A DNA stretch of 64,000 nt from a bacterium (GTDB lineage Bacteria; Bacteroidota; Bacteroidia; NS11-12g; UBA9320), in the NCBI GenBank assembly GCA_018223105.1, contig JAAEYY010000007.1:59765-123764 (forward strand), read 5' to 3'. Within the stretch, counting starts at the first letter, position 1, and the number at the start of each line of letters is the position of its first letter. Both the position numbers and the translations under genes were made by a program. The notes below the pieces were generated by a model. It made no database searches. It worked only from the letters and a program-made list of their open reading frames with translations, and was not told where the DNA came from. Positions 1 through 64,000 of this stretch are shown in pieces.

Positions 1-2360
1 ATAAATGTCGACTTTTCAAAAGTTGAGCCGCCTTCAAGATGGCAATAAATCCCGCCAAATTTATCCTGGCTAGCAATTACTTTAAGTTGATTTTTATCTG
101 TCTTAATTGAGCCATTGTTTATCAGCGTTGATAGCAATGCTTCTCCAATTTTTTGAAGGTCTTTGGAAATATCGCGGTATTTAAAATACATTCTACCTGC
201 TTTGATCATGGACCTTCCGAAAGCGATTAATAGGCCTCCAACAAATGCAATAAACAACATGTAAAAATCTTCATAACTTCTCACTCTTCGAAGGTTTCTG
301 AAAATAAATTCCGGTAAAGCTTCAAAAGAGCCTATGAGAGCAGATCCAAGAAATCCGAAGAAATTGGCCATGGTTTTATAGAAGTACATGCTTTTGGCCT
401 TTTTGTATTCTCCCTTTTCTTTAGGAAAGGGAATAGCAATTTCTTCAATTAAGGTGTTACCGCTTTTTAGTGCTTCAGCCCAAAGTCGTTTTAAAGTATC
501 TCTTTCACCTGATCTTTGTAACATGATTGTATTCAAAGCCTCAGTGTCGTTCGTCGGATGGAAATCTATGGGCAGTCCCAATCGAGTTAGTCCGTTTTCA
601 ATGGTATGTTCTTCTCTAAAAGAAAGACCAACAAAAGCCTTAAATCTCCTATTCAGTAATTGATAATCGTCTCCTCCATCTTTAGCTGATGGGTCGGTGC
701 ATACCAGATGCCAGATATTACCCGTTTTATCCGGGTTTCCGCGCTCTGCGCGAATTGCTCTACCTCGCATTTGGTTGGAGAGGACAAATGACCCGACGAA
801 ACTTGCTAGAATCAACGAATTGATTGCAGGAGCATCCCAACCTTCTCCCAAAAGAGATTTGGTTCCAATCAGAATCTGTAGTTCTCCTTCTTGAAATAAA
901 GTAGTGACGATATGGACGATATCGTGTTTTATTTGCTCTGTACCTTGTACGATGAGATAGTTCTCATCATAAGTAAGAGCTATAGTTTTTATTTCCGAAA
1001 TTCCATGTCTTATACCATGCGCTTTTAAAGTATCAAGGGATTCAGCAGGTATTATAACGAGAGATCCGGTGAGAACCCCTATTTTATGTCCTGCATGATT
1101 TGTCCTCCTTAATTTTTCAAAAATTGGAAGTACTCCAATTTTGTTGAGTTCTAGATTGTTTTCCGAACCATTAGACATGAACTCTTTCCGGATATAATCT
1201 GTGAGCACTACTAACCTTAATTCTGAACCTAAATTACTGTGTTCATGTTCTACAATTTTTCGAATGCTCTCAAGCTTGCTAATACTTGAAGTTAGGAACT
1301 TATTGACCTTAGCATTATGCTTGAAATTGACGCTTCTGAATTCAATTGCGCCGGCACGTTTCAGTTTTTTTGATAATTGTTCTCTGTGCTCCTTGTATTG
1401 AGTGAAATATTCTTCTTTATTGAATAGATAGAAATTGAGAAGTGTTTCAAACCACTCCATATCTAATTCAGGAATTCTCGACCTCTTAATCCCGAGTACT
1501 TTGAAATGTTCCTTTTCTATTCGTACCTCAAGTGCATTTAGATAAATCAGAATAGAGGAGAATATTTCTAAATTGTCGTATATCCAATCGAGATGATCAG
1601 CTGGATTTAGAAAAACAGGAAAATTTTCTATGGCTTCTTGTAGAACCGAATCTGATCTTATTTGATTGTAAAGGACTTTGATTTTGTCTCTATATTCTTC
1701 AATTTTCTCAAATTCTGTTACCGTGGGACTGGAGAGGTATACATAGTCTTGATGAGGACATAAATCACCTTCAACTACTAACTCAGGCACTGAAATCTCC
1801 GTGTCTACAGGTCCGTTAAGTTCTAGATATCTCTGCCATTCCGTGAAATTGACATCATATGGAGGGGTTGCGGTTAGACCGACCACCACCGCCTTTAACT
1901 CCTCCTTTACCTGAGTTAAGGATTTCCACCATGCATTTTTTAAGTGGTGAGCTTCGTCGATTACAATGGTCTGAATATTCTCTCCTCGCAGTAAACTAAT
2001 CGTCTCTTCAGCCCTTGCATCTGACATTGCAATGTGCAAGGCCTGATATGTGCTTACTGTTAGAAATTTCGGCGATTTTAGATCTCTGGAAATCCATTCC
2101 GGGCTCTGCGTTACCTGTAAAAAGAGTTCAGTAAATCGTTGAATCCATTGATTTCGGATGGCAACAGTTGGTGCAAGTATTAAAGTAGGTTTGTTTAAAC
2201 GGGTGGCAACTTCTAAACCAAGAACGGTTTTCCCTGAACCGGGTGGAGCGATGACATGCAAGTGCTCATCATCTAAATGTGTTTCTAGTTCAGATAGGAC
2301 TCTTTCTTGATACTTTCGCCATGAAAATTTGAAATTGGTATGATGGGGGAAGTGCTCCAA
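1..2360 (-). CDS. DEAD/DEAH-box helicase family protein with C-terminal membrane segments (partial)
   Basis: An open minus-strand frame of about 786 codons runs off the left edge, so the C-terminus is missing. It shows superfamily 2 helicase motifs: Walker A APPGSGKT (about residues 37-44), VIDEAHH (about 132), TATPP (about 161), and motif VI QMRGRAIRAERGN (about 528-541), where the arginine finger lies. ATP-dependent nucleic-acid remodelling is therefore expected. After the helicase core, at about residues 660-720, come two hydrophobic stretches (around FFGFLGSALIG and YMLFIAFVGGLLIAFG) that look like a membrane hairpin, unusual for this superfamily. No ATG is available at the 5' end: the frame opens after a TGA near 2394, and the best start is TTG at 2360. 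Homologs I recall begin a little further upstream, so the N-terminus is uncertain. The exact substrate is unknown. Confidence 0.8.
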   Translation of the reverse strand, partial: MEHFPHHTNFKFSWRKYQERVLSELETHLDDEHLHVIAPPGSGKTVLGLEVATRLNKPTLILAPTVAIRNQWIQRFTELFLQVTQSPEWISRDLKSPKFLTVSTYQALHIAMSDARAEETISLLRGENIQTIVIDEAHHLKNAWWKSLTQVKEELKAVVVGLTATPPYDVNFTEWQRYLELNGPVDTEISVPELVVEGDLCPHQDYVYLSSPTVTEFEKIEEYRDKIKVLYNQIRSDSVLQEAIENFPVFLNPADHLDWIYDNLEIFSSILIYLNALEVRIEKEHFKVLGIKRSRIPELDMEWFETLLNFYLFNKEEYFTQYKEHREQLSKKLKRAGAIEFRSVNFKHNAKVNKFLTSSISKLESIRKIVEHEHSNLGSELRLVVLTDYIRKEFMSNGSENNLELNKIGVLPIFEKLRRTNHAGHKIGVLTGSLVIIPAESLDTLKAHGIRHGISEIKTIALTYDENYLIVQGTEQIKHDIVHIVTTLFQEGELQILIGTKSLLGEGWDAPAINSLILASFVGSFVLSNQMRGRAIRAERGNPDKTGNIWHLVCTDPSAKDGGDDYQLLNRRFKAFVGLSFREEHTIENGLTRLGLPIDFHPTNDTEALNTIMLQRSGERDTLKRLWAEALKSGNTLIEEIAIPFPKEKGEYKKAKSMYFYKTMANFFGFLGSALIGSFEALPEFIFRNLRRVRSYEDFYMLFIAFVGGLLIAFGRSMIKAGRMYFKYRDISKDLQKIGEALLSTLINNGSIKTDKNQLKVIASQDKFGGIYCHLEGGSTFEKSTF

Positions 2361-2419
2361 GCTCGATACAAATCTAATTTGCCTGAGTTTATATCAACTA
2401 AGTAATAGCTTTTAGCTCA

Positions 2420-2842
2420 CTAATTTGATTCAGTATAACTCTTGTAGTTATTCAAAATCGCCTGCCAACCTGCACGTTGCATTTCAATGGGATTTTCTCC
2501 TTCAGGATCGAAAGTTACAGTAACTCTAGTTTGTTCGTCTTCGGGGATAAATTCCACTCTTGCATTCCGACCATCTTCCATCACATAAGTGAAACGTTTT
2601 CCCGGATCTAGTTCTTTGTACACTGCTATGAAATCAAAGCCCATGCTACCATCTACGGCTTCCATTCGGGCTTTGTAGGTTCCTCCGATACGAAGATCGT
2701 TTTCAGCGGTTGGACAACACCAGGAAGGATCCGCGAAGTTCCATTGGGTGATGTGTTCAGGGGAAGTATAATATTCCCAAGCCTTGGAAGCGTTTGCATT
2801 TACAAGTGCTTGAATATGGATAGGTTCAGTTTGTGATGACAT
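2420..2842 (-). CDS. SRPBCC / AHSA1-family protein
   Basis: A 140-residue protein of the START-like SRPBCC fold (activator of Hsp90 ATPase 1 family). It shows the typical opening IHIQALVNANASKAWEYYTSPEHITQW and the closing helix with GWQAILNNYKSYTES. Proteins of this type bind small hydrophobic ligands or act as stress accessory proteins; the ligand cannot be told from sequence. The ATG at 2842 (MSSQTEP) is preferred over an upstream TTG at 2878, which would add 12 unrelated residues overlapping the stop of the yjbR-like gene. It is probably cotranscribed with that gene, 32 bp upstream. Confidence 0.8.
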   Translation of the reverse strand: MSSQTEPIHIQALVNANASKAWEYYTSPEHITQWNFADPSWCCPTAENDLRIGGTYKARMEAVDGSMGFDFIAVYKELDPGKRFTYVMEDGRNARVEFIPEDEQTRVTVTFDPEGENPIEMQRAGWQAILNNYKSYTESN

Positions 2843-2874
2843 GTTTCTTAATTGTCTTCCGAAAATAAGCGATC

Positions 2875-3219
2875 TCAAGAATTTGGTCGCACTAATTTTT
2901 TTAAACTTTTCGGTGCGATTTCACAATAGGCAGTAGTAACAATATCGCGCAGCAAATCTTTGTGAAGTACTTCGAATTCAATGATGGTCCAACCTTGTTT
3001 GCCCCATTTATTATCAACCGGGTAGATATGCTCTTTCCCTGCTGCAGAGAAGGCAGATTGATCTACTTCAGAAAGTTTTACGGTTGCTGTGTTCTTGATT
3101 TCATCATAGGTCATAAAGATCTTCTTCTTCACCCGAAACGGAGTTTTTTCAAAATGAGGTACTTCTTCCACTTCGGGGAAGGACAATGCGAGTTTGCTTA
3201 AGTCTTTGAATGTGTTCAC
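2875..3219 (-). CDS. MmcQ/YjbR family protein
   Basis: This 114-residue protein matches the MmcQ/YjbR family (CyaY-like fold, described as a DNA-binding-like protein of unknown role). Typical features are FPEVEEVPHFEKTPFRVKKKIFMTYD at the N-terminus, the central block KWGKQGWTIIEFE, and the ending AYCEIAPKSLKKLV. It starts with GTG at 3219, and no ATG lies nearby. It sits upstream of the SRPBCC gene in the same orientation; such small cytosolic genes often travel together in Bacteroidota. Function remains unassigned. Confidence 0.8.
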   Translation of the reverse strand: MNTFKDLSKLALSFPEVEEVPHFEKTPFRVKKKIFMTYDEIKNTATVKLSEVDQSAFSAAGKEHIYPVDNKWGKQGWTIIEFEVLHKDLLRDIVTTAYCEIAPKSLKKLVRPNS

Positions 3220-3261
3220 TAGAACAATATAAGAAGTAGAAATGGGAAGTTCAAGTGGGAA

Positions 3262-3735
3262 TTAATCCACTGTGATTTCAATGGAGTTATTGCTAAGTAC
3301 AGTTTCTTTATATTTAACTTCTAAGCATCGAGTTCCGTTTTCAAAAGTGGGGTCAAATTCGATGAGAAAAGTATCAGATCTTGTTTTGGTTTGAAGGATC
3401 ATTTTAGTAGTGTTTTCGCCTGATCTATAGGGCCAAGCCGCAATTACAGTATTGCTGTCCTGGTCAATTCCTGCGCTGAAAGAATGCGGATTATCCAGAT
3501 TTTTCTTGCTATTTATCTGGTTTGAAACAACGTACTTATTATCCATCCAATGCAGAATTTTAACATCCCCTAACATGTAGTCCGGGTTTTCATCCAACAG
3601 ACTATTACCTTCTTTATCAAAATACATCACATTAATAGAGCATGATTCAGGTGAGGGCTCACAATTACATTGAGGATCTTTTTCGCAGGCGGTAATACTT
3701 ATAAGTATACTGAAGATTAGGATGAAGTTTTTCAT
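3262..3735 (-). CDS. Hypothetical lipoprotein
   Basis: A 157-residue predicted lipoprotein: the signal peptide MKNFILIFSILISITAC ends in a lipobox with Cys17, followed by a Cys-rich start (CEKDPQCNCEPSPESC). The rest is a beta-rich domain with no motif I recognise. It is probably attached to the outer membrane. It stands alone between the yjbR-like gene and another lipoprotein gene, both on the same strand, with about 90 bp upstream. Confidence 0.6.
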   Translation of the reverse strand: MKNFILIFSILISITACEKDPQCNCEPSPESCSINVMYFDKEGNSLLDENPDYMLGDVKILHWMDNKYVVSNQINSKKNLDNPHSFSAGIDQDSNTVIAAWPYRSGENTTKMILQTKTRSDTFLIEFDPTFENGTRCLEVKYKETVLSNNSIEITVD

Positions 3736-3823
3736 TATGGGGTATGTGATGGCTAATTTAGGGTAAAAGGTGAAGCATTCCTTGGTTGATATGAGATTTT
3801 ACAAAGAAGTGGGATTATAATGC

Positions 3824-4540
3824 TCATTTATAACGAAAGCATTCCACCACAGTTCCTGTTTCGTCAAGTATTTGCTTGAATAATTTACCTATGGCCATTT
3901 CTTCAGCAGCCCACCTCCTAATAATTTTAGTCTGGTCTGGAGTGGTGCCGTACTTGTTATAGCCTGCAACGGTCAAAGTAGATCCATCAAAGCCCCATTC
4001 ACCATTGTCTTGCATCAATCCCCAGAAATCTGAGTGGTAAATACCTTCTTGAAGTTTTTTCCAGACGTTACTATCAATGGTGATTTTTTGATGATGTATA
4101 TTAATTCCTTCAAATGTATCCTGTGGTGAAAAAGGACGATGTTGTTCATAGATGTAAAGATCAATGATTTGCTTATAGGCATTTTTCCCTATTGTGAGAA
4201 TAGCGGATTTATTACAGAAGGCAGCCGAATATGTAAAACGGTATACTTCATCGAAGTTGTAGCTATATATACTAGGAATTTGAATTACATCTTTTTTATG
4301 TCCATAATTCGCTCTGTATTTTAGTGAAGCCAACTGCTCAGCCAAGAATGAGGTGTCATTTTCATGATAAGCTTCTAAAAAAGTATAGTTGAACTCTGAT
4401 GAGTCATGCAAGCCGCTAGATTTTGCTAGCGTAAAATATTCATCCATTATTTGATCACGACGTTCTGAATGGACTTTTTTTGGACTTGATGTACAAGAGA
4501 TTGAGGTGATAAAGAGAAAAAAGAGAGCAATTCGGGACAT
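3824..4540 (-). CDS. Hypothetical lipoprotein
   Basis: A 238-residue predicted lipoprotein. The ATG at 4540 gives a clean signal peptide, MSRIALFFLFITSISC, with the lipobox Cys at residue 16. A longer frame from 4603 would bury the signal peptide behind 21 residues and overlap the upstream gene, so I reject it. The mature part is soluble and mixed alpha/beta. I see no domain I can name. It lies about 50 bp downstream of a small secreted-protein gene in the same orientation. Confidence 0.55.
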   Translation of the reverse strand: MSRIALFFLFITSISCTSSPKKVHSERRDQIMDEYFTLAKSSGLHDSSEFNYTFLEAYHENDTSFLAEQLASLKYRANYGHKKDVIQIPSIYSYNFDEVYRFTYSAAFCNKSAILTIGKNAYKQIIDLYIYEQHRPFSPQDTFEGINIHHQKITIDSNVWKKLQEGIYHSDFWGLMQDNGEWGFDGSTLTVAGYNKYGTTPDQTKIIRRWAAEEMAIGKLFKQILDETGTVVECFRYK

Positions 4541-4590
4541 TAAACTAGAAACGAAGTCAAAGAGATGTCTAGTATTTGTATTGATCCTAA

Positions 4591-4974
4591 TCAACACAAC
4601 CAATATTTCTTCTCCTCAAAATCTATCACTGTTGGGCCACCGGTACAGCCGCCTACTTCTTCAATTTCTACATCGTCTTCTTTACTTGAAATGATCCATA
4701 CCCCGGATTTATGTCGACGAAGCACACCGTCCTCCATTACTTCCCCGGCTACTGTATTCGTTAATTGTCCATCTCCTTCATAAATTACTTTTATGGAGTC
4801 GCCTTTGATGATAACGGTCACTTTTTCTCCCATAGAAACTCCATTCCATTCAGCAAAAGCTACATCGTACCTGTAGGTACCTGAAGGTGGGATGGAGTCT
4901 GCAGGAGTGTTGGCATGTGTTAATGTTGAAGTCAATGCCAAAATGAGTAGACTTATAATAGGGTGATATTTCAT
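4591..4974 (-). CDS. Small secreted protein of unknown function
   Basis: A 127-residue protein with a Sec signal peptide (MKYHPIISLLILALTSTLTHA, cleavage after residue 21 likely). The mature domain is short and beta-rich, with two Cys near the C-terminus (GGCTGG and a terminal WLC) that could form a disulfide. Its ATG overlaps the TGA of the upstream 106-residue gene (ATGA), indicating translational coupling. I cannot assign a function. Confidence 0.55.
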   Translation of the reverse strand: MKYHPIISLLILALTSTLTHANTPADSIPPSGTYRYDVAFAEWNGVSMGEKVTVIIKGDSIKVIYEGDGQLTNTVAGEVMEDGVLRRHKSGVWIISSKEDDVEIEEVGGCTGGPTVIDFEEKKYWLC

Positions 4975-5291
4975 TGGTATTCTGCAATCAGTTCGTTCAA
5001 TTTATCATAAATGATATCAGAATTCCTTGACTCAAATTGATAGAACGGATCGTCCCAGTTCTCATTTTTAATCACTAATATTTTAAAACTCCCAGATGCA
5101 CTAGAAATGTCGCCGTACCAGCCAAGATCAATAACTAGCTTTTTAGACGCATTGGAAATTTGAAGTAAGTCTTCTTGTAAATAGTTGAGATTAAGTTCTT
5201 CATTAGACTCAATTTCAGGGTTATACTGAAAGAACTCGTGTTTTATAAGTTTAAAACTCAATGGATCTATATCATATCGTCTCTTAATCAT
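4971..5291 (-). CDS. Hypothetical protein (106 aa)
   Basis: A 106-residue acidic, cytosolic-looking protein without signal peptide or membrane segment. No recognisable family. It starts at ATG 5291 and its stop overlaps the start of the next gene by four bases. The coupling to a secreted protein and its place just downstream of the PIN toxin gene suggest a small accessory operon. Confidence 0.5.
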   Translation of the reverse strand: MIKRRYDIDPLSFKLIKHEFFQYNPEIESNEELNLNYLQEDLLQISNASKKLVIDLGWYGDISSASGSFKILVIKNENWDDPFYQFESRNSDIIYDKLNELIAEYQ

Positions 5292-5312
5292 GTGCCAAAA
5301 ACTCTTTTGGGG

Positions 5313-5696
5313 TCAAAACCGGTATTTTGGATTTTTGAAGTCTTTTTTATTTCGAGTTATTATGATATCAATATAACCTTCTAATGCCGAATAATATTGG
5401 AGACCATCTTCAAAATCTTTGAATTGATCATCACTCAGAGCCAAATCAATAACTTTCTCATCTAAACTCAAAATTTCAACTAAAACCTTGAATTTACGCA
5501 GTACCTCTCTGGCTTTCTGTTCTGATAAGTGTTTAGAAAGAATATAGTTAGCATTAGCTATTGTTAAAGAAGAAATGAAAAGTTGAATCTCATTTTTATC
5601 CGCTGAGCTCATTAATTCTGCAGCATCATAATAGAAATCTTTCCTCTTGGATAGTAGGTCTATTATGATGTTGGTATCAATTAAGACCTTCGTCAT
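5313..5696 (-). CDS. PIN-domain toxin (VapC-like ribonuclease)
   Basis: A 127-residue PIN-domain protein, the usual length for VapC-type toxins, which are Mg-dependent endoribonucleases that stop translation. Visible acidic residues are Asp7 in VLIDTNIIIDLL, Asp13, the cluster Asp94/Glu96/Asp97 in KDFEDGLQY, and the closing IIITRNKKDF. The DFEDGLQY and ITRNKKDF pattern fits the PIN_3 branch common in Bacteroidota. Its ATG overlaps the stop of the antitoxin gene (ATGA), the standard antitoxin-first order. I judge it intact. Confidence 0.8.
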   Translation of the reverse strand: MTKVLIDTNIIIDLLSKRKDFYYDAAELMSSADKNEIQLFISSLTIANANYILSKHLSEQKAREVLRKFKVLVEILSLDEKVIDLALSDDQFKDFEDGLQYYSALEGYIDIIITRNKKDFKNPKYRF

Positions 5697-5938
5697 GAGT
5701 ATTTCTTTTCTAAATGCTTGGTGTATTCTTCTTTAATGTTGTAATCTTCAGGCAGCTCCATGACACCAATTAGACTTTCAACTAAAGGTGTGATTTTTGG
5801 ATCTTTTTTGTTCTTGTTAGTCAAACTTGCCAAATAAGCTTCAATCAGTTTTGACAAGCTGATATTATGAGATTTAGCATAAGACTTAGCCTGTTCTATT
5901 ATTTTCTGGTTAAGACTTAACGTTAATTTTTTGTCCAT
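5693..5938 (-). CDS. DUF6364-type ribbon-helix-helix antitoxin
   Basis: An 81-residue protein beginning MDKKLTLSLNQKIIEQAKSY, a typical ribbon-helix-helix strand and first helix, followed by NISLSKLIEAYL as the second helix. This resembles the DUF6364 antitoxins that precede PIN toxins. The acidic/basic C-terminal tail should wrap the toxin. The ATG at 5938 is chosen because residues upstream of it in the same frame do not fit the family and would cover the operator. It would neutralise the toxin and repress the operon. Confidence 0.75.
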   Translation of the reverse strand: MDKKLTLSLNQKIIEQAKSYAKSHNISLSKLIEAYLASLTNKNKKDPKITPLVESLIGVMELPEDYNIKEEYTKHLEKKYS

Positions 5939-5946
5939 TGTAGTGT

Positions 5947-5977
5947 TTACGTGTAAAAATAGTAAAAACACACGTAA
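5947..5977. promoter_or_regulatory. Candidate toxin-antitoxin operator (inverted repeat)
   Basis: A perfect 8-bp inverted repeat, TTACGTGT (5947-5954) and ACACGTAA (5970-5977), with a 15-bp AT-rich spacer, begins 9 bp upstream of the antitoxin ATG. The position and the two half-sites suit autoregulation by a ribbon-helix-helix antitoxin. The assignment is inference. Confidence 0.5.
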
Positions 5978-6024
5978 TAATCAATTGTTTCTTCACATAC
6001 TTAAAGCACAGAATTGGTTGATTC

Positions 6025-6315
6025 TTAGCGAAGCTCGTTAATTGAATCTACAAAATCGGTTAAAGCCTTTTCCCAAGTTTCACCTTTCCCATGAAAATAT
6101 AAACTGATATCAGTGCCTTTAATTCTGCAGCCATAGGCTCGTTCGATTGGCCGGGTCTCCATATCGTCTAAACCATTGAATTCAATGTGTTGAGTAGAGT
6201 TTCTTGAGATTTCCCAAATGCCGGAAATAGAATAATTATCTCCCGGCAATCTAGCCGTTATTTTCCATCCGCTTTGCTGGATTTGATTTTCAAGCTCTTT
6301 TAGATGCCAATCCAT
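6025..6315 (-). CDS. Hypothetical protein (96 aa)
   Basis: A 96-residue protein starting at ATG 6315 (MDWHLKELENQIQQSGW). It has a beta-rich middle and an aromatic C-terminal helix (TWEKALTDFVDSINELR). No signal peptide and no known family recognised. A longer frame to 6387 would overlap the end of the upstream membrane-protein gene and is unlikely. The start lies only 8 bp beyond the stop of that gene, so the two are probably cotranscribed. Confidence 0.55.
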   Translation of the reverse strand: MDWHLKELENQIQQSGWKITARLPGDNYSISGIWEISRNSTQHIEFNGLDDMETRPIERAYGCRIKGTDISLYFHGKGETWEKALTDFVDSINELR

Positions 6316-6322
6316 TATGTTT

Positions 6323-7276
6323 TTATGAAAAGTATAAAGCCGGAATAAATAAAGTAGACAATAATAAAATGATAATATACATTGCATCTAGAAAAGTAGG
6401 AGCGGGTTTATCTACTACCGGCTCCCTCTTAAATGTCTTCAGAAAGATAAACCTCAATGGTTTCTGAATCATCAGCAAGCACAGTGGTAGGCTGTTTCCA
6501 ATAAGTACTATGCTTACATTACTCTGGTTAGAGTGTACCTCTGACAACCAATGACCATAAGTGAATATTATGATGCTGAGGATCAAAGCGCCTAAATAGA
6601 GTTTGTTCGATTGAAGTAGCTTATAATCAGTGAATAAACAGATACACACAGCTAAGCCGATTATAGCATGGTAGTTTAAAAGTTCCTCGGCCTCAAACTT
6701 AATTGTATTCACCACTATAAGGGCAAATAGCGTAAGAAATACAAGCAGGATAAAACGCTTTAACTTACCCGAAACTTTATTTCTTTCGTTTTTTTCAATA
6801 TGAATGTTTCGTTCGATTGAAATAGTCGCAAGAAGAATGAGATTTTCAAGATTTGGCAATTCATACCCCATGTTTTCATTGGTCTCACGCACTCTTCCTC
6901 CAAAATCAATTAGAAAGGTCTCATCTTCTGATGTAACTACATATACATTGTCGTATTCAGTAGCTTGCTCCGACATATACACCAACAGTTTTTTACCTTG
7001 AAGTATGTTTTTCTCTGTGGCCGTTAAGTATCCCATGACCGTATAGTCATGTTCTAACCCTTCGGGATATTGGAGGTAGTTTATTAAATAATAAAAGAAT
7101 TCATTCTCAATGTGTCGATCAATTTCAATAACAACATGATCTATGGAGTTTCTGTAAATCTTGAACTCCATGTCGCACTTAAACTGTTTTGAATATAAAG
7201 CAATCCACTGATCCAGAGCCTTTCGGATTAATGCCTGTTCTCCATTTCTAATGATGATGAGGTTTTCGAGCTCCAA
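6323..7276 (-). CDS. Hypothetical membrane protein
   Basis: A 317-residue protein with a soluble N-terminal half (about residues 1-170) and four to five hydrophobic segments in the C-terminal half (starting at FILLVFLTLFALIVV, AIIGLAVCICLF, LYLGALILSIIIFTYG and MYIIILLLSTLFIPALYF). The only near start is TTG at 7276; the next in-frame ATG would lose about 35 residues. I do not recognise a family. It may be a two-gene unit with the 96-residue gene downstream. Confidence 0.5.
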   Translation of the reverse strand: MELENLIIIRNGEQALIRKALDQWIALYSKQFKCDMEFKIYRNSIDHVVIEIDRHIENEFFYYLINYLQYPEGLEHDYTVMGYLTATEKNILQGKKLLVYMSEQATEYDNVYVVTSEDETFLIDFGGRVRETNENMGYELPNLENLILLATISIERNIHIEKNERNKVSGKLKRFILLVFLTLFALIVVNTIKFEAEELLNYHAIIGLAVCICLFTDYKLLQSNKLYLGALILSIIIFTYGHWLSEVHSNQSNVSIVLIGNSLPLCLLMIQKPLRFIFLKTFKREPVVDKPAPTFLDAMYIIILLLSTLFIPALYFS

Positions 7277-7375
7277 TGCTTCGTATTTATTTTATTTTCA
7301 TTTACTTGAGTTTACTGAGTATCTTAGATCAATTTATAGTCTTTGGGATATTAAATCCTATAACTTTAGTGCCTT

Positions 7376-7663
7376 TTAATCAATCCCTTTAATATCATCC
7401 ATCTCTGACTCTTGTGCCCACATTTCTTCTTCAAGATCAAAGTCATCCTGTAGACCCAACCAAAACCGTGGTGAGTTGCCAAAAAAACGTGAAAAACGCA
7501 AGGCAGTATCTGCAGTGACCCTTCTGCGACCCTTTATTATTTCACTTATGCGAGTCTGAGGAATAAAGGTCTCTTTAGCAAGTCGGTATGCACTTATCCC
7601 TAAGGGTTTTAGAAATTCTTCAAGGAGAACTTCACCGGGGTGGATGTTATGTACTCTCGACAT
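7376..7663 (-). CDS. higA: HigA-family addiction-module antitoxin (orphan)
   Basis: A 95-residue XRE helix-turn-helix protein with the HigA opening HPGEVLLEEFLKPLGISAYRLAKE, the recognition region QTRISEIIKGRRRVTADTALRFSRFF, and the ending WLGLQDDFDLE. Full length for the family. HigA normally represses its operon and neutralises the HigB ribonuclease encoded just upstream. Here only 84 bp separate it from the next gene, with no room for higB, and the 3' neighbour is a membrane protein, so this is an orphan antitoxin or a stand-alone regulator. A short repeat CTACT-CAAA-AGTAG at 7698-7711 could be its operator. Confidence 0.85.
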   Translation of the reverse strand: MSRVHNIHPGEVLLEEFLKPLGISAYRLAKETFIPQTRISEIIKGRRRVTADTALRFSRFFGNSPRFWLGLQDDFDLEEEMWAQESEMDDIKGID

Positions 7664-7747
7664 TGGACTACTGAGGAAAATTCAAAAATCAAATTCCTCT
7701 ACTCAAAAGTAGTTCATAGCTATAAAAATACCAGAGCGACAGGAATC

Positions 7748-8650
7748 TTATCTTGAAGGTACAGATTGCTCGATGTAGGCTACACCAAGGTGATTCTCTA
7801 TCACTTTTACTGCTGCAGTGTGAGAGAACGTATGCATAAAGGCATGGTGAGTTGTTAGTACGGCATCCTGTAGTTTTTGATTTTCTTCAAGGGAAGTAAT
7901 TTTGAGTCCAACATCCTCACATTGCTTCTTCGATATGTGGCGTGCATGTGACTTTTGGACCTTGTGATCAGAGAACATTTTTAATATTGGTTTGACCTTA
8001 GACGTGTCATCTGCGCACATATTTTTGGCTAACCAGTCTTCAACCATGCTTTCAGACCAATCAATTGCCTGTTTGCATGCGCCCAAAAATGTTGGATGAT
8101 ATTTCCCGATAATAACTTGCCAAAGAGGTGCGGCTTGCGGATTGTTTTTAATGTCCTTTTTAGCTTCCTCAAACTCGTTAATAACGGCTTGGCAAGCGAG
8201 CCCTCCCATCTGGGGATCTATCGGTCCTAAATTGGAGTGTTTACCCATCACAATTTCTTTAGATGACAAAGCAATCATGGTACCTGCTGACATTGAGATT
8301 TGAGGAACAATAACTCTGATATCAAAGTCAAACATCGAATATAAGTAGTCGACCACGGACTCCGTCGCCGCTAGGTCACCTCCAGGAGTATGGAGGATTA
8401 AATCCAGTCCTTTACTTTTATCCATCTTATGTATTGCAAGCATGAACCCCGCTTTGTCTTTATCATTTACAGCAGTGTCAGGAGATTTAGGCTTCTGAAG
8501 CCAGCCTGAATAATAAGCAATAACGTTTCGTTTGGTAAGGGTTTGGATTTTCTTTAAGTACTTTCTTCTAACAATATCTAAAGCATTTACTTCAGGATTT
8601 GCTTTGCGTGTTTGTTGAATTTCTAAAAGTACTTCGCTCCAGTTCGGCAT
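7748..8650 (-). CDS. SDH-type serine proteinase (ClpP/crotonase fold)
   Basis: A 300-residue protein of the serine dehydrogenase proteinase (SDH) family, related to SppA and ClpP. Visible are the oxyanion motif HTPGGDL (residues 87-93), a nucleophile block ISMSAGT with the likely Ser121, and SNLGPIDPQMGG (139-150). No signal peptide or membrane anchor, so it is probably a cytosolic peptidase. It follows a 65-residue gene by only 4 bp, suggesting a functional pair. The substrate is unknown. The family assignment is firm; the exact catalytic triad is inferred. Confidence 0.8.
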   Translation of the reverse strand: MPNWSEVLLEIQQTRKANPEVNALDIVRRKYLKKIQTLTKRNVIAYYSGWLQKPKSPDTAVNDKDKAGFMLAIHKMDKSKGLDLILHTPGGDLAATESVVDYLYSMFDFDIRVIVPQISMSAGTMIALSSKEIVMGKHSNLGPIDPQMGGLACQAVINEFEEAKKDIKNNPQAAPLWQVIIGKYHPTFLGACKQAIDWSESMVEDWLAKNMCADDTSKVKPILKMFSDHKVQKSHARHISKKQCEDVGLKITSLEENQKLQDAVLTTHHAFMHTFSHTAAVKVIENHLGVAYIEQSVPSR

Positions 8651-8654
8651 TTGT

Positions 8655-8852
8655 TTAGCTTGTAGAATTCGTGTCTGTAGATGTTTTTACGGTTGAGTAG
8701 CTATCATACATCGTAAATTTTTCTATTTGATCACCTTTTTCCTTCCACTCTTGAGGGTAAGGCATATTGAAAGCAACTCTCGACATCAATTCATTATATT
8801 CTTTGATGAATTTTTTGTTCGAATCTTTATATGCTTTTTTCATTTTGCCCAT
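8655..8852 (-). CDS. Small basic protein upstream of the SDH proteinase (65 aa)
   Basis: A 65-residue protein, MGKMKKAYKDSNKKFIKEYN followed by a Ser/Thr-rich tail. It has no signal peptide or known domain. Two things support it as a real gene: an exact TAnnTTTG promoter box lies 4 nt before the ATG, and its stop is only 4 bp before the proteinase ATG. It could be a substrate, adaptor or partner of the proteinase; this is inference only. Confidence 0.55.
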   Translation of the reverse strand: MGKMKKAYKDSNKKFIKEYNELMSRVAFNMPYPQEWKEKGDQIEKFTMYDSYSTVKTSTDTNSTS

Positions 8853-8856
8853 AATG

Positions 8857-8864
8857 CAAATATA
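8857..8864 (-). promoter_or_regulatory. Promoter -7 box, near-leaderless
   Basis: TATATTTG matches the Bacteroidota -7 consensus TAnnTTTG exactly and lies 4 nt upstream of ATG 8852. No clear -33 TTTG is seen at the usual distance. Confidence 0.45.
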
Positions 8865-8925
8865 AAATGATAACAGAAGTGTTTGTCTGATTGTTTATAA
8901 ATCAAACTTACTGAAAGATTTGACT

Positions 8926-9738
8926 CTATTCTATCTCCTTAAAATGCCCCGAAACTGTATCATACAGAAACACATATTCAACACTATCGATTTTTGCGGG
9001 GTTCTCAATAGTAAATGATACTCCATCTTCTCCATCGTAATACTCTCCTTGTGGTGTTTCTTTCGCTAGCCAAATTCGAGTTCCGTAAAACTTGAGGTCT
9101 TCATATCCGTCACGATTTACATCCTCAATCATCAAATACAACTCTTTATTTAGGAATACAGATTGATCCTGATGAGCGTCATAGGTTTGAACCTTATAGT
9201 TGAAATATCCTTCATAAATATTCTCCAAACTGTCTTCAATAAAACCATAAACTTCATGACCTCCATTCCCCTTTCCTGATGCAACTACTGTGAGAAAGAC
9301 AGGGTTTTTGTGCGGTGATACATTCAGTAACTCCCAGCGCAATGCATTAAATACCTTAATCAATCTACCCTCACTATCTAACAAGACTTGATGTTTCCAT
9401 GGGAATTCTGCAGTGGATCCGGCTATCCAATCGTACTCGATCAAATAATATGGTTCATCTGAGCCCATAAGGTTTACTAATTCAAAATGTGTGATTTTTT
9501 CTTCATCTGCCTGTTTAGGGCTGAGATGAACTTTTAAGTCGTAGATTTCTCTCAATGCTTTAATGAAGGCAGCACTGTCTTCAATTTTGTAGCTGGAGTG
9601 TAGTAATTTAGAGAATGGATTTTGGACGGAAATATCTTCGTTTAGACTTTCAGCATGTTTGGAATTGTTTGAACAAGCACTAATGTGACATATAAGAAAA
9701 ACCAATAAAGTAAATTTTTGGCATGTTAATAAGGGCAT
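8926..9738 (-). CDS. Hypothetical lipoprotein
   Basis: A 270-residue predicted lipoprotein: the signal peptide ends in CHISAC (Cys22). The mature part contains alternating beta-strands and acidic turns, including DVNRDGYEDLKFYGT, which resembles a single FG-GAP/VCBS-like calcium-loop motif. It starts at ATG 9738, sharing one base with the stop of the upstream lipoprotein gene, so the two are probably cotranscribed. Function unknown. Confidence 0.6.
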   Translation of the reverse strand: MPLLTCQKFTLLVFLICHISACSNNSKHAESLNEDISVQNPFSKLLHSSYKIEDSAAFIKALREIYDLKVHLSPKQADEEKITHFELVNLMGSDEPYYLIEYDWIAGSTAEFPWKHQVLLDSEGRLIKVFNALRWELLNVSPHKNPVFLTVVASGKGNGGHEVYGFIEDSLENIYEGYFNYKVQTYDAHQDQSVFLNKELYLMIEDVNRDGYEDLKFYGTRIWLAKETPQGEYYDGEDGVSFTIENPAKIDSVEYVFLYDTVSGHFKEIE

Positions 9739-10226
9739 TACAACTTAATCCTCCCATCTACAATCTCAAAACTATATAAAACCGAGGTGTCTACCGGTTT
9801 GCCATTTATGGATCCCGGTTCCCAGGTTTTGAGTTCAGCGAAAACAGCAACGATTTGTTTGTCGAGTTCCGGACTCTGCGTCTTATTGTCGATTTTGCAT
9901 TGCAACATTTTGCCTTCGCAATTCACGATTAATGCCACCATGCCTTTGTCTTTGTAATCAGGTTTATCCTTTAGGAACATAACCTGCTCATTTAATGTCG
10001 CTTCGATTTCTTCATCGCTCATGGGAGCGACTGCTTTAACCTGACCATTTCCGGCTAAAGGCAATGGGGCAATAACAAATGAAGGGTCGCATAAGCCGGG
10101 AATTGACTCTTTGATTTCCATTACCGCAACCATGTTACTTAAGCCGCCTGAGCTTTTTGGGCCCGAACAAGCACTTATAATGAAGCTAATGAAAGAGAAT
10201 AATAAAATACTGTTTATTGTTTTCAT
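9738..10226 (-). CDS. Lipoprotein with TonB-C-like domain
   Basis: A 162-residue predicted lipoprotein starting at ATG 10226 (MKTINSILLFSFISFIISAC, lipobox Cys20). The C-terminal 75 residues have the layout of a TonB C-terminal-like domain: KGMVALIVNCEGKMLQCKI, then a helix with LDKQIVAVFAELKTWEPGSINGKPVDTSVLYSFEI. In Bacteroidota, free TonB-C-like domains occur in many small periplasmic proteins and do not prove energy transduction. A TATTTTTG box lies at 10245-10252, 18 nt upstream. It is divergent from the aldo/keto reductase gene. Confidence 0.65.
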   Translation of the reverse strand: MKTINSILLFSFISFIISACSGPKSSGGLSNMVAVMEIKESIPGLCDPSFVIAPLPLAGNGQVKAVAPMSDEEIEATLNEQVMFLKDKPDYKDKGMVALIVNCEGKMLQCKIDNKTQSPELDKQIVAVFAELKTWEPGSINGKPVDTSVLYSFEIVDGRIKL

Positions 10227-10323
10227 AGGGTATTTGATGGTATCCAAAAATAGGGAAATCAAACGAATATTATTGGTACTTGTTTTACTTTGAATACTTG
10301 ATTTATAATAGTAAACTCGATTT

Positions 10324-11145
10324 ATGATAGCACAAGAAAAATACACTTTAAGTAATGGGCTAGAGGTTCCTAAATTAGGTCTCGGAACCTGGCTTGTTAG
10401 TGAAGATACTGTTGCCCAAGCAGTAAAGGATGCAATAGAGTTAGGCTATCGTCACATCGATACGGCGCAAGCATATCAGAATGAAAGAGGAGTGGGTGAA
10501 GGGATAAGGGCTTCCGGTGTAGATCGTAATGATATTTTTATAACGACTAAGGTCGCCGCAGAAATCAAAAATTATAAGGAGGCAGCGAAATCTATAGATC
10601 AATCCCTTGAATTGTTGGGCCTGGATTACATTGATCTTATGATCATTCACAGTCCAAAGCCTTGGGAAGAGGTTGGTGGAGCGAATCGTTATTTTGAAGG
10701 GAATCGCGAAGTATGGCGTGCTTTAGAAGGGGCCTACAAAGAGGGAAAAATAAAATCGATTGGGGTATCAAATTTCGAGAAAGAAGATATAGAAAATATC
10801 TTAAGCTCTTGTGAAGTGGAGCCTACTGTGAATCAGATATTAGTCCATATTTCCAATACACCAAAGGACCTGATTGAATATTGTAAAGAACATGATATTT
10901 TAATTCAAGCATATTCTCCTCTTGGACATGGGAAGATATTGAAAAACCCACAAATTCAGCAGATTGCAGAGAAATACAAGGTTTCTGTTCCTCAGCTCAG
11001 TATTAAATACGGCCTTCAACTGGGATTGTTACCGTTACCTAAATCAACAAATCCGGATCACATGAAAAGCAATGCCGATTTAGATTTTGAGATTTCAAAG
11101 GAGGATATGACCACCTTGCTGAATATGAAACAGGTAGAAGATTAG
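10324..11145 (+). CDS. Aldo/keto reductase
   Basis: A 273-residue NADPH-dependent aldo/keto reductase of full family length. The catalytic tetrad is visible as Asp46 and Tyr51 in DTAQAYQNE, Lys76 in TTKV and His109 in IIHSP. KSIGVSNFEKEDIE and the cofactor-binding end LLPLPKSTNPDHMKSN are also typical. It closely fits the 2,5-diketo-gluconate reductase-like branch and probably reduces small aldehydes or ketones in the cytosol. It is the only plus-strand gene in the first 21 kb. The real substrate cannot be told. Confidence 0.92.
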   Translation: MIAQEKYTLSNGLEVPKLGLGTWLVSEDTVAQAVKDAIELGYRHIDTAQAYQNERGVGEGIRASGVDRNDIFITTKVAAEIKNYKEAAKSIDQSLELLGLDYIDLMIIHSPKPWEEVGGANRYFEGNREVWRALEGAYKEGKIKSIGVSNFEKEDIENILSSCEVEPTVNQILVHISNTPKDLIEYCKEHDILIQAYSPLGHGKILKNPQIQQIAEKYKVSVPQLSIKYGLQLGLLPLPKSTNPDHMKSNADLDFEISKEDMTTLLNMKQVED

Positions 11146-11166
11146 TTGCTGGCAGGAAGTTATTTA

Positions 11167-11574
11167 TCATTTGATCCTCCTCAACTCATTAGGCTCCAGT
11201 TTGTACTTCATGCTGTTAAACATCTTCACTCTGGCTTCATCTTGTTTGCGAATGGAGTTGTAAATCATGAAAGGAACAATTAAAAACCCACCAATAATGA
11301 TGTAAGTTCTTGCTCCGGAACTGCTGTATAAAGTGTTGATTCCAAAAAAGAAAAGTGGAGTACCGATAAACAGAACGATAAGGGCTACAATCAAGGCAAA
11401 CCTTGAAGGCTTAGCTTCCAATTCATCCACATGTACCTCCGTTTCAGTATTGCATTGTTTGCACTTGATGTTCTTCGTCTCGCCGTACTTCATTACAAAC
11501 TCAACTCTTGTGTTTTTTGTAGTGCTCGTACTGATTTCAGTATTACATTTAGGGCAATTTGTATACACTCTCAC
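11167..11574 (-). CDS. Zinc-ribbon membrane protein
   Basis: A 135-residue protein with an N-terminal zinc ribbon (CPKC at about residues 7-10 and CKQC at about 38-41) and two membrane segments (starting at FALIVALIVLFIG and YIIIGGFLIVPFMI). The start is GTG at 11574. An exact promoter box TAAATTTG lies 4 nt upstream, which supports this start. It is convergent with the aldo/keto reductase, 21 bp away. The role is unknown. Confidence 0.65.
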   Translation of the reverse strand: MRVYTNCPKCNTEISTSTTKNTRVEFVMKYGETKNIKCKQCNTETEVHVDELEAKPSRFALIVALIVLFIGTPLFFFGINTLYSSSGARTYIIIGGFLIVPFMIYNSIRKQDEARVKMFNSMKYKLEPNELRRIK

Positions 11575-11578
11575 AGTT

Positions 11579-11586
11579 CAAATTTA
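11579..11586 (-). promoter_or_regulatory. Promoter -7 box, near-leaderless
   Basis: TAAATTTG matches TAnnTTTG exactly and ends 4 nt upstream of the GTG start at 11574 of the zinc-ribbon membrane protein. Confidence 0.45.
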
Positions 11587-11598
11587 AGGTTTCCCGAC

Positions 11599-12243
11599 TT
11601 AGAATTTCTCGGTCACTAACTCAAAAGCTCCCGCATTCACCTGAATTTTTTTGTCTAATGGGTCCATAAAAGGAGCAATCAAAATCTTTTGCTTTTCAGT
11701 GTCATATAAGTCAATTGGACCAATCAACTGCTTATAATGCTCGCCTTCTTTCATTTCCAGGATATACAAATCTTCCCCGAAATTCAGATCGAGATCTACA
11801 TCATTACTATCTAGCTGCCAAAATCCATTTTCTCTGAAATTTCGACTGATATTCGAGAAAGAATGCCCGTTCATTTTCTTATTATAAGTGCTAAACTTCC
11901 TCATAAATTCTTCGGTCTTATGAATCTTTTTCGATGATATATGCCATCCTTCAAAATCAGTATAAGCCGTGATAGCCAGAGGATGTTCTACCCTGTGTAG
12001 TTGAATGCCTCTAACTAGAATAATACGATAGGCCGAGTCATAATCTTGTTCCTCACTTAAAGGTTTGTATTCTAGGGCTTCAAAGGCACTTGCAATCAGT
12101 CTATCCTGAAAGAAGTAATAAACCTTCTTATCCGTAAGCGGTTTGTTTTGAGTTTCTCCTCCACAAGATTGCAATCCAAGAAAAATGAATACACTCCAAA
12201 GCCAAATTTTGTAATCAGATGTTCTGTGAGCAGCTAAAACCAA
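11599..12243 (-). CDS. Hypothetical lipoprotein
   Basis: A 214-residue predicted lipoprotein; the hydrophobic stretch IWLWSVFIFLGLQSC ends in a lipobox Cys27. The mature part is about 185 residues without a recognised domain. The TTG start at 12243 lies two bases after the alkD stop, so it is likely cotranscribed with alkD and the peptidase gene upstream. The N-terminus before the hydrophobic segment is long for a signal peptide, so the start is uncertain. Confidence 0.55.
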   Translation of the reverse strand: MVLAAHRTSDYKIWLWSVFIFLGLQSCGGETQNKPLTDKKVYYFFQDRLIASAFEALEYKPLSEEQDYDSAYRIILVRGIQLHRVEHPLAITAYTDFEGWHISSKKIHKTEEFMRKFSTYNKKMNGHSFSNISRNFRENGFWQLDSNDVDLDLNFGEDLYILEMKEGEHYKQLIGPIDLYDTEKQKILIAPFMDPLDKKIQVNAGAFELVTEKF

Positions 12244-12245
12244 GA

Positions 12246-12911
12246 CTATTTTATGTTTCGAATGGCTTCTCTTTCGCTTAAGGGTGATAGTTTATGCTTT
12301 TTTACGAAGTCCAAGACAAACTGAGGATCGGTTCTACTGTATTCTCTTAAAGCCCAACCAATAGCCTTGCGAATGAAGAATTCTTTATCGTCTTTCTTAT
12401 TCAAGATATACCTGCTCAGCATGTCGGTATCCGTTTTATCTTTATACTTCAACTGAAAGATAATTGAACTCCTTTCGTACCACATCTTGCCGCTTTTGTT
12501 CCATTTTTCGGTGATACTTTCTTTCCTCTCCGGAAACTTCTTGAAGAAATGTCCAACGCAGGTTGTGGCGATATAATCAACAGAATCCCACCAGGAATTT
12601 TTTCCTATCATCCACTCTAAAGTTTCAATAGTATTCTCATTCCAGAGCTTCTTGTTCTTAAACACTAACTCCTGCCCGCACATATGCAGCTCTCGATACT
12701 CCTCTTCAAATAAACCCTTTGCAGTCGCTTCAAAATTCTGAATGGGTTCATGCTTATATAAAACCGTTTTGAAAATTTCGCGTCGTGGAGTTGCTTTAAG
12801 GCCATAAAATGGACATTGCTCTTTCATGTAGGCGTACATCTGCTCCGCATCCGAAGGGTTGCCTGCTTCGAGCATGGCTGCCTTTAAATCGTCTATGAAA
12901 TCGCGATCCAT
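12246..12911 (-). CDS. AlkD-like DNA alkylation repair protein
   Basis: A 221-residue HEAT-like-repeat DNA glycosylase of the AlkD family, which excises cationic N3/N7-alkylpurines. Characteristic blocks are CPFYGLKATPRREIF near the N-terminus, GKNSWWDSVDYIAT in the middle, and FIRKAIGWALREYSRTDP with the conserved Arg/Trp/Arg set. Length is normal. Its ATG overlaps the TAA of the prolyl oligopeptidase gene by one base, indicating cotranscription. I regard it as intact. Confidence 0.9.
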   Translation of the reverse strand: MDRDFIDDLKAAMLEAGNPSDAEQMYAYMKEQCPFYGLKATPRREIFKTVLYKHEPIQNFEATAKGLFEEEYRELHMCGQELVFKNKKLWNENTIETLEWMIGKNSWWDSVDYIATTCVGHFFKKFPERKESITEKWNKSGKMWYERSSIIFQLKYKDKTDTDMLSRYILNKKDDKEFFIRKAIGWALREYSRTDPQFVLDFVKKHKLSPLSEREAIRNIK

Positions 12912-15037
12912 TACATTCTAATTCCGAGGTTCCAGAATACAAACGACCAGATGTCAGTCTGCTCTTCAATGATCTTAGCTGTGGGTTTTCCTGCTCCGTG
13001 ACCCGCATTTTCTTCAATTCGGATCAATACCGGGTTCACTTTGTTCGCATGATGCGCTTGTAGTTCAGCGATGAACTTAAAACTATGTGCAGGCACCACT
13101 CTGTCGTCGTGGTCTGCTGTTGTTACCAATGTCGCAGGATATTCGGTGCTGTCTTTAACGTTATGTAATGGAGAATATTCAATAAGATAATTAAAGTCGG
13201 TTTCGTTTTCGCTGCTTCCGTATTCTACTGCCCAGCCCCAGCCGACAGTGAACTTATGATATCGAAGCATATCGAGCACGCCTACAGCCGGTAAAGCTAC
13301 TTTGTATAAATCCGGTCTTTGGGTCATGCATGCACCTACTAAAAGTCCTCCATTTGATCTCCCGCTGATGGCGAGATGATCGGAATCTGTATATTTTTCG
13401 GAGATAAGGTATTCTGCTGCCGCGATGAAGTCATCAAAAACCGTCTGCTTCTTCTCCAGCATTCCCTGCTCATGCCAGCTTTCTCCAAATTCTCCACCAC
13501 CTCTTAGGTTGGCTACTGCATAAACTCCTCCTTGTTCTAAAAAGACGATATTGCTTACACTAAATGAAGGCGTAATGCTAATATTAAATCCTCCATAAGC
13601 ATAAAGTAGGGTAGGGTTCTTCCCATTGAGTTCTATACCTTTTTTATGTGTGATAAACATCGGAATTTTAGTGCCATCTTTACTTGGATACCAAACTTGT
13701 TTAGTCTCGTAATCACTGAGATCTACATTGAACTCAGACTCTCTAAATACTTTGCTATTGCCAGACTCTACATCGTAATGATAAATCGTAGGCGGAGAAA
13801 CAAAGGAAGTGAAGGTATAAAAGAGTTCCGTGTCTTCTTTCTCGCCGCCAAAACCACTTACTGAACCGATCCCTGGAAGCTCAACTTCTTTTAACAATTC
13901 ACCTTCTTCGGAATACTCCAGAATAAGTGAATTTGCATTTTTTAAGTAAGAAGCAAATAACTTGGATCCAACATTTGAAACACCTTGCAATACTTCTTCT
14001 TTCTCCTCAATGAGTACTTCCCAATCGCGAGCATTGTCCTTATTTGGATCAACTTTCACCAATTGATAGTTCTTGGCTCCATCATTCGTTAAAAAGAGCA
14101 ACTCACCATCCAGGGTCCCTACAAAATCTCGGTTGTATTCAAAGTCGCTGTAAAGTACTTTGAAGTCGGCGTACATGGATTCATCCAAAGAACGGTAAAG
14201 AATGGAATTTCCATGTGTTCCTTCAGAGATGTTGATCATGAGATGCTTTTCATCCTCATCAACAATGGGCCAATTGTATTGCTTCGGTTTGCCAGGGTTT
14301 TCGTAGATCAAGATGTCTTCAGATTGAGGTGTTCCCAATTTATGATAGCGGATTTTCGGAGCCTCTGAAGATTGAGAAAACTCAAGTCCTTTTTTTGGCT
14401 GATCATATCCCGCATAGAAGAACCCATCTTTGTACCATGAAGCGCCACTGAACTTGATCCAGTTAATTTCATCACTTTCCAGTTCACCTGTTTCCAGGTT
14501 TTTTAGGTACATGGTTTTCCAGTCGCTGCCGGCACTTGATACGGAATATGCGAGATATTTATAATCATTGGAGAAACTCAATCCGGAAAGTGCTTTTGTT
14601 CCATCGTCACTTAAGGTGTTCGGATCAAGAAATACAGATGGTTCGCCTTCCAGACCTTCCTGGACATACATCACACTTTGGTTTTGGAGTCCGTCATTTT
14701 TAAAGAAATAGTATTTGTCTCCTTTTTTAAATGGAGCTGAATATTTCGGGTAATTCCAAATTTCTTCCAGACGTTTTTGAATCTTGTCTCTATACGGAAT
14801 TTGGGAGATATAAGATTCCGTAACTTCGTTTTGAGCTTTTACCCAAGCCTCTACTTCGGGTGCAGTATCGTTTTCTAGCCATCGATACGGATCCAGTATT
14901 TCTTTTCCGAAATAAGTATCGCGTTGATCTACGGTTTCAGTTTTTGGATAAGTAGGTAATTCTATACTCACTTCTTTGTTTTCTTCTTTTTGGCCACAAG
15001 CTACTAAGATGAGCAATGCAGGGACTAAATACTTCAT
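12911..15037 (-). CDS. Prolyl oligopeptidase family lipoprotein (S9A)
   Basis: A 708-residue S9A serine peptidase with an N-terminal seven-bladed propeller (about residues 75-420) and a C-terminal alpha/beta-hydrolase domain. The triad is Ser at about 558 in GRSNGGLL, Asp at about 643 in TTADHDDRVVP, and His at about 679 in NAGHGAGKP. The signal peptide MKYLVPALLILVAC ends in a lipobox Cys14, so the enzyme is probably anchored in the periplasm or outer membrane. It should cleave short Pro-containing peptides. It heads a likely three-gene unit with alkD and a lipoprotein gene. Confidence 0.92.
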   Translation of the reverse strand: MKYLVPALLILVACGQKEENKEVSIELPTYPKTETVDQRDTYFGKEILDPYRWLENDTAPEVEAWVKAQNEVTESYISQIPYRDKIQKRLEEIWNYPKYSAPFKKGDKYYFFKNDGLQNQSVMYVQEGLEGEPSVFLDPNTLSDDGTKALSGLSFSNDYKYLAYSVSSAGSDWKTMYLKNLETGELESDEINWIKFSGASWYKDGFFYAGYDQPKKGLEFSQSSEAPKIRYHKLGTPQSEDILIYENPGKPKQYNWPIVDEDEKHLMINISEGTHGNSILYRSLDESMYADFKVLYSDFEYNRDFVGTLDGELLFLTNDGAKNYQLVKVDPNKDNARDWEVLIEEKEEVLQGVSNVGSKLFASYLKNANSLILEYSEEGELLKEVELPGIGSVSGFGGEKEDTELFYTFTSFVSPPTIYHYDVESGNSKVFRESEFNVDLSDYETKQVWYPSKDGTKIPMFITHKKGIELNGKNPTLLYAYGGFNISITPSFSVSNIVFLEQGGVYAVANLRGGGEFGESWHEQGMLEKKQTVFDDFIAAAEYLISEKYTDSDHLAISGRSNGGLLVGACMTQRPDLYKVALPAVGVLDMLRYHKFTVGWGWAVEYGSSENETDFNYLIEYSPLHNVKDSTEYPATLVTTADHDDRVVPAHSFKFIAELQAHHANKVNPVLIRIEENAGHGAGKPTAKIIEEQTDIWSFVFWNLGIRM

Positions 15038-15041
15038 GTGA

Positions 15042-15049
15042 CGAAAATA
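15042..15049 (-). promoter_or_regulatory. Promoter -7-like box, near-leaderless
   Basis: TATTTTCG, one base from TAnnTTTG, ends 4 nt upstream of the prolyl oligopeptidase ATG at 15037. The same octamer occurs 27 nt upstream of mpl (58792-58799) and 9 nt upstream of the mfd start (43203-43210). Confidence 0.35.
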
Positions 15050-15085
15050 AAACTCAATATTAGAAATTGATTCGATTGATCAATT

Positions 15086-17179
15086 TTATATTTTGATGAT
15101 GCGAACTACCTGAACGTCCAGATCATCTACCTTGACATGTAAAATGTACATACCGGATTCTTTAGGTAGTTCAAAGTCGATTAGTCTTTTATTTTTAAAT
15201 CGCTCAATTCCAATGAGCTGGCCCAAGCTATTATAGATTTGAATATCAATTGACTCTCTCGGTATGCCGAGATTGATATTTACAGTTCCTAGGTTTGGAT
15301 TCGGAAAGTATAGGATGGAATCGAGTGGAAATTCAGCGTTGAAATCGCCCTTGTTGACTGCTATGCACTCCGACATTATAGTACAGAGCGTATTGTCAAT
15401 AATGACAGCAAAAACTCCCTCGTACCAAGGTGTAAATCTTCTATTGGTTTCTCCGGTCAGTGGTTTAAAATCATCGAGGCAATCTACCCATTGAAAGGTA
15501 CTTCCTTGAGCAATGGAATACAAAGTGCCATCATCAAATTTGAGCACATCGGGTTTCGGTGATTCAAAGTCTAGCTTGATATGAATGATAGAATCGCATC
15601 CCACAGCATTTGGAATAGTGTCGTAGAATTCAATATCGTAGTAGTTATAAGCTACACCACTTGGACTTCGAAAGGGCCCACAAAGAGAAGTATCTATAAA
15701 TGTGAAACTTTTGTGATTTACGGTAAGGTCAATATCAGAATATAAGATACATCCTCCCGGAAGCGCTGAGGTGTCTTTAAAAACAGCCGATTGAGTGTGT
15801 AATTGCCCGCTTGGACTCACATATTCATCACATACAGTAAGTTCCAGGCTTTGAGTTTGGTTGGAACAAGGGTATGACTTATAAACATAAATGATGGAAG
15901 GTACCTGGATTTGACTTTTGAATGGAGGACTACAAGCCACCATCATGTAGTCATCGTTCAAACCAACCGATCTTCCAAACCCTCTGAAATTGAGTTTTTC
16001 AATAGGGGTGCTTGCTGTTACTTGGCTTTCAATAATTTGCACGTTTTGCCAGTCTTTCAGTACGTTCATGACAAAATTCACCTGACCAATTCTAGCATGA
16101 GGAGGGTCTTTGGGGAGTACAGAGTTGAATACCCCATATGCGAATCCATATTTGTTCTGCGCGAATTTATTGCGCTGGTTTATAGAACTTAATGGACGAA
16201 ATGTAATGGCTTCATGGTCTAAATTTAGCGAATCAAGCCATGGATAGAAATAAACCTGACTATCGGGATTTAGTTTACTTACCATTAAACCCTGATCACC
16301 CAGATTGAGTTCCCAGCCAAAACGGTTATATGCTTTTGGATAGGGGTTTTTAAAAGTTTCGATGAACTCTAGTTTACCATCAATTAGATTATATAATTTA
16401 AAACTACCGGCGATTTCAATCGAATCTGAAGCTGTGACATAATCTTCGAGAGGGCTGCTAACTATAATGAGTTCATTGTATGATTCTATGGCGGCGCCAA
16501 AGCCTTCTCCATCAAGAGGGGTGGGGTCAAGGAAGAAAGTATCATATTCAAAGCTGTCCGATCCCAGTTTGTAACTTAAAACTGCTCCTAAACTAGAATT
16601 GTCTGTTTGGTCAAATACATTTTTGGGGCTATATGTTGCCCCAATTAGAAGTTGTTCATTAATTATGAGATTATCTGAGCCAAAACCGGTGCTTTTATTA
16701 TTAATGGGGTTGTATATGGTTTGAAAATGCTCGAAAAAACCATTTTCATTCACATTGAATATAGCAACTGCACCAATTAGATTGATTCCTTTTGTGTTCT
16801 TTTTGAATGTAGCATTGTAGTCAGAAATAATTAGATAATTACCAGATAGATTTATAGAAACAGACTGAAAATTACCGCCCGTAAAAGGTAATATGGCTTG
16901 ATGGAATTTCCATTTAGAACTGAGTGAATCGTATTTGAATATCTGATATTCATAACTAGTTCTCATATCTTGTTCTGATAGATCATAGTGATTAATCCAA
17001 GAGCTTACAAAACAATAATCTCCTTCAACTCTAACTAGCTCTGCAAAATATCCGGGTATTTCAGAGCTTGGTGGTTGTAAATGATTGAAATTACGCTCTA
17101 TACTATCCTCCAAGACCCATTTCTGCCCAAAACTATTAAGACAGATCAGGGTGAATATGATAAAGATAGCGCGTAGCAT
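15086..17179 (-). CDS. T9SS sorting-domain FG-GAP propeller protein, paralog 1
   Basis: 697 residues: Sec signal peptide (MLRAIFIIFTLICLNSFG), an FG-GAP-type propeller region to about residue 430 (repeats such as GEGFGAAIESYNELIIVSSP), two Cys modules (CDEYVSPSGQ with GGCILY, then CGPFRSPSGV with GCDSIIHI), an Ig-like module around FQWVDC (about 565) with later paired Cys, and a type A T9SS sorting domain from about 622 (YFPNPNLG to RIIKI). It should be exported across the outer membrane by T9SS and surface-attached or released. Ligand unknown; integrin-like propellers suggest binding. It is the distal member of the eight-gene family, 71 bp from paralog 2, and has its own promoter box. Confidence 0.88.
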   Translation of the reverse strand: MLRAIFIIFTLICLNSFGQKWVLEDSIERNFNHLQPPSSEIPGYFAELVRVEGDYCFVSSWINHYDLSEQDMRTSYEYQIFKYDSLSSKWKFHQAILPFTGGNFQSVSINLSGNYLIISDYNATFKKNTKGINLIGAVAIFNVNENGFFEHFQTIYNPINNKSTGFGSDNLIINEQLLIGATYSPKNVFDQTDNSSLGAVLSYKLGSDSFEYDTFFLDPTPLDGEGFGAAIESYNELIIVSSPLEDYVTASDSIEIAGSFKLYNLIDGKLEFIETFKNPYPKAYNRFGWELNLGDQGLMVSKLNPDSQVYFYPWLDSLNLDHEAITFRPLSSINQRNKFAQNKYGFAYGVFNSVLPKDPPHARIGQVNFVMNVLKDWQNVQIIESQVTASTPIEKLNFRGFGRSVGLNDDYMMVACSPPFKSQIQVPSIIYVYKSYPCSNQTQSLELTVCDEYVSPSGQLHTQSAVFKDTSALPGGCILYSDIDLTVNHKSFTFIDTSLCGPFRSPSGVAYNYYDIEFYDTIPNAVGCDSIIHIKLDFESPKPDVLKFDDGTLYSIAQGSTFQWVDCLDDFKPLTGETNRRFTPWYEGVFAVIIDNTLCTIMSECIAVNKGDFNAEFPLDSILYFPNPNLGTVNINLGIPRESIDIQIYNSLGQLIGIERFKNKRLIDFELPKESGMYILHVKVDDLDVQVVRIIKI

Positions 17180-17184
17180 GAAAC

Positions 17185-17192
17185 CAAATATA
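17185..17192 (-). promoter_or_regulatory. Promoter -7 box of paralog 1
   Basis: TATATTTG, an exact TAnnTTTG match, ends 5 nt upstream of ATG 17179. The box is also found before paralogs 2 and 7, suggesting that the members are transcribed separately. Confidence 0.45.
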
Positions 17193-17250
17193 GGGATTAG
17201 ACGGATTTTGAGTGCTTATCGTTGCAGCATTTGACGGAAGGCTGATGGGG

Positions 17251-19305
17251 TCACCTTACTATTTTAATAACTTCTGTCCCACTTTCAGTCGTTACCATCA
17301 AGTAATAAATTCCTGCTGTATGTGGAATTTGAATCTCAATCTCCTTGTAATTGTAAAAGTGCTGCTTTAAGACAGTTTGACCGATGTTGTTTGTAAGTTC
17401 AACAGAAACGTTTTCTTGCGGTTGTACAAAGTTGACCTTTAGTGTACCATTACTCGGTACTGGGCCCGCCGAAAATGCTCCCGGGTTTTTGTTCTCAACT
17501 TCGTAGTAGACACAGCTCGATACCACTTCACAGCTATTATTCCACACTCTTACAGCATAAATTCCGGTGCTAGGCGGAGAGAAACTCTTCTCATTGGAGT
17601 TTTCTAAAACGATAGTGCTATCTGAACAGTCGAACCAGTGATAATATACGTTATCAGCAGCAACTGTAATACCATTGTCTGTGATTTCAAGATCTGCCGC
17701 AGGAGTAATGCTGGTAAGGTGATAATGAATGATGCTATCACATCCCGAAACATTTAAAATGGTGTCTCTGTGGTTTCCTGCAATTACCGTTGATTTACCG
17801 CTGGGGAAAACAAACTTTTCACAGAAGACCTCATTGCGATCCCCTTCTGAAGTGAAGTCCACGGTTAAATCTATATCCCAATACTTAACGCAACCGCCTG
17901 GCAAGTAGGTGGTGTCTAAGAACTTTGCACTTTCTCTATGAAATTTCCTCGAAGGAGAATAATACCATTCACAAGCATGAGGACTGATGGATACAAATGA
18001 ATCTGTACAGGGTGTTGGTTGAAAGAAGTAGAGATCTCCACCCCAATTGCTAGTGGGTAAGAAAATGGAAGGACTACTACATATTATAAAACTATCACTC
18101 ACATTTAACCCAATGCCAAACCCTCGGTAGAAATTGAGTGAGTCGAAGGTTTGTGCCCTGTTCGGGCTGAAAACAATCTGTGTATTACGGTATTTGCCGT
18201 GAATTTCTTTGAATGTGAGAATTGCACCGTTTGACATTCGAGTGAAATCAAGTGGCCTAAACTCTTGAAATGATATTATGATTTCAGAACTATTCTGATC
18301 AAAATGTGGCTCTCTTACGTTTCCATTAGAAAATGGTAGTGTCAACTGCTGCGCGTTCCCATTGAACACATCTATAATATAAGCTCTGCTGAAATTACTT
18401 TGATAGGATGCTGCCATCAAACCATGTGGTCCTAATTTTAGGTGATAACCAAAACGCAATTTTGGATGTAGATCCGGGCAGTATATGCTGTCTACAAGAG
18501 TTAGCTCTTTTTTAGAAATTGAATAAACATAAACAATACCGAATCCGGGATGTAAACTACTGTTCTTTTCTTTATGCTCCGTGGCAGAAACTACTAGGAC
18601 ATTTTTATATAAGCTCATAAACTCCCCATACTGCTGGTGTTCAGGGTTCAGTTCATAAGATCCTTTAAGTCTAGGCTTGATATATTCATTCTGATACTCC
18701 CATTGTCCCTGATTCAATGAATATAAATGAATCGCACCTGCATTGATATAGTGAGAGGATTGATAAAAGGTGTCCAATTGAGGACTGCTTACTATCATCA
18801 CAGAATCATTGATCTCCATACTATACCCAAACCGGGCATAAATTTGATTGCTCGGGCTCAATAGAGTTTGAGTTAAGCTCCATTCATTCTGCTTTGATTT
18901 ATTATAAACGAAAATGGCACCGTGTCTCAGTCCCAGGTTAGGTTCCGGTACATCTTGGTAGTTGTAGGCCCCCACAAGAATGGTGTTTTTATAGATTTTA
19001 ACCGTAGCCTTAGTCTCTTCTGTCCACGGTGAAGCATGGGTTTCAATTTCCTGGGAGAATGACCATTTGCCCGTGCTGGAATCTAAGGTGTAGATCTCAA
19101 TAAAAGAGCTATAAGGTATTTCCGCATCTGGATCTAAACGGATGGAATGCACTACCAATGTATTTTCGTAATGATCTACACTAAGTGCTTGATATTGATC
19201 CAAGCCATGCTCTTTTTTACCCGAAATCCTTTGATCTAACTTCCAGCCTTGAGCTTGACTTGCAATAATGAAAATGTACGTTAAGAGAAGGGCAATGGAG
19301 CGCAC
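17251..19305 (-). CDS. T9SS sorting-domain FG-GAP propeller protein, paralog 2
   Basis: 684 residues with the family layout: signal peptide (MRSIALLLTYIFIIASQAQ), propeller repeats such as YARFGYSMEINDSVMIVSSP, first Cys module CEWYYSPSRK with GGCVKYWDIDL, second with FPSGKS and GCDSIIHY, then YYHWFDC followed by paired Cys, and a sorting domain starting GPVPSNG and ending EVIKIVR. The second module begins VFCEKFVFPSG. The start is GTG at 19305 with an exact promoter box 4 nt before it. It lies directly downstream (57 bp) of a PorV/PorQ-family gene in the same orientation, so it may be a preferred cargo. Confidence 0.87.
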   Translation of the reverse strand: MRSIALLLTYIFIIASQAQGWKLDQRISGKKEHGLDQYQALSVDHYENTLVVHSIRLDPDAEIPYSSFIEIYTLDSSTGKWSFSQEIETHASPWTEETKATVKIYKNTILVGAYNYQDVPEPNLGLRHGAIFVYNKSKQNEWSLTQTLLSPSNQIYARFGYSMEINDSVMIVSSPQLDTFYQSSHYINAGAIHLYSLNQGQWEYQNEYIKPRLKGSYELNPEHQQYGEFMSLYKNVLVVSATEHKEKNSSLHPGFGIVYVYSISKKELTLVDSIYCPDLHPKLRFGYHLKLGPHGLMAASYQSNFSRAYIIDVFNGNAQQLTLPFSNGNVREPHFDQNSSEIIISFQEFRPLDFTRMSNGAILTFKEIHGKYRNTQIVFSPNRAQTFDSLNFYRGFGIGLNVSDSFIICSSPSIFLPTSNWGGDLYFFQPTPCTDSFVSISPHACEWYYSPSRKFHRESAKFLDTTYLPGGCVKYWDIDLTVDFTSEGDRNEVFCEKFVFPSGKSTVIAGNHRDTILNVSGCDSIIHYHLTSITPAADLEITDNGITVAADNVYYHWFDCSDSTIVLENSNEKSFSPPSTGIYAVRVWNNSCEVVSSCVYYEVENKNPGAFSAGPVPSNGTLKVNFVQPQENVSVELTNNIGQTVLKQHFYNYKEIEIQIPHTAGIYYLMVTTESGTEVIKIVR

Positions 19306-19309
19306 ATCT

Positions 19310-19317
19310 CAAATATA
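19310..19317 (-). promoter_or_regulatory. Promoter -7 box of paralog 2
   Basis: TATATTTG, an exact TAnnTTTG match, ends 4 nt upstream of GTG 19305 and supports the non-ATG start. Confidence 0.45.
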
Positions 19318-19361
19318 GCCCATTATTGCGGATGTTTTCTATTGCGAAATGTAAAGAATGA

Positions 19362-20438
19362 TTAATTCTCCGGATTAATGCTTGCGCGTATACTAAATAC
19401 GTGTGAGTACTGAGCAACTCCACCGCTTCCAACATCACTCAAAGCATAATCAACAGCGATTCTTTTCAGATTTAAACCGACACCAATATTTGGCTGGGCA
19501 ATCCATTCTTTCTTGTATTCAAGATTTCGAACTTCCTGAATATTGCCAACACCTGCTCTTACAAATATGATATCGTTATATCCCGCTTCGATACCCATGT
19601 GAGGATCAAAGCTGACAAAATCAGTTTTCAGTAGCGTATTACGTCTACCATCTGTATTCATGTCGATATCAAATTCACCTCGAATACTGTAATCTTCACC
19701 AATTTCAAATCGCTTCGCTACACCAAATAGAATTTTAGGAAGTGTAATCTCCAAGGAGTTTACCGGAATCTCATTGTTGGTCTGCTCCAGAATATCTTTC
19801 TGAGCAGCAGTGAAATTGTATTTCCAGGCATTGAAGGTAGAAGTGATGTCTTTACCCATTACAGCAAAAGTCCAGTTCCCGGGTGTCATATATTGCATTC
19901 CCACATCTACTCCAAATCCCCAAGCTGTTGCAAATTCACCGGCTCTTCTGTGAACAATCTTAGCAGAACCACCGAAGTTCAGACCTTCAATAGAAGTCTT
20001 TTGTGCATAGCTGAAAAAGAATCCATAATCAACTGCACTGAATGAGGTAACTCTATCGTAATTAATTTGGCCATTTTGAAATAAATCTAAGGTGTTTGGG
20101 ATATTGTCAATACCAAAACGAACCATAGAGAAACCAATGGCTGCTTTGTCTTTGACCAATGCTCCTAAGCCGATGTAATCATAATTTGCTATCCCCGAGA
20201 AATATGCGGAGTGCATAAATGAAAGTTGTAATTTGTCCTTCTGACGAACTAGTCCTGCCGGGTTCCAAAAGCCGGAAGTTACATCGTCTGTAGATGCAAC
20301 ATAGGAGTTAGACATGCCCAAGGCACGCGCTCCAACGCCAATGCTTAAAAATTCGTTACTGTACTTAGGTGTGCTCTGTGAAAAAGAAGCAGTACTAAAT
20401 AGTACAATAGCGGCAAGAGTAGTTAGTATAGGTTTCAT
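19362..20438 (-). CDS. PorV/PorQ-family outer-membrane barrel
   Basis: 358 residues from ATG 20438 (signal peptide MKPILTTLAAIVLFSTASFS). The mature start SNEFLSIGVGARALGMSNSYVASTDDVTSGFWNPAGLV is the hallmark of the FadL-like PorV/PorQ family. PorV itself (LptO) is a T9SS component that shuttles cargo from the translocon to the attachment complex; PorQ is a relative. This protein is somewhat shorter than classical PorV (about 390), so it may be the paralogous PorV2/PorQ-like form. It sits immediately upstream of two T9SS cargo genes, which suggests a dedicated role; that is inference. A TAAATTTG box lies at 20456-20463. Confidence 0.82.
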   Translation of the reverse strand: MKPILTTLAAIVLFSTASFSQSTPKYSNEFLSIGVGARALGMSNSYVASTDDVTSGFWNPAGLVRQKDKLQLSFMHSAYFSGIANYDYIGLGALVKDKAAIGFSMVRFGIDNIPNTLDLFQNGQINYDRVTSFSAVDYGFFFSYAQKTSIEGLNFGGSAKIVHRRAGEFATAWGFGVDVGMQYMTPGNWTFAVMGKDITSTFNAWKYNFTAAQKDILEQTNNEIPVNSLEITLPKILFGVAKRFEIGEDYSIRGEFDIDMNTDGRRNTLLKTDFVSFDPHMGIEAGYNDIIFVRAGVGNIQEVRNLEYKKEWIAQPNIGVGLNLKRIAVDYALSDVGSGGVAQYSHVFSIRASINPEN

Positions 20439-20460
20439 CGGTAGGTGCTGTATTGCAAAT

Positions 20461-21117
20461 TTATAAAAGTTGTATCTCAAGTTCTCCAAGTGAACGCTCT
20501 AACTGAGGTTCTATTGCTTCGGATATTTCTGTGAGTAACTCTTTCTGACCCTCGGTAAACTCTTTTAAGCTCGCTCGAATGGCCACTTTTTCCAGCATGT
20601 CAATTGCATTTTCTATGCTGGTATATTTCTTCAGAAATGCAGCTTTCATAAAACGACGATGATTTCCTTTAAAGAGTTCATCGTCTTGTAGTCCGCTGTA
20701 TCTCAGGTATTTAAGTATCCAATCCATCTCTATGCTGTCTATCATTGCATAGAATTCATCTGCCAAACTTGGGTTCTTATCCAATAGAATTTTATCTAAA
20801 AGGATCTCCACCAAAATATGAGAAATGAAATAATCTCGGTCTAAATCTTTGTCGCCACTCTCGCGAATACTGTCTATCGCTTCTTGCGAAAGTTTGACAA
20901 AAGTAGACCAGTTATGAAATTTTCTATCACTGGCGAAATGTCGGTTGCAACCTCTGTTGATCGATCCAATCTCCTCGGTTGTGAATTCAATATTTCTATA
21001 TGGGTTAATGCGTAGTTTAGGAATATGAGCACGGGCAAGGTCAGGAAGTATTAAACCTAAGTTGTAATACTTATTATCATCAACCCGATCAAAATAAAAA
21101 TGACTTAAGTAATTCAC
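20461..21117 (-). CDS. ACP phosphodiesterase-like protein
   Basis: A 218-residue protein resembling the AcpH family, which removes the phosphopantetheine group from acyl carrier protein. It has the family start MNYLSHFYFD, the LGLILPDLAR block where AcpH has LGNxxGD, NRGCNRHFASDRKFHNW in place of GIxLHRxID, and the HD-like helix RDYFISHILVEILLDKILL. The typical residues are partly changed, so activity is uncertain and related Bacteroidota proteins are often left unnamed. It starts with GTG at 21117; the MNYL motif supports this start. Confidence 0.55.
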   Translation of the reverse strand: MNYLSHFYFDRVDDNKYYNLGLILPDLARAHIPKLRINPYRNIEFTTEEIGSINRGCNRHFASDRKFHNWSTFVKLSQEAIDSIRESGDKDLDRDYFISHILVEILLDKILLDKNPSLADEFYAMIDSIEMDWILKYLRYSGLQDDELFKGNHRRFMKAAFLKKYTSIENAIDMLEKVAIRASLKEFTEGQKELLTEISEAIEPQLERSLGELEIQLL

Positions 21118-21122
21118 TAGTG

Positions 21123-21130
21123 CAAAGAAA
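21123..21130 (-). promoter_or_regulatory. Promoter -7-like box, near-leaderless
   Basis: TTTCTTTG (one base from TAnnTTTG) ends 5 nt upstream of GTG 21117. The same octamer at the same spacing precedes the GT2 gene at 59102. Confidence 0.3.
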
Positions 21131-21206
21131 ACAAATTACTTACAATTTGGGTAACAATAAAACCCTACTTTCGCTGTTAGTATACTAATTTCAAGACATT
21201 TTAATC

Positions 21207-21749
21207 ATGATTAATTTAAGACTACTAGGAACTACTTTTCTTTTTGTTTCCATTTTTTCTTTTGCTCAAGAGACGCAAATCCCTACTAATGAAAAAACAG
21301 GTTTAGCCGAATATACCGAGGTTATTACCGTTACAGGTGCTTCTGCCGGTGATCTCTACGCTAGAGCTTTACTCTGGTTAGATGATTTTTATCCTAACCC
21401 ACACGGTGTGGTTCAAAGCAAAGATTCTGCAGTTAGAATAACAGGTCGACACCAGTTTAGATTAAGCCTCACCGATAAAAAAGGAAATGAATCTCCTGCG
21501 GGATTTGTTACCTATAATTTTACAATGGAGTTCAAAGACGGTAAGTTTCGTTATGTAATAGATAACATCAACGAAAAGAAAACTTCAGCTTTTGACATCT
21601 CTAAGTGGGAAGATAAAGATGACCCTAATTACAAGGAAGAACGCTATGAGCAGTTTATCGCACAAACAACTGAGTTTTTTAATAATATGATTGAGACCAT
21701 GTACGATAGACTTACCACTCCGATTGAAGAAGAAAGTTCAGATTGGTAA
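21207..21749 (+). CDS. DUF4468-type secreted protein
   Basis: A 180-residue protein with a signal peptide (MINLRLLGTTFLFVSIFSFAQ). The mature domain has the DUF4468-like pattern: VITVTGASAGDLYARALLWLDDFYP, a short strand run with ITGRHQFRL, and GFVTYNFTMEFKDGKFRYVIDNI. The domain is common in Bacteroidota periplasmic proteins and has no known biochemical role. The neighbouring peroxiredoxin-like gene starts 31 bp downstream, so they are probably cotranscribed. TACTTTCG at 21166-21173, with TTTG at 21146-21149, may be the promoter. Confidence 0.75.
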   Translation: MINLRLLGTTFLFVSIFSFAQETQIPTNEKTGLAEYTEVITVTGASAGDLYARALLWLDDFYPNPHGVVQSKDSAVRITGRHQFRLSLTDKKGNESPAGFVTYNFTMEFKDGKFRYVIDNINEKKTSAFDISKWEDKDDPNYKEERYEQFIAQTTEFFNNMIETMYDRLTTPIEEESSDW

Positions 21750-21780
21750 ACTGTACGGTTTTAAATCTGTTACACTTCAA

Positions 21781-22422
21781 ATGCGAATATTACAAATCGT
21801 TCTTATTGCTTCTATTTTAGCTGCTTGCGGTAGTAAATCTGCCCGCCATATGAAGCGGCTCGACCATTTTGGAATTGATACTACTAATTCAGTTCCCTAC
21901 AGTTTAGATGTAGGAACTTTGGCGCCTGTAATTCAATTTACAGAAGTGGATTCAAATGGGATTAGTACTTCGTATTCATCAACGGAAGTTGTCCGAGAAA
22001 AACCATTGGTAGTATTGTTTTACAGGGGCCATTGGTGTCCGGTTTGCAATAAGTATTTAAGTGCATTTAACGACTCTTTGGGTATCATTTTGGAACGAGC
22101 AGAGGTTTGGGTGGTCACACCAGAGAAACCGGAATATGTAGCGCTCACCAGAGAAAAAACCGGCCTTACAGCCAAGGTGATTTCGGATACTAGCCAGAAA
22201 ATAATGAAGGATTACAAGGTCTTGTTTCACGTAAACGAGCAGTACCGGAAAAAAATTGATTTAGCGCTGAGTGAAGACCTGAAAGAAACTAATGGTGATG
22301 ATGTTCTGCCGGTACCGGCAACCTATGTCATCGACGAAAATCATAAAATTGTGTTTAAGCAATTCGACCCTAATTACAAAAACAGAGCTACAGTAATGTC
22401 GATTCTGAGAAACCTGCCCTAA
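21781..22422 (+). CDS. Peroxiredoxin-like lipoprotein
   Basis: 213 residues from ATG 21781. Signal peptide MRILQIVLIASILAAC with lipobox Cys16, then a thioredoxin fold: PLVVLFYRGHWCPVCNKYL holds the active CxxC (Cys86, Cys89), and VPATYVIDENHKIVFKQFDPNYKNRATV is the cis-Pro region and final strands. It resembles the AhpC/TSA-like peroxiredoxin-like family and should reduce peroxides or disulfides in the periplasm. A longer frame beginning at 21691 overlaps the DUF4468 gene and hides the signal peptide, so it is rejected. The dps gene follows on the same strand, fitting an oxidative-stress theme. Confidence 0.8.
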   Translation: MRILQIVLIASILAACGSKSARHMKRLDHFGIDTTNSVPYSLDVGTLAPVIQFTEVDSNGISTSYSSTEVVREKPLVVLFYRGHWCPVCNKYLSAFNDSLGIILERAEVWVVTPEKPEYVALTREKTGLTAKVISDTSQKIMKDYKVLFHVNEQYRKKIDLALSEDLKETNGDDVLPVPATYVIDENHKIVFKQFDPNYKNRATVMSILRNLP

Positions 22423-22483
22423 TCATTCTCATTGCTGATGTTTGTATAGATTAATGCGATAAAAATGCAAGAAGTGGCTAAGG

Positions 22484-22491
22484 TATCTTTG
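22484..22491 (+). promoter_or_regulatory. Promoter -7 box of dps
   Basis: TATCTTTG, an exact TAnnTTTG match, ends 4 nt upstream of ATG 22496. No TTTG is seen at the -33 distance. Confidence 0.45.
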
Positions 22492-22495
22492 TAGT

Positions 22496-22960
22496 ATGAA
22501 TTCAATAGGATTACCACAACAAGACTCCAAAAAACTGATAGAAGCTTTAAATGAGCTTCTCGCTGACTATTCCATGCTGTACATGAACACGAGAGGGTTT
22601 CATTGGAATATCAAAGGACGCGACTTTTTCGAATTGCATGTAAAATTTGAAGAAGTTTACAATGAGCTAGTGCTTCAAATCGATGAAATTGCCGAGCGAA
22701 TTTTAACCTTGGGAGGAACACCTGTTCACGGGTATTCAGAATACATGAAGATTTCGGATATCAAGGAAATTATGAATGTGAGCGATGGAAAAACAGCGTT
22801 GGCCTCCATCCTCGAGAGTTATCAAACCCTTGTCAAAAAACAAAGAGCAATCTTAAGCATCGCAGCTGAGATGGATGACGAAGGCACAAATTCTCAGATC
22901 AGCGACTATATCATGCTTCAGGAAAAACACATCTGGATGTTTAAAGCATATTTGGCCTAA
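22496..22960 (+). CDS. dps: Dps ferritin-like DNA-protection protein
   Basis: A 154-residue Dps/ferritin-like protein that stores iron and protects DNA from peroxide as a dodecamer. The inter-subunit ferroxidase residues are visible as His36 (GFHWN), His48 (ELHVKFEEVY), Asp63 and Glu67 (QIDEIAERI). Their spacing (12, 15, 4) equals that of the well-known Dps site. Length is normal for Bacteroidota Dps. It has its own promoter box and lies between a peroxiredoxin-like gene and a MATE exporter gene. Confidence 0.92.
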   Translation: MNSIGLPQQDSKKLIEALNELLADYSMLYMNTRGFHWNIKGRDFFELHVKFEEVYNELVLQIDEIAERILTLGGTPVHGYSEYMKISDIKEIMNVSDGKTALASILESYQTLVKKQRAILSIAAEMDDEGTNSQISDYIMLQEKHIWMFKAYLA

Positions 22961-23001
22961 GGTTCATTATATCGAAATAAAACCTCATTTTCGCCGGCAG
23001 T

Positions 23002-24333
23002 TTGGCACAAACATCAGATAAACTCGGATCATTACCCATTGGAAAACTGCTCTTGCAGCAATCCGTTCCTGCAGCCATAGGCTTTTTGGTAATGTCGATT
23101 TATCAGATCGTAGACGTTTTCTTTGTGAGCCGTTTTGTGGGAACCAATGCGGTTGCTGCAATTAATATTGTATTGCCTATTACCTTTTTAATTTCTTCCT
23201 TCGGGATGGCAGTGGGTATCGGTGGTGGCTCCATTATTTCTAGAGCTCTAGGTGCAGAAGACAAGGAAAAAGCCGCAAGGACCTTTGGAAATCAAATCAG
23301 TCTGACACTGGGATTCTCTCTGTTTTTTGTGGCGATGAGTTTTATCTTCAGTGAACCTATCCTTCGCGGTTTTGGTTCAAACGATGAAGTTCTTCCTCTA
23401 GCTCGAGATTATTTTCATATCCTATTGCTCGGCGTGCCTTTTTTAGGCTGGGCCATGATGAGTAATAATGTGATTAGGGCAGAAGGTAAGCCTAAAATCG
23501 CAATGCTTACACTCGTTATTCCTGCGGTTGCTAACCTCATCCTGGATCCCATTCTAATTTATTATCTGGATATGGGAATCAAAGGTGCAGCTTGGGCTAC
23601 CACTATTGGCTACTGGTGTAGCGGCCTCTATACTCTTTGGTTTTTCCTCAGAAATAAAAGCGAAATACCACTTCACATCCCCAACTTTAAACTGCGTAAA
23701 GAACTTGTTCGGGAGATTGGCTCAATTGGCTCTGTTACCTTAGTAAGGCAGGGTAGCTTCAGCTTGTTGGCTGTGGTTTTAAATAATTCATTGGAACATT
23801 ACGGTGGCACAATAGCACTGGCCATATACGGTTTAATTCGAGGATTTACGCTCTTTGTAGCCTTCCCGAATATCGGGATTATGCAAGGATTAATGCCGAT
23901 TGTAGGTTTTAATCATGGGGCTGAACGCTACGATCGTCTGAAAGAGTCACTTCGTTTATCCGTGATCTGGACCACGGCAACCTCCTTAAGCTTATTCATT
24001 TTATTGGCCATCTTTTCAAAAGACTTGGTACATCTGTTTACCGACGACCCAGAATTGATGGAAAGAACACCTAGAGCCTTGGTAATTACCTTTTTAGGGC
24101 TGCCAACCATGGGTATTAGCTTTATTGCTGCGGCTTATTTTCAAGCCATAGGTAAAACTAAACCTGCTATGATCTTAACACTCGCAAGACAGGGGATGTT
24201 TATGATTCCATTAGCCTTAATTCTGCCGCTGAAATTTGGTTTAGACGGGATCTGGTTTTCTATGCCGATTGGCGAAATTCTCGCTGCTTTAATCTCTTCA
24301 ATTTGGCTCTACAGAGCAGTGAAAGATTTTTAA
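23002..24333 (+). CDS. MATE family efflux transporter
   Basis: A 443-residue integral membrane protein with about 12 hydrophobic segments and MATE signatures: PIGKLLLQQSVPAAIGFLVMSIYQIVDVFFVSRFVG at the N-terminus, NNVIRAEGKPKIAMLTLVIPAVANLILDP in the middle, and the second-half repeat QGLMPIVGFNHGA. It should export drugs or metabolites with Na+ or H+ exchange. The start is TTG at 23002. Its stop overlaps the convergent stop of T9SS paralog 3 through the shared palindrome TTAA. Confidence 0.93.
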   Translation: MAQTSDKLGSLPIGKLLLQQSVPAAIGFLVMSIYQIVDVFFVSRFVGTNAVAAINIVLPITFLISSFGMAVGIGGGSIISRALGAEDKEKAARTFGNQISLTLGFSLFFVAMSFIFSEPILRGFGSNDEVLPLARDYFHILLLGVPFLGWAMMSNNVIRAEGKPKIAMLTLVIPAVANLILDPILIYYLDMGIKGAAWATTIGYWCSGLYTLWFFLRNKSEIPLHIPNFKLRKELVREIGSIGSVTLVRQGSFSLLAVVLNNSLEHYGGTIALAIYGLIRGFTLFVAFPNIGIMQGLMPIVGFNHGAERYDRLKESLRLSVIWTTATSLSLFILLAIFSKDLVHLFTDDPELMERTPRALVITFLGLPTMGISFIAAAYFQAIGKTKPAMILTLARQGMFMIPLALILPLKFGLDGIWFSMPIGEILAALISSIWLYRAVKDF

Positions 24334-26360
24334 TCTTCCTTTTTGTAAATCTTGAAACGCTGTGGTTCGTTCTTGCTGGTATGAACTACCAAAATATAAA
24401 TTCCGTCTTTCTCAGGTAGATCTAAAAGAGCAGTATTTACATCATTGTATTGAACATTTAGGTATACTCTACCGGTTAAGTCTATTATTTCCACTCTTAA
24501 AAAGCGCTGGTGCTCATTTACATCGATCTGAACTACTCCGGAACTCGGATTAGGATAAACCTTAACCATGAATGGGATGGGATCTTCTAACCTTTCATTG
24601 CTTACATAATAACAAGTAGTCGTATCAACACAAGGTCCTTTGGTTACTTCCAAGCCATAGAATCCTTCGTATTTAGGAGTGAAACGGGATTCAGTCTCAC
24701 CTTCTATAGCTTCGTAGTTCTTAATACAGTTTAACCATTGGTACTCCAAATCTGAGGTAGTAGCCCAAAGCTGATGCGCCTCTTCATTGAAAAATATACT
24801 TGTATTGGGTTTGAAATTGTGGTTTACGACGATTCTGATAATACTATCACAACCGTTAATATTGGTGAGGTACTTTACTTCACTATTCTGCCCCGAGTTA
24901 CCGCAATTGTATAGGTTAATGGTGGTATCGGTTATTTGTCCGATTTTTAAATTAAAAGTTTCAATGGTTCTGCAACCATAAGGAGAATAACTGGTGTCTA
25001 TAATTACTTGTGAACTAGTGTATGTTCTACCTGTATTAGGGCTGGTCCAAGAGCCGCATTGGCTAACTGTGCTGCTTAGAAACTTATCTATACAAGGCTG
25101 CAATCGGAAGGAGTAGATTACTCCATGGTTTGCGTTGATGTTACATGTTGCAGCAGAAACTAAAAGAATGGAGTCTAGCATTACAATGTTAGAGCCTCCT
25201 TGACAATCAACACTAGAAATTGAGCCGTTTACAGATGGTTTGCTTGTTTTAGTTGAACCTTGTAATGAACTTATTTGAGTGGCATAATATCCATTGGTAG
25301 GCGCCATGGCAACTTCATCCCAATGGTTTATATCGAAGGTGCGCTCTACTGACAGACTTAGGTAATACGATTTGCCGCTATTATAATGCCAAGAACTAGA
25401 ATAGAACTCATAAATCGGGATGTATAAGCCACTATTCCCTGCTATTATCAGGTGTTCTGAGTTCAAACTCATTCTGTTTCCGAATTCCAAACCAACCACT
25501 CTATTGGGGTGAACTATCTTTTGAGTATATTGAAAAGTGTCGTTATCCAAGTCATACGCAAAAACAGCACCGGCATTTTTTAATCCATTTTGTTCATTTA
25601 CATCAAAGTCCTCATGAAGAGCTGCTACTACTAAATGCTCTCCATACAAGTCAATATTAGAGCCGAAAAGTTCATTGGAATTCCTGTAAGGATCTAATAC
25701 CTTATGCTGAAATTCCCAAGCTGTACCATTGTTCTTGAAAACATATGCTGCACCTGAATTATAAGCTCTAAAAGTATCTACTTCATTAGGATCAAAGTCT
25801 GCCAGTGGCGCTCCAATAACAGTCCACTTGCCATAAGTGGCGATTGATGTACCGAAATCAGTTCTTTTTGCGGTGTCCGGACTTGTTATTGTTTCGGTGT
25901 ATTCCCAGGTTCCGGAATTTAATCGATACACGTATACTGCACCTGCCTCTAAGACATAATCATTAGTGTCATTGCTTAATGTAAAATTACCGGGAGCTCC
26001 AATAAAAAGGGTTGAATCATAAATTGCGATTGATTCTCCAAATCTAGAATTCAACTGAAAACTATCGCATTCAATACTTTGGATCAAAGTCCAGTTTTCA
26101 CCGGCATCATCCACCTTGAATATATCCACTACTCCTCTTGCCTTCAACTCAGTTCCATTGGGTCTATATAGTTTTTTATTAGGTGATGATACAACCAAAT
26201 ACTGTTCTGTAGCATCCATGATTTCGCCAAACTTTTGACCGTTTTGAGCTTCAGGTGCCTGAATGAGTTGAGTCTCCTGCCATTGATTCTGAGCTTGTGA
26301 TTTAAGAGAAAAGCCAATCAAGAAGAAACTAAAAATGAGATATAAGCGGGACATTTTCAT
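24330..26360 (-). CDS. T9SS sorting-domain FG-GAP propeller protein, paralog 3
   Basis: 676 residues: signal peptide (MKMSRLYLIFSFFLIGFSLKS), clear FG-GAP repeats (NSRFGESIAIYDSTLFIGAPG, RTDFGTSIATYGKWTVIGAPL, NELFGSNIDLYGEHLVVAA), first Cys module CGSWTSPNTGR with YGCRTIETF, a shortened second module (LYNCGNSGQNSEV with GCDSIIRI) lacking the SPSG loop, an Ig-like module YQWLNC with Asn instead of the usual Asp, and a sorting domain from VYPNPSSG to FKIYKKED. It is the 3'-most gene of the six-gene block and is convergent with the MATE gene. Surface binding role inferred. Confidence 0.88.
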   Translation of the reverse strand: MKMSRLYLIFSFFLIGFSLKSQAQNQWQETQLIQAPEAQNGQKFGEIMDATEQYLVVSSPNKKLYRPNGTELKARGVVDIFKVDDAGENWTLIQSIECDSFQLNSRFGESIAIYDSTLFIGAPGNFTLSNDTNDYVLEAGAVYVYRLNSGTWEYTETITSPDTAKRTDFGTSIATYGKWTVIGAPLADFDPNEVDTFRAYNSGAAYVFKNNGTAWEFQHKVLDPYRNSNELFGSNIDLYGEHLVVAALHEDFDVNEQNGLKNAGAVFAYDLDNDTFQYTQKIVHPNRVVGLEFGNRMSLNSEHLIIAGNSGLYIPIYEFYSSSWHYNSGKSYYLSLSVERTFDINHWDEVAMAPTNGYYATQISSLQGSTKTSKPSVNGSISSVDCQGGSNIVMLDSILLVSAATCNINANHGVIYSFRLQPCIDKFLSSTVSQCGSWTSPNTGRTYTSSQVIIDTSYSPYGCRTIETFNLKIGQITDTTINLYNCGNSGQNSEVKYLTNINGCDSIIRIVVNHNFKPNTSIFFNEEAHQLWATTSDLEYQWLNCIKNYEAIEGETESRFTPKYEGFYGLEVTKGPCVDTTTCYYVSNERLEDPIPFMVKVYPNPSSGVVQIDVNEHQRFLRVEIIDLTGRVYLNVQYNDVNTALLDLPEKDGIYILVVHTSKNEPQRFKIYKKED

Positions 26361-26418
26361 TTCTAAGGGGCAATTTAGTTAATTTCTAATGGAATTGCTC
26401 ACCTCTGCTCAAGGTAGA

Positions 26419-28488
26419 CTATTTCCTGACAATTTTGAAAACTCTGGGTTTGTTGCTGTTTGTATACAAAAGGCCGTAGTAGATACCGGAGCTCTCAGGG
26501 AGAGCCAGCTTATACTTGCTGAGCTCTTCAAATTCGTGTTCTGAGACCAATTGCCCATTTGAGGAATAAATTTCAAGACTTGCAGTACGAAGTTTTATAC
26601 CAAAATCAAGGTACAGAATACCATCATTGGGCATTGGGTACGCGAGAATTCTAAGTTTAGGCGGACGAAGTAAATTTTGCTCCTCAACATAATAACAGTT
26701 TGAGATATTGCTGCAACCGTTTGCGGTTACCGAAAGAGCATATAAACCTTCGTATTCAGGAGTAAATTCACGCTGATTAGCGCCGAGGATAGGAGCGTAA
26801 TTATCGAGACAGTTAACCCATTGATAGGTATATTCATCTCGATGTTCAATCTCCGGTCTGAAACTACCGGCAATAAAGCTGATTCCGACTTCTTGATTCA
26901 AAGAAGTAACATGAATAGTGAGTAAGCTGTCGCATCCATTGGCATTTATAATGGTATCCAGAAGTATGCTGTCTATAGAAACGGTATGTCGGCCACTAGG
27001 ACTACGGTAAAATCCGCACATTAGAGTATCAATCTGTGCTGCACTGGAATAATTAAAACTTAGATTGAAATGTACATAGCCCAAGCAGCCTCCGGGAGTG
27101 ATATAAACTTGATCGTAAATCCCGGGAGCAGTTATTGTTGTGCCATCAAAGGATTTAAATTTATCACATGCAGTTATGGTAAGAGTATCATAAATGTCCG
27201 TGCAATTATTGGGCTTGTAGCGTTGAACTTTAGCATGCTGAACACTGCCTTGAAAACTATCGACAAAGGTCCTTAAACCTACAAATAGATCCTGATTGCT
27301 GAAGCTCAGCGTTGAGCCAAAACCGTGACTTATCGCTAGGGATGGGCTTTGAGGGTAAGGGTTTATGATGGAATCAATTTGGACGATGGAATCTTGCACA
27401 TTCTTATAAATTTTTACAAGTCCATACTGAGTTTGGTTTTGAGTGATTTTTCTAAACCTGGGGTAGCCGATGGCAATCAAAGAATCGCTCTGACTTATAC
27501 TGGCCATAGCCGTTTCACTATTTCCGTAGCTATGAGTTGTAAAAGTGCTCCTGAATGAATTGTTAAATGGCGTGAACAATGTAATATCCTGAGTATCCTT
27601 ATTAAATTGATTTCGAACAACTAAGCCCATAGGACCTAGGTTCACTTCATACCCGAATGCTACGTTTTCTCGACGTTTATCCTGACGAATAAAGTTTTTA
27701 AACTTCCATTCCTCATTTTGTTGCTCGAAGATGAGCACTGCGCCGGCATGGTTTATTCTATTAGTATTGCCGGGCAGGTATGATTCTCGTGGAATACCAA
27801 TTGCCAACAGAGAGTCGTAAACAGATACACTTTGACCAAATAGTTCTCCATGGCCCAGGTTAAGATCGGTGAGCACCTGTTTTTTCATAAAAGTATGATC
27901 AAGTTCCCACACACTTACGGAGCCGCAATCGTCGCAAGAGCTAGAAGTATTTGGGTGAAAATTGGAACCGGGAGATCCAATGACAAGTGTCTTATCGTAA
28001 AGCGATAAACTATGGCCAAAGAAACCATCGCTGCTGTCATTTGGATGAAGAGTCTGAAATAAACTCCATTGATCTAAATCCTGGTCTAGCTTGAAGATGT
28101 AAACCCTTCCGTCGGGAACGTTCGAGCTCGTTTCGTCGTAATTGGGGGCACCAACAATGAGCAAGCTGTCATTCATAACCATGCTCAAACCAAAATTGCT
28201 TTCTATACCACCAACAGGGCAGGGTATTTCTCCTTTCTCAGCCCAAAGATTGGTAGAGGAATCCAGTTTATAATAATAGAGTTTGCCTGTAAAACTCTCG
28301 CCGGATTGTGTGAACTTTTCAGCAGGAGCGCTGATAACACAGCGATCGGAAGAAGTTACAATTCTGTATCCGTAAAGGGTCAAATGATCATTGTTAGCGC
28401 TTTGGATTTCTTGACTCAGCTCGAAAGTTTGGGCCTGTGCTGTGAATACAGAGCTTATGAAAATTGCTATGATTAATTTAAGCTTCAA
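26419..28488 (-). CDS. T9SS sorting-domain FG-GAP propeller protein, paralog 4
   Basis: 689 residues with signal peptide MKLKLIIAIFISSVFTAQA, propeller repeats (FGLSMVMNDSLLIVGAPNYD, FFGHSLSLYDKTLVIGSPG, LFGQSVSVYDSLLAIGIP), the variant blade FGYEVNLGPMGLVV, Cys modules CDKFKSFDG with GGCLGY and CGFYRSPSGR with GCDSLLTI, Ig-like YQWVNC, and a sorting domain ending RVFKIVRK. The start appears to be TTG at 28488, since no ATG is close. An exact TATCTTTG box lies at 28508-28515, 19 nt upstream. The function is probably the same as that of the other members. Confidence 0.87.
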   Translation of the reverse strand: MKLKLIIAIFISSVFTAQAQTFELSQEIQSANNDHLTLYGYRIVTSSDRCVISAPAEKFTQSGESFTGKLYYYKLDSSTNLWAEKGEIPCPVGGIESNFGLSMVMNDSLLIVGAPNYDETSSNVPDGRVYIFKLDQDLDQWSLFQTLHPNDSSDGFFGHSLSLYDKTLVIGSPGSNFHPNTSSSCDDCGSVSVWELDHTFMKKQVLTDLNLGHGELFGQSVSVYDSLLAIGIPRESYLPGNTNRINHAGAVLIFEQQNEEWKFKNFIRQDKRRENVAFGYEVNLGPMGLVVRNQFNKDTQDITLFTPFNNSFRSTFTTHSYGNSETAMASISQSDSLIAIGYPRFRKITQNQTQYGLVKIYKNVQDSIVQIDSIINPYPQSPSLAISHGFGSTLSFSNQDLFVGLRTFVDSFQGSVQHAKVQRYKPNNCTDIYDTLTITACDKFKSFDGTTITAPGIYDQVYITPGGCLGYVHFNLSFNYSSAAQIDTLMCGFYRSPSGRHTVSIDSILLDTIINANGCDSLLTIHVTSLNQEVGISFIAGSFRPEIEHRDEYTYQWVNCLDNYAPILGANQREFTPEYEGLYALSVTANGCSNISNCYYVEEQNLLRPPKLRILAYPMPNDGILYLDFGIKLRTASLEIYSSNGQLVSEHEFEELSKYKLALPESSGIYYGLLYTNSNKPRVFKIVRK

Positions 28489-28507
28489 TGCTAGATTAGA
28501 AATCGTT

Positions 28508-28515
28508 CAAAGATA
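28508..28515 (-). promoter_or_regulatory. Promoter -7 box of paralog 4
   Basis: TATCTTTG matches TAnnTTTG exactly, 19 nt before the TTG start of paralog 4. It supports separate transcription of the array members. Confidence 0.4.
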
Positions 28516-28557
28516 AATTCAATTCAAGCCAATACTTACATCTCTATGTAAAAGGGA

Positions 28558-30609
28558 TTAATTGGCTTTAATTATCTTAAACGTCTCAAGACTTTCCTTA
28601 TTATTAGAAATACGAAGGATATACATTCCGGGACTCATATCAATTTGGATGGGGTACTCTCCAGGGCCAAGAACAGTTTTCTCAAATACTAGTCTCCCAT
28701 GTACATCAAATAGCTGAATTCGTATGTTTTGTTCGGGACCGGTGACCCATATTCTAAGCTCGTCCTCAACAGGGTTAGGACCTGCTTTAACTTCAATCGG
28801 GCCATCCGTTTGCAAGTCAGAATCTATTTCAATGTTGATGCAATTTGATCTTGAGGAACAATTTTCATGACTCACATCAACGGCGTATAGTCCACTCTTT
28901 TCAGGGACATACCTATACGATGTTTCACCTTCAATTTCTTCGTAATTCTTTATACAGTCGAGCCATTGATAATGGTCATATCCCGGAGGAACTGAAAGTG
29001 ATGTATCTGTTTTCTTGATATCGATGATGGGATTGAGGCTGTTAAAGACAATATTCATAATACTATCACAGCCTTGCGAATTGCTAATCGTATCTATAAT
29101 ATAGGTCGTGTTATAGAAGCGCTTACCCGAGGGACTCGTATAAACTCCACATAAGGTAGTATCGAACCAAACCTGTGTGCTCTTGCGCACTTCAAGGTCA
29201 ATTTCATATGCTGAATGACAGTTTCGGGCATAAAAAACAGAGTCGAAATACTTGCCTGATTCTTCAAATAATCTTGAGCTTGGACTTCGATATTCGTCGC
29301 AGACGCTTGTATCAATATAACTATTTACATTAAGGCATGGAACCTTTTTAAAAACATATACTTTCCCCGTTGTAGGCATGCTGCTTTGATCCGGAGCCTT
29401 GCTCGATCGTTCTGCTCCTACAATAATTCTCCGATTGTAGAATGCAATTGAGTTTGCGAAATGATCAGAACTACCTAATTCAAAATTATCGCCAAATTGA
29501 TCTTGTTTTACATACATGCCATCCTCCCAGATGTAATAGACGATTTTACCTACATCTGTTGTTTTGTTGATGTTCAAAAAGGTTCCGGAAGGCTGACCTA
29601 CAACTAAGGTGTCGTCTTGAGATACAAATTGGCTGTTTGCCGTAGCCTCTATGTCTTGCAGATACTCAAAACTATCTTGATTGTAAACAAAGACCTCAGC
29701 ATCTTCAAAACTTCCGTTATAGGCTATAATAAGTCGGTCTTTAACTAGTGTTACCGGGCTTCCATACCCATTGATGGGAGGAAAGCCTGTTTGCTCTCCT
29801 TTCATTTTTTGGATGAGTTTCCACTCATGGTCCGGACTCAGTTTATAAATGTAAACGGTTCCTTTTTCGACTACACCTTCCGGAATTGCTTCAATAACGG
29901 CAGCAATTGCAAGAAACGAATCTGAATATGTGATGCTGGAACCGAAGTAAGCGTTTTTCGATATTTGAGGAGCAGTTAAAACCTGATTTAGCGTGAATTT
30001 GCCACTAGAATCTCGCTTATAGATGAGGCAACGACCTGCTTTTGTTAAGGTGTCATTGTTTACCATGAACGTGGCTCTAGAAACTCCAACAAACAAGAAG
30101 TCATCAGTTAAAACCATCTCATCTCCGAAAAATAGTTCACCGGTATTTGCTTCAAATGGATACTCCAAAACTTGTTGTTTGTTCCAAGATCCATTTTCGT
30201 AATTGAAGATATGTATCCTGCCTCTGTTGTAGAAATGTTTTCCTGCTGAATCATCATAGTGGCGCGGAGCGGCTATCACTAAAGTATTCCCAAGTAAAGC
30301 CATTTCATCTCCGAAAAAGGCAGGAAGTAGTTGATCGTTGGATAATTTTTGGTAGAGTTCAAAACTTTTACTGAGCTCATTAAAGCGATAACAAAATACA
30401 GAACCTACCCATTGTTTACCACTTACTTTATCATTATCTGCGCTAATAAGTAGGTGCTCCCCATTATAAATGACCTTATGGCCAAAGCCATCTGTTTGGT
30501 CATTCTCGCCCTGAGATTGAATGATTTGTTGCTCGATGATGAATTCTTGAGCATGAGCTAATGTTGCGACAAGAAATGCCAGAAAAAATATGTGAATTCT
30601 ATACCGCAT
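28558..30609 (-). CDS. T9SS sorting-domain FG-GAP propeller protein, paralog 5
   Basis: 683 residues: signal peptide (MRYRIHIFFLAFLVATLAHA), propeller repeats (FFGDEMALLGNTLVIAAP, FFGDEMVLTDDFLFVGVS, YFGSSITYSDSFLAIAA), Cys modules CDEYRSPSSR with NCHSAYEIDL and CGVYTSPSGK with GCDSIMNI, an Ig-like module YQWLDC with FVPEKSGLYAVDV, and a sorting domain beginning AGPNPVEDELRI and ending FKIIKAN. ATG 30609; a TATTTTTG box lies at 30623-30630, 13 nt upstream. The gap to paralog 4 is 69 bp. Confidence 0.88.
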   Translation of the reverse strand: MRYRIHIFFLAFLVATLAHAQEFIIEQQIIQSQGENDQTDGFGHKVIYNGEHLLISADNDKVSGKQWVGSVFCYRFNELSKSFELYQKLSNDQLLPAFFGDEMALLGNTLVIAAPRHYDDSAGKHFYNRGRIHIFNYENGSWNKQQVLEYPFEANTGELFFGDEMVLTDDFLFVGVSRATFMVNNDTLTKAGRCLIYKRDSSGKFTLNQVLTAPQISKNAYFGSSITYSDSFLAIAAVIEAIPEGVVEKGTVYIYKLSPDHEWKLIQKMKGEQTGFPPINGYGSPVTLVKDRLIIAYNGSFEDAEVFVYNQDSFEYLQDIEATANSQFVSQDDTLVVGQPSGTFLNINKTTDVGKIVYYIWEDGMYVKQDQFGDNFELGSSDHFANSIAFYNRRIIVGAERSSKAPDQSSMPTTGKVYVFKKVPCLNVNSYIDTSVCDEYRSPSSRLFEESGKYFDSVFYARNCHSAYEIDLEVRKSTQVWFDTTLCGVYTSPSGKRFYNTTYIIDTISNSQGCDSIMNIVFNSLNPIIDIKKTDTSLSVPPGYDHYQWLDCIKNYEEIEGETSYRYVPEKSGLYAVDVSHENCSSRSNCINIEIDSDLQTDGPIEVKAGPNPVEDELRIWVTGPEQNIRIQLFDVHGRLVFEKTVLGPGEYPIQIDMSPGMYILRISNNKESLETFKIIKAN

Positions 30610-30622
30610 GAGCTCTTGAAAT

Positions 30623-30630
30623 CAAAAATA
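30623..30630 (-). promoter_or_regulatory. Promoter -7 box of paralog 5
   Basis: TATTTTTG, a TAnnTTTG match, 13 nt upstream of ATG 30609. Confidence 0.35.
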
Positions 30631-30730
30631 AAAGAGACATAGGCAAGTTAACCATATCTGACAGATTCCTTACAAGAAATATAGGAGTGGGGAGAGGGTT
30701 TGAGATTTTAACTCATTTAATCTAGGGGGG

Positions 30731-32755
30731 CTATAGCAAAATCATTTTAGTACGTGCGGTTTGTCCAGAAGCTTTTACTACTAGAATGCTATAAACACCC
30801 GGTGTAAGTCTTAGTTCGAATCTCTTTGAGAACGAATCTTCAATGATGTAATGTTTAACAATTTGACCTTCAGGGTTTAATATTGAAATTTTAGCATTTT
30901 CTTCATAGGTTAACCAGTCTAAAGTGAATACTCCATTATTGGGGTTTGGATACACTTTAATTTCAGGTAGGGTTTGAGTATTAACCTTAAAGTCAGATAC
31001 AAAATAGCAATCAGTAATAAAGGTGTCACAGTCTTCTGAATACATCTTAAGGGCATATAACCCACTACTACGAGGTATGAAACTCCATGAATTTTCGGAT
31101 GGGAGTTCTCTGCCGGTATAACAATCTATCCATTGATAATATTCTTTGTCTCTAGAAATTGTGCTTAAAATTCCATTCTCTAGTTCAAGAGTTGCATGAT
31201 AACCAATGAATTGCGCATTTATTTTAATCACACTATCACAACGATTAGCACTTCTTAGAGTATCGAATATCACATCACTTATTCTCGTGCTGTACTTCCC
31301 ACTTGGGCTAATATATTCACTGCAAAATGTATAGTTTTCTTCTACTTTGATGTGAGAATCGATTTGCACATCCATCCAGAAATATTGTGAGCAACGGCCC
31401 TCCATTATTAAACTGTCAAGGTAAGTCCCTGAACTGTATATGGTGAATTCTTTACTTATAGAAGAGAATGAGCTACATCTATGTTTGACTATTTGAATAG
31501 TGTCTGAATTGCAAGATTCATTTTCTAAAACTGCAATTTTTGAGAATTTACTATTCGAGGCTTGAGTATTTCTATTTAGGCCGACAGTAAGAACCTGGTC
31601 ATTTGCTTTTACCAAAGTAGAAGCTGAAGTATAGCTTTCAAATCCCCCTATTGTTGGAATTGATATTGTATAAGCATAATTAGAGTCATCATTCATATTG
31701 GAAAAAAGATATTCTCGTATTTCATGGAATACTTGCCCAGTATCATAGTTACTCCAATTTGATGCAGAAATTATCAAACTGGAGTCCGTAAAAACGGCAT
31801 TACCCATAAAGCTATGCCTGCTAACAGTTATAGGGATATTAGAGGGTCCATAATATGTTGCATGTGGTTTGAATTCAAAATCGTTTAGTCTAAATAATTC
31901 AATTTTAGAGACCTTGTAGTCTGTAATAAGCAAGGTGCTGTCATTCAGTAACTTTATTGTCCCGACTTGATTAAGATTAAAGTCAATATTATTATAAGCC
32001 GGTACGAGTCCATTGCTTCGCGTTTTGAAGAATCGAAAGCTCTGAATAAATTCGGGGTTACTAGAATCACCCAGTTGTGGCCTTATTTCGGATACACAGA
32101 CTAATGAATCTTCCACAAAAATCCAATTTCCAAACCATTGACCAGACGTAGGTTTGGGTGAAAATATATTTTTCATTTGATTATTGAATCGATTACCTTG
32201 GATTTCAAGGTCCAGTATGCGTCCGGCAAAGTTATATGTGGAATTATTCTGTTTTATAGGTGCCGTAGGTTCAGAAATTAGTAAGTGATTTTTTGACAAT
32301 TCAAATTTTAATGAAGTACTAAATGTATCCAATAGTATCTTGTTGTCAGATTTTTCCCATAAGCCTTGGCTATTAATGGCGTATAAATCCAGATTGTAAT
32401 GGTAGTAATAATTTGAGTCTCTGCTTTTATAATATTGAATAACTAGAAACGAATCACTAACCCAAAAGTCTTCAATTTTATAATCGTTCCCATGGATATG
32501 TGGCCTCAATTTGATAGTTTGTTTAAACTCCCACATGGAAGACACCGAATCTTGTCTGTAGTAATATAGATATTTAGACACTGGGAATACATCTGAACTA
32601 ACTATGAGATGTTTATATGAATTTTTGATTAATGTACCGTAAGAAACACGGGTTTCATCTGATTCTAATGTTTGAATAGTAGTCCAGTGTATGTTCTGGG
32701 CTAGAACCAAAAGAGAATTCAAGAGAATAATCAATGCAATGATCAATCGAGGCAT
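30731..32755 (-). CDS. T9SS sorting-domain propeller protein, paralog 6 (divergent)
   Basis: 674 residues, the shortest and most divergent member. It has a signal peptide (MPRLIIALIILLNSLLVLAQ), but FG-GAP repeats in the propeller region are degenerate (few FG or GAP motifs, many Tyr and Asn). The Cys modules persist as CSSFSSISKEF with RCSQYFWMD and CSEYISPSGKY with RCDSVIKI, then YQWIDC and CDTFITDCYFV, and a sorting domain VYPNPNNGVFTL to RTKMILL. So the C-terminal half is conserved while the propeller has drifted. The gap to paralog 5 is 121 bp with nothing visible in it. Confidence 0.85.
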   Translation of the reverse strand: MPRLIIALIILLNSLLVLAQNIHWTTIQTLESDETRVSYGTLIKNSYKHLIVSSDVFPVSKYLYYYRQDSVSSMWEFKQTIKLRPHIHGNDYKIEDFWVSDSFLVIQYYKSRDSNYYYHYNLDLYAINSQGLWEKSDNKILLDTFSTSLKFELSKNHLLISEPTAPIKQNNSTYNFAGRILDLEIQGNRFNNQMKNIFSPKPTSGQWFGNWIFVEDSLVCVSEIRPQLGDSSNPEFIQSFRFFKTRSNGLVPAYNNIDFNLNQVGTIKLLNDSTLLITDYKVSKIELFRLNDFEFKPHATYYGPSNIPITVSRHSFMGNAVFTDSSLIISASNWSNYDTGQVFHEIREYLFSNMNDDSNYAYTISIPTIGGFESYTSASTLVKANDQVLTVGLNRNTQASNSKFSKIAVLENESCNSDTIQIVKHRCSSFSSISKEFTIYSSGTYLDSLIMEGRCSQYFWMDVQIDSHIKVEENYTFCSEYISPSGKYSTRISDVIFDTLRSANRCDSVIKINAQFIGYHATLELENGILSTISRDKEYYQWIDCYTGRELPSENSWSFIPRSSGLYALKMYSEDCDTFITDCYFVSDFKVNTQTLPEIKVYPNPNNGVFTLDWLTYEENAKISILNPEGQIVKHYIIEDSFSKRFELRLTPGVYSILVVKASGQTARTKMILL

Positions 32756-32758
32756 GTC

Positions 32759-32766
32759 CGAAATTA
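32759..32766 (-). promoter_or_regulatory. Promoter -7-like box of paralog 6
   Basis: TAATTTCG, one base from TAnnTTTG, ends 3 nt upstream of ATG 32755; a TTTG lies 14 bp further upstream, closer than the usual -33 spacing. Confidence 0.3.
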
Positions 32767-32888
32767 AATAAAATAAGTAACAAAGTGGTTTCTAGTAAAG
32801 TCATAATTCTTGTAAATGATAAACAAAAATTATCGCTTCTAGTGAAAAGCTATGATCCTTAGAATGAGCCAGCTTTGTGGTATGCCAA

Positions 32889-34985
32889 TTACCCACCACG
32901 CCCTACATTCATTACCTTAAAGTATTTAATCCCTTGATTCTTTGGTTTGACCCTGAGGATATACATTCCGGACTCTACAGGTAAAGTGAAGTCCAGTGTG
33001 TAAATATTGCGATATATACCATGCTCTATTGTGCGCCCTTTATTATCGCTTAACCAAATCTCGACTTCATCGTAACGCTGCCCCAAATCCAAATAGGTTT
33101 TCCCATAACTCGGGTTGGGATAAACTCGGATGGTATCCCAATATGGAAAAATCAACTGAGAGCGATTGATAAAGCGGCATGTGGAGGTGTCTAAACAATC
33201 TCCTTTTTTCAGAGCCACAGCATAAAGTCCTTCCTCTAGTGGAGCGAATTTTCTGCTTGAATCTTCCAAGATTACTTCTCTGTTAAAACAGTCAAACCAG
33301 TGATAGTACACGGATTCGAATTCTAGTGATTGTAGTTCTCCTTTGCTTTCATGAAGAACAACGTCTGTATTGGGGTGATTATATGTGAGATTGATCCTGA
33401 TTACACTATCACAACCATTGGAATTTACGAGTAAATCAAAAATAATAGTAGATCTCGCAACGATTTCACTTCCTGATGGTGTTGTATATGGTACACAACT
33501 AATAGTATCTATGGTGTGATATGTCTTTTGGTGAATCTTAAACTCTGTATCAACGAGTTTGAGGCAACCTCCGTCCAAGATTACGGTGTCTGTGAAATGA
33601 CGACTCTCTGTTATGGGTTTGCCGGATGGGCTATAAATCACATAACAATTCTCATCCTTTATCGTGTCGTATTTAGTAACACAGGGCTTAGGACTATATA
33701 CTAAAATACTACCTCCTTGAATTTGAGTGAAAGTAGAATCTTCATTGTACCTATCCTTGTATGCTCCTACAATTAGTAAACTGTCTTTAAGAATGAAGCT
33801 TTTGCCAAAGTCATTTAAGTGATTGTATGGACAGCGTATAGTATAATGATGCGTTAAGACTCCGGAATTATTTTCAAATATGTGAACTTGCCCGGTGGTG
33901 TTTTGAAATGGATCGGTAGGGGCTGTATTCACTTTTTGCGGTTCTGCAATAGCTACAAAATTTTCACTCTGACCCAAAATTGTCCCTATTTGTGGAGATG
34001 ATCCATTGCTGAAATTTATTCGATCAACAATTTGCCATGTAGTCCCAAAATCGCGAAGTAACAAGGTAGAATTAGTAGGATTCTTACCTTGACATAATAA
34101 TCCCAAAGGTCCTAGGCTGGTTACAAGGCCAAAATTGTGTCTTAATAAACGAAGATCGTCCAGAATTTTTTGTCGGAAATAAAAGAAACCATCAATATCT
34201 TGCCTGTACATACAAACTGCTCCGGCTTGATCCACAGGGAATTTTTCATTTTCGTTGTAGTCTTCTCCCGGGACACCTATTGCTAGCCATTCCGATCTCA
34301 AAGAAATTGAAGCACCAAATCGTTCACTAGTTCTTCTTAAATTATCGCAGAGCTTTCCCAATTCCTTCCATTGCCCGCCGGTTTGTTTTTGAAAAATATA
34401 AACAGCTCCTGCTTCTTGAAACCAGTTGCTGTCATTGTGATCAGTTGGGTCTCCCGGACTTCCAACCACTATTGTTCGTTCCGAAACTTGAACAGCAGTT
34501 CCAAATACTCCTTTTTCTTTGGGTTTAGATGCAGTATATCTACCGACTTCAATCCAGACTCCATCTGGTATTAATCGATACACATAAATACAACCGGCAT
34601 TTCTATAGTTTTTACCATTGTGAATTATATCTGAAGTGTCACCTACAACCAAGGTACTGTCTGTACATGCTATGCTGCAGCCGTAAGAATTGCTGCCAGA
34701 GCTTGGCCTCAAGTACTGTAAAAACTTCCATTGATTTTGAGTAGAGTCAAATTTAAAAATGCACACTGCTCCCAATGTATCATTGTTTATTCCTGAACTG
34801 ATAAACCACTTTGTATTGCTCGCGGCGAAAAGAAATTGGTCATTGACAGCTAAGTTCTGACTGAATTGATCTCTGTAGTTCCATTCATCCGGACTCAGTT
34901 TTTGATCCACATTCCATACCTGTGCATCGGCCGTATAAGCAAGGAAAATGAATGAAATTAAGAGGGTATGGACAAAGGGGGCCAT
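32889..34985 (-). CDS. T9SS sorting-domain FG-GAP propeller protein, paralog 7
   Basis: 698 residues from ATG 34985 (MAPFVHTLLISFIFLAYTADA); a TTG two codons upstream is less likely because an exact promoter box abuts the ATG. Strong FG-GAP repeats: GVFGTAVQVSERTIVVGSPG with calcium-loop-like DPTDHNDSNW, and RFGASISLRSEWLAIGVPG with DYNENE. The variant blade is FGLVTSLGPLGLLCQG. Cys modules CYVIYSPSGK with GGCLKL and CVPYTTPSGS with GCDSVIRI; then YYHWFDC and CLDTSTCRF; sorting domain VYPNPSYGKTYL to YFKVMNVGRGG. It is the longest member of the family together with paralog 1. Confidence 0.88.
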   Translation of the reverse strand: MAPFVHTLLISFIFLAYTADAQVWNVDQKLSPDEWNYRDQFSQNLAVNDQFLFAASNTKWFISSGINNDTLGAVCIFKFDSTQNQWKFLQYLRPSSGSNSYGCSIACTDSTLVVGDTSDIIHNGKNYRNAGCIYVYRLIPDGVWIEVGRYTASKPKEKGVFGTAVQVSERTIVVGSPGDPTDHNDSNWFQEAGAVYIFQKQTGGQWKELGKLCDNLRRTSERFGASISLRSEWLAIGVPGEDYNENEKFPVDQAGAVCMYRQDIDGFFYFRQKILDDLRLLRHNFGLVTSLGPLGLLCQGKNPTNSTLLLRDFGTTWQIVDRINFSNGSSPQIGTILGQSENFVAIAEPQKVNTAPTDPFQNTTGQVHIFENNSGVLTHHYTIRCPYNHLNDFGKSFILKDSLLIVGAYKDRYNEDSTFTQIQGGSILVYSPKPCVTKYDTIKDENCYVIYSPSGKPITESRHFTDTVILDGGCLKLVDTEFKIHQKTYHTIDTISCVPYTTPSGSEIVARSTIIFDLLVNSNGCDSVIRINLTYNHPNTDVVLHESKGELQSLEFESVYYHWFDCFNREVILEDSSRKFAPLEEGLYAVALKKGDCLDTSTCRFINRSQLIFPYWDTIRVYPNPSYGKTYLDLGQRYDEVEIWLSDNKGRTIEHGIYRNIYTLDFTLPVESGMYILRVKPKNQGIKYFKVMNVGRGG

Positions 34986-34988
34986 ACT

Positions 34989-34996
34989 CAAATATA
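34989..34996 (-). promoter_or_regulatory. Promoter -7 box of paralog 7
   Basis: TATATTTG, an exact TAnnTTTG match, ends 3 nt upstream of ATG 34985, the tightest spacing in the window among exact matches. Confidence 0.45.
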
Positions 34997-35052
34997 GGGA
35001 TAGCCTCAGATTTTCTTATCATCCTCTTAAGGATATGACATTAATCCAAAAC

Positions 35053-37101
35053 TTAGTGGCTCAAAATTCGAAAGCGTTTGACCATTGTCCCGCTGCGGAC
35101 CACGAGGATGTATGGACCAGGCGAAAGTTCGAACTCGAATTCATTTTGCTTAGATGCCAGACGATAGTCTTGGAAAATGAGTCTGCCTTGAGCATCATAC
35201 AGCTGCACATCAATTCTATAATTTCGAAAATCGTCGGGGAAGTGCAAAGTCAATTCAGAGTTGAATGGATTGGGGTGAACCCAAACAGAATCGAAGAAGA
35301 CCAACTCTTCAGTCTGATTCTCGAAATAAACACAATTAGAGGTGTCCACACATGTTCTTCTGGTCAGAATGAACGAATAAGCCCCGGTTTCTGTTGGGTT
35401 TAATCTCTCAGACTTTTCATCTTCTAAAAGTTCCAAACTGTCTGTACACTCGTACCACTGAATAGAGTACGGATCTTCTGGTGGATTTAGAAAATACAAG
35501 CCTTCGGAGTCCTTTGATATGTTGGCATCGTTGTTAATGATAGTAACTTCATAAAAGACATTACTGTCGCAGCCATAAGTAGAAGTAAGGTACTCTCTTA
35601 TGGTTCCGCTTTCAGTTAATCTGGTTTGATTTCCGGGTGAAATGAACTCATAACAAGCGGTGTCTTTTCGGTGCGTTTGAATTCTTTGATAAACATTCTT
35701 TAATTCTATATTCACTAAAACCGGACATAATTGCTCATTATAAATGGTGTCTGTGTAATTCCCTGCTTCTTCATAGAATTTACCGCCACTGGGGGCTTCG
35801 TATTTGTAGCAAACTCCTTCAACTAATATGGTGTCGTAGTGAGTTTGGCAGTAATCTAACTCAGCAGTAGAGAAGGCTCCGATATTACTATAATTTGAGT
35901 CCGAATAAGTCTTCATACCAAAAAGAATAGAAGAATGATAGACATTCAATTTAGAGATATTGTAATCGGTTCTATATCGAATACCCATTTTTACCCATTC
36001 ATTGTTAATGTGCTGATAAGTGAATAGATTATTGTCGCTGTATGGGTAAATAATATGAAGTAAAGAGTCGGAAAACACAGCTTGGCAATCACTGAAATTA
36101 GAGATGATATGATTTGGTGCTTCAAGACTTTGATAGTCTTCCCACAAGCCTAAATAGTTCTTTTTAAAAACCGAGGGGAATGTTGAAGACCGAGAAGTAC
36201 TCACGGCTAGAAATGAGCCGGAAACTGAAAATGTGTGCCCAAACCTCGAATTCGACCTGTAAATTTTGGGTCTGAGAATTTGGCTGAGTTCATAAACACT
36301 ATCAGCCTTATGATATACCAATAAGGCTCCTGCCGAAGAGGTCTTGTTTTCACCTACTCCATAATATCCGCCCGGCGCAGCAACTAGCAGCTCTGTCCCG
36401 TCAAAAGCGAGAGAAAAACCTAACTCAGCAACGGATCCATCTTCTCTTCCTTCATATGTAAGGGTATAGCATAATTTTGATTGACCCGTGATTTCATACA
36501 TGAAAACAGCCCCCGCTTTTGGAACGGAGTCAGTTGCAACAGTTTCTCCATACGCATACTCACTCGCTCCAATGGCTAATGAGTCATTATGGAAGTCTAA
36601 AGCTGATCCAAATTGGGAGTACTTATGTAAAATAGGAGGGTCAATATTTTCCCTATGCTCCCATCTATTGTTTCTTAGTTCGTAAATATAAACTCTACCT
36701 CCATTTTGAATTACACCTTGAAGTGTGTAGAAATCGGTAGAAGGCGCACCTATAAAAAGCAAGTCCTCAGTAATCAGCAATGAATGGCCAAAGTCTGAAA
36801 AATTTTGAGTGCTTGGAGGAATGATTTTCTGAACAAATTTCGGTTCTGAATTATCACGAATTTTATAGATGTATACTGCACCTTGAGTATAACTGGGCTT
36901 TCCATCTTTATACAAAGTCTTATATGGACTGGCAACGGCTATAAAAGAGTCGTTTTGTGCTATGGTTTCTCCAAATTGCTCATTGCTAGAAGTTGCTTCT
37001 TCCGGACATAAAGTAGGCTCAATCCCATTAAATGAAAAAGTTTGACAGTAGGATTTACCGCATGAAAAGAGAACTATGAAAATGAGTATAATTCGAGGCA
37101 T
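35053..37101 (-). CDS. T9SS sorting-domain FG-GAP propeller protein, paralog 8
   Basis: 682 residues: signal peptide (MPRIILIFIVLFSCGKSYCQ), FG-GAP repeats (QFGETIAQNDSFIAVASP, DFGHSLLITEDLLFIGAPS, QFGSALDFHNDSLAIGAS, ELGFSLAFDGTELLVAAPG), Cys modules CYKYEAPSGGK with LCPVLVNIEL and CYEFISPGNQ with GCDSNVFY, then IQWYEC in place of YxWxDC, CVDTSNCVYF, and a sorting domain VHPNPFNSEL to RFRILSH. It lies 45 bp downstream of sucA on the same strand, and I see no good TAnnTTTG box before it, so it may be read through from sucA. Confidence 0.88.
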   Translation of the reverse strand: MPRIILIFIVLFSCGKSYCQTFSFNGIEPTLCPEEATSSNEQFGETIAQNDSFIAVASPYKTLYKDGKPSYTQGAVYIYKIRDNSEPKFVQKIIPPSTQNFSDFGHSLLITEDLLFIGAPSTDFYTLQGVIQNGGRVYIYELRNNRWEHRENIDPPILHKYSQFGSALDFHNDSLAIGASEYAYGETVATDSVPKAGAVFMYEITGQSKLCYTLTYEGREDGSVAELGFSLAFDGTELLVAAPGGYYGVGENKTSSAGALLVYHKADSVYELSQILRPKIYRSNSRFGHTFSVSGSFLAVSTSRSSTFPSVFKKNYLGLWEDYQSLEAPNHIISNFSDCQAVFSDSLLHIIYPYSDNNLFTYQHINNEWVKMGIRYRTDYNISKLNVYHSSILFGMKTYSDSNYSNIGAFSTAELDYCQTHYDTILVEGVCYKYEAPSGGKFYEEAGNYTDTIYNEQLCPVLVNIELKNVYQRIQTHRKDTACYEFISPGNQTRLTESGTIREYLTSTYGCDSNVFYEVTIINNDANISKDSEGLYFLNPPEDPYSIQWYECTDSLELLEDEKSERLNPTETGAYSFILTRRTCVDTSNCVYFENQTEELVFFDSVWVHPNPFNSELTLHFPDDFRNYRIDVQLYDAQGRLIFQDYRLASKQNEFEFELSPGPYILVVRSGTMVKRFRILSH

Positions 37102-37146
37102 GTCACAAAAACCTAAAAGGTTTGTTACTGAGCCTCAAGATACAAC

Positions 37147-39873
37147 TTATTTCTTCAATTCAAAAGCGAGCTCAACAAGTTTCTCTTGCTCTTGCTTGTG
37201 TACGGAGGCATATCCGGTAGCCGGACTTGCACTTGATCTTCTGGAGATTTCGTTAAGCTGAACGGGGAAATCATAGCGCAATAAATGCATCCATGCGCCC
37301 ATGTTCTTCGGTTCTTCCTGTACCCAGTTAAACTGTGCCTTTTTATAACGAGAGAAAATCTCAGAAAGTTGCTTTTCAGGTAAAGGGTAAAGTTGCTCTA
37401 TTCTCACAATTGCAACATCATCTCGATTCTCGTTTTCCTTCTTCTCCAGCAAATCGTAATAGACCTTGCCCGAACAGAGGTTGACAATCTTTACCTTTTT
37501 AGGATCAACGTTCAAGTCATCAATCACTTCCTTAAACCCACCTTTTGAGAATTCCTCGGTTGTGCTAATGCATTTCGGATGTCTCAATAGACTTTTAGGC
37601 GACATAATCACCAATGGTTTTCTGAAATCACGGTGAATTTGGCGTCTCATAGCGTGGAATAAGTTTGCAGGCGTCGTAATGTTCGCTACCTGCATATTCT
37701 CATTTGCTGCCAATTGCAAGAAACGCTCTAATCTGGCAGATGAATGCTCCGGTCCCTGACCTTCATATCCATGAGGTAAAAGCATAACTAAACCGCTATA
37801 TCTTCCCCATTTCGATTCTCCACTGGAAATGAATTGATCAATTACTACCTGAGCTCCATTGGCAAAATCACCAAATTGTGCTTCCCAAATAGTAAGACCG
37901 TATGGCATAGACATACTATAACCGTATTCAAAGCCTAAAACGGCATATTCTGAAAGCAGAGAGTTGTATATCTCAAACCTCGCTTGCTTTTCAGAGACGT
38001 GATTTAATGGATAATATTCCTGATCTCCTTCTTCGGTTTTAACCAAAGCATGTCGATGTGAGAAAGTTCCTCTTTCCACATCCTGCCCACTCATTCTCAC
38101 AGGATATCCTTCTTCAAGCAATGTAGCATAAGACAGTAATTCTCCCATAGCCCAATCAAATTCACCTTTGCTTGCCATCTCTTTACGGTCGGCATAAAGC
38201 TTTAAGACTTTTTTAATCGGTAGAACATTGTCGGGAATATTACTGATAGAATCAGCCAACTTCTTAATCTTGGTTTTTGCTACTGCAGTATTAGGCGACT
38301 GATCAAAATCCGACTTCTCTGAAGTTCTGATGTTCTGCCAAGTGGATTTTGGAAGATTGTTGCCTTCAATTGAGGCATCGTTTCTTACATGCTCTAGGTC
38401 TTCCTGCAACATCGCCTTAAACTCCTTCTCCATTTTCTTGGCAAGGTTGGCTTCAATATGGTTGGAAGCCTGAAGTTTTTTGGAGTAAATCTCTCTTGGA
38501 TTTGGGTGCTTCGCGATAGCTTTATACAAAGCAGGCTGTGTAAATCGAGGCTCATCGCCTTCATTATGGCCGTACTTTCTATATCCCAAAATATCAATAA
38601 ATACATCAGAATGGAACTTCTGACGATATTCCAATGCCAACTTGATGGTGTATATCAAAGCTTCAACATCGTCGCCATTCACATGGAACACCGGACATTT
38701 TGTTGTTTTTGCAACATCGGTACAGTAAATCGAAGTTCTTCCGTCAATATAATTGGTAGTAAAACCAATTTGATTGTTCGTTACCAAATGTAAAATTCCT
38801 CCAACACCATAAGCGTCGAGACCCGCCATTTGAATCACTTCATAAACAATTCCCTGACCTGATATCGCAGCATCACCGTGAATTAAGATCGGAGTGATTT
38901 TGTCTGTATCTCTATTGTATTGTTTGTCGAGTTTAGCTCGCGCAATCCCCTGTACTACAGGGTTAACCGCTTCTAGATGTGAAGGGTTAGGACAGAGGTT
39001 TAGTTTTACTTTTTTGCCTAAACTTGTTGAAACAACACTGGTATATCCCAGGTGGTACTTTACATCGCCTTCAAAAACAGCATCCTGATAGGCTTTACCT
39101 TCAAACTCGCTGAAAATTTCTTTGTAACTCTTTCTTAGGATATTAGCTAAAACATTGAGTCTACCTCTATGCGCCATTCCAATGATAAACTCCTCAACAC
39201 CGGTGGCAGAGCCGAGTTCTATTGCTGCGTCGAGCGCAGGGATTAATGATTCAAGACCTTCAAGAGAGAACCTTTTCTGACCTACATATTTTGTATGAAG
39301 GAAGTTCTCAAAAGCTACTGCCTCATTAAGTTTTTCTAGTGTTAATCTCTTTTGCTCCAAACTGAAGTTGGGCGTGTTTTTACGCTCCTCCATTCGGGTT
39401 TGTAACCACTCTTTTCTGTCGGGGTCGGGAATGTACATGTATTCCACTCCGATACTCTGACAATACGTTTGATCTAAGTGAGCAATAATATCTTTCAATT
39501 TCGCCGGACCAATTCCAATCTCAACACCTGCATTAAAAGTAGTTTCGAGATCGGCATCACTTAAACCAAAATGCTTTAAGTCAAGATTCGGCTCATACGT
39601 CCTTCTGGCTCTCACCGGATTTGTTTTGGTGAAAAGATGGCCTCGAGTTCGGTAACCGTTATTGATCAAATGAAGGACGTTTATTTCCTTCATCATGTCT
39701 TCAGATACAGCCGCACCGCTGCCGTTAAGCCCCATTTTGCCGTAGGCTAAATCAAAGCCTTCGAAGAACCGCTTCCATGAATCATCAACAGATTCCGGAT
39801 CATTTTGATACGACTGATAAAGCTCATCTATTGAGTCTATATCTGCATTGCTTAGATAAGAATGATTTAACAT
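37147..39873 (-). CDS. sucA: 2-oxoglutarate dehydrogenase E1 component
   Basis: A 908-residue thiamine-diphosphate enzyme of the TCA cycle that decarboxylates 2-oxoglutarate and passes succinyl to E2. The N-terminal peptide SYLSNADIDSIDELYQSYQNDPESVDDSWKRFF is the E2-binding tail typical of E1o. Other blocks are EEFIIGMAHRGRLNVLANIL, PNPSHLEAVNPVVQGIARAK, ILIHGDAAISGQGIVYE and, near the end, LLPHGYEGQGPEHSSARLERFLQ. Length is normal. The E2 gene (sucB), which I would expect directly downstream, is absent; a T9SS cargo gene follows instead. Confidence 0.96.
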   Translation of the reverse strand: MLNHSYLSNADIDSIDELYQSYQNDPESVDDSWKRFFEGFDLAYGKMGLNGSGAAVSEDMMKEINVLHLINNGYRTRGHLFTKTNPVRARRTYEPNLDLKHFGLSDADLETTFNAGVEIGIGPAKLKDIIAHLDQTYCQSIGVEYMYIPDPDRKEWLQTRMEERKNTPNFSLEQKRLTLEKLNEAVAFENFLHTKYVGQKRFSLEGLESLIPALDAAIELGSATGVEEFIIGMAHRGRLNVLANILRKSYKEIFSEFEGKAYQDAVFEGDVKYHLGYTSVVSTSLGKKVKLNLCPNPSHLEAVNPVVQGIARAKLDKQYNRDTDKITPILIHGDAAISGQGIVYEVIQMAGLDAYGVGGILHLVTNNQIGFTTNYIDGRTSIYCTDVAKTTKCPVFHVNGDDVEALIYTIKLALEYRQKFHSDVFIDILGYRKYGHNEGDEPRFTQPALYKAIAKHPNPREIYSKKLQASNHIEANLAKKMEKEFKAMLQEDLEHVRNDASIEGNNLPKSTWQNIRTSEKSDFDQSPNTAVAKTKIKKLADSISNIPDNVLPIKKVLKLYADRKEMASKGEFDWAMGELLSYATLLEEGYPVRMSGQDVERGTFSHRHALVKTEEGDQEYYPLNHVSEKQARFEIYNSLLSEYAVLGFEYGYSMSMPYGLTIWEAQFGDFANGAQVVIDQFISSGESKWGRYSGLVMLLPHGYEGQGPEHSSARLERFLQLAANENMQVANITTPANLFHAMRRQIHRDFRKPLVIMSPKSLLRHPKCISTTEEFSKGGFKEVIDDLNVDPKKVKIVNLCSGKVYYDLLEKKENENRDDVAIVRIEQLYPLPEKQLSEIFSRYKKAQFNWVQEEPKNMGAWMHLLRYDFPVQLNEISRRSSASPATGYASVHKQEQEKLVELAFELKK

Positions 39874-39887
39874 TGCGAAAAGAATCG

Positions 39888-39895
39888 CAAAGATA
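39888..39895 (-). promoter_or_regulatory. Promoter -7 box of sucA
   Basis: TATCTTTG, an exact TAnnTTTG match, 14 nt upstream of ATG 39873. No TTTG at the -33 distance. Confidence 0.4.
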
Positions 39896-39980
39896 GAAGA
39901 TCAAACGGGAATACACGGCTACAGACCTTATTTATTGAGCTCTAAATTTGAGTCTATTTTTACACCTGTTCTGGCCTTAA

Positions 39981-42900
39981 CTATTGCTTAACAATGCGCT
40001 GAGTGTAAATCTGTGAATCACGTTCTACTTTGATGTAATAAAGTCCTGTTTGTAGTTTACTTAACTCTATTCTTTGTTTGTTGTTTAAAGCTGTCAAGCT
40101 CTGAATAACTTTACCTTGAATGTCAAGAATAGTCACATTTGCCCCAATCATGTTTTGTTTTAGTTCTAGATTCGTGTAGTTCTCTGCTGGATTTGGGTAC
40201 AGGTTAAACGCAATTTCTGATTCATTTAGAACTCCATTGGTTAAACTCAAGGTCACAGTATTAGACTGTGATTCGCATCCATTTTTATCCATGATAATCA
40301 CATAGTAATCACCACTTTCAACCGCATCAAATGATATTTCATTTGCTCCGAAAATGGCTAAATCGTCTTTGTACCATTGATAGAATATTGCCGAGTCGGT
40401 GTGAAGTGAGTCGCCATCCCAGTAAATTTGAGCAGTTTGTACATCGTATATTGCAAGAGTAACTGCCTCGCGCTCTACGGACTTACATCCTGTTGTTTCA
40501 TTCTCCGCTTCTACATAGTAAGTGCCGTTGATGCTGGCATTGTAGACCGCTTTATCCGTAGCATACAAGGGCCCGCCATTAGAACTGCCATACCAATTGT
40601 AAACAAAGCCTTCATCTTCTACGCGTAAACCGGTATAATTAAGATCATCACAATCTTCGTATCCACGAGGGTTAATAATCAAAGGGTTGTCATTGATAGT
40701 TAGATGTATAGAATCATAATCGCTGAAACAACCAGTATTGGGGTCCACTGCTCGGATGAAATAGCTGCCCTCTTCGTTCGCATCATAACTGGCTGAATTA
40801 TTTCGCAGTAATTTTCCATCAATCTCATCATACCATCTGTAATTATAACCTTCGTCTTGAATATTTAAGGTGTATGGAAGTTCGTTCTCACAGATTGCTT
40901 CATTTTGTGCATCAGCTATAACAGGAGCCCTTAGTATTTCAGCTTTAACCTCAACAATGTCTGATTTACATTGGGTATTTAGGTCTATGGCTTGAATGTA
41001 ATAACTGCCTGAAATGCTAGGCCAAATCAGGTTGGTATCTAAGTCAAAAATAGAGCTCCCCATAGAGTCTGTGTACCAGATGTAGTAATCACCTTGATCT
41101 TTAACTCCTATGCTTTTAGTAGATTCATTGTCGCAATAGCTAATGTCTTGTAAACCAACTAAAATGGGTTTTGGGTTTATTGTAAGCGAAACTTCAACAC
41201 GTTCAGATACTTCACTGGTTTCAGGGTGAGTTGCAGAAACATAAAAACTTCCACCTGCAATAGGTCGATATCGATTAGTATCCGATGCTAAGAGATTTCC
41301 TCCTGATTCTTGATCGTACCAATTGTATTGAAAAACTCCTTTGGATACGGATAGCACTGGAATATCTTCTCCTTCACAAATGGTAATATCGCTCGGGTTG
41401 CGTACTTCAGGTATGAGCTTCCCAAATATGCAAAGATCCATGCTGCCTCCATTTACTGAATTATTTACCCAGACTTGCAAATACATGGTTTGGCCTCCTA
41501 AAGAAGAATCTTGTACGGCTATTTCAGCCATATTTCCGGGCCCGTTATCGTTATCGCAGGCATATTCAGACAATGAACCACATGTTCCGGTGTAAAGGGC
41601 CATTGCATTGTTATTCACTCCTGCTGCCCTACTTGAAATCGTGAATTCTCCTGAAGGTGGTGCCTCGAATTTCAACCAGATATCGGTACCGGAGTAATTT
41701 CCGCAACTTGGATTGCCCCCGCCTGATGTCCCCGCATATTCGTTTGAAAACCGTTCATAATTGCACGAGGGTTTCACTTCGATTTCTTGTGCTGTTTCGC
41801 ATCGATCATTTACTGGGATGTCAGGTTCAAAAAGACAAATGTCGAATGAACCACCAAATATGGTGCCCACGGCCCATGCCATAATATACAGAGTGTCACC
41901 GGCAAGATTAGGATCATTAATCACGATTTCTGGTTGCTGGAAATTTGGGGAATGATTGTCGTCACATTCATAATATACCAAGGTGTCTGCATTCTTTGTA
42001 TAAGTTGATATAGCTAAATTGCCAAGTCCGGCATTCCTTGTTGTAATTACGAGCTTACCTGAAGCAGGAACGCGTGTTTTAAACCATGCGTCTGCTCCGG
42101 CATAATTACCGCATGGGGGATTAGCAGAACCAGAATTATTGTAATAAAGATTGTCAAATGTGGAATAACTGCAAACGCTTAATGTTGGTATAAAAAAAGC
42201 TCCTTCAGGATTCTCATTTGGATCAATATCCGGTTCAAAAGCGCAGAAACTGAAACCGCCACCATAGATGCTTCCAACTCTCCATACTCTCACAAATAGC
42301 GTGTCCCCTGCAAGTGAACTATCTCGAATATAGAATCGTGCTTGTTGAAATGCTTGTGCTCCATTGTCATTACAGTCGAAATAACTTAAGTTACTGCATG
42401 TTCCTTTATATAAAGCCATTGCAGAGTTGCCTATTCCGTTGTTTCCGGTTTCTAAAATTAGGTTTCCGGACACAGGGACTACCACCTTTAGCCAGGCATC
42501 GTGCAAAATGTAATTACCGCAAGGAGGTGTAGGGACCCCGGAATTTCCTGCAAAAGCAGTGGTGAAGTATCTTGTAGTGCATGCCGTTTCAACACTTATT
42601 AGTTCTGCATTCTCACAGTTGTGGTAGGTCGGCTGGTCCGGTTCAAATATGCAAAATTTAAAATCTCCTTCGCTTGCATTATCACCCCAGTATTGAATGT
42701 AAAGAGTATCTCCGGCAAGAGATGGATCTTCCATAAAAATATATGGCATTAGATACTCCGTGCTTGAGTTTAGATCACATCGATACTGTGTTAAATTACC
42801 ACAGTCGCCGGTAAATAAAGCTAATGAAGTTCTGACATTTATATATTCGCTTTGAAAAACTAGTCGGCCTGAATTAGGTACTACAACTTTAAACCATACA

Positions 42901-43091
42901 TCTGTGCTGGGATTAGAGCTGCAGGTGCTTGTTGCGGAGCCGGATGAAGTAGCATTTGTATTTGAGTAAGTTTGAAAATTACATGAACCTGTATAGGTCA
43001 AGAGAATTGCGTCTTCACAAATGTTATTGGATGGCTGTGCAAGTGCGGTTATGCAGAAAAGGCTTAGGCAAAGGGTGATAAGAGGTTTCAT
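39981..43091 (-). CDS. Modular T9SS sorting-domain surface protein
   Basis: 1036 residues. After a signal peptide (MKPLITLCLSLFCITALAQ) come four copies of a roughly 130-residue beta-sandwich unit (starting near residues 24, 156, 290 and 424), each with CEDA/CENA-like Cys, CGNY.GADAWFK, LALYTGxCxxLxxYxCDxN, DPSLAGDTLYI and a closing CxFEPD. Then follow five roughly 80-residue Ig-like units (from about 551) with the pattern ICEGEDIPVLSV...YNWYDQESGGNLL...GSYYV, and a sorting domain (about 964-1036, LYPNPAENYTN to RIVKQ). It looks like an extended surface or gliding-type adhesin; the ligand is unknown. It is separate from the eight-member family. Confidence 0.88.
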   Translation of the reverse strand: MKPLITLCLSLFCITALAQPSNNICEDAILLTYTGSCNFQTYSNTNATSSGSATSTCSSNPSTDVWFKVVVPNSGRLVFQSEYINVRTSLALFTGDCGNLTQYRCDLNSSTEYLMPYIFMEDPSLAGDTLYIQYWGDNASEGDFKFCIFEPDQPTYHNCENAELISVETACTTRYFTTAFAGNSGVPTPPCGNYILHDAWLKVVVPVSGNLILETGNNGIGNSAMALYKGTCSNLSYFDCNDNGAQAFQQARFYIRDSSLAGDTLFVRVWRVGSIYGGGFSFCAFEPDIDPNENPEGAFFIPTLSVCSYSTFDNLYYNNSGSANPPCGNYAGADAWFKTRVPASGKLVITTRNAGLGNLAISTYTKNADTLVYYECDDNHSPNFQQPEIVINDPNLAGDTLYIMAWAVGTIFGGSFDICLFEPDIPVNDRCETAQEIEVKPSCNYERFSNEYAGTSGGGNPSCGNYSGTDIWLKFEAPPSGEFTISSRAAGVNNNAMALYTGTCGSLSEYACDNDNGPGNMAEIAVQDSSLGGQTMYLQVWVNNSVNGGSMDLCIFGKLIPEVRNPSDITICEGEDIPVLSVSKGVFQYNWYDQESGGNLLASDTNRYRPIAGGSFYVSATHPETSEVSERVEVSLTINPKPILVGLQDISYCDNESTKSIGVKDQGDYYIWYTDSMGSSIFDLDTNLIWPSISGSYYIQAIDLNTQCKSDIVEVKAEILRAPVIADAQNEAICENELPYTLNIQDEGYNYRWYDEIDGKLLRNNSASYDANEEGSYFIRAVDPNTGCFSDYDSIHLTINDNPLIINPRGYEDCDDLNYTGLRVEDEGFVYNWYGSSNGGPLYATDKAVYNASINGTYYVEAENETTGCKSVEREAVTLAIYDVQTAQIYWDGDSLHTDSAIFYQWYKDDLAIFGANEISFDAVESGDYYVIIMDKNGCESQSNTVTLSLTNGVLNESEIAFNLYPNPAENYTNLELKQNMIGANVTILDIQGKVIQSLTALNNKQRIELSKLQTGLYYIKVERDSQIYTQRIVKQ

Positions 43092-43105
43092 GGCAAGGTT
43101 GACTC

Positions 43106-43113
43106 CAAAAATA
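43106..43113 (-). promoter_or_regulatory. Promoter -7 box of the 1036-aa T9SS protein
   Basis: TATTTTTG, a TAnnTTTG match, 14 nt upstream of ATG 43091. Confidence 0.35.
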
Positions 43114-43202
43114 CAGAACCTTTTATAAAGCTTTTCATAAAAGGGATGGTTCTTAATGGGAAAACATCATCTTTAATTGCTTTTTCATTAAAGCTAGCTT
43201 CT

Positions 43203-43210
43203 TATTTTCG
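43203..43210 (+). promoter_or_regulatory. Promoter -7-like box of mfd
   Basis: TATTTTCG ends 9 nt before the proposed TTG start of mfd; TTG at 43177-43179 lies 23 bp upstream of the box. Confidence 0.3.
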
Positions 43211-43219
43211 CAACCTTCT

Positions 43220-46200
43220 TTGAACAGCAGGGAATTTATTGAACAGTTTGATGCAGATCCGATTCTTCGAGAATTGGAGCAAGAACTTGTGTCCGGAAAA
43301 ACGAGATTAGGCGTAAAGGGAGCGGTTGGTAGCTTCAAGCCGATTCTAGCCTATCAAATTCATAAAAGGCAGGAAAGAAGCCTGTTAATCTGTTGCTCAG
43401 ATGAAGATGAAGCAGCTTATTTTTACTCAGATCTAGCGGTTTTCGACGCGAAACAAAGAACCTACCTCTGGAAGGATTCTTATCGCCGTTCATTCGACCT
43501 CGAGCATTCCGATACAGCAAAAGTTCAGTCAAAAACTTCAGTCCTCGATAAAATATCAGACCTAAATGAGCCTATTGTGGTGGTAACTTATCCCGAGGCA
43601 ATGGCAGAGAAAATCATACAAGAAGATGAGTTTCTTAAAAGTAAGCTGGTGTTCAAGGTTGGGGAGGAATTAGATCTTGATTTTCTAATTGAGGTGCTCT
43701 ATGAATACGCTTTTGAGCGAGAGGATTTTGTATATGAAGGCGGGCAGTTTTCTATACGTGGTGGTATTGTAGACTTATTCTCATTTGCGGCAGAACTTCC
43801 ATATCGAATTGAACTTAATGGGAGAACCATAGAATCAATCCGGGAATTTGATCCGATTTCACAGCTTTCCACCCGGAAAATGAACCATATCTCGGTGGTG
43901 CCGGATGTACGAGAACAGTCTGTTGAGCAGACAAAAACTGATATCTTCTCCTATCTCGGCAGAAAACCATTGGTTGTAGGAACTAATCTTCCCTTGTTTT
44001 TAGACCGACTTGCAGATGGTTTGGCAAAATTGGAAGATCAGGCGGAGCCATTCTTTACTGCAACAGAGGTTACTGAACAGATCCAGTCGCAACAAGTTCT
44101 GGAATTAAGTCAGCAAACACATTTTAGGACTTCGGTACAATTTGATTTTCAGCAAAGCCCTCAACCTGTATTTAATAAAAACTTCAATCTACTGATCGAG
44201 GAATTTCAGAAACTCGATAAACAAGGCTACACAAGATTGGTGTTTTCAGAAAGCGTAAAACAGGTAGAACGATTAGAAAGCATATTTGAAGACCTAGGTT
44301 CGGGATTGCATGTTCAGCCGGTCTACCAAAACCTGAGTGAAGGCTTTATATACCACGCTCTAAAATTGGCTTGTTTTACAGAGCATCAGATTTTCAACCG
44401 TTTCTATTTGGCGAAGTCTGCCAAGATTAGAAAGAGTTCTGCTGCAATAAGTCTTAAAGAACTGAGAAATCTAAAGCCCGGTGATTTTGTGGTCCATATC
44501 GATCACGGTATTGGGCAGTTTGAAGGCCTGCAAAAAATGGAGATGGGGGGCAAGATGCAGGAGGCGGTTCGGATACGATATAAAAATGGTGATTTACTGT
44601 ATGTGAACATAGGGGCACTTTATAAATTATCAAAGTTTAAAGGTCAGGAGGGGCAGGATCCCAAACTCAATAAATTAGGCAGTGATGCATGGCAAAAACT
44701 AAAGTCCAAAACCAAATCTAAGGTAAAGGACGTAGCACGTGATCTTATTAAACTCTACGCACAGCGCAAGGCTCAGAAAGGATTTGCATTTACACCGGAT
44801 ACTTATTTGCAAACCGAACTAGAAGCCAGCTTTTTGTACGAAGACACACCGGATCAGGCAAAAGCTACAGAAGAAATTAAAAAAGACATGGAGGGTGAAA
44901 ACCCCATGGATCGACTGATCTGCGGTGATGTTGGCTTTGGTAAAACAGAGGTTGCAGTGAGAGCCGCATTCAAAGCTGTAACCGACAGTAAACAAGTGGC
45001 CGTGTTAGTTCCGACTACTATTCTAGCGCAGCAGCATTACCATACCTTTAAAGATCGTTTAGAAGATTTTCCATGCACGGTGGATTACATCAACCGATTC
45101 AGAACAAGTAAACAGCAAAAATCGACCCTAGACAAGCTGGCTGAAGGTAAAGTTGATATTATTATCGGCACTCATAAATTGCTCAATAAAAAGATCAAGT
45201 TTAAGGATCTCGGACTTCTCATTATTGACGAAGAACAGAAATTTGGGGTGAGTGCTAAGGAGCGATTGAAAGAACTTCGACTGAATGTAGATACCCTCAC
45301 ATTAACTGCAACTCCAATACCGCGTACCTTGCATTTTAGTCTCATGGGAGCCCGGGATTTATCTATCATTCAAACCCCGCCACCGAATAGACGTCCGGTA
45401 GAAACCAGGGTTCAGGTTTGGAATGATGAGATCATTAAAGATGCCGTTACGGCCGAGCTCGAGAGGGGTGGGCAGGTATTCGTGGTGCACAATCGTGTAA
45501 AAGACATTCAGGAAATAGCACTGCGAATAAGCGAGCAAGTTCCTCATGCAAGAGTGGCTGTAGGGCATGGTCAAATGAAAGGGGATGAACTGGAACAAGT
45601 GATGGTTCAGTTTATCGAAGGAGAATTTGATGTTTTGGTGGCTACTACGATAATCGAGTCGGGCTTGGATATTCCGAACGCCAATACTATCATCATAAAC
45701 AATGCGCATATGTTTGGTCTAAGCGACCTACATCAAATGCGAGGTAGAGTAGGACGAAGCAATGTTAAGGCTTGTTGTTATCTCTTAGCTCCGCCATTAT
45801 ATACCTTGCCGGAGGATGGAAGACGCCGTCTCCAAGCCATTGAAGAATATGCAGATTTAGGCAGTGGTTTTAATGTGGCAATGCGAGATTTGGATATCAG
45901 AGGAGCAGGTAATTTGCTGGGTGCTGAGCAGAGCGGCTTTATTTCTGAAATCGGATTTCAGATGTACCACAAGATTTTGGATGAGGCCATCAATGAACTC
46001 AAAGATTCTGAATTTAAGGGATTATTTGATGGAGAGGAACATGAACAAGTCGCTAAAATTGAATCTGTAGTAGAACCTGATTTTGAAGCCTTAATTCCGG
46101 ATTGGTATGTTCAGAATATCGCGGAGCGAATAAACCTATACACTAAACTTTCTAATTTGGACCTCAATAATCTTGAAGAATTCAAAGAAGAACTGATAGA

Positions 46201-46525
46201 TCGATTTGGACCCATTCCTGCAGAAGTAAGGCAATTATTTTTCACGGTAGAATTAAAGGAGTTTGGAGAAAGGGTCTTTGCAGAGAAGATCAAAACTCGT
46301 GGAAATGATTTGATTCTGTATTTCAGTAATGATTTGGGGGATGAATTTTATCAATCTGCCCATTTTGGAAAAATCCTTCAAAAGGTAAAGGACCTACCCC
46401 GTCATTTTGAGTTCAAACAGAGCAAGAGGTCTCTAATCCTTGTCATTAAAGGGTACAAAAGCTTATACGATGCTTTGGAAGCCTTCCCGAAACCCGACAG
46501 TGTTTCCCAAAACGAGAGAGTGTAG
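43220..46525 (+). CDS. mfd: Transcription-repair coupling factor Mfd
   Basis: A 1101-residue DNA translocase that displaces stalled RNA polymerase and recruits UvrA. Domains in order: UvrB-like N-terminus (about 1-330), RNA-polymerase-interacting CarD-like domain from about 414 (KPGDFVVHIDHGIGQFEGL), helicase lobe with Walker A GDVGFGKTEVAV (about 569-580) and DEEQKFGV (about 667), second lobe with the translocation motif (HQMRGRVGRSNVKACCYLL), and the C-terminal D7 domain from about 953. Length is normal. No ATG is near the 5' end; TTG at 43220 fits the family start. It is divergent from the T9SS gene at 43091. Confidence 0.96.
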   Translation: MNSREFIEQFDADPILRELEQELVSGKTRLGVKGAVGSFKPILAYQIHKRQERSLLICCSDEDEAAYFYSDLAVFDAKQRTYLWKDSYRRSFDLEHSDTAKVQSKTSVLDKISDLNEPIVVVTYPEAMAEKIIQEDEFLKSKLVFKVGEELDLDFLIEVLYEYAFEREDFVYEGGQFSIRGGIVDLFSFAAELPYRIELNGRTIESIREFDPISQLSTRKMNHISVVPDVREQSVEQTKTDIFSYLGRKPLVVGTNLPLFLDRLADGLAKLEDQAEPFFTATEVTEQIQSQQVLELSQQTHFRTSVQFDFQQSPQPVFNKNFNLLIEEFQKLDKQGYTRLVFSESVKQVERLESIFEDLGSGLHVQPVYQNLSEGFIYHALKLACFTEHQIFNRFYLAKSAKIRKSSAAISLKELRNLKPGDFVVHIDHGIGQFEGLQKMEMGGKMQEAVRIRYKNGDLLYVNIGALYKLSKFKGQEGQDPKLNKLGSDAWQKLKSKTKSKVKDVARDLIKLYAQRKAQKGFAFTPDTYLQTELEASFLYEDTPDQAKATEEIKKDMEGENPMDRLICGDVGFGKTEVAVRAAFKAVTDSKQVAVLVPTTILAQQHYHTFKDRLEDFPCTVDYINRFRTSKQQKSTLDKLAEGKVDIIIGTHKLLNKKIKFKDLGLLIIDEEQKFGVSAKERLKELRLNVDTLTLTATPIPRTLHFSLMGARDLSIIQTPPPNRRPVETRVQVWNDEIIKDAVTAELERGGQVFVVHNRVKDIQEIALRISEQVPHARVAVGHGQMKGDELEQVMVQFIEGEFDVLVATTIIESGLDIPNANTIIINNAHMFGLSDLHQMRGRVGRSNVKACCYLLAPPLYTLPEDGRRRLQAIEEYADLGSGFNVAMRDLDIRGAGNLLGAEQSGFISEIGFQMYHKILDEAINELKDSEFKGLFDGEEHEQVAKIESVVEPDFEALIPDWYVQNIAERINLYTKLSNLDLNNLEEFKEELIDRFGPIPAEVRQLFFTVELKEFGERVFAEKIKTRGNDLILYFSNDLGDEFYQSAHFGKILQKVKDLPRHFEFKQSKRSLILVIKGYKSLYDALEAFPKPDSVSQNERV

Positions 46526-46643
46526 TCTATAAACAAGAGTTTTTACACAAAAAATTTGGAATTGTGGAAAACGTTAATTTATTTCGTATTCGAATTATTA
46601 AACTACTACTACGTTTTATTAACCATTAGACTTAACTACTACA

Positions 46644-46790
46644 ATGAAAACTCTGAAAAAACTTTTGTGGATTCAGCTTTTTCTACTAACTGTTTTATTT
46701 ACGGCCAGTCTGCTTGTATTGATCTCTCCTGAGGGCAATGCAAATGTTGGCATCTCACAAGAAGATAGAAGAGCAGCTTCAGGTCACTAG
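46644..46790 (+). CDS. Small single-pass membrane protein (48 aa)
   Basis: A 48-residue frame, ATG 46644 to TAG 46788-46790: MKTLKKLLWIQLFLLTVLFT then a hydrophobic stretch to about residue 28 and a short polar tail. This is a positively charged N-terminus with one membrane segment or an uncleaved signal peptide. TTTG (46555-46558) with a 20-bp spacer to TTATTTCG (46579-46586) looks like its promoter. The last codons lie inside the hairpin shared with kynU. I do not know a family; it is too short to be certain. Confidence 0.4.
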   Translation: MKTLKKLLWIQLFLLTVLFTASLLVLISPEGNANVGISQEDRRAASGH

Positions 46791-46800
46791 CTGAAGCTGC
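46773..46800. terminator. Perfect 10-bp hairpin at convergent gene ends
   Basis: GCAGCTTCAG (46773-46782) pairs perfectly with CTGAAGCTGC (46791-46800) around the 8-nt loop GTCACTAG. The loop holds the overlapping stop codons of the 48-residue gene and kynU. On the kynU strand the stem is followed by a pyrimidine-rich TCTTCTATCTTCTT run, so an intrinsic or bidirectional terminator is plausible. Confidence 0.5.
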
Positions 46801-48061
46801 TCAAAAGTGAGCCAAAGTCGTAAATGTCCCTGAAAGAGTTATAGAAAGGTACAGGTGCAAGCCTGATTACATTAGGTTCGCGCCAATCTGCGATGACGTC
46901 ATTATCTGTGAGGTAATCAAATAACCGCTTGCCATTTTCATTGGTGAGCATACTCAATTGACAACCTCTGGAGTCCGGTGTGATGATCTCAAATTCCAAT
47001 GCCGGATTCTCATCTTGCGCTTTTTTAACAATGTACTCAAGGTAGGCATTCAATCTCTTCCCTTTTTCAACCAATGCTTCCATTCCAACTTCATCAAAAA
47101 GTTCTAAAGATGCTTTATGAACGGCCATGGTCATTACAGGTGCATTGCTCAATTGCCAGCCCGCTGCTCCCGGCTCAGGAATGAAACCTCTGCGCATCAT
47201 AAATCGATCGTCTTCTTTATGGCCCCACCATCCGGCAAATCTCGGAGTATCCGGATTGTTACCGTGCTTCTCATGTACAAAAATTCCTGAAACTCCCCCT
47301 GGGCCCGAATTCATATATTTATATGTACACCAAGCAGCAAAATCTACATCCCAGTCGTGGAGTTTTAGAAGTAAATTTCCCGCGGCATGCGCTAAATCAA
47401 ACCCTGCCAAAGCTCCTGCATCATGTGCTGCTTTTGTAATAGCCGGCATATCAAAGGCTTGTCCGGTATAGTATTGTACACCACTAAAGAATACCAGTGC
47501 TAATTCGTCTTTATTCTCATTGATAATGTTGAGAATATCTTCATCTCTTAAATGATGCTCACCTTCTTTAGGTTTAACTTCAATCACAGCTTCATCATAA
47601 GTAAAACCATGATGCTTCACTTGAGATTCGATTACATACATGTCGGAAGGGAAAGCGCCCGCTTCCATAATGATCTTATATCGCTGTTTCGTCGGTCGAT
47701 AAAAGCTTACTAGAAGTAAGTGAAGATTAACAGTAAGGTTGTTCATCACCACAACTTCTTGCTCTTTCGCACCAACAACATTTGCTTCTGACTTGAAAAA
47801 ATGATGGTAATAAAACCATGGATTTTTGCCGTGGAAATGGCCCTCAACACCGAGATTTTTCCAATCTTTCAACTCTTGTTCAATGTGGTTTATCACAGAT
47901 TTGGGTTGAAGCCCCAATGAGTTACCGGTAAAATAGAGTTGTTCTTTTCTGTTTTTCCCTTCGGGAATGAAGAACTTTGAACGGTATTCCGCTAATTTAT
48001 CTTCTCGGTCCATTTGCATTGCAAATTCAAGACTCGATTCAAATTGTTCGCTGGCCATCAT
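46787..48061 (-). CDS. kynU: Kynureninase
   Basis: A PLP-dependent hydrolase of tryptophan breakdown that converts kynurenine to anthranilate (and 3-hydroxykynurenine to 3-hydroxyanthranilate). Typical blocks are YFTGNSLGLQPKSV, MNNLTVNLHLLLVSFYRPT, GFDLAHAAGNLLLKLHDWDVDFAAWCTYKYMNSGPGG with the PLP lysine at about residue 247 (YKY), and FAGWWGHKEDDRF. The length is about 424, normal for the family. The start could be ATG 48061, the next ATG at 48058, or GTG 48067; I use 48061. No other kyn genes are adjacent. Confidence 0.94.
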   Translation of the reverse strand: MMASEQFESSLEFAMQMDREDKLAEYRSKFFIPEGKNRKEQLYFTGNSLGLQPKSVINHIEQELKDWKNLGVEGHFHGKNPWFYYHHFFKSEANVVGAKEQEVVVMNNLTVNLHLLLVSFYRPTKQRYKIIMEAGAFPSDMYVIESQVKHHGFTYDEAVIEVKPKEGEHHLRDEDILNIINENKDELALVFFSGVQYYTGQAFDMPAITKAAHDAGALAGFDLAHAAGNLLLKLHDWDVDFAAWCTYKYMNSGPGGVSGIFVHEKHGNNPDTPRFAGWWGHKEDDRFMMRRGFIPEPGAAGWQLSNAPVMTMAVHKASLELFDEVGMEALVEKGKRLNAYLEYIVKKAQDENPALEFEIITPDSRGCQLSMLTNENGKRLFDYLTDNDVIADWREPNVIRLAPVPFYNSFRDIYDFGSLLSSFS

Positions 48062-48089
48062 GATCACTGCAAACTAAAACCAAAAAGAT

Positions 48090-48740
48090 TTAATCCATTT
48101 CGAAGATGCGCAGGTATTTTCCACTGCGATAAGCGAGTCCATCTAGACTTATGTATTGGTACGATGTATTGAAAACAGTTTCATTGCAATCATTGATCAC
48201 GCCGTAAAGTCCATTTTGAACCACGATAATGTGCTCGAGATCGTTATAGAGTGGAGGGAGATCGTAAATCGCAGGAATTTTTACATCCCCAAATTCATTG
48301 TATGCTCCCCATAAGTCATGCATACTTTGAACGATAATCAATCCCATATTGGGTCTAAAAATTCTCCTAAATCGAAAGGGAACAACCACTTGCATTTTAG
48401 CATTTATCAATCCAATGTAGTTGCTGTCACCGGCAATGGCATAACCGTCTTTAAAGTCTCCGGCCACTACAAATAAGTATGGGCAAAGCTCTCTGGCATT
48501 AGTGTCGATGTAAGCATAATGCTCGCCTTTACTTACAAATGCAATCCCCTCAGAAAAGGTGCTAACTTCAGAATAGACATAATCCGTAATCAGGCTGTCG
48601 TTCTTACTAATTGCGTACTTACCATTATTCGGGTGGGCATGAATTTGCATATTTTGAGCATAGGTATTGATACTCAAAATGCATAGCATAAGAACCGTAA
48701 TTACATTTTTTGAATTGTGAGATCGTCGCCTATAAACCAT
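48090..48740 (-). CDS. Secreted WG-repeat protein
   Basis: A 216-residue protein with a signal peptide region ending ILSINTYAQ and WG-like repeats: KYAISKNDSLITDYVYSEVSTFSEGIAFVSKGEHYAYID, then GLINAKMQVVVPFRFRRIF, LWGAYNEFGDVKIPAIYD, and GLYGVINDCNETVFNTSYQYI. WG-repeat (WG beta) proteins are widespread and mostly uncharacterised. It overlaps the end of the upstream gene by 40 bases, so the two are translationally coupled or the start is lower. ATG 48740 is kept because it gives a proper basic signal-peptide N-terminus. Confidence 0.65.
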   Translation of the reverse strand: MVYRRRSHNSKNVITVLMLCILSINTYAQNMQIHAHPNNGKYAISKNDSLITDYVYSEVSTFSEGIAFVSKGEHYAYIDTNARELCPYLFVVAGDFKDGYAIAGDSNYIGLINAKMQVVVPFRFRRIFRPNMGLIIVQSMHDLWGAYNEFGDVKIPAIYDLPPLYNDLEHIIVVQNGLYGVINDCNETVFNTSYQYISLDGLAYRSGKYLRIFEMD

Positions 48741-49237
48741 TTCCCATTGAGCTTAATCGCGGTAAACCGCACTTCGTATTCTCTTTTGTTTCGTTTGCAA
48801 TGGATAGTCACAAAGCAAAATTCATTCCCTTTATCATCCGCTGCATATTTTAATTCATGCCTATCGAGTTCAAGCTTTTTTAGGTTAATGTTTTCTTTCT
48901 CAGCCCGCTTAATCATTTTCTTATACTGCATTTCAAGCTTTCGCTGAATGATTTGTTGTCGGTATACAGTATTAGCGGCGTTAGACTCAATGTTCATGGT
49001 ATCGTACATCGAATCTAAAAAGCCTACCTCCGGAACAAATTTTTTAATGTCTTTTATATCCTGATTTTTGAGCTGGGCAAAGAAGGAATCACAGAGCTCC
49101 GGTAGAGTGTCGAATAAGTGCTGCGGATGTACGGTGTCTCTATGGTCTTTAAGTACATAGACCTGGGCATTTACCCTTAAATTAGAACAGCATAACAGGA
49201 ATAAAACCGGAATGATAATCGCATTTCGCCTCCTCAT
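48701..49237 (-). CDS. Hypothetical secreted protein
   Basis: A protein of 178 residues from ATG 49237 (signal peptide MRRRNAIIIPVLFLLCCSNLRVNA), with a helical, Lys/Glu-rich middle (about 70-125) and a closing beta-sheet region YEVRFTAIKLNGKWFIGDDLTI that resembles the small ligand-binding fold of NTF2/DUF4878-type proteins. An alternative ATG at 49267 would add ten residues, but a TAAATTCG promoter-like box ends right at it, so transcription probably begins inside that codon region. Cotranscribed with the WG-repeat gene. Function unknown. Confidence 0.55.
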   Translation of the reverse strand: MRRRNAIIIPVLFLLCCSNLRVNAQVYVLKDHRDTVHPQHLFDTLPELCDSFFAQLKNQDIKDIKKFVPEVGFLDSMYDTMNIESNAANTVYRQQIIQRKLEMQYKKMIKRAEKENINLKKLELDRHELKYAADDKGNEFCFVTIHCKRNKREYEVRFTAIKLNGKWFIGDDLTIQKM

Positions 49238-49320
49238 TATTTTACTTTTTCTTAAACTCCGGTGCATCGAATTTAATCACTTAACGGTCAGATAGATGTA
49301 CTGTTTAGTATTTACTCCGG

Positions 49321-49353
49321 TGCGGGTGCCAATTTTGCGTTGGGACACCCGCA
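49321..49353. promoter_or_regulatory. Stem-loop in the divergent intergenic region
   Basis: TGCGGGTG (49321-49328) pairs perfectly with CACCCGCA (49346-49353); an inner CCAA/TTGG pair extends it with a 2-nt bulge and a 7-nt loop. It lies between two divergent genes, so a terminator role is unlikely unless upstream antisense reading occurs. Function unknown. Confidence 0.4.
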
Positions 49354-49392
49354 TCCTTTGTAATTTAGATCTTTGTAAATATACTACGATTA

Positions 49393-49412
49393 TGCAATTT
49401 TATAAAATTGCA
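49393..49412. promoter_or_regulatory. Perfect 20-bp palindrome, candidate metal-repressor operator
   Basis: TGCAATTTTA (49393-49402) is followed directly by its exact reverse complement TAAAATTGCA. It lies 80 bp upstream of the metal-binding protein start and 17 bp downstream of a GATCTTTG -7-like box (49368-49375). The position suits a DtxR/MntR- or Fur-type operator; AT-rich palindromes of this size are typical for such regulators. The regulator itself is inferred. Confidence 0.55.
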
Positions 49413-49492
49413 CTAAATCACATCGATAAAATATGACCTGCAATCTATATTTATTGTTGTCGATGTATCTTGCACAAATCTTGCGCAGCACT

Positions 49493-50407
49493 ATGGCTAA
49501 GTATATCAATCTTTTGGCATGTATTTGCATTCTATCTTTTGCGAGTTCATGCGCCCCTGAAAGTAAAGACGATGGAAAGGTTCATGTGGTTGCCACAACC
49601 AGTATAATTGCTGATTGTATTTCTGAAATATTAGGAGATCAGGCTGAAGTTCAGAGTATTATGGGCCCCGGTGTTGATCCTCACCTATACAAGGCTTCTC
49701 AAGGTGACCTCGAAATGTTGAGCAATGCAGATGTTATCATTTATAATGGCCTCCATCTCGAAGGCAAAATGGCCGAAGTATTCGAAAAATTAAAGAAAAC
49801 AAAAATTACCCTTGCGGTTGGAGATTATGCTCCAAAATCGGCATTAAAGAGTGCAGGGGCAGCTTCAGGTCGCGTTGATCCCCACATCTGGTTCAGTCCG
49901 GATTTATGGATGGCCTCAATAAATGGTGTTGTAGACTCTCTTAACAAGTTGGATTATTTCAGTGATCTTGAGCTTAGTTTTGAAGCTTACCAATCTTCAG
50001 TAATGGAGATGAAGGCAACACTTATTGGAGAGTTAGATGCAGAAATCCCGGTAAAGGATAGAGTATTAATAACATCCCATGATGCCTTTTCCTATTTTGG
50101 CGATGCATTTGGTTTTGAAGTTCGTGGATTGCAAGGTATTTCTACTGCAGCCGAATTTGGTGTGAAGGATGTTTCTGTTTTAATCAGTTTCATACAGAAT
50201 AGAAATGTACGGGCCATCTTTGTCGAAACCAGTGTTTCAGATAAAAATTTGATGGCTGTTGTTGACGGAGCTTCAGCAAGGGGATATGATGTTAAAATAG
50301 GGGGTACCCTATACAGCGATGCACTTGGAGGAACAGATTCAGGCGCGGATACTTATATTGGAATGGTGCAATCAAATGTGAGAACCATAATAAAAGGACT
50401 TCAATGA
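49493..50407 (+). CDS. Metal ABC transporter substrate-binding lipoprotein (Mn/Zn/Fe type)
   Basis: A 304-residue cluster A-I metal-binding protein from ATG 49493 (signal peptide MAKYINLLACICILSFASSC, lipobox Cys20). Expected ligands are His64 (VDPHLYK), His131 (VDPHIWFSPD), Glu in FVETSVS and Asp in LYSDALGG. This His/His/Glu/Asp set and the lack of a His-rich loop fit the Mn or Fe branch better than ZnuA. It captures metal and delivers it to the permeases. It is the first gene of a five- or six-gene operon; its stop overlaps the ATPase start (ATGA). An upstream in-frame ATG at 49433 is rejected because it precedes the signal peptide. Confidence 0.92.
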   Translation: MAKYINLLACICILSFASSCAPESKDDGKVHVVATTSIIADCISEILGDQAEVQSIMGPGVDPHLYKASQGDLEMLSNADVIIYNGLHLEGKMAEVFEKLKKTKITLAVGDYAPKSALKSAGAASGRVDPHIWFSPDLWMASINGVVDSLNKLDYFSDLELSFEAYQSSVMEMKATLIGELDAEIPVKDRVLITSHDAFSYFGDAFGFEVRGLQGISTAAEFGVKDVSVLISFIQNRNVRAIFVETSVSDKNLMAVVDGASARGYDVKIGGTLYSDALGGTDSGADTYIGMVQSNVRTIIKGLQ

Positions 50408-51186
50408 GCAAAGAACCGACACTGATAGAAGCACATAACCTTACGGTGGTTTACGGAAGAAAACCTGCATTATGGAATGTAGATTTCGAAATTCCGGGTA
50501 AACAGGTTATAGGTATTATGGGCCCCAATGGATCAGGGAAAAGTACTTTATTGAAATCCATCATGGGTGTAGTAGAGCCTACTTCCGGTTTTACAAAAGT
50601 ATATGATCAGGACATTGACGATGTGAGAGATAGAATTAGCTATGTTCCACAGCGTCAGGATATTGATTGGGATTTCCCGGCAAGTGTTTGGGATGTGGTA
50701 TCCATGGGGAGATTTGCCCAAAGAGGATTATTTAAAAGACTCAATAAAGAAGATCAAGATATTATCGCCCAGAGCTTAGATAAAGTTGGGATGTTAAGCT
50801 TCAGTAAACGGCAGATCTCTCAGTTATCCGGGGGACAACAGCAAAGAGTTTTTTTGGCTAGGGCCCTTGCACAACAAGGGGAATTGTTTCTGATGGATGA
50901 GCCTTTTGCAGGGGTAGATATTTCCACCGAAGAGATGATCATCGACCTTCTCAAAGAAATGAAAGAAGAAGGGAAAACCCTAGTAATTGTGCATCATGAC
51001 CTTCATACAGCGCAATCTTATTTCGATTGGCTTGTTTTACTCAATACAAGGCTTGTTGCAAGTGGCCCGGTTTCAGAAGTATTTAACGATAAAACGCTTT
51101 CTGATACCTATGGTGGTAAACTTACTACTATGAGTAAAATCACGCAGGTGCTCGAGAATAAAGAATTTCCTATCCGACATAAATAA
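50404..51186 (+). CDS. Metal ABC transporter ATP-binding protein
   Basis: A 260-residue ABC ATPase with Walker A GPNGSGKST (residues 40-48), signature LSGGQQQRVFLARAL (about 141), Walker B LFLMDEPFAGVD (about 161) and the switch His in VIVHHDLH. The region YVPQRQDIDWDFPASVWDVVSMGR is a known mark of Mn/Zn/Fe ATPases of this class. It powers uptake with the two permeases. Start and stop are each tightly coupled to its neighbours. Confidence 0.95.
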   Translation: MSKEPTLIEAHNLTVVYGRKPALWNVDFEIPGKQVIGIMGPNGSGKSTLLKSIMGVVEPTSGFTKVYDQDIDDVRDRISYVPQRQDIDWDFPASVWDVVSMGRFAQRGLFKRLNKEDQDIIAQSLDKVGMLSFSKRQISQLSGGQQQRVFLARALAQQGELFLMDEPFAGVDISTEEMIIDLLKEMKEEGKTLVIVHHDLHTAQSYFDWLVLLNTRLVASGPVSEVFNDKTLSDTYGGKLTTMSKITQVLENKEFPIRHK

Positions 51187-52469
51187 TGAGTTTTGGTGCA
51201 GAATTCATAGACTATTTAAACTACAACTACACCCTGTTGATAGTTACCCTGGGAACCGGAATCCTGTGCCTTGCATCAGGGGTGGTAGGAACCTTCACTT
51301 TTTTGCGAAAACGCGCGCTTATTGGTGATGTGATTTCCCACGCAGTATTGCCCGGAGTTACCATAGCTTTTATGTTAACCGGCGTAAAGGATCCCTTGTA
51401 CTTCATTTTAGGTGCTCTGGCTTCAGGCTTGGTTGCAGTTTGGGTTGTAGATATGGTACAGAAGCACTCAAAGTTAAAACCCGACACCATCTTAGCTCTT
51501 ACCTTAAGCGTTTTCTTCGGAGTAGGTATTGTTCTGCTCACCAGGATTCAACGTTCAGGAAATGCTGCGCAAAGCGGTTTGGATAGTTTCCTTTTTGGTA
51601 AAGCGGCTTCAATGAATGTTTTAGATGTTCAGCTCTTTGGAGCTATAGCACTTATAAATGTAGTTTGCATATTCATCTTCCTTCGTGGTTTTACCCTCCT
51701 CAGTTTTGATGAGCAGTATGCTAAAGGCCTTGGATTTAAGACAGGTTGGTTAAAAACCTTTTTGTCTGTACTTACAGTGCTTACAGTTGCCATCGGCGTT
51801 CAGGCAGTAGGCGTTGTACTGATGGCAGCTCTGCTGATAACACCGGCTGCCGGTGCTCGTTTTCTTACAAATAGTATTAGAAAAATGTTGCTTTTTTCCG
51901 GTTTGATTGGTGCAATTTCGGGTATAGTTGGTGCGGTGATTAGCTCTACAGGAACAGGCATGCCTACAGGGCCTTGGGTTGTAGTTTGTCTGAGCGTACT
52001 GGCCTTCATAGGGATACTTTTTGGGAAGGAGAAAGGCCTGATTGCCCGAATAAGATTGAGAAATCAGAATAAGACGAAAATCAATAACGAAAACGTCCTA
52101 AAAGCCTTGTATAAAATGTCGGACGATGGACAATCTTCCGTTAACTTAAACGATTTAAAGAAACATGATAGTCTAGAGTCGCTGCCTGTTCAAACAATAT
52201 TAAATGGATTGAGAAAGGACGACTTATTGGAGTTAGTGAAAGGTCAAGTTGTACTAACAGAACAGGGAAGAATAGCCTCAAGAGAAATTGTAAGAAAACA
52301 CAGACTCTGGGAGCTTTATCTCAGTAAGTACTTTCAGCTTAAGGCAGATCATCTTCACGATGATGCAGAAGGAATTGAGCATGTTATTACCCCGGAAATT
52401 GAACGACACCTAACCCAATTGTTAGAATATCCCGATAAAGATCCACACGAAAGCGAAATACCTTATTAA
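51186..52469 (+). CDS. Metal ABC permease fused to a DtxR/MntR-like regulator module
   Basis: 427 residues. Residues 1-285 are an ABC-3 permease with about eight membrane segments (VVGTFTFLRKRALIGDVISHAVLPGV is the typical start). Residues about 298-365 form a winged helix (NVLKALYKMSDDG...LPVQTILNGLRKDDLLELVKGQVVLTEQG), and 366-427 match the DtxR/MntR metal-binding and dimerisation helices: RKHRLWELYL (His372, Glu376), then HDDAEGIEH with Glu395, Glu398 and His399 in the MntR ligand pattern, then LEYPDKDPHESEIP. The fusion would place a metal sensor on the cytoplasmic face of the transporter. Whether it binds DNA or gates transport is not known. Starts directly on the ATPase stop (TAATG). 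Confidence 0.9.
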   Translation: MSFGAEFIDYLNYNYTLLIVTLGTGILCLASGVVGTFTFLRKRALIGDVISHAVLPGVTIAFMLTGVKDPLYFILGALASGLVAVWVVDMVQKHSKLKPDTILALTLSVFFGVGIVLLTRIQRSGNAAQSGLDSFLFGKAASMNVLDVQLFGAIALINVVCIFIFLRGFTLLSFDEQYAKGLGFKTGWLKTFLSVLTVLTVAIGVQAVGVVLMAALLITPAAGARFLTNSIRKMLLFSGLIGAISGIVGAVISSTGTGMPTGPWVVVCLSVLAFIGILFGKEKGLIARIRLRNQNKTKINNENVLKALYKMSDDGQSSVNLNDLKKHDSLESLPVQTILNGLRKDDLLELVKGQVVLTEQGRIASREIVRKHRLWELYLSKYFQLKADHLHDDAEGIEHVITPEIERHLTQLLEYPDKDPHESEIPY

Positions 52470-53332
52470 TGAATGATTTTTATGTCATATTAACCGCTTC
52501 TCTAGTCGCAATTAATTGTGCTCTCATGGGCTCATTTCTAGTGATGAGAAAAATGGTGATGATTGGTGATGCGATATCGCATGCAGTATTGCCGGGTATT
52601 TTCATCGCTTATATGGTCTCCGGTGTCACAACAAATCTTGTAGTTTTAGCCGGTGCTGCCTTAAGCGGAATTTTGGCGACTGTTCTTATCGAGTGGTTCA
52701 CAAAAAAAGTACGTCTACAGAATGATGCTTCTATAGGTATAAGCTATACCTTGCTATTTGCCTTGGGCGTAATCTTGATCTCCCGCTACGGACAGAAAGT
52801 AGATTTAGATCAAGAATGTGTCTTGTATGGAGATATCGAACTTACTGTGTTGAATATCAGAGAGATATTTAGCGGATTTTACCTTCCATCTCAGTCTGTC
52901 GTTTTGATGGCCGTATTGGCCATTTTACTCCTTGCAGTAATCTTGGGATATAAGGGCCTTCTACTCACAACTTTCGATCCCGCCTTCGCCGCTTCAGCAG
53001 GAGTCTCTATAGGGGTCTGGCATTATGTGTTGATGTCGGGAGTTTCACTAACCACTGTAGTGTCATTTGATTCTGTTGGGGCTATTCTCGTAATTAGTTT
53101 TCTTGCGGGTCCTCCAGCCATAGCATACTTATTAACCGAACGCCTCAAGACTTTACTTTTTCTAGCCTCCGGAATTGGTGTTATATGTTCAATTTTAGGC
53201 TATTACCTGGCAAAGGCATGGGATGCTTCTGTTGCAGGGTCTATTTCTATTGTTATTGGAGTTAGTTTTGTACTCGTATTTTTCGCGGTACAACTTGCTA
53301 AACGTAAGCAATCAGTAATTTCTCTGGAATAA
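52469..53332 (+). CDS. Metal ABC transporter permease (second subunit)
   Basis: A 287-residue ABC-3 family permease with eight to nine membrane segments. The block ALMGSFLVMRKMVMIGDAISHAVLPGIFIAYMVSG matches the first permease, and VVSFDSVGAILVISFLAGPPAIAYLLTERL is typical of the substrate path. It lacks the regulator module of its partner, so the complex would be a heterodimer with one sensor tail. Its ATG overlaps the previous stop (TAATG). Confidence 0.93.
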   Translation: MNDFYVILTASLVAINCALMGSFLVMRKMVMIGDAISHAVLPGIFIAYMVSGVTTNLVVLAGAALSGILATVLIEWFTKKVRLQNDASIGISYTLLFALGVILISRYGQKVDLDQECVLYGDIELTVLNIREIFSGFYLPSQSVVLMAVLAILLLAVILGYKGLLLTTFDPAFAASAGVSIGVWHYVLMSGVSLTTVVSFDSVGAILVISFLAGPPAIAYLLTERLKTLLFLASGIGVICSILGYYLAKAWDASVAGSISIVIGVSFVLVFFAVQLAKRKQSVISLE

Positions 53333-53387
53333 TATACAAAATGAATTTTCCGTGAGATTCTGTGCGGAAAGAACACATTTCGAAACG

Positions 53388-53395
53388 TATCATTG
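53388..53395 (+). promoter_or_regulatory. Promoter -7-like box upstream of the receptor-like gene
   Basis: TATCATTG (one base from TAnnTTTG) ends 5 nt before GTG 53401. The same octamer and spacing occurs before 56327. It could give the outer-membrane gene a promoter of its own within the operon. Confidence 0.35.
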
Positions 53396-53400
53396 TATAA

Positions 53401-55296
53401 GTGAGCACATCTTTAAGATCTATACTGGCCTTTATGGTTATGGCACTGCTGTGTCCGAGTAGCAGTATGGCTCAAAATGAAGATGTAATTTATTCTTTTA
53501 GCGAGTCTGAAATTAAGGCTATTAATGCCAATACTCTGGCAGATCTTGTGCGATATATGCCCTTTATTTCGGCGAGATACGAAGGAAGTTCGCAACTTGG
53601 AGAGATTGGAGTTCATCCATTACAAGTTGCAGCAATTTATATTGATGGTCATCCGGTTTTTATGGATAACAACAACGGAATCAACCTGCAGCTTGTTAGT
53701 TTACATCAAATTAATCGCGTGGAATTGCGTTCACCGGGGACCAATGCCCCAACTAAAAATCAGGCTTCGTTCAATATTTATCTGTTCAGCAATTCATACG
53801 ATGAGAAGCCAAATGGGCTTGGTGTAGAATTGATGAATACATCTAACAATGATTTCCTCAGCTCGGTTGATGTGGCTTTTAGTAACAAAAAACACAGTGT
53901 TGCGGTTGGATTGAGTCGCTATTTTGAAAACGGTTTAAAACTGAATCCTGCAGACAGGAAGTTCGATTGGGCATCTTTTACCAACTACCAGGGCAGACTC
54001 AGATACAAGTATCAGTTTTTTAATACGGCCAGCATTGAATTGGATTACCAAACTTCGGTTTTTGATAAAGTGAGTCGTACCAATATATACGAAGGAACAA
54101 CAAGAGCAGAAGATCATGTGTCTTTCAGCGATTATCACTGGTTGAGAGCTAAGATGAAAGCACAGTTATCAAAAACACATGTCCTACAATTCTCGGGACA
54201 GTTTAATGTCAATAGCAGATATAACTATACCAAAGAAAAAGATCTAAGTACCGGAAGGACGGAGCTATTGCCGGTAGCATACAACAACGATTCTGTCAGT
54301 TATAGATATTCCGCTATTTCGGTAGCATTATTTAAGAAGGATACTGTTGTGAACTATGGTTATTCAGTGGGCCTTGAATACTCCAGTGTCCAAGATCGAA
54401 ACTATCCCAGTATTAATGCCATCAAAATTGGATATACAGACTACAGCCTATTCGGTTCGGCATACTATAAGCCCATTGAAGAAGTAGATGTAAATATTGG
54501 AATACGGTATGTTACCAACTCACTCATGGGGAGTATGGTTTTGCCACGTGCACAAGTAAAATTTAATATCAACCCTACTTTTTCAGTAAGAATAAAGCAT
54601 AATCAGTCTGTAGTATATCCTCAACTATATCAGCAATTCTACGATAGTAGATTCACCGATGAAAGTATAGAGAATAACCTGCAGCTGCAAATGGGGCTTA
54701 TGCGTGTTACCAATGTTCAACTGTTTCTTGACTTTGATGAACTTCAGGTGCGCACAGGAATGAACTTCTCAGGAATGAACAATGTAACCAGGGTAATCTA
54801 TAATCAGAATACTTGGGGCAGCTCGGGTTCCAGAAGAGACATGGCTACCTATTTTGCATTGGATTACAGAACAAAACAGTTTTCTATCAGCCCAATTCTT
54901 GCAATTCATGGGCTTAATGCTCTTACTGACACATTTGATCAGCTCTATTTTTTACCGGAATTCTGTTTGAAAACCTCGTATTACAGCCAGAAGCTGGGCT
55001 TAGGGGTCAATCTTTTTGCAAAAATTCTGGGTCAGAAATCGCTGACAAGCAGGGTAGATGAGAATATTAGACTATCTACCTTTGAGCCATATCAACTTTT
55101 AGATCTTTCCATCACAAAGACATTTATTGACGGTAAGTTACAGATTCGCTCAGGTTTATGTAATATCTTCAATGTTTTACAGAAAAATAAAACCATATAT
55201 AACTTATTGGAGTTAGAACAGAGTCTTTTAGGCTCTGAACAAGTTTTTATTGGCAGGGGCCGGACATACTTTATACGCTTAACATTGCAAATTTGA
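53401..55296 (+). CDS. TonB-dependent-receptor-like outer membrane protein
   Basis: 631 residues: GTG start, signal peptide (to SSSMAQ, about residue 25), a plug-like domain (about 30-135: IKAINANTLADLVRYMPFISARYEG, VAAIYIDGHPVFMDN, INRVELRSPGTNAPTKNQ) and a beta-barrel with alternating aromatic strands, ending in YFIRLTLQI, a typical C-terminal strand. The length resembles BtuB rather than the large SusC type. No clear TonB box or CarboxypepD domain is seen. Placed 68 bp after the metal permease and coupled to a lipoprotein gene, so a role in metal import across the outer membrane is plausible but inferred. Confidence 0.78.
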   Translation: MSTSLRSILAFMVMALLCPSSSMAQNEDVIYSFSESEIKAINANTLADLVRYMPFISARYEGSSQLGEIGVHPLQVAAIYIDGHPVFMDNNNGINLQLVSLHQINRVELRSPGTNAPTKNQASFNIYLFSNSYDEKPNGLGVELMNTSNNDFLSSVDVAFSNKKHSVAVGLSRYFENGLKLNPADRKFDWASFTNYQGRLRYKYQFFNTASIELDYQTSVFDKVSRTNIYEGTTRAEDHVSFSDYHWLRAKMKAQLSKTHVLQFSGQFNVNSRYNYTKEKDLSTGRTELLPVAYNNDSVSYRYSAISVALFKKDTVVNYGYSVGLEYSSVQDRNYPSINAIKIGYTDYSLFGSAYYKPIEEVDVNIGIRYVTNSLMGSMVLPRAQVKFNINPTFSVRIKHNQSVVYPQLYQQFYDSRFTDESIENNLQLQMGLMRVTNVQLFLDFDELQVRTGMNFSGMNNVTRVIYNQNTWGSSGSRRDMATYFALDYRTKQFSISPILAIHGLNALTDTFDQLYFLPEFCLKTSYYSQKLGLGVNLFAKILGQKSLTSRVDENIRLSTFEPYQLLDLSITKTFIDGKLQIRSGLCNIFNVLQKNKTIYNLLELEQSLLGSEQVFIGRGRTYFIRLTLQI

Positions 55297-56297
55297 AATA
55301 TTGGTTTTACATATTGCTCTGTATTGGACTGGTATCTTGCTTAGAGAAAGATCCATTGATTAATCCGCCGGGTGCAACCGAAGTGTTTTTTGAATTAGAT
55401 CCTAAATCAACAAACAAGGTGTTTTTATCGGTTGAAAATAAGGAAGTAGTTAAGCAATGTTCGGTGGATAGTATATGGCATTTAAAATTTCAGAATGGCG
55501 AAGGTAATTGGGCTATATTTTTAAACCCGTCACTCGATATTTCACTTTACAATACCGAAATCACCAATTACAGTGAGATAGACTACACCTACGTGCTCGA
55601 AGATTTAGAGTGGGTTAGAGACTTTCCACTATCCAGCACTGTTTTGCCTTCATTCGGTACTTGGGGGGATTACAGCTTTAATAATCCAAAATCCTTTAAG
55701 AACGTCTATTTGCTGAGAGCAAAAATTGGTTTGAATTTAAGTTATTATAAAATACAGATTTTAGATGCAGTAGGAGGGAATTACAGGATCAGATTTGGTA
55801 AGTTGGATGGATCTGTAGACAATACTTATTTAGTTGAAAAAAACAGTAATTACACCCATTCTTATATTTACTTGGGGTCGAAACCGCGAAAGGTAAGTAT
55901 AGAGCCTCCGCTAGACCAATGGGAGTTTGCTTTGGGATACGGCTTAGATTCCATCAACAATAATCATAACAGAATTCCAACGAAGTACATCAATGATTTT
56001 ATTGGGGTGTATCAACTCATCGTTACAAACAAGGCTAAAGTTAAGCTGAGTATTGTAGACGACATAAGCTTTGAAGAAATAGATTATTTCTATGCTAAGA
56101 ACTTAGATTTCATGGGCTACGATCAAATTCCGAATGTCTTGGCGGAGTATAACTTTGATCGTAATATCTACGAAGCTTCAGAGAATGTAAGTCTAGTGAT
56201 TAAGAAAGACAACTTATATTACAAGGTGAAAGCCAGTAATGTGAGTAGTATATCACCCTTTGCAGTTTCAATGTTATTGTCAATTGAGAGTTTGTAA
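55293..56297 (+). CDS. Lipoprotein partner of the receptor-like protein
   Basis: A 334-residue predicted lipoprotein: MKYWFYILLCIGLVSC with lipobox Cys16, then a long beta-rich domain with no recognised motifs. It starts with TTG at 55293, overlapping the receptor stop (TTGA), which indicates coupled translation. Barrel plus lipoprotein pairs are a standard Bacteroidota uptake architecture, in which the lipoprotein caps or loads the barrel. The cargo here is unknown; metal or a metal complex is suggested only by the operon. Confidence 0.65.
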   Translation: MKYWFYILLCIGLVSCLEKDPLINPPGATEVFFELDPKSTNKVFLSVENKEVVKQCSVDSIWHLKFQNGEGNWAIFLNPSLDISLYNTEITNYSEIDYTYVLEDLEWVRDFPLSSTVLPSFGTWGDYSFNNPKSFKNVYLLRAKIGLNLSYYKIQILDAVGGNYRIRFGKLDGSVDNTYLVEKNSNYTHSYIYLGSKPRKVSIEPPLDQWEFALGYGLDSINNNHNRIPTKYINDFIGVYQLIVTNKAKVKLSIVDDISFEEIDYFYAKNLDFMGYDQIPNVLAEYNFDRNIYEASENVSLVIKKDNLYYKVKASNVSSISPFAVSMLLSIESL

Positions 56298-56321
56298 CTT
56301 ATTCAACCTGTAGTATCATTG
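56291..56321 (+). promoter_or_regulatory. Full -33/-7 promoter before the PD40 lipoprotein
   Basis: TTTG (56291-56294), a 19-bp spacer, and TATCATTG (56314-56321) match the Bacteroidota promoter layout TTTG-N19-TAnnTTTG with one base changed. The -7 box ends 5 nt before ATG 56327, so transcription should begin at or next to the start codon. Confidence 0.55.
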
Positions 56322-56326
56322 CAGGC

Positions 56327-57442
56327 ATGAAAAAGATAGCACCCATTTTTTTATTATTAAGTCTATATATTTTAAGTGGAACTGCTTGCAATAGCTCTGC
56401 TTCACAAGATGAAGAAGAAACAGAAGTGCAAGATACAATTAGCGCTACCGATCAAAGCACGGAGGCTCACTTGCAAAATATTACTCAACTCACTTTTGGC
56501 GGCGATAATGCAGAAGCGTATTTCAGCTTCGACAATTCCAAATTAGTGTTTCAATCGAATAATGAAGAATGGGGCGTTTCCTGCGACCAAATTTTCTGGT
56601 TTAACATAGAAGAGGCAATGGCTTCAGAACTTAAACCTCCTATGATCAGCACCGGAAAAGGTAGAACTACTTGTTCTTATTTTATGAAAGGGGACAGTAC
56701 CTTCTTATATGCATCTACTCACGAAGGAGGCGATGCTTGTCCTCCTGAGCCCGAGCATACACCCGGTGGTAAATATTTATGGCCAATTTATAAGAGCTAC
56801 GATATTTATTTGGCTAATATGGAAGGGAAAATCTTGAAGAAATTAACAAATGAGCCTGGTTATGATGCCGAGGCTACAGTTTCGCCACAAGGAGATAAAA
56901 TTGTCTTTACATCAGATCGAAGCGGTGATCTAGAATTGTATACAATGGATATAGATGGAAGCAATGTTAAACAGATTACAAGCGGTTTAGGATATGACGG
57001 TGGTGCTTTCTTCTCTCCTGATGGTAAGAAGTTGGTTTTTAGAAGCAGCAGACCAAAAACAGAAGAGGAAATCAAAGAATACAAAGATTACTTGGCACAA
57101 GGTTTAGTAGCTCCAACAAACATGGAAATTTATGTATGTAATGTTGATGGTTCTGATCTAAAGCAAGTAACCTCTTTGGGTAAAGCAAACTGGGCACCTT
57201 TCTTTCACCCTTCAGGTGAAAAAATTATATTCTCAAGTAATCATGCAGCAGAAAGAGGCTTTGCTTTCCAACTGTATATGATCAACTTGGATGGTTCAGG
57301 TCTAACTCAAATAACAACTGAAAGCGAGTTTAATGCATTTCCAATGTTCTCTTACGACGGAAAGAAACTCGTGTTTAGTAGTAACAGAAATAACGGAGGT
57401 ACAAGAGAAACGAACCTCTTTATTGCAGACTGGGTAGACTAG
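56327..57442 (+). CDS. PD40/TolB-like beta-propeller lipoprotein
   Basis: A 371-residue predicted lipoprotein (signal peptide to SGTAC, lipobox Cys22) followed by an acidic linker (EEETEVQDT) and at least five WD40-like PD40 repeats, e.g. SPQGDKIVFTSDRSGDLELYTMDIDGSNVKQIT, SPDGKKLVFRSSRP and HPSGEKIIFSSNHA. The fold equals the TolB propeller without the N-terminal domain; it probably binds proteins in the periplasm. It has a full promoter and ends convergently on mpl with the stop codons sharing CTAG. Confidence 0.85.
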   Translation: MKKIAPIFLLLSLYILSGTACNSSASQDEEETEVQDTISATDQSTEAHLQNITQLTFGGDNAEAYFSFDNSKLVFQSNNEEWGVSCDQIFWFNIEEAMASELKPPMISTGKGRTTCSYFMKGDSTFLYASTHEGGDACPPEPEHTPGGKYLWPIYKSYDIYLANMEGKILKKLTNEPGYDAEATVSPQGDKIVFTSDRSGDLELYTMDIDGSNVKQITSGLGYDGGAFFSPDGKKLVFRSSRPKTEEEIKEYKDYLAQGLVAPTNMEIYVCNVDGSDLKQVTSLGKANWAPFFHPSGEKIIFSSNHAAERGFAFQLYMINLDGSGLTQITTESEFNAFPMFSYDGKKLVFSSNRNNGGTRETNLFIADWVD

Positions 57443-58764
57443 GAAAAATTGAATTTAGCTCCGCTAAATGTTCCAGAGCTCATCAGTAATAAGTGATAGC
57501 CTTCATAAAAGTGTCGGTTAACCACTTCAATCAGCTCAGACTTTGAGGTTATAACTTCAACATCGCCAAAACAAGATTTAATAAATTCGGTGCTGAGAGG
57601 TTCTTTGTTCTTGTGGCGGAAAACTTCCGGATCCATGTATACGATGGATGCTTGTGATTCTTTCATACTATCCTCATAATGAGGAAGAAATTCTTCATTG
57701 AGGCTGCTAAACGTATGAAGCTCAAATACGGCCAAAAGGGGTCTCCCGGTATAGGTTGAATGCACCGCATTTATAGTCGCTTTTAATTTGCTGGGTGAAT
57801 GTGCGAAATCTCGGTAAACCACTTGTTCATTGCGGTCGTATATTTTTTCCATTCTTCTGCCTGCCCCGCTAAAATCAGACATAGCTTCAAGAAATTGCAG
57901 GTCTTCTATCCCGATTCTGTTGCAAGCAATTCTGGCAGACTCCATATTCTGAAGATTATGTTCACCGATGATTTCTAAAGGAATCAACTGCCCTTCGTAT
58001 TTTACAGAACATTTTCCTTTTTTTATTTCGTATTCAGGAGTGCGGTAGGGTGTTGATGTACATGAACTTGCCTTCATGAGCTTCTCAATTTCCAAATCTC
58101 CTTCAAACCAAATAATTTCATCCTCCTTTTTATGCGTTGCAATAAAATCAGCGAAAGCGGAGAGATATAAATCGTAAGTTGGGAAAACATTGATATGATC
58201 GTAGGCAATGCCGGTGATGATGGATATATCCGGGTGGTACCACAAGAACTTAGGTCGGCGATCTATTGGCGAGCTCAGGTATTCATCCCCTTCAACCACT
58301 ATTAATGGCGCATCGCTCAGCCTTACCGAGAGGTCGAAGCCCTCTATGGAACTCCCTACTAAATAATCAAAATCTACATTGCATTTACGTAAAACATGCA
58401 TGATCATGGCGGTAGTAGTCGTTTTGCCATGGCTTCCGGCAACTACCAGTCTTTTCTTGTTCTCGGAGATTTTCGCTACAAACTCAGGAAAACTAGCGAT
58501 TGGGATACCGAGCTCTTGAGCCTTTAAAAGTTCAGGATTATCGGGCTTTGCATGCATTCCCAAAATAATCTGATCAATTCCATCGTGAATGTTGGCCGGA
58601 CTCCATCCTTCGTTCGGGAGCAGAGCTTCCTTTCTTAAATTGCTTTTAGCCGGATCAAAAATGATATCATCACTTCCCGTAACCTCGTACCCTTTCCGTT
58701 TTAATGCGATGGCAAGATTGTGCATGATTGCGCCACCTATTGCAATGAGATGAATTTTCTTCAA
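57439..58764 (-). CDS. mpl: UDP-N-acetylmuramate:L-Ala-gamma-D-Glu-meso-DAP ligase
   Basis: A 441-residue MurC-like ligase that attaches recycled murein tripeptide to UDP-MurNAc. Visible are the N-terminal Rossmann start KKIHLIAIGGAIMHNLAIALKRKGYEVTGSDD, the ATP site VVAGSHGKTTTTAMIMHVL (about residues 107-125), VVEGDEYLSSPIDRRPKFLWYHPDISIITGIAYDHINVFP, and ENMESARIACNR-like and YRDFAHSPSKLKATI blocks typical of Mpl. Indicates DAP-type peptidoglycan and recycling. A TATTTTCG box lies 27 nt upstream at 58792-58799. Confidence 0.94.
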   Translation of the reverse strand: MKKIHLIAIGGAIMHNLAIALKRKGYEVTGSDDIIFDPAKSNLRKEALLPNEGWSPANIHDGIDQIILGMHAKPDNPELLKAQELGIPIASFPEFVAKISENKKRLVVAGSHGKTTTTAMIMHVLRKCNVDFDYLVGSSIEGFDLSVRLSDAPLIVVEGDEYLSSPIDRRPKFLWYHPDISIITGIAYDHINVFPTYDLYLSAFADFIATHKKEDEIIWFEGDLEIEKLMKASSCTSTPYRTPEYEIKKGKCSVKYEGQLIPLEIIGEHNLQNMESARIACNRIGIEDLQFLEAMSDFSGAGRRMEKIYDRNEQVVYRDFAHSPSKLKATINAVHSTYTGRPLLAVFELHTFSSLNEEFLPHYEDSMKESQASIVYMDPEVFRHKNKEPLSTEFIKSCFGDVEVITSKSELIEVVNRHFYEGYHLLLMSSGTFSGAKFNFS

Positions 58765-58812
58765 TACTTTTTACTTGCGATTTACGTTAGACGAAAATAA
58801 AACAGGAATACC

Positions 58813-59049
58813 ATGCAAAAAATAATCTTTGTCAGCATAATACTAATTCTCGGTTTATTTAGCCTACAGATGCAGATTTCCGGGCAAACCAGATCTTATC
58901 TAGTAGATGAACGGGAATCCGAAATTTTGGATGTTCAACCCGCTTCATATCATGCTCATCCTCAATACAAAATTCTGTATATCTATCCTGTTGATCAGGA
59001 ACCTCAAGTATGTCCGAAGGAACAGGAAGAGGAAAACATCAAACTTTAA
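58813..59049 (+). CDS. Small secreted protein (78 aa)
   Basis: A 78-residue protein with a probable signal peptide (MQKIIFVSIILILGLFSLQM to about residue 26) and a short polar, Tyr- and Glu-rich mature part ending EEENIKL. No family recognised. It begins 48 bp from the divergent mpl start and precedes the glycosyltransferase gene by 52 bp. Confidence 0.45.
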   Translation: MQKIIFVSIILILGLFSLQMQISGQTRSYLVDERESEILDVQPASYHAHPQYKILYIYPVDQEPQVCPKEQEEENIKL

Positions 59050-59088
59050 AAAGCGATTTCTTACGGTCATATTAAGCACTTAAATTGC

Positions 59089-59096
59089 TTTCTTTG
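59089..59096 (+). promoter_or_regulatory. Promoter -7-like box of the GT2 gene
   Basis: TTTCTTTG (one base from TAnnTTTG) ends 5 nt upstream of ATG 59102. Confidence 0.3.
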
Positions 59097-59101
59097 CGGC
59101 T

Positions 59102-60034
59102 ATGATATCCGTAGTTCTGCCTGTTTATAATGAAGCCGAAAGCCTTTCCCTGTTTGTGGCTCAGCTTCGAGATGTTCTGGTGGAAATTGGCGAACCTTAT
59201 GAGATAGTCTTGGTAAACGACGGAAGTAAAGACCATTCATTTAAGGTAATCCTTGATATATGTGAATCAGATCCGAATTCAAAATTTGTAAATCTCAGTC
59301 GGAATTTTGGACATCAAATAGCAATTAGCGCAGGAGTAGATTTTGCCTCCGGCGATGCAATAGTCCTAATGGATAGCGACGGGCAAGATCCCCCTGCGGA
59401 GATAAAAAACCTCTATAAAAAACTGAAAGAAGGTTACGATGTTGTTTATGCTAAACGAATTTCAAGAGGGAAAGAGGGTTTTATAAAAAAGTGGACTGCT
59501 AAGATTTTCTATAACACCATGGATCGAATTACTTCTATTCCAATCCCTATGGATGTCGGTGATTTTAGAATTCTCACGAAGAAAGTGGTTGAAGCTTTGA
59601 GAAAGATGCCGGAGAAACAAAGGTATCTGAGAGGACAGATTGCTTGGCTGGGATTCAAACAGACCTATATTGAATATCATAGAGAAGATAGAACTACTGG
59701 AGATACAAAATATACCTATCGCAAAATGATCCGTCTTGCCCTTGATGGAATTACTTCTTTTTCCAATTGGCCTTTAAGGCTAGCTACTATTAGTGGATTC
59801 GTTTGTGCCTTTATTGGATTTTTACTGATCCTTTACACGCTGTACTCACGTTACGTTCTTCAAGACTATGAGCCGGGTTGGGCCTCTTTAATGATTACAC
59901 TGGTCTTTATCGGAGGGATTCAATTGATTGGAATTGGTATTATTGGTGAGTATATTGGTAGGATAAACGAAAATGTGAAAAATAGACCACTCTACGTGGT
60001 AGATGAAACGAATATAGAACGTGCACAAAATTGA
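59102..60034 (+). CDS. GT2 membrane glycosyltransferase (GtrB/DPM1-like)
   Basis: A 310-residue family 2 glycosyltransferase with MISVVLPVYNEAESL, VNDGSKDHS (Asp40), LSRNFGHQIAISAGVDFASGDAIVLMDSDGQDPP holding the metal-binding DSD (residues 91-93), and DVGDFRILTKKVV. Two C-terminal membrane segments (about 227-250 and 262-288) place it with the polyprenyl-phosphate sugar transferases such as GtrB/ArnC-like enzymes. It should load a sugar onto undecaprenyl phosphate for surface glycans. Its end overlaps the next gene by 14 bases. Confidence 0.92.
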   Translation: MISVVLPVYNEAESLSLFVAQLRDVLVEIGEPYEIVLVNDGSKDHSFKVILDICESDPNSKFVNLSRNFGHQIAISAGVDFASGDAIVLMDSDGQDPPAEIKNLYKKLKEGYDVVYAKRISRGKEGFIKKWTAKIFYNTMDRITSIPIPMDVGDFRILTKKVVEALRKMPEKQRYLRGQIAWLGFKQTYIEYHREDRTTGDTKYTYRKMIRLALDGITSFSNWPLRLATISGFVCAFIGFLLILYTLYSRYVLQDYEPGWASLMITLVFIGGIQLIGIGIIGEYIGRINENVKNRPLYVVDETNIERAQN

Positions 60035-60584
60035 ACCTTTTTATCTTTGGAGAGATCACTATAGATCGGAAGAAGACCCATATTCAAATACATATGGGAA
60101 GGAATACAGTGAATTGTATTATACTGATAAGATCTACAATTATGTAATTCACCCTCAGTGGGATTCCTTCGGCAGTGAAACTCTTTTTTATAAACAACTC
60201 TTTACAGATTACGATGAGCATTTTGTCGTTATAGAGCTCATTGGCGAATGGAATGATGCCATTAATAACGACGTAATGTACCTCAAAACAGAGCTCATTG
60301 ATCCCATGATCGAAGCCGGAATAGAAAACTTTGTGCTTATCATGGAAAATGTGCTGAATTTTCACAGTTCAGACGACGACTATTACGCCGAATGGAAAGA
60401 GGAAATCGATGGCGAAATTATTATGATCAATGCCCTTCCGCATGTGCTTGATGAAATGAATAGTTTACGCCTCTACGAACATGTTTTATACGATGGGGTG
60501 TTAAATGAGATAAACTGGCGTGTTCAAAAGCCGGATCTTATTCTAAATCACTTGAATTCCAGCCTCGAACAAGAGGAGTTTTAA
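60021..60584 (+). CDS. Conserved-looking hypothetical protein (187 aa)
   Basis: A 187-residue acidic protein (GTG start 60021, MHKIEPFYLWRDHYRSEEDPYSN) with a central alpha/beta region, e.g. YDEHFVVIELIGEWNDAINNDVMYLKTELIDPMIEAGIENFVLIMENVLNFHSS. No signal peptide or named family. It overlaps the end of the glycosyltransferase gene and precedes the SNF2 helicase, so all three could form one transcript. Confidence 0.6.
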   Translation: MHKIEPFYLWRDHYRSEEDPYSNTYGKEYSELYYTDKIYNYVIHPQWDSFGSETLFYKQLFTDYDEHFVVIELIGEWNDAINNDVMYLKTELIDPMIEAGIENFVLIMENVLNFHSSDDDYYAEWKEEIDGEIIMINALPHVLDEMNSLRLYEHVLYDGVLNEINWRVQKPDLILNHLNSSLEQEEF

Positions 60585-60633
60585 TTCCACTTATTGTTGT
60601 ATATTGCCCGGTTTTAGCGAGGATTAAGGCGGC

Positions 60634-63522
60634 GTGAAAGTAGATAAGAGCTCTGACTATAAACTGATTTTTAGCATAAGTAATCACCCTTATTTCGGGG
60701 TGCTTATTGAACCCTTTGTGATTGAATTAACTCAACACAAAACACTCTCGCTTACCTATCAAAAACTCTTTTCGGGGAACGCTACTCACTACGATAGAAT
60801 TAGTGCCGAAGAATTAGAGTGGATTTCCATTTTAGATCCAATTCGCGTTGAACAACTTGTGAAGCGATTTTCACCGGTAGAAAAAATTCGGCCCAAAGAA
60901 TACTTCCATAAATATTTTGATCGCGATATTTTTAGAGCTGAAATTAGACCCTATATAGAAGAACATTTAGTTCAACTATTAAAAAGACTTCCTTCATCTT
61001 TCGATGGTCTGTATACTGCCGATGATATCAATCCTGCGGCGGAGAATATTAAAATAACTTCAGATTTTTCTAAAGTGCTTTTTCACTTTAGGAGGAATGA
61101 GCATGGAACAAAATACTTCGCCACTATTAAATACGGTGATGAACGAATTCCTTTCATGAAATCAGGTGCCATGCTCTTAACAGATCAGCCGGCGTTTCTG
61201 GTAGCTCAAAATCTATTGTTGCGATTTTTTGATTTTGTTGAAGGCCAGAAGTTAAATGTCTTCATTAACCGGAAATTTATCTTAATCAAACCCGAAAAAG
61301 AAGAAGAATACTATAGGGCTTTCATTAGAAAACTGATGGAAAGGGCTCCGGTGTATGCACAGGGTTTTGATATTGATATTGAAAAGCATCAGGCTCAACC
61401 ACAATTAGTATTTACCGAACTTAAAGAAGATGCCTGTCGCTTTCAATTATTGCTTCAATACGGCCCATATCAATTTGATTATCACCCAACTAAATTCTTT
61501 CATGTTGCTTTTGAATGGAATGAAGGGGCTGCTCGATTTATTAAAGTGAAACGCTCTGTGGAGTGGGAAGAGAATAAGGTGAATCTTCTTATGAATTTGG
61601 GTTTGAGGCATGACCAAGATCAGTTCTTTAAGCTCAAGAATGAACAACTTACCGCCGGAATTGAATGGCTCACTGAACATAAGGAACAATTAGAGGAGCA
61701 AGGCTTTCAAATTGAATTTCAATCCAAAGATATTTTCAGTATTGATAAAGCCAAGATGCATTATCAGGTAAATGAGGAGCTGGATTGGTTTGATTTAAAT
61801 GTAAAAGTGACGATTGGAGAGCAGGAGTATCCCTTCAGTACTTTTCTGAAAAATATCCGCAATGGCAATCGTTTGTTTAAGCTAAAGAATGGGAAAATAT
61901 TTCTAATTCCGGAGTCTTGGTTTGCTATAGGAGAAAAGCTTTTAAGATTTAAGAAAGATGGAGGTTTTAGGCTGAATAAGTTTCAGGTGGATGCACTTGA
62001 TATTATTCCATCGAAATCTGTTTCTAAACATCTTCAGCAATTAGTAGAGATAAAAGAAGAGCAGCCCGACGAGGCCTTCAAAGGAACTTTACGCCCGTAC
62101 CAACTAGAAGGATTGAGCTGGCTCATGTTCCTTTATCACAATAGATTTGGCGGGATTTTGGCGGATGATATGGGGCTTGGAAAAACAGTTCAGACGCTTG
62201 CATTTCTTCAAAAAGTTATCCGCTTAAACCCTGCAAAGCAAGAGGAAGTTCAAGTGGATTTATTTAGTACGAAGAAAATTAGACGGCAGAGCTTATTAAT
62301 TGCTCCAACCTCACTTTTGTATAATTGGGAGAGCGAAGCTGCTCAGTTTGTGCCGGAACTCGATGTTTATATTCATGCCGGGCCCTTTAGAGCGAAAGAT
62401 GCCGCAGAACTTCGACATTACGATTTGATAATTACCAGTTACGGTCTTATCCGCAATGATTTTGAACTGTTTAATGACCTGGATTTACTGTATATAGTTT
62501 TGGATGAAAGCCAGAACATCAAGAACAGAAATGCAAAATCAACACAGATGATTAACAAATTGGAAGCAGATTATCGTCTTTGTCTCACCGGAACTCCAAT
62601 TGAAAACAGTGTTAAAGATCTTTGGAGTCAGATGAATTTTTTGAATAAAGGTCTATTGGGTTCAGCGCAGTACTTCGATCGGAATTTTGTTAAACCCATC
62701 GAGAAGAAGAAGGATGTTGAAGTAACTGAATCATTGAAAAAACTGGTTAAACCTTTTGTTCTTCGAAGAACTAAGTCTCAGGTTGCAAAAGACTTACCGG
62801 ATATGACGGAAAAGACGATCCAATGTCCGATGAATCCGGAACAGGAAGCTCGTTACGAAGAAATTAAGAGTGAGTATCGCAATCAGATCTTAGATTTAGT
62901 GGAGGATCAAGGTTTAGAAAAATCAAAACTTTCAATTCTTCAGGGATTGACAAAACTGAGACTCATGTCGAATCACCCAGTATTGGTAGATCCGGAATGG
63001 ACCCACGGAAGCGGCAAACACGATGTCTTATTGGAGTATGTGCAAACCGCTGTTGATGAAGGACATAAGATACTTATATTTTCACAGTTTGTGAGTTATT
63101 TAGACCTGCTAAAGAAGGATATAGAAAAATTGAAAATCCCACATTTAATATTAACGGGGAGTACTAGTTCTAAAGATCGCAAGAAAAGAGTTAAGCAGTT
63201 TCAAGAAGAGGATGAATATCCGGTATTTCTAATTTCATTAAAAGCCGGGGGGACAGGTTTGAATCTCACAGCTGCGGATTATGTTTTTATTGTTGATCCA
63301 TGGTGGAATCCGGCAGTGGAAGCTCAGGCTAGAGATCGAACACATCGTATTGGACAAGGGAATAAGGTGTTCTCTTATAAATTTATCTCTGCTTCAACAG
63401 TAGAAGAAAAAATTGTATCACTGCAAAAAAAGAAGAAGAAAATTGCTAAGGATATTATACAGATCGAGGAGAATGTGATTAAAAGTTTAAGCCAAGAAGA
63501 TCTAAAAGACCTTTTCAAATAG
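60634..63522 (+). CDS. SNF2-family DEAD/DEAH helicase
   Basis: A 962-residue Swi2/Snf2 protein (HepA/RapA-like class). The N-terminal about 480 residues are a non-helicase domain common in Bacteroidota SNF2 proteins. The ATPase core shows YQLEGLSWLMFLYHNRFGGILADDMGLGKTVQTLAF (Walker A about 510-520), the DEAH-equivalent LDESQNIKN (about 623), LTGTPIEN, and VEAQARDRTHRIGQGNKVF (motif VI, about 900). It ends LSQEDLKDLFK. It translocates on double-stranded DNA, probably to remodel nucleoid or RNA polymerase complexes. GTG start. Confidence 0.92.
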   Translation: MKVDKSSDYKLIFSISNHPYFGVLIEPFVIELTQHKTLSLTYQKLFSGNATHYDRISAEELEWISILDPIRVEQLVKRFSPVEKIRPKEYFHKYFDRDIFRAEIRPYIEEHLVQLLKRLPSSFDGLYTADDINPAAENIKITSDFSKVLFHFRRNEHGTKYFATIKYGDERIPFMKSGAMLLTDQPAFLVAQNLLLRFFDFVEGQKLNVFINRKFILIKPEKEEEYYRAFIRKLMERAPVYAQGFDIDIEKHQAQPQLVFTELKEDACRFQLLLQYGPYQFDYHPTKFFHVAFEWNEGAARFIKVKRSVEWEENKVNLLMNLGLRHDQDQFFKLKNEQLTAGIEWLTEHKEQLEEQGFQIEFQSKDIFSIDKAKMHYQVNEELDWFDLNVKVTIGEQEYPFSTFLKNIRNGNRLFKLKNGKIFLIPESWFAIGEKLLRFKKDGGFRLNKFQVDALDIIPSKSVSKHLQQLVEIKEEQPDEAFKGTLRPYQLEGLSWLMFLYHNRFGGILADDMGLGKTVQTLAFLQKVIRLNPAKQEEVQVDLFSTKKIRRQSLLIAPTSLLYNWESEAAQFVPELDVYIHAGPFRAKDAAELRHYDLIITSYGLIRNDFELFNDLDLLYIVLDESQNIKNRNAKSTQMINKLEADYRLCLTGTPIENSVKDLWSQMNFLNKGLLGSAQYFDRNFVKPIEKKKDVEVTESLKKLVKPFVLRRTKSQVAKDLPDMTEKTIQCPMNPEQEARYEEIKSEYRNQILDLVEDQGLEKSKLSILQGLTKLRLMSNHPVLVDPEWTHGSGKHDVLLEYVQTAVDEGHKILIFSQFVSYLDLLKKDIEKLKIPHLILTGSTSSKDRKKRVKQFQEEDEYPVFLISLKAGGTGLNLTAADYVFIVDPWWNPAVEAQARDRTHRIGQGNKVFSYKFISASTVEEKIVSLQKKKKKIAKDIIQIEENVIKSLSQEDLKDLFK

Positions 63523-63598
63523 AAAATATAATGTACTTTCGATGCTCAAATAAGTGGTTAAATGACAATTAGGCGATGAAAATTAAAAATGAAGCCAA

Positions 63599-63606
63599 TA
63601 TTTTTG
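63599..63606 (+). promoter_or_regulatory. Promoter -7 box of the last gene
   Basis: TATTTTTG, a TAnnTTTG match, 22 nt upstream of ATG 63629. Confidence 0.35.
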
Positions 63607-63628
63607 ACCTCTACAACAGAATCGAGAT

Positions 63629-64000
63629 ATGAAGAAAACTTTTACTTTACTAGCGCTAGCACTTATCACAATGAGTAGCTATGCACAACGAAGCGTTGAT
63701 TTGGCAACTACAGACATAGTGTCGCCAACAGAATTAAATAGTGTTACTGTAGGACAGGACTTACGTACTGCCTGGGCTATTGATGTGGTTGTAACAAATC
63801 AAGGAACAGACTCCATTTTTGCCGGAGATACTTTACTCTGGGGAGCACTTATTACAGACACGATTTCTAAAAACACCTTAGTTGCTTTACCAAGTACTTT
63901 TGGTCAAGGACAAAGACTGATTTACATCCCAACTAGAGATGTTCCTCCTGGTGATACTTTGCACTTTACAAGCAACTGGACCATCAATAGAGGTGTTAGT
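63629..64000 (+). CDS. Secreted protein, N-terminal part only
   Basis: An open frame from ATG 63629 to the window edge (124 codons). It begins MKKTFTLLALALITMSSYAQ, a clear signal peptide, followed by a beta-rich region with VVVTNQGTDSIFAGDTLLWG and YIPTRDVPPGDTLHF, resembling CARDB/DUF11-type adhesion domains (conserved as short repeated strands in Bacteroidota surface proteins). It probably ends in a T9SS domain, but that lies outside this window. Confidence 0.7.
   Translation, partial: MKKTFTLLALALITMSSYAQRSVDLATTDIVSPTELNSVTVGQDLRTAWAIDVVVTNQGTDSIFAGDTLLWGALITDTISKNTLVALPSTFGQGQRLIYIPTRDVPPGDTLHFTSNWTINRGVS

Follow-up and report, generated by a model that had tools for sequence, protein, structure and literature searches.

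What kind of surface system is encoded by eight look-alike genes in a 64,000-nucleotide stretch of a Bacteroidota genome (the window), and how did it come to lie there? The first-pass annotation saw a family of exported surface proteins grown by repeated duplication and divergence, perhaps variably displayed, and acting as one adhesion or recognition system. On balance, we lean towards reading the array as eight T9SS-exported, surface-anchored binding proteins that were duplicated within this lineage and have diverged towards separate specificities.

Architecture and predicted export

The array comprises eight intact open reading frames, P1–P8, all on the minus strand, without internal stops and of near-equal length (674–700 codons), as first described; no member is decayed. 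All eight share the same order of parts: the signal peptide comes first, then what is probably a degenerate propeller of FG-GAP/integrin type, a pair of short cysteine modules, the Ig-like module and, at the C-terminus, a T9SS sorting domain of type A (CTD). P1 (15,086..17,179; 697 aa) and P2 (17,251..19,305; 684 aa; FG-GAP_2 25.7 bits, CTD 34 bits) form one block, and P3 (24,330..26,360; 676 aa), P4 (26,419..28,488; 689 aa), P5 (28,558..30,609; 683 aa), P6 (30,731..32,755; 674 aa), P7 (32,889..34,991) and P8 (35,053..37,101; 682 aa) form the other. The 700 codons of P7 are counted from a TTG at 34,991, and its start is probably the ATG at 34,985.

Each N-terminus, as read from the sequence, is hydrophobic and signal-peptide-like and is followed by an invariant glutamine; a mature N-terminal glutamine after the signal peptide matches the Q-rule (PMC5837995). 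The type A sorting domain (TIGR04183) scores 25.2–39.4 bits in the eight proteins against an NCBIfam cut-off of 23, and the genome encodes the translocon SprA (2418 bits) and the sortase PorU (1216 bits). Proteins with type A CTDs are directed to anchoring by PorU/A-LPS (PMC9143113). P1–P8 would pass first through the Sec pathway and then through the type IX system via SprA and a PorV-type carrier, after which the sorting domain would be removed and the proteins anchored by the PorU sortase.

Eight cysteines are invariant across the family (in P1: C438, C450, C477, C500, C528, C567, C599 and C605), and all eight proteins carry the Ig-like module with its W..C motif and two later cysteines. The signal peptide, sorting domain and Ig-like module are thus present throughout, in agreement with the first-pass annotation, while its two C...SPSG modules are borne out only in part: both modules keep their cysteine pair in every protein, but SPSG varies, being exact in both modules only in P1, and P3 has a shortened second module. 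Together, these modules may form a disulphide-rich stalk bearing a propeller of the integrin type, probably with seven blades. The stalk unit, of which no part except the sorting domain was recognised by Pfam or NCBIfam models, is widespread in Bacteroidota, where it carries Laminin_G_3/lectin-like, GH19 chitinase, PKD or propeller heads. Lectin-headed proteins in the same genome (L030:3210-5366 and 5490-7628) and in three others (G016, G019 and G035) resemble P1–P8 in their stalk of cysteine modules, Ig-like module and CTD and in total length; they differ in their Laminin_G_3 head and in having more cysteine modules.

An FG-GAP-type propeller had been assigned to all eight members. FG-GAP_2 exceeds the Pfam cut-off in six (P2, P3, P4, P5, P7 and P8), but is weak in P1 (14.5 bits) and unmatched in P6, the most diverged member. 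AlphaFold models of P3 and P6 nevertheless have propeller-like heads (pLDDT 72 and 73, respectively), with TM-scores that are low over the whole chain (0.33–0.35). The best PDB matches of P3 are integrin alpha chains (Foldseek integrin alphaV, E 2e-13), although its sixth blade region, residues 329–389, is unmodelled; P6 matches integrin and other propellers at E about 1e-8. In their blade signature, predicted fold and best PDB match, the heads are like the bacterial integrin-type propellers described previously (PMC3192720, PMC9218822). The FG-GAP domains in those descriptions keep seven conserved Ca2+ loops, whereas P1–P8 have essentially none: DxDxDG-like patterns give 0–1 loose matches per protein, compared with 6, 4 and 5 in proteins of the genomes G012, G035 and G005, though some generic FG-GAP members also lack such loops. 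A binding role for the heads is plausible, and the ligand of the propeller loops would most likely be a polysaccharide, or else a component on the surface of particles or of other cells.

Insertion sites and divergence

The first-pass annotation described blocks of two and six separated by other genes, including a PorV/PorQ gene. Both blocks are present; however, the genes between them belong to a conserved backbone, and the propeller genes are the insertions. The order Mfd-SucA-MATE-(Dps)-(DUF4468)-hyp218-PorV2-(POP)-AlkD is kept in about ten relatives (L152, L154, L157, L159–L163, L166 and others) with no propeller gene, and for this reason the array is best described as a lineage-specific gain. 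Six array genes occupy the joint between SucA (37,147..39,873, minus strand), which in relatives lies directly beside MATE and Mfd, and MATE, which belongs with Dps/ferritin-like, TlpA-like and DUF4468 genes at 21,207..24,333 on the plus strand; of these, MATE, Dps and DUF4468 are backbone. The other two array genes follow the PorV/PorQ gene, which is PorV2 (19,362..20,489, minus strand; NF052325, 471 bits), itself preceded by an unnamed conserved partner, hyp218 (20,461..21,117, minus strand). Beyond P1 lies a prolyl oligopeptidase-like gene (POP; 12,911..15,037, minus strand) that adjoins PorV2 in one relative (L167). SucA, PorV2, hyp218 and MATE are 59–79% identical to their counterparts in the nearest relatives. 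The family may accordingly have arisen in this lineage, with a propeller-on-stalk gene duplicated into two joints of the SucA...PorV2...AlkD backbone; the heads would then have diverged far beyond most neighbouring genes and lost their canonical calcium loops.

All 28 pairs of P1–P8 are related by BLASTP (E <= 2e-11), with identities of only 19–28%. Leave-one-out profiles of the whole protein score the eight at 243–470 bits and three further propeller-stalk genes of the same genome, a second cluster on contig C4, at 288–363 bits, compared with at most 207 bits for everything else tested. Whole-protein profiles thus set the family apart from all other proteins tested, but with the propeller alone P2, P5, P6 and P8 score no better than generic FG-GAP proteins. 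In such numbers (eight plus three), the family was found only in this genome, against about 480 other genomes searched. P5 as a query against named genomes returned no relative, the eight-protein alignment was too poorly conserved to serve as a pattern query, and a plasmid search gave partial matches only. The nearest genomes hold no full-length relatives; there, only the P4 stalk (residues >=432) finds matches, with the head unmatched. An orthologue of the FG-GAP cargo C42c, sought in the six nearest relatives to calibrate head divergence, was not found.

Module trees form an unresolved star in which long branches meet, with 1.5–3.6 changes per column on most tips. The split of P1–P8 from the three C4 genes is supported in full-length (100/98) and propeller (100/100) trees and unsupported in stalk trees. 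A singleton from another genus of the family (G012, L141:7506-9647, 713 aa) has the same order of propeller, two cysteine modules, Ig-like module and CTD and shares 18–26% identity with the eight; it differs in being a single gene with seven canonical FG-GAP_2 repeats (355 bits) and retained Ca2+ loops. It falls inside these star-like trees, which do not show the eight as a clade separate from it, and P1–P8 are as distant from each other as from it. In the C8 pair, DNA identity is 92–100% across the stalks (the last 300 codons), and the heads are 54–71% identical. Quite speculatively, the shared secretion stalk could be a platform for exchanged and diversified heads, with recombination keeping stalks exchangeable as heads diverge, so that a repertoire of integrin-like receptors independent of calcium arose within the lineage itself; C8 would then show this process under way.

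Promoters and alternative readings

A sigma-A-like -7 box (TAnnTTTG) lies within 60 nt of the start in five of the eight genes, compared with 0.38 expected from shuffles. On the minus strand, TATATTTG occurs 5 nt before the start of P1 (17,185..17,192) and before P2 (19,310..19,317) and P7 (34,989..34,996), TATCTTTG before P4 (28,508..28,515) and TATTTTTG before P5 (30,623..30,630); the array promoters have no clear -33 box. Most members therefore seem to have their own promoters, which points to a probable repertoire of separate specificities and not to one machine. A scan of the array for repeats, slippage tracts and conversion gave a longest direct repeat of 33 nt at 70–79% identity, one 19-nt inverted pair and one weak tandem repeat, with no phase-variation tracts, noteworthy inverted repeats or recent conversion. 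These results speak against the proposed variable display, whereas repeated duplication and divergence of a T9SS-exported surface family, lineage-specific and strongly diverged, is supported.

The shared strand, gaps of 46–133 bp, equal lengths and common module order would suit a single coordinated or phase-variable system, whose members are either co-produced in one complex or subject to switching. We consider this improbable, given the separate -7 boxes, the lack of invertible or slippable sequence, the backbone genes that exist without propellers and the heads of half the members that are no more alike than generic FG-GAP proteins. Less probable still is that P1–P8 are dedicated cargo of PorV2 within a PorV2-specific export module: P1 and P2 do lie on its strand directly after it, across a 56-bp gap, but 30 of 39 genomes have a PorV2 above the cut-off for its family, among them the present genome, which alone has the array, and hyp218 and PorV2 stay paired far beyond the family where the array is absent.

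Catalytic heads are conceivable, since in another genome (G027, L205) this stalk carries a GH19 chitinase, and the array could be a degradation set of, for example, polysaccharide lyases or glycosidases; beta-xylosidases, which are propeller glycosidases, also appear low in the P6 Foldseek list. Pfam, NCBIfam and PDB sequence searches, however, return only FG-GAP/integrin and no enzyme family, and the invariant propeller residues are glycines, one Phe and one Leu, with no invariant acidic or His set, which makes this reading unlikely. A more serious contender, though still the lesser expectation, is that the genes were diverse before arrival, taken up horizontally or moved within the genome as already diverged propeller-stalk genes. 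The equal distances to the G012 singleton, the long star-like tips, the lack of full-length relatives nearby and the second cluster on C4 all speak for it, and an array already diverged when acquired would look identical. Against it, the GC content of the array (36–40%) equals that of its surroundings, no long repeats flank the blocks, and none of the about 480 other genomes offers a donor with full-length members.

Under the favoured reading of lineage-duplicated binding proteins, the array joins a known class of locus. Flavobacterium psychrophilum has many tandem paralogous genes for putative secreted T9SS adhesins in one locus, 17 of them induced by fish plasma, with isolate-dependent copy number (PMC9723704, PMC8400371). 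Those proteins have leucine-rich repeat heads, and their locus is repetitive enough for copy-number variation, whereas the array has propeller heads at 19–28% identity and no DNA-level repetition. Tandem T9SS adhesin arrays are thus already known, and the propeller-stalk family and its position are new; a literature search on FG-GAP T9SS proteins found none under those terms. The array represents a clean lineage-specific surface-protein expansion: relatives show the unoccupied sites, and a common stalk is combined with a head private to the lineage. Should its heads recognise different ligands, the array would provide a ready panel for studying how uncultured Bacteroidota diversify attachment.

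The eight genes as part of one family

The first-pass annotation described an array of eight paralogous propeller genes, and all eight are present as open frames on the minus strand: P1 (15086-17179), P2 (17251-19305), P3 (24330-26360), P4 (26419-28488), P5 (28558-30609), P6 (30731-32755), P7 (32889-34991) and P8 (35053-37101). All eight products carry the sorting domain above the NCBIfam cut-off, and six carry FG-GAP_2 above cut-off, with a weak match in P1 and none in P6. Pairwise identity is 19-28%, with E <= 2e-11 for all 28 pairs. Their alignment contains 25 invariant columns, eight of which are cysteines; others include a glutamine past the signal peptide, a tryptophan and a cysteine in the Ig-like module, and the P-x-P motif within the sorting domain. 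Mean identity is lowest in the propeller (19%), followed by the Ig-like module (24%), the sorting domain (25%) and the Cys modules (29%).

Family membership was evaluated using profiles built from seven members and scored against the left-out eighth and other proteins. Each left-out member was recovered full-length at 243-470 bits, and three additional genes of this genome, located on contig C4, scored 288-363 bits. All other proteins tested scored <=207 bits, including two lectin-headed proteins encoded on contig C8, another three FG-GAP proteins from the source genome, and a single propeller-stalk protein from another genus of the family (G012). On the strength of this gap in profile scores, 11 genes of the source genome constitute a single full-length family. 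With propeller-only profiles, P2, P5, P6 and P8 score no higher than generic FG-GAP proteins. Thus, the excess similarity over unrelated FG-GAP proteins that a single family entails holds for the whole protein, whereas for the head it holds only in part. The trees take the shape of a star with long tips and give no order for the duplications.

Predicted propeller heads on a shared stalk

AlphaFold models of P3 (pLDDT 72, pTM 0.54) and P6 (pLDDT 73, pTM 0.56), both from shallow alignments, depict a head resembling a beta-propeller and a stalk rich in beta structure. The top PDB match is integrin alphaV for P3 (E 2e-13), and integrin alphaX with assorted propellers for P6; since whole-chain TM-scores are low, the claim is limited to the head fold. 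A 12-sequence profile matches T9SS sorting domains in the PDB and, weakly, integrin alpha-6. We infer blade number from the strand pattern and the seven repeats of the G012 protein. Bacterial integrin-type propellers contain seven conserved Ca2+ loops (Chouhan et al., PMC3192720). By a simple pattern, six are found in the G012 protein and zero or one loose match in each of P1-P8; the group's other FG-GAP proteins have 0 to 5, so this loss is not unique.

When P4 was used as query, five of seven near relatives matched, solely from residue 432 on. In relatives and elsewhere the stalk bears Laminin_G_3, GH19 chitinase, PKD or unnamed heads, frequently in tandem pairs. In the C8 pair (L030:3210-5366 and L030:5490-7628), DNA identity is 92-100% over the stalks (last 300 codons) versus 54-71% over the heads, which suggests stalk conversion or partial duplication, though assembly collapse of this metagenome contig may underlie the stalk identity. 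No such near-identical stalks were seen inside the array, where direct repeats reach at most 33 nt. Also on this contig, L030:201-3122 encodes a 973-aa protein (start cut or uncertain) with repeated 'GCDS'-type Cys modules followed by a sorting domain; no Pfam model fits this module, bar a weak Choline_bind_1 match.

Genomic position and surroundings

Relatives share the gene order Mfd-SucA-MATE-(Dps)-(DUF4468)-hyp218-PorV2-(POP)-AlkD, with certain genes absent, or lost at contig ends, in certain relatives. This order occurs in G008, G011, G013, G016 and the metagenome-assembled L152, L154, L157, L159-L164 and L166; the records of the latter group all carry only the labels Bacteroidetes or Bacteroidia at the near end. 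No propeller gene was found between Mfd and AlkD in those relatives. In G008, the closest relative by three genes (SucA 78%, PorV2 71%, hyp218 79% identity), the MATE and SucA genes share a few bases, which closes the joint. In the window, six propeller genes occupy the SucA/MATE joint and two the PorV2/POP joint. The array is well delimited, as the corresponding sites in relatives are empty, and parsimony makes it a gain of the source lineage, whose genome is the sole representative of its genus in the comparison. Apart from the source genome, no full-length match (E <= 1e-60) was found among 108 order members or in a class sample of 395, with top candidates per genome scored and a diverged single gene like that of G012 missing this threshold; matches from these other genomes cover the stalk only.

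The neighboring PorV2 is a backbone gene with no tie to the array. Immediately upstream of PorV2 across many Bacteroidota, down to 26-29% identity, lies hyp218 (20461-21117, minus strand, 218 aa), which has no Pfam or NCBIfam match and is a candidate functional partner of PorV2. SucA and Mfd, adjacent in relatives, are parted here by a T9SS cargo gene (39981-43091, minus strand, 1036 aa) encoding three GBD_T9SS_assoc and four Ig_7 domains. A minus-strand run of small ORFs at 2420-8650, most lacking a family match, is possibly a prophage remnant; it adjoins a protease with a Clp fold, akin to the head maturation proteases of phages (phrog_11747, 312 bits).

Expression, export and probable role

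TAnnTTTG, which serves flavobacteria as the sigma-A -7 element (PMC9723704), is found no more than 60 nt from the start in five of the eight genes (P1, P2, P4, P5 and P7); shuffled sequences average 0.38 such genes, and none of 500 shuffles reached five. No -33 box is evident, so the boxes are only suggestive of promoters for individual array genes. Those of P1, P2 and P7 (TATATTTG; 17185-17192, 19310-19317 and 34989-34996) lie 3-5 nt upstream of the start codons and would yield transcripts with almost no leader, an uncommon class (5.5%) in F. psychrophilum (PMC9723704).

The source genome encodes SprA and PorU and has 134 sorting-domain matches, an ordinary load within its family. In P. gingivalis, type A cargo is cleaved by PorU and then attached to A-LPS (PMC9143113); by analogy, P1-P8 would be processed and anchored in the same way. 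The array described in the first-pass annotation holds up; the earlier proposals that it acts as one system and provides variable display found no support. It is a lineage-specific repertoire of what are probably surface-exposed binding proteins, and the best comparison is with the LRR adhesins that F. psychrophilum encodes in tandem (PMC9723704, PMC8400371): the propeller-stalk family is new, and the kind of system is already known.
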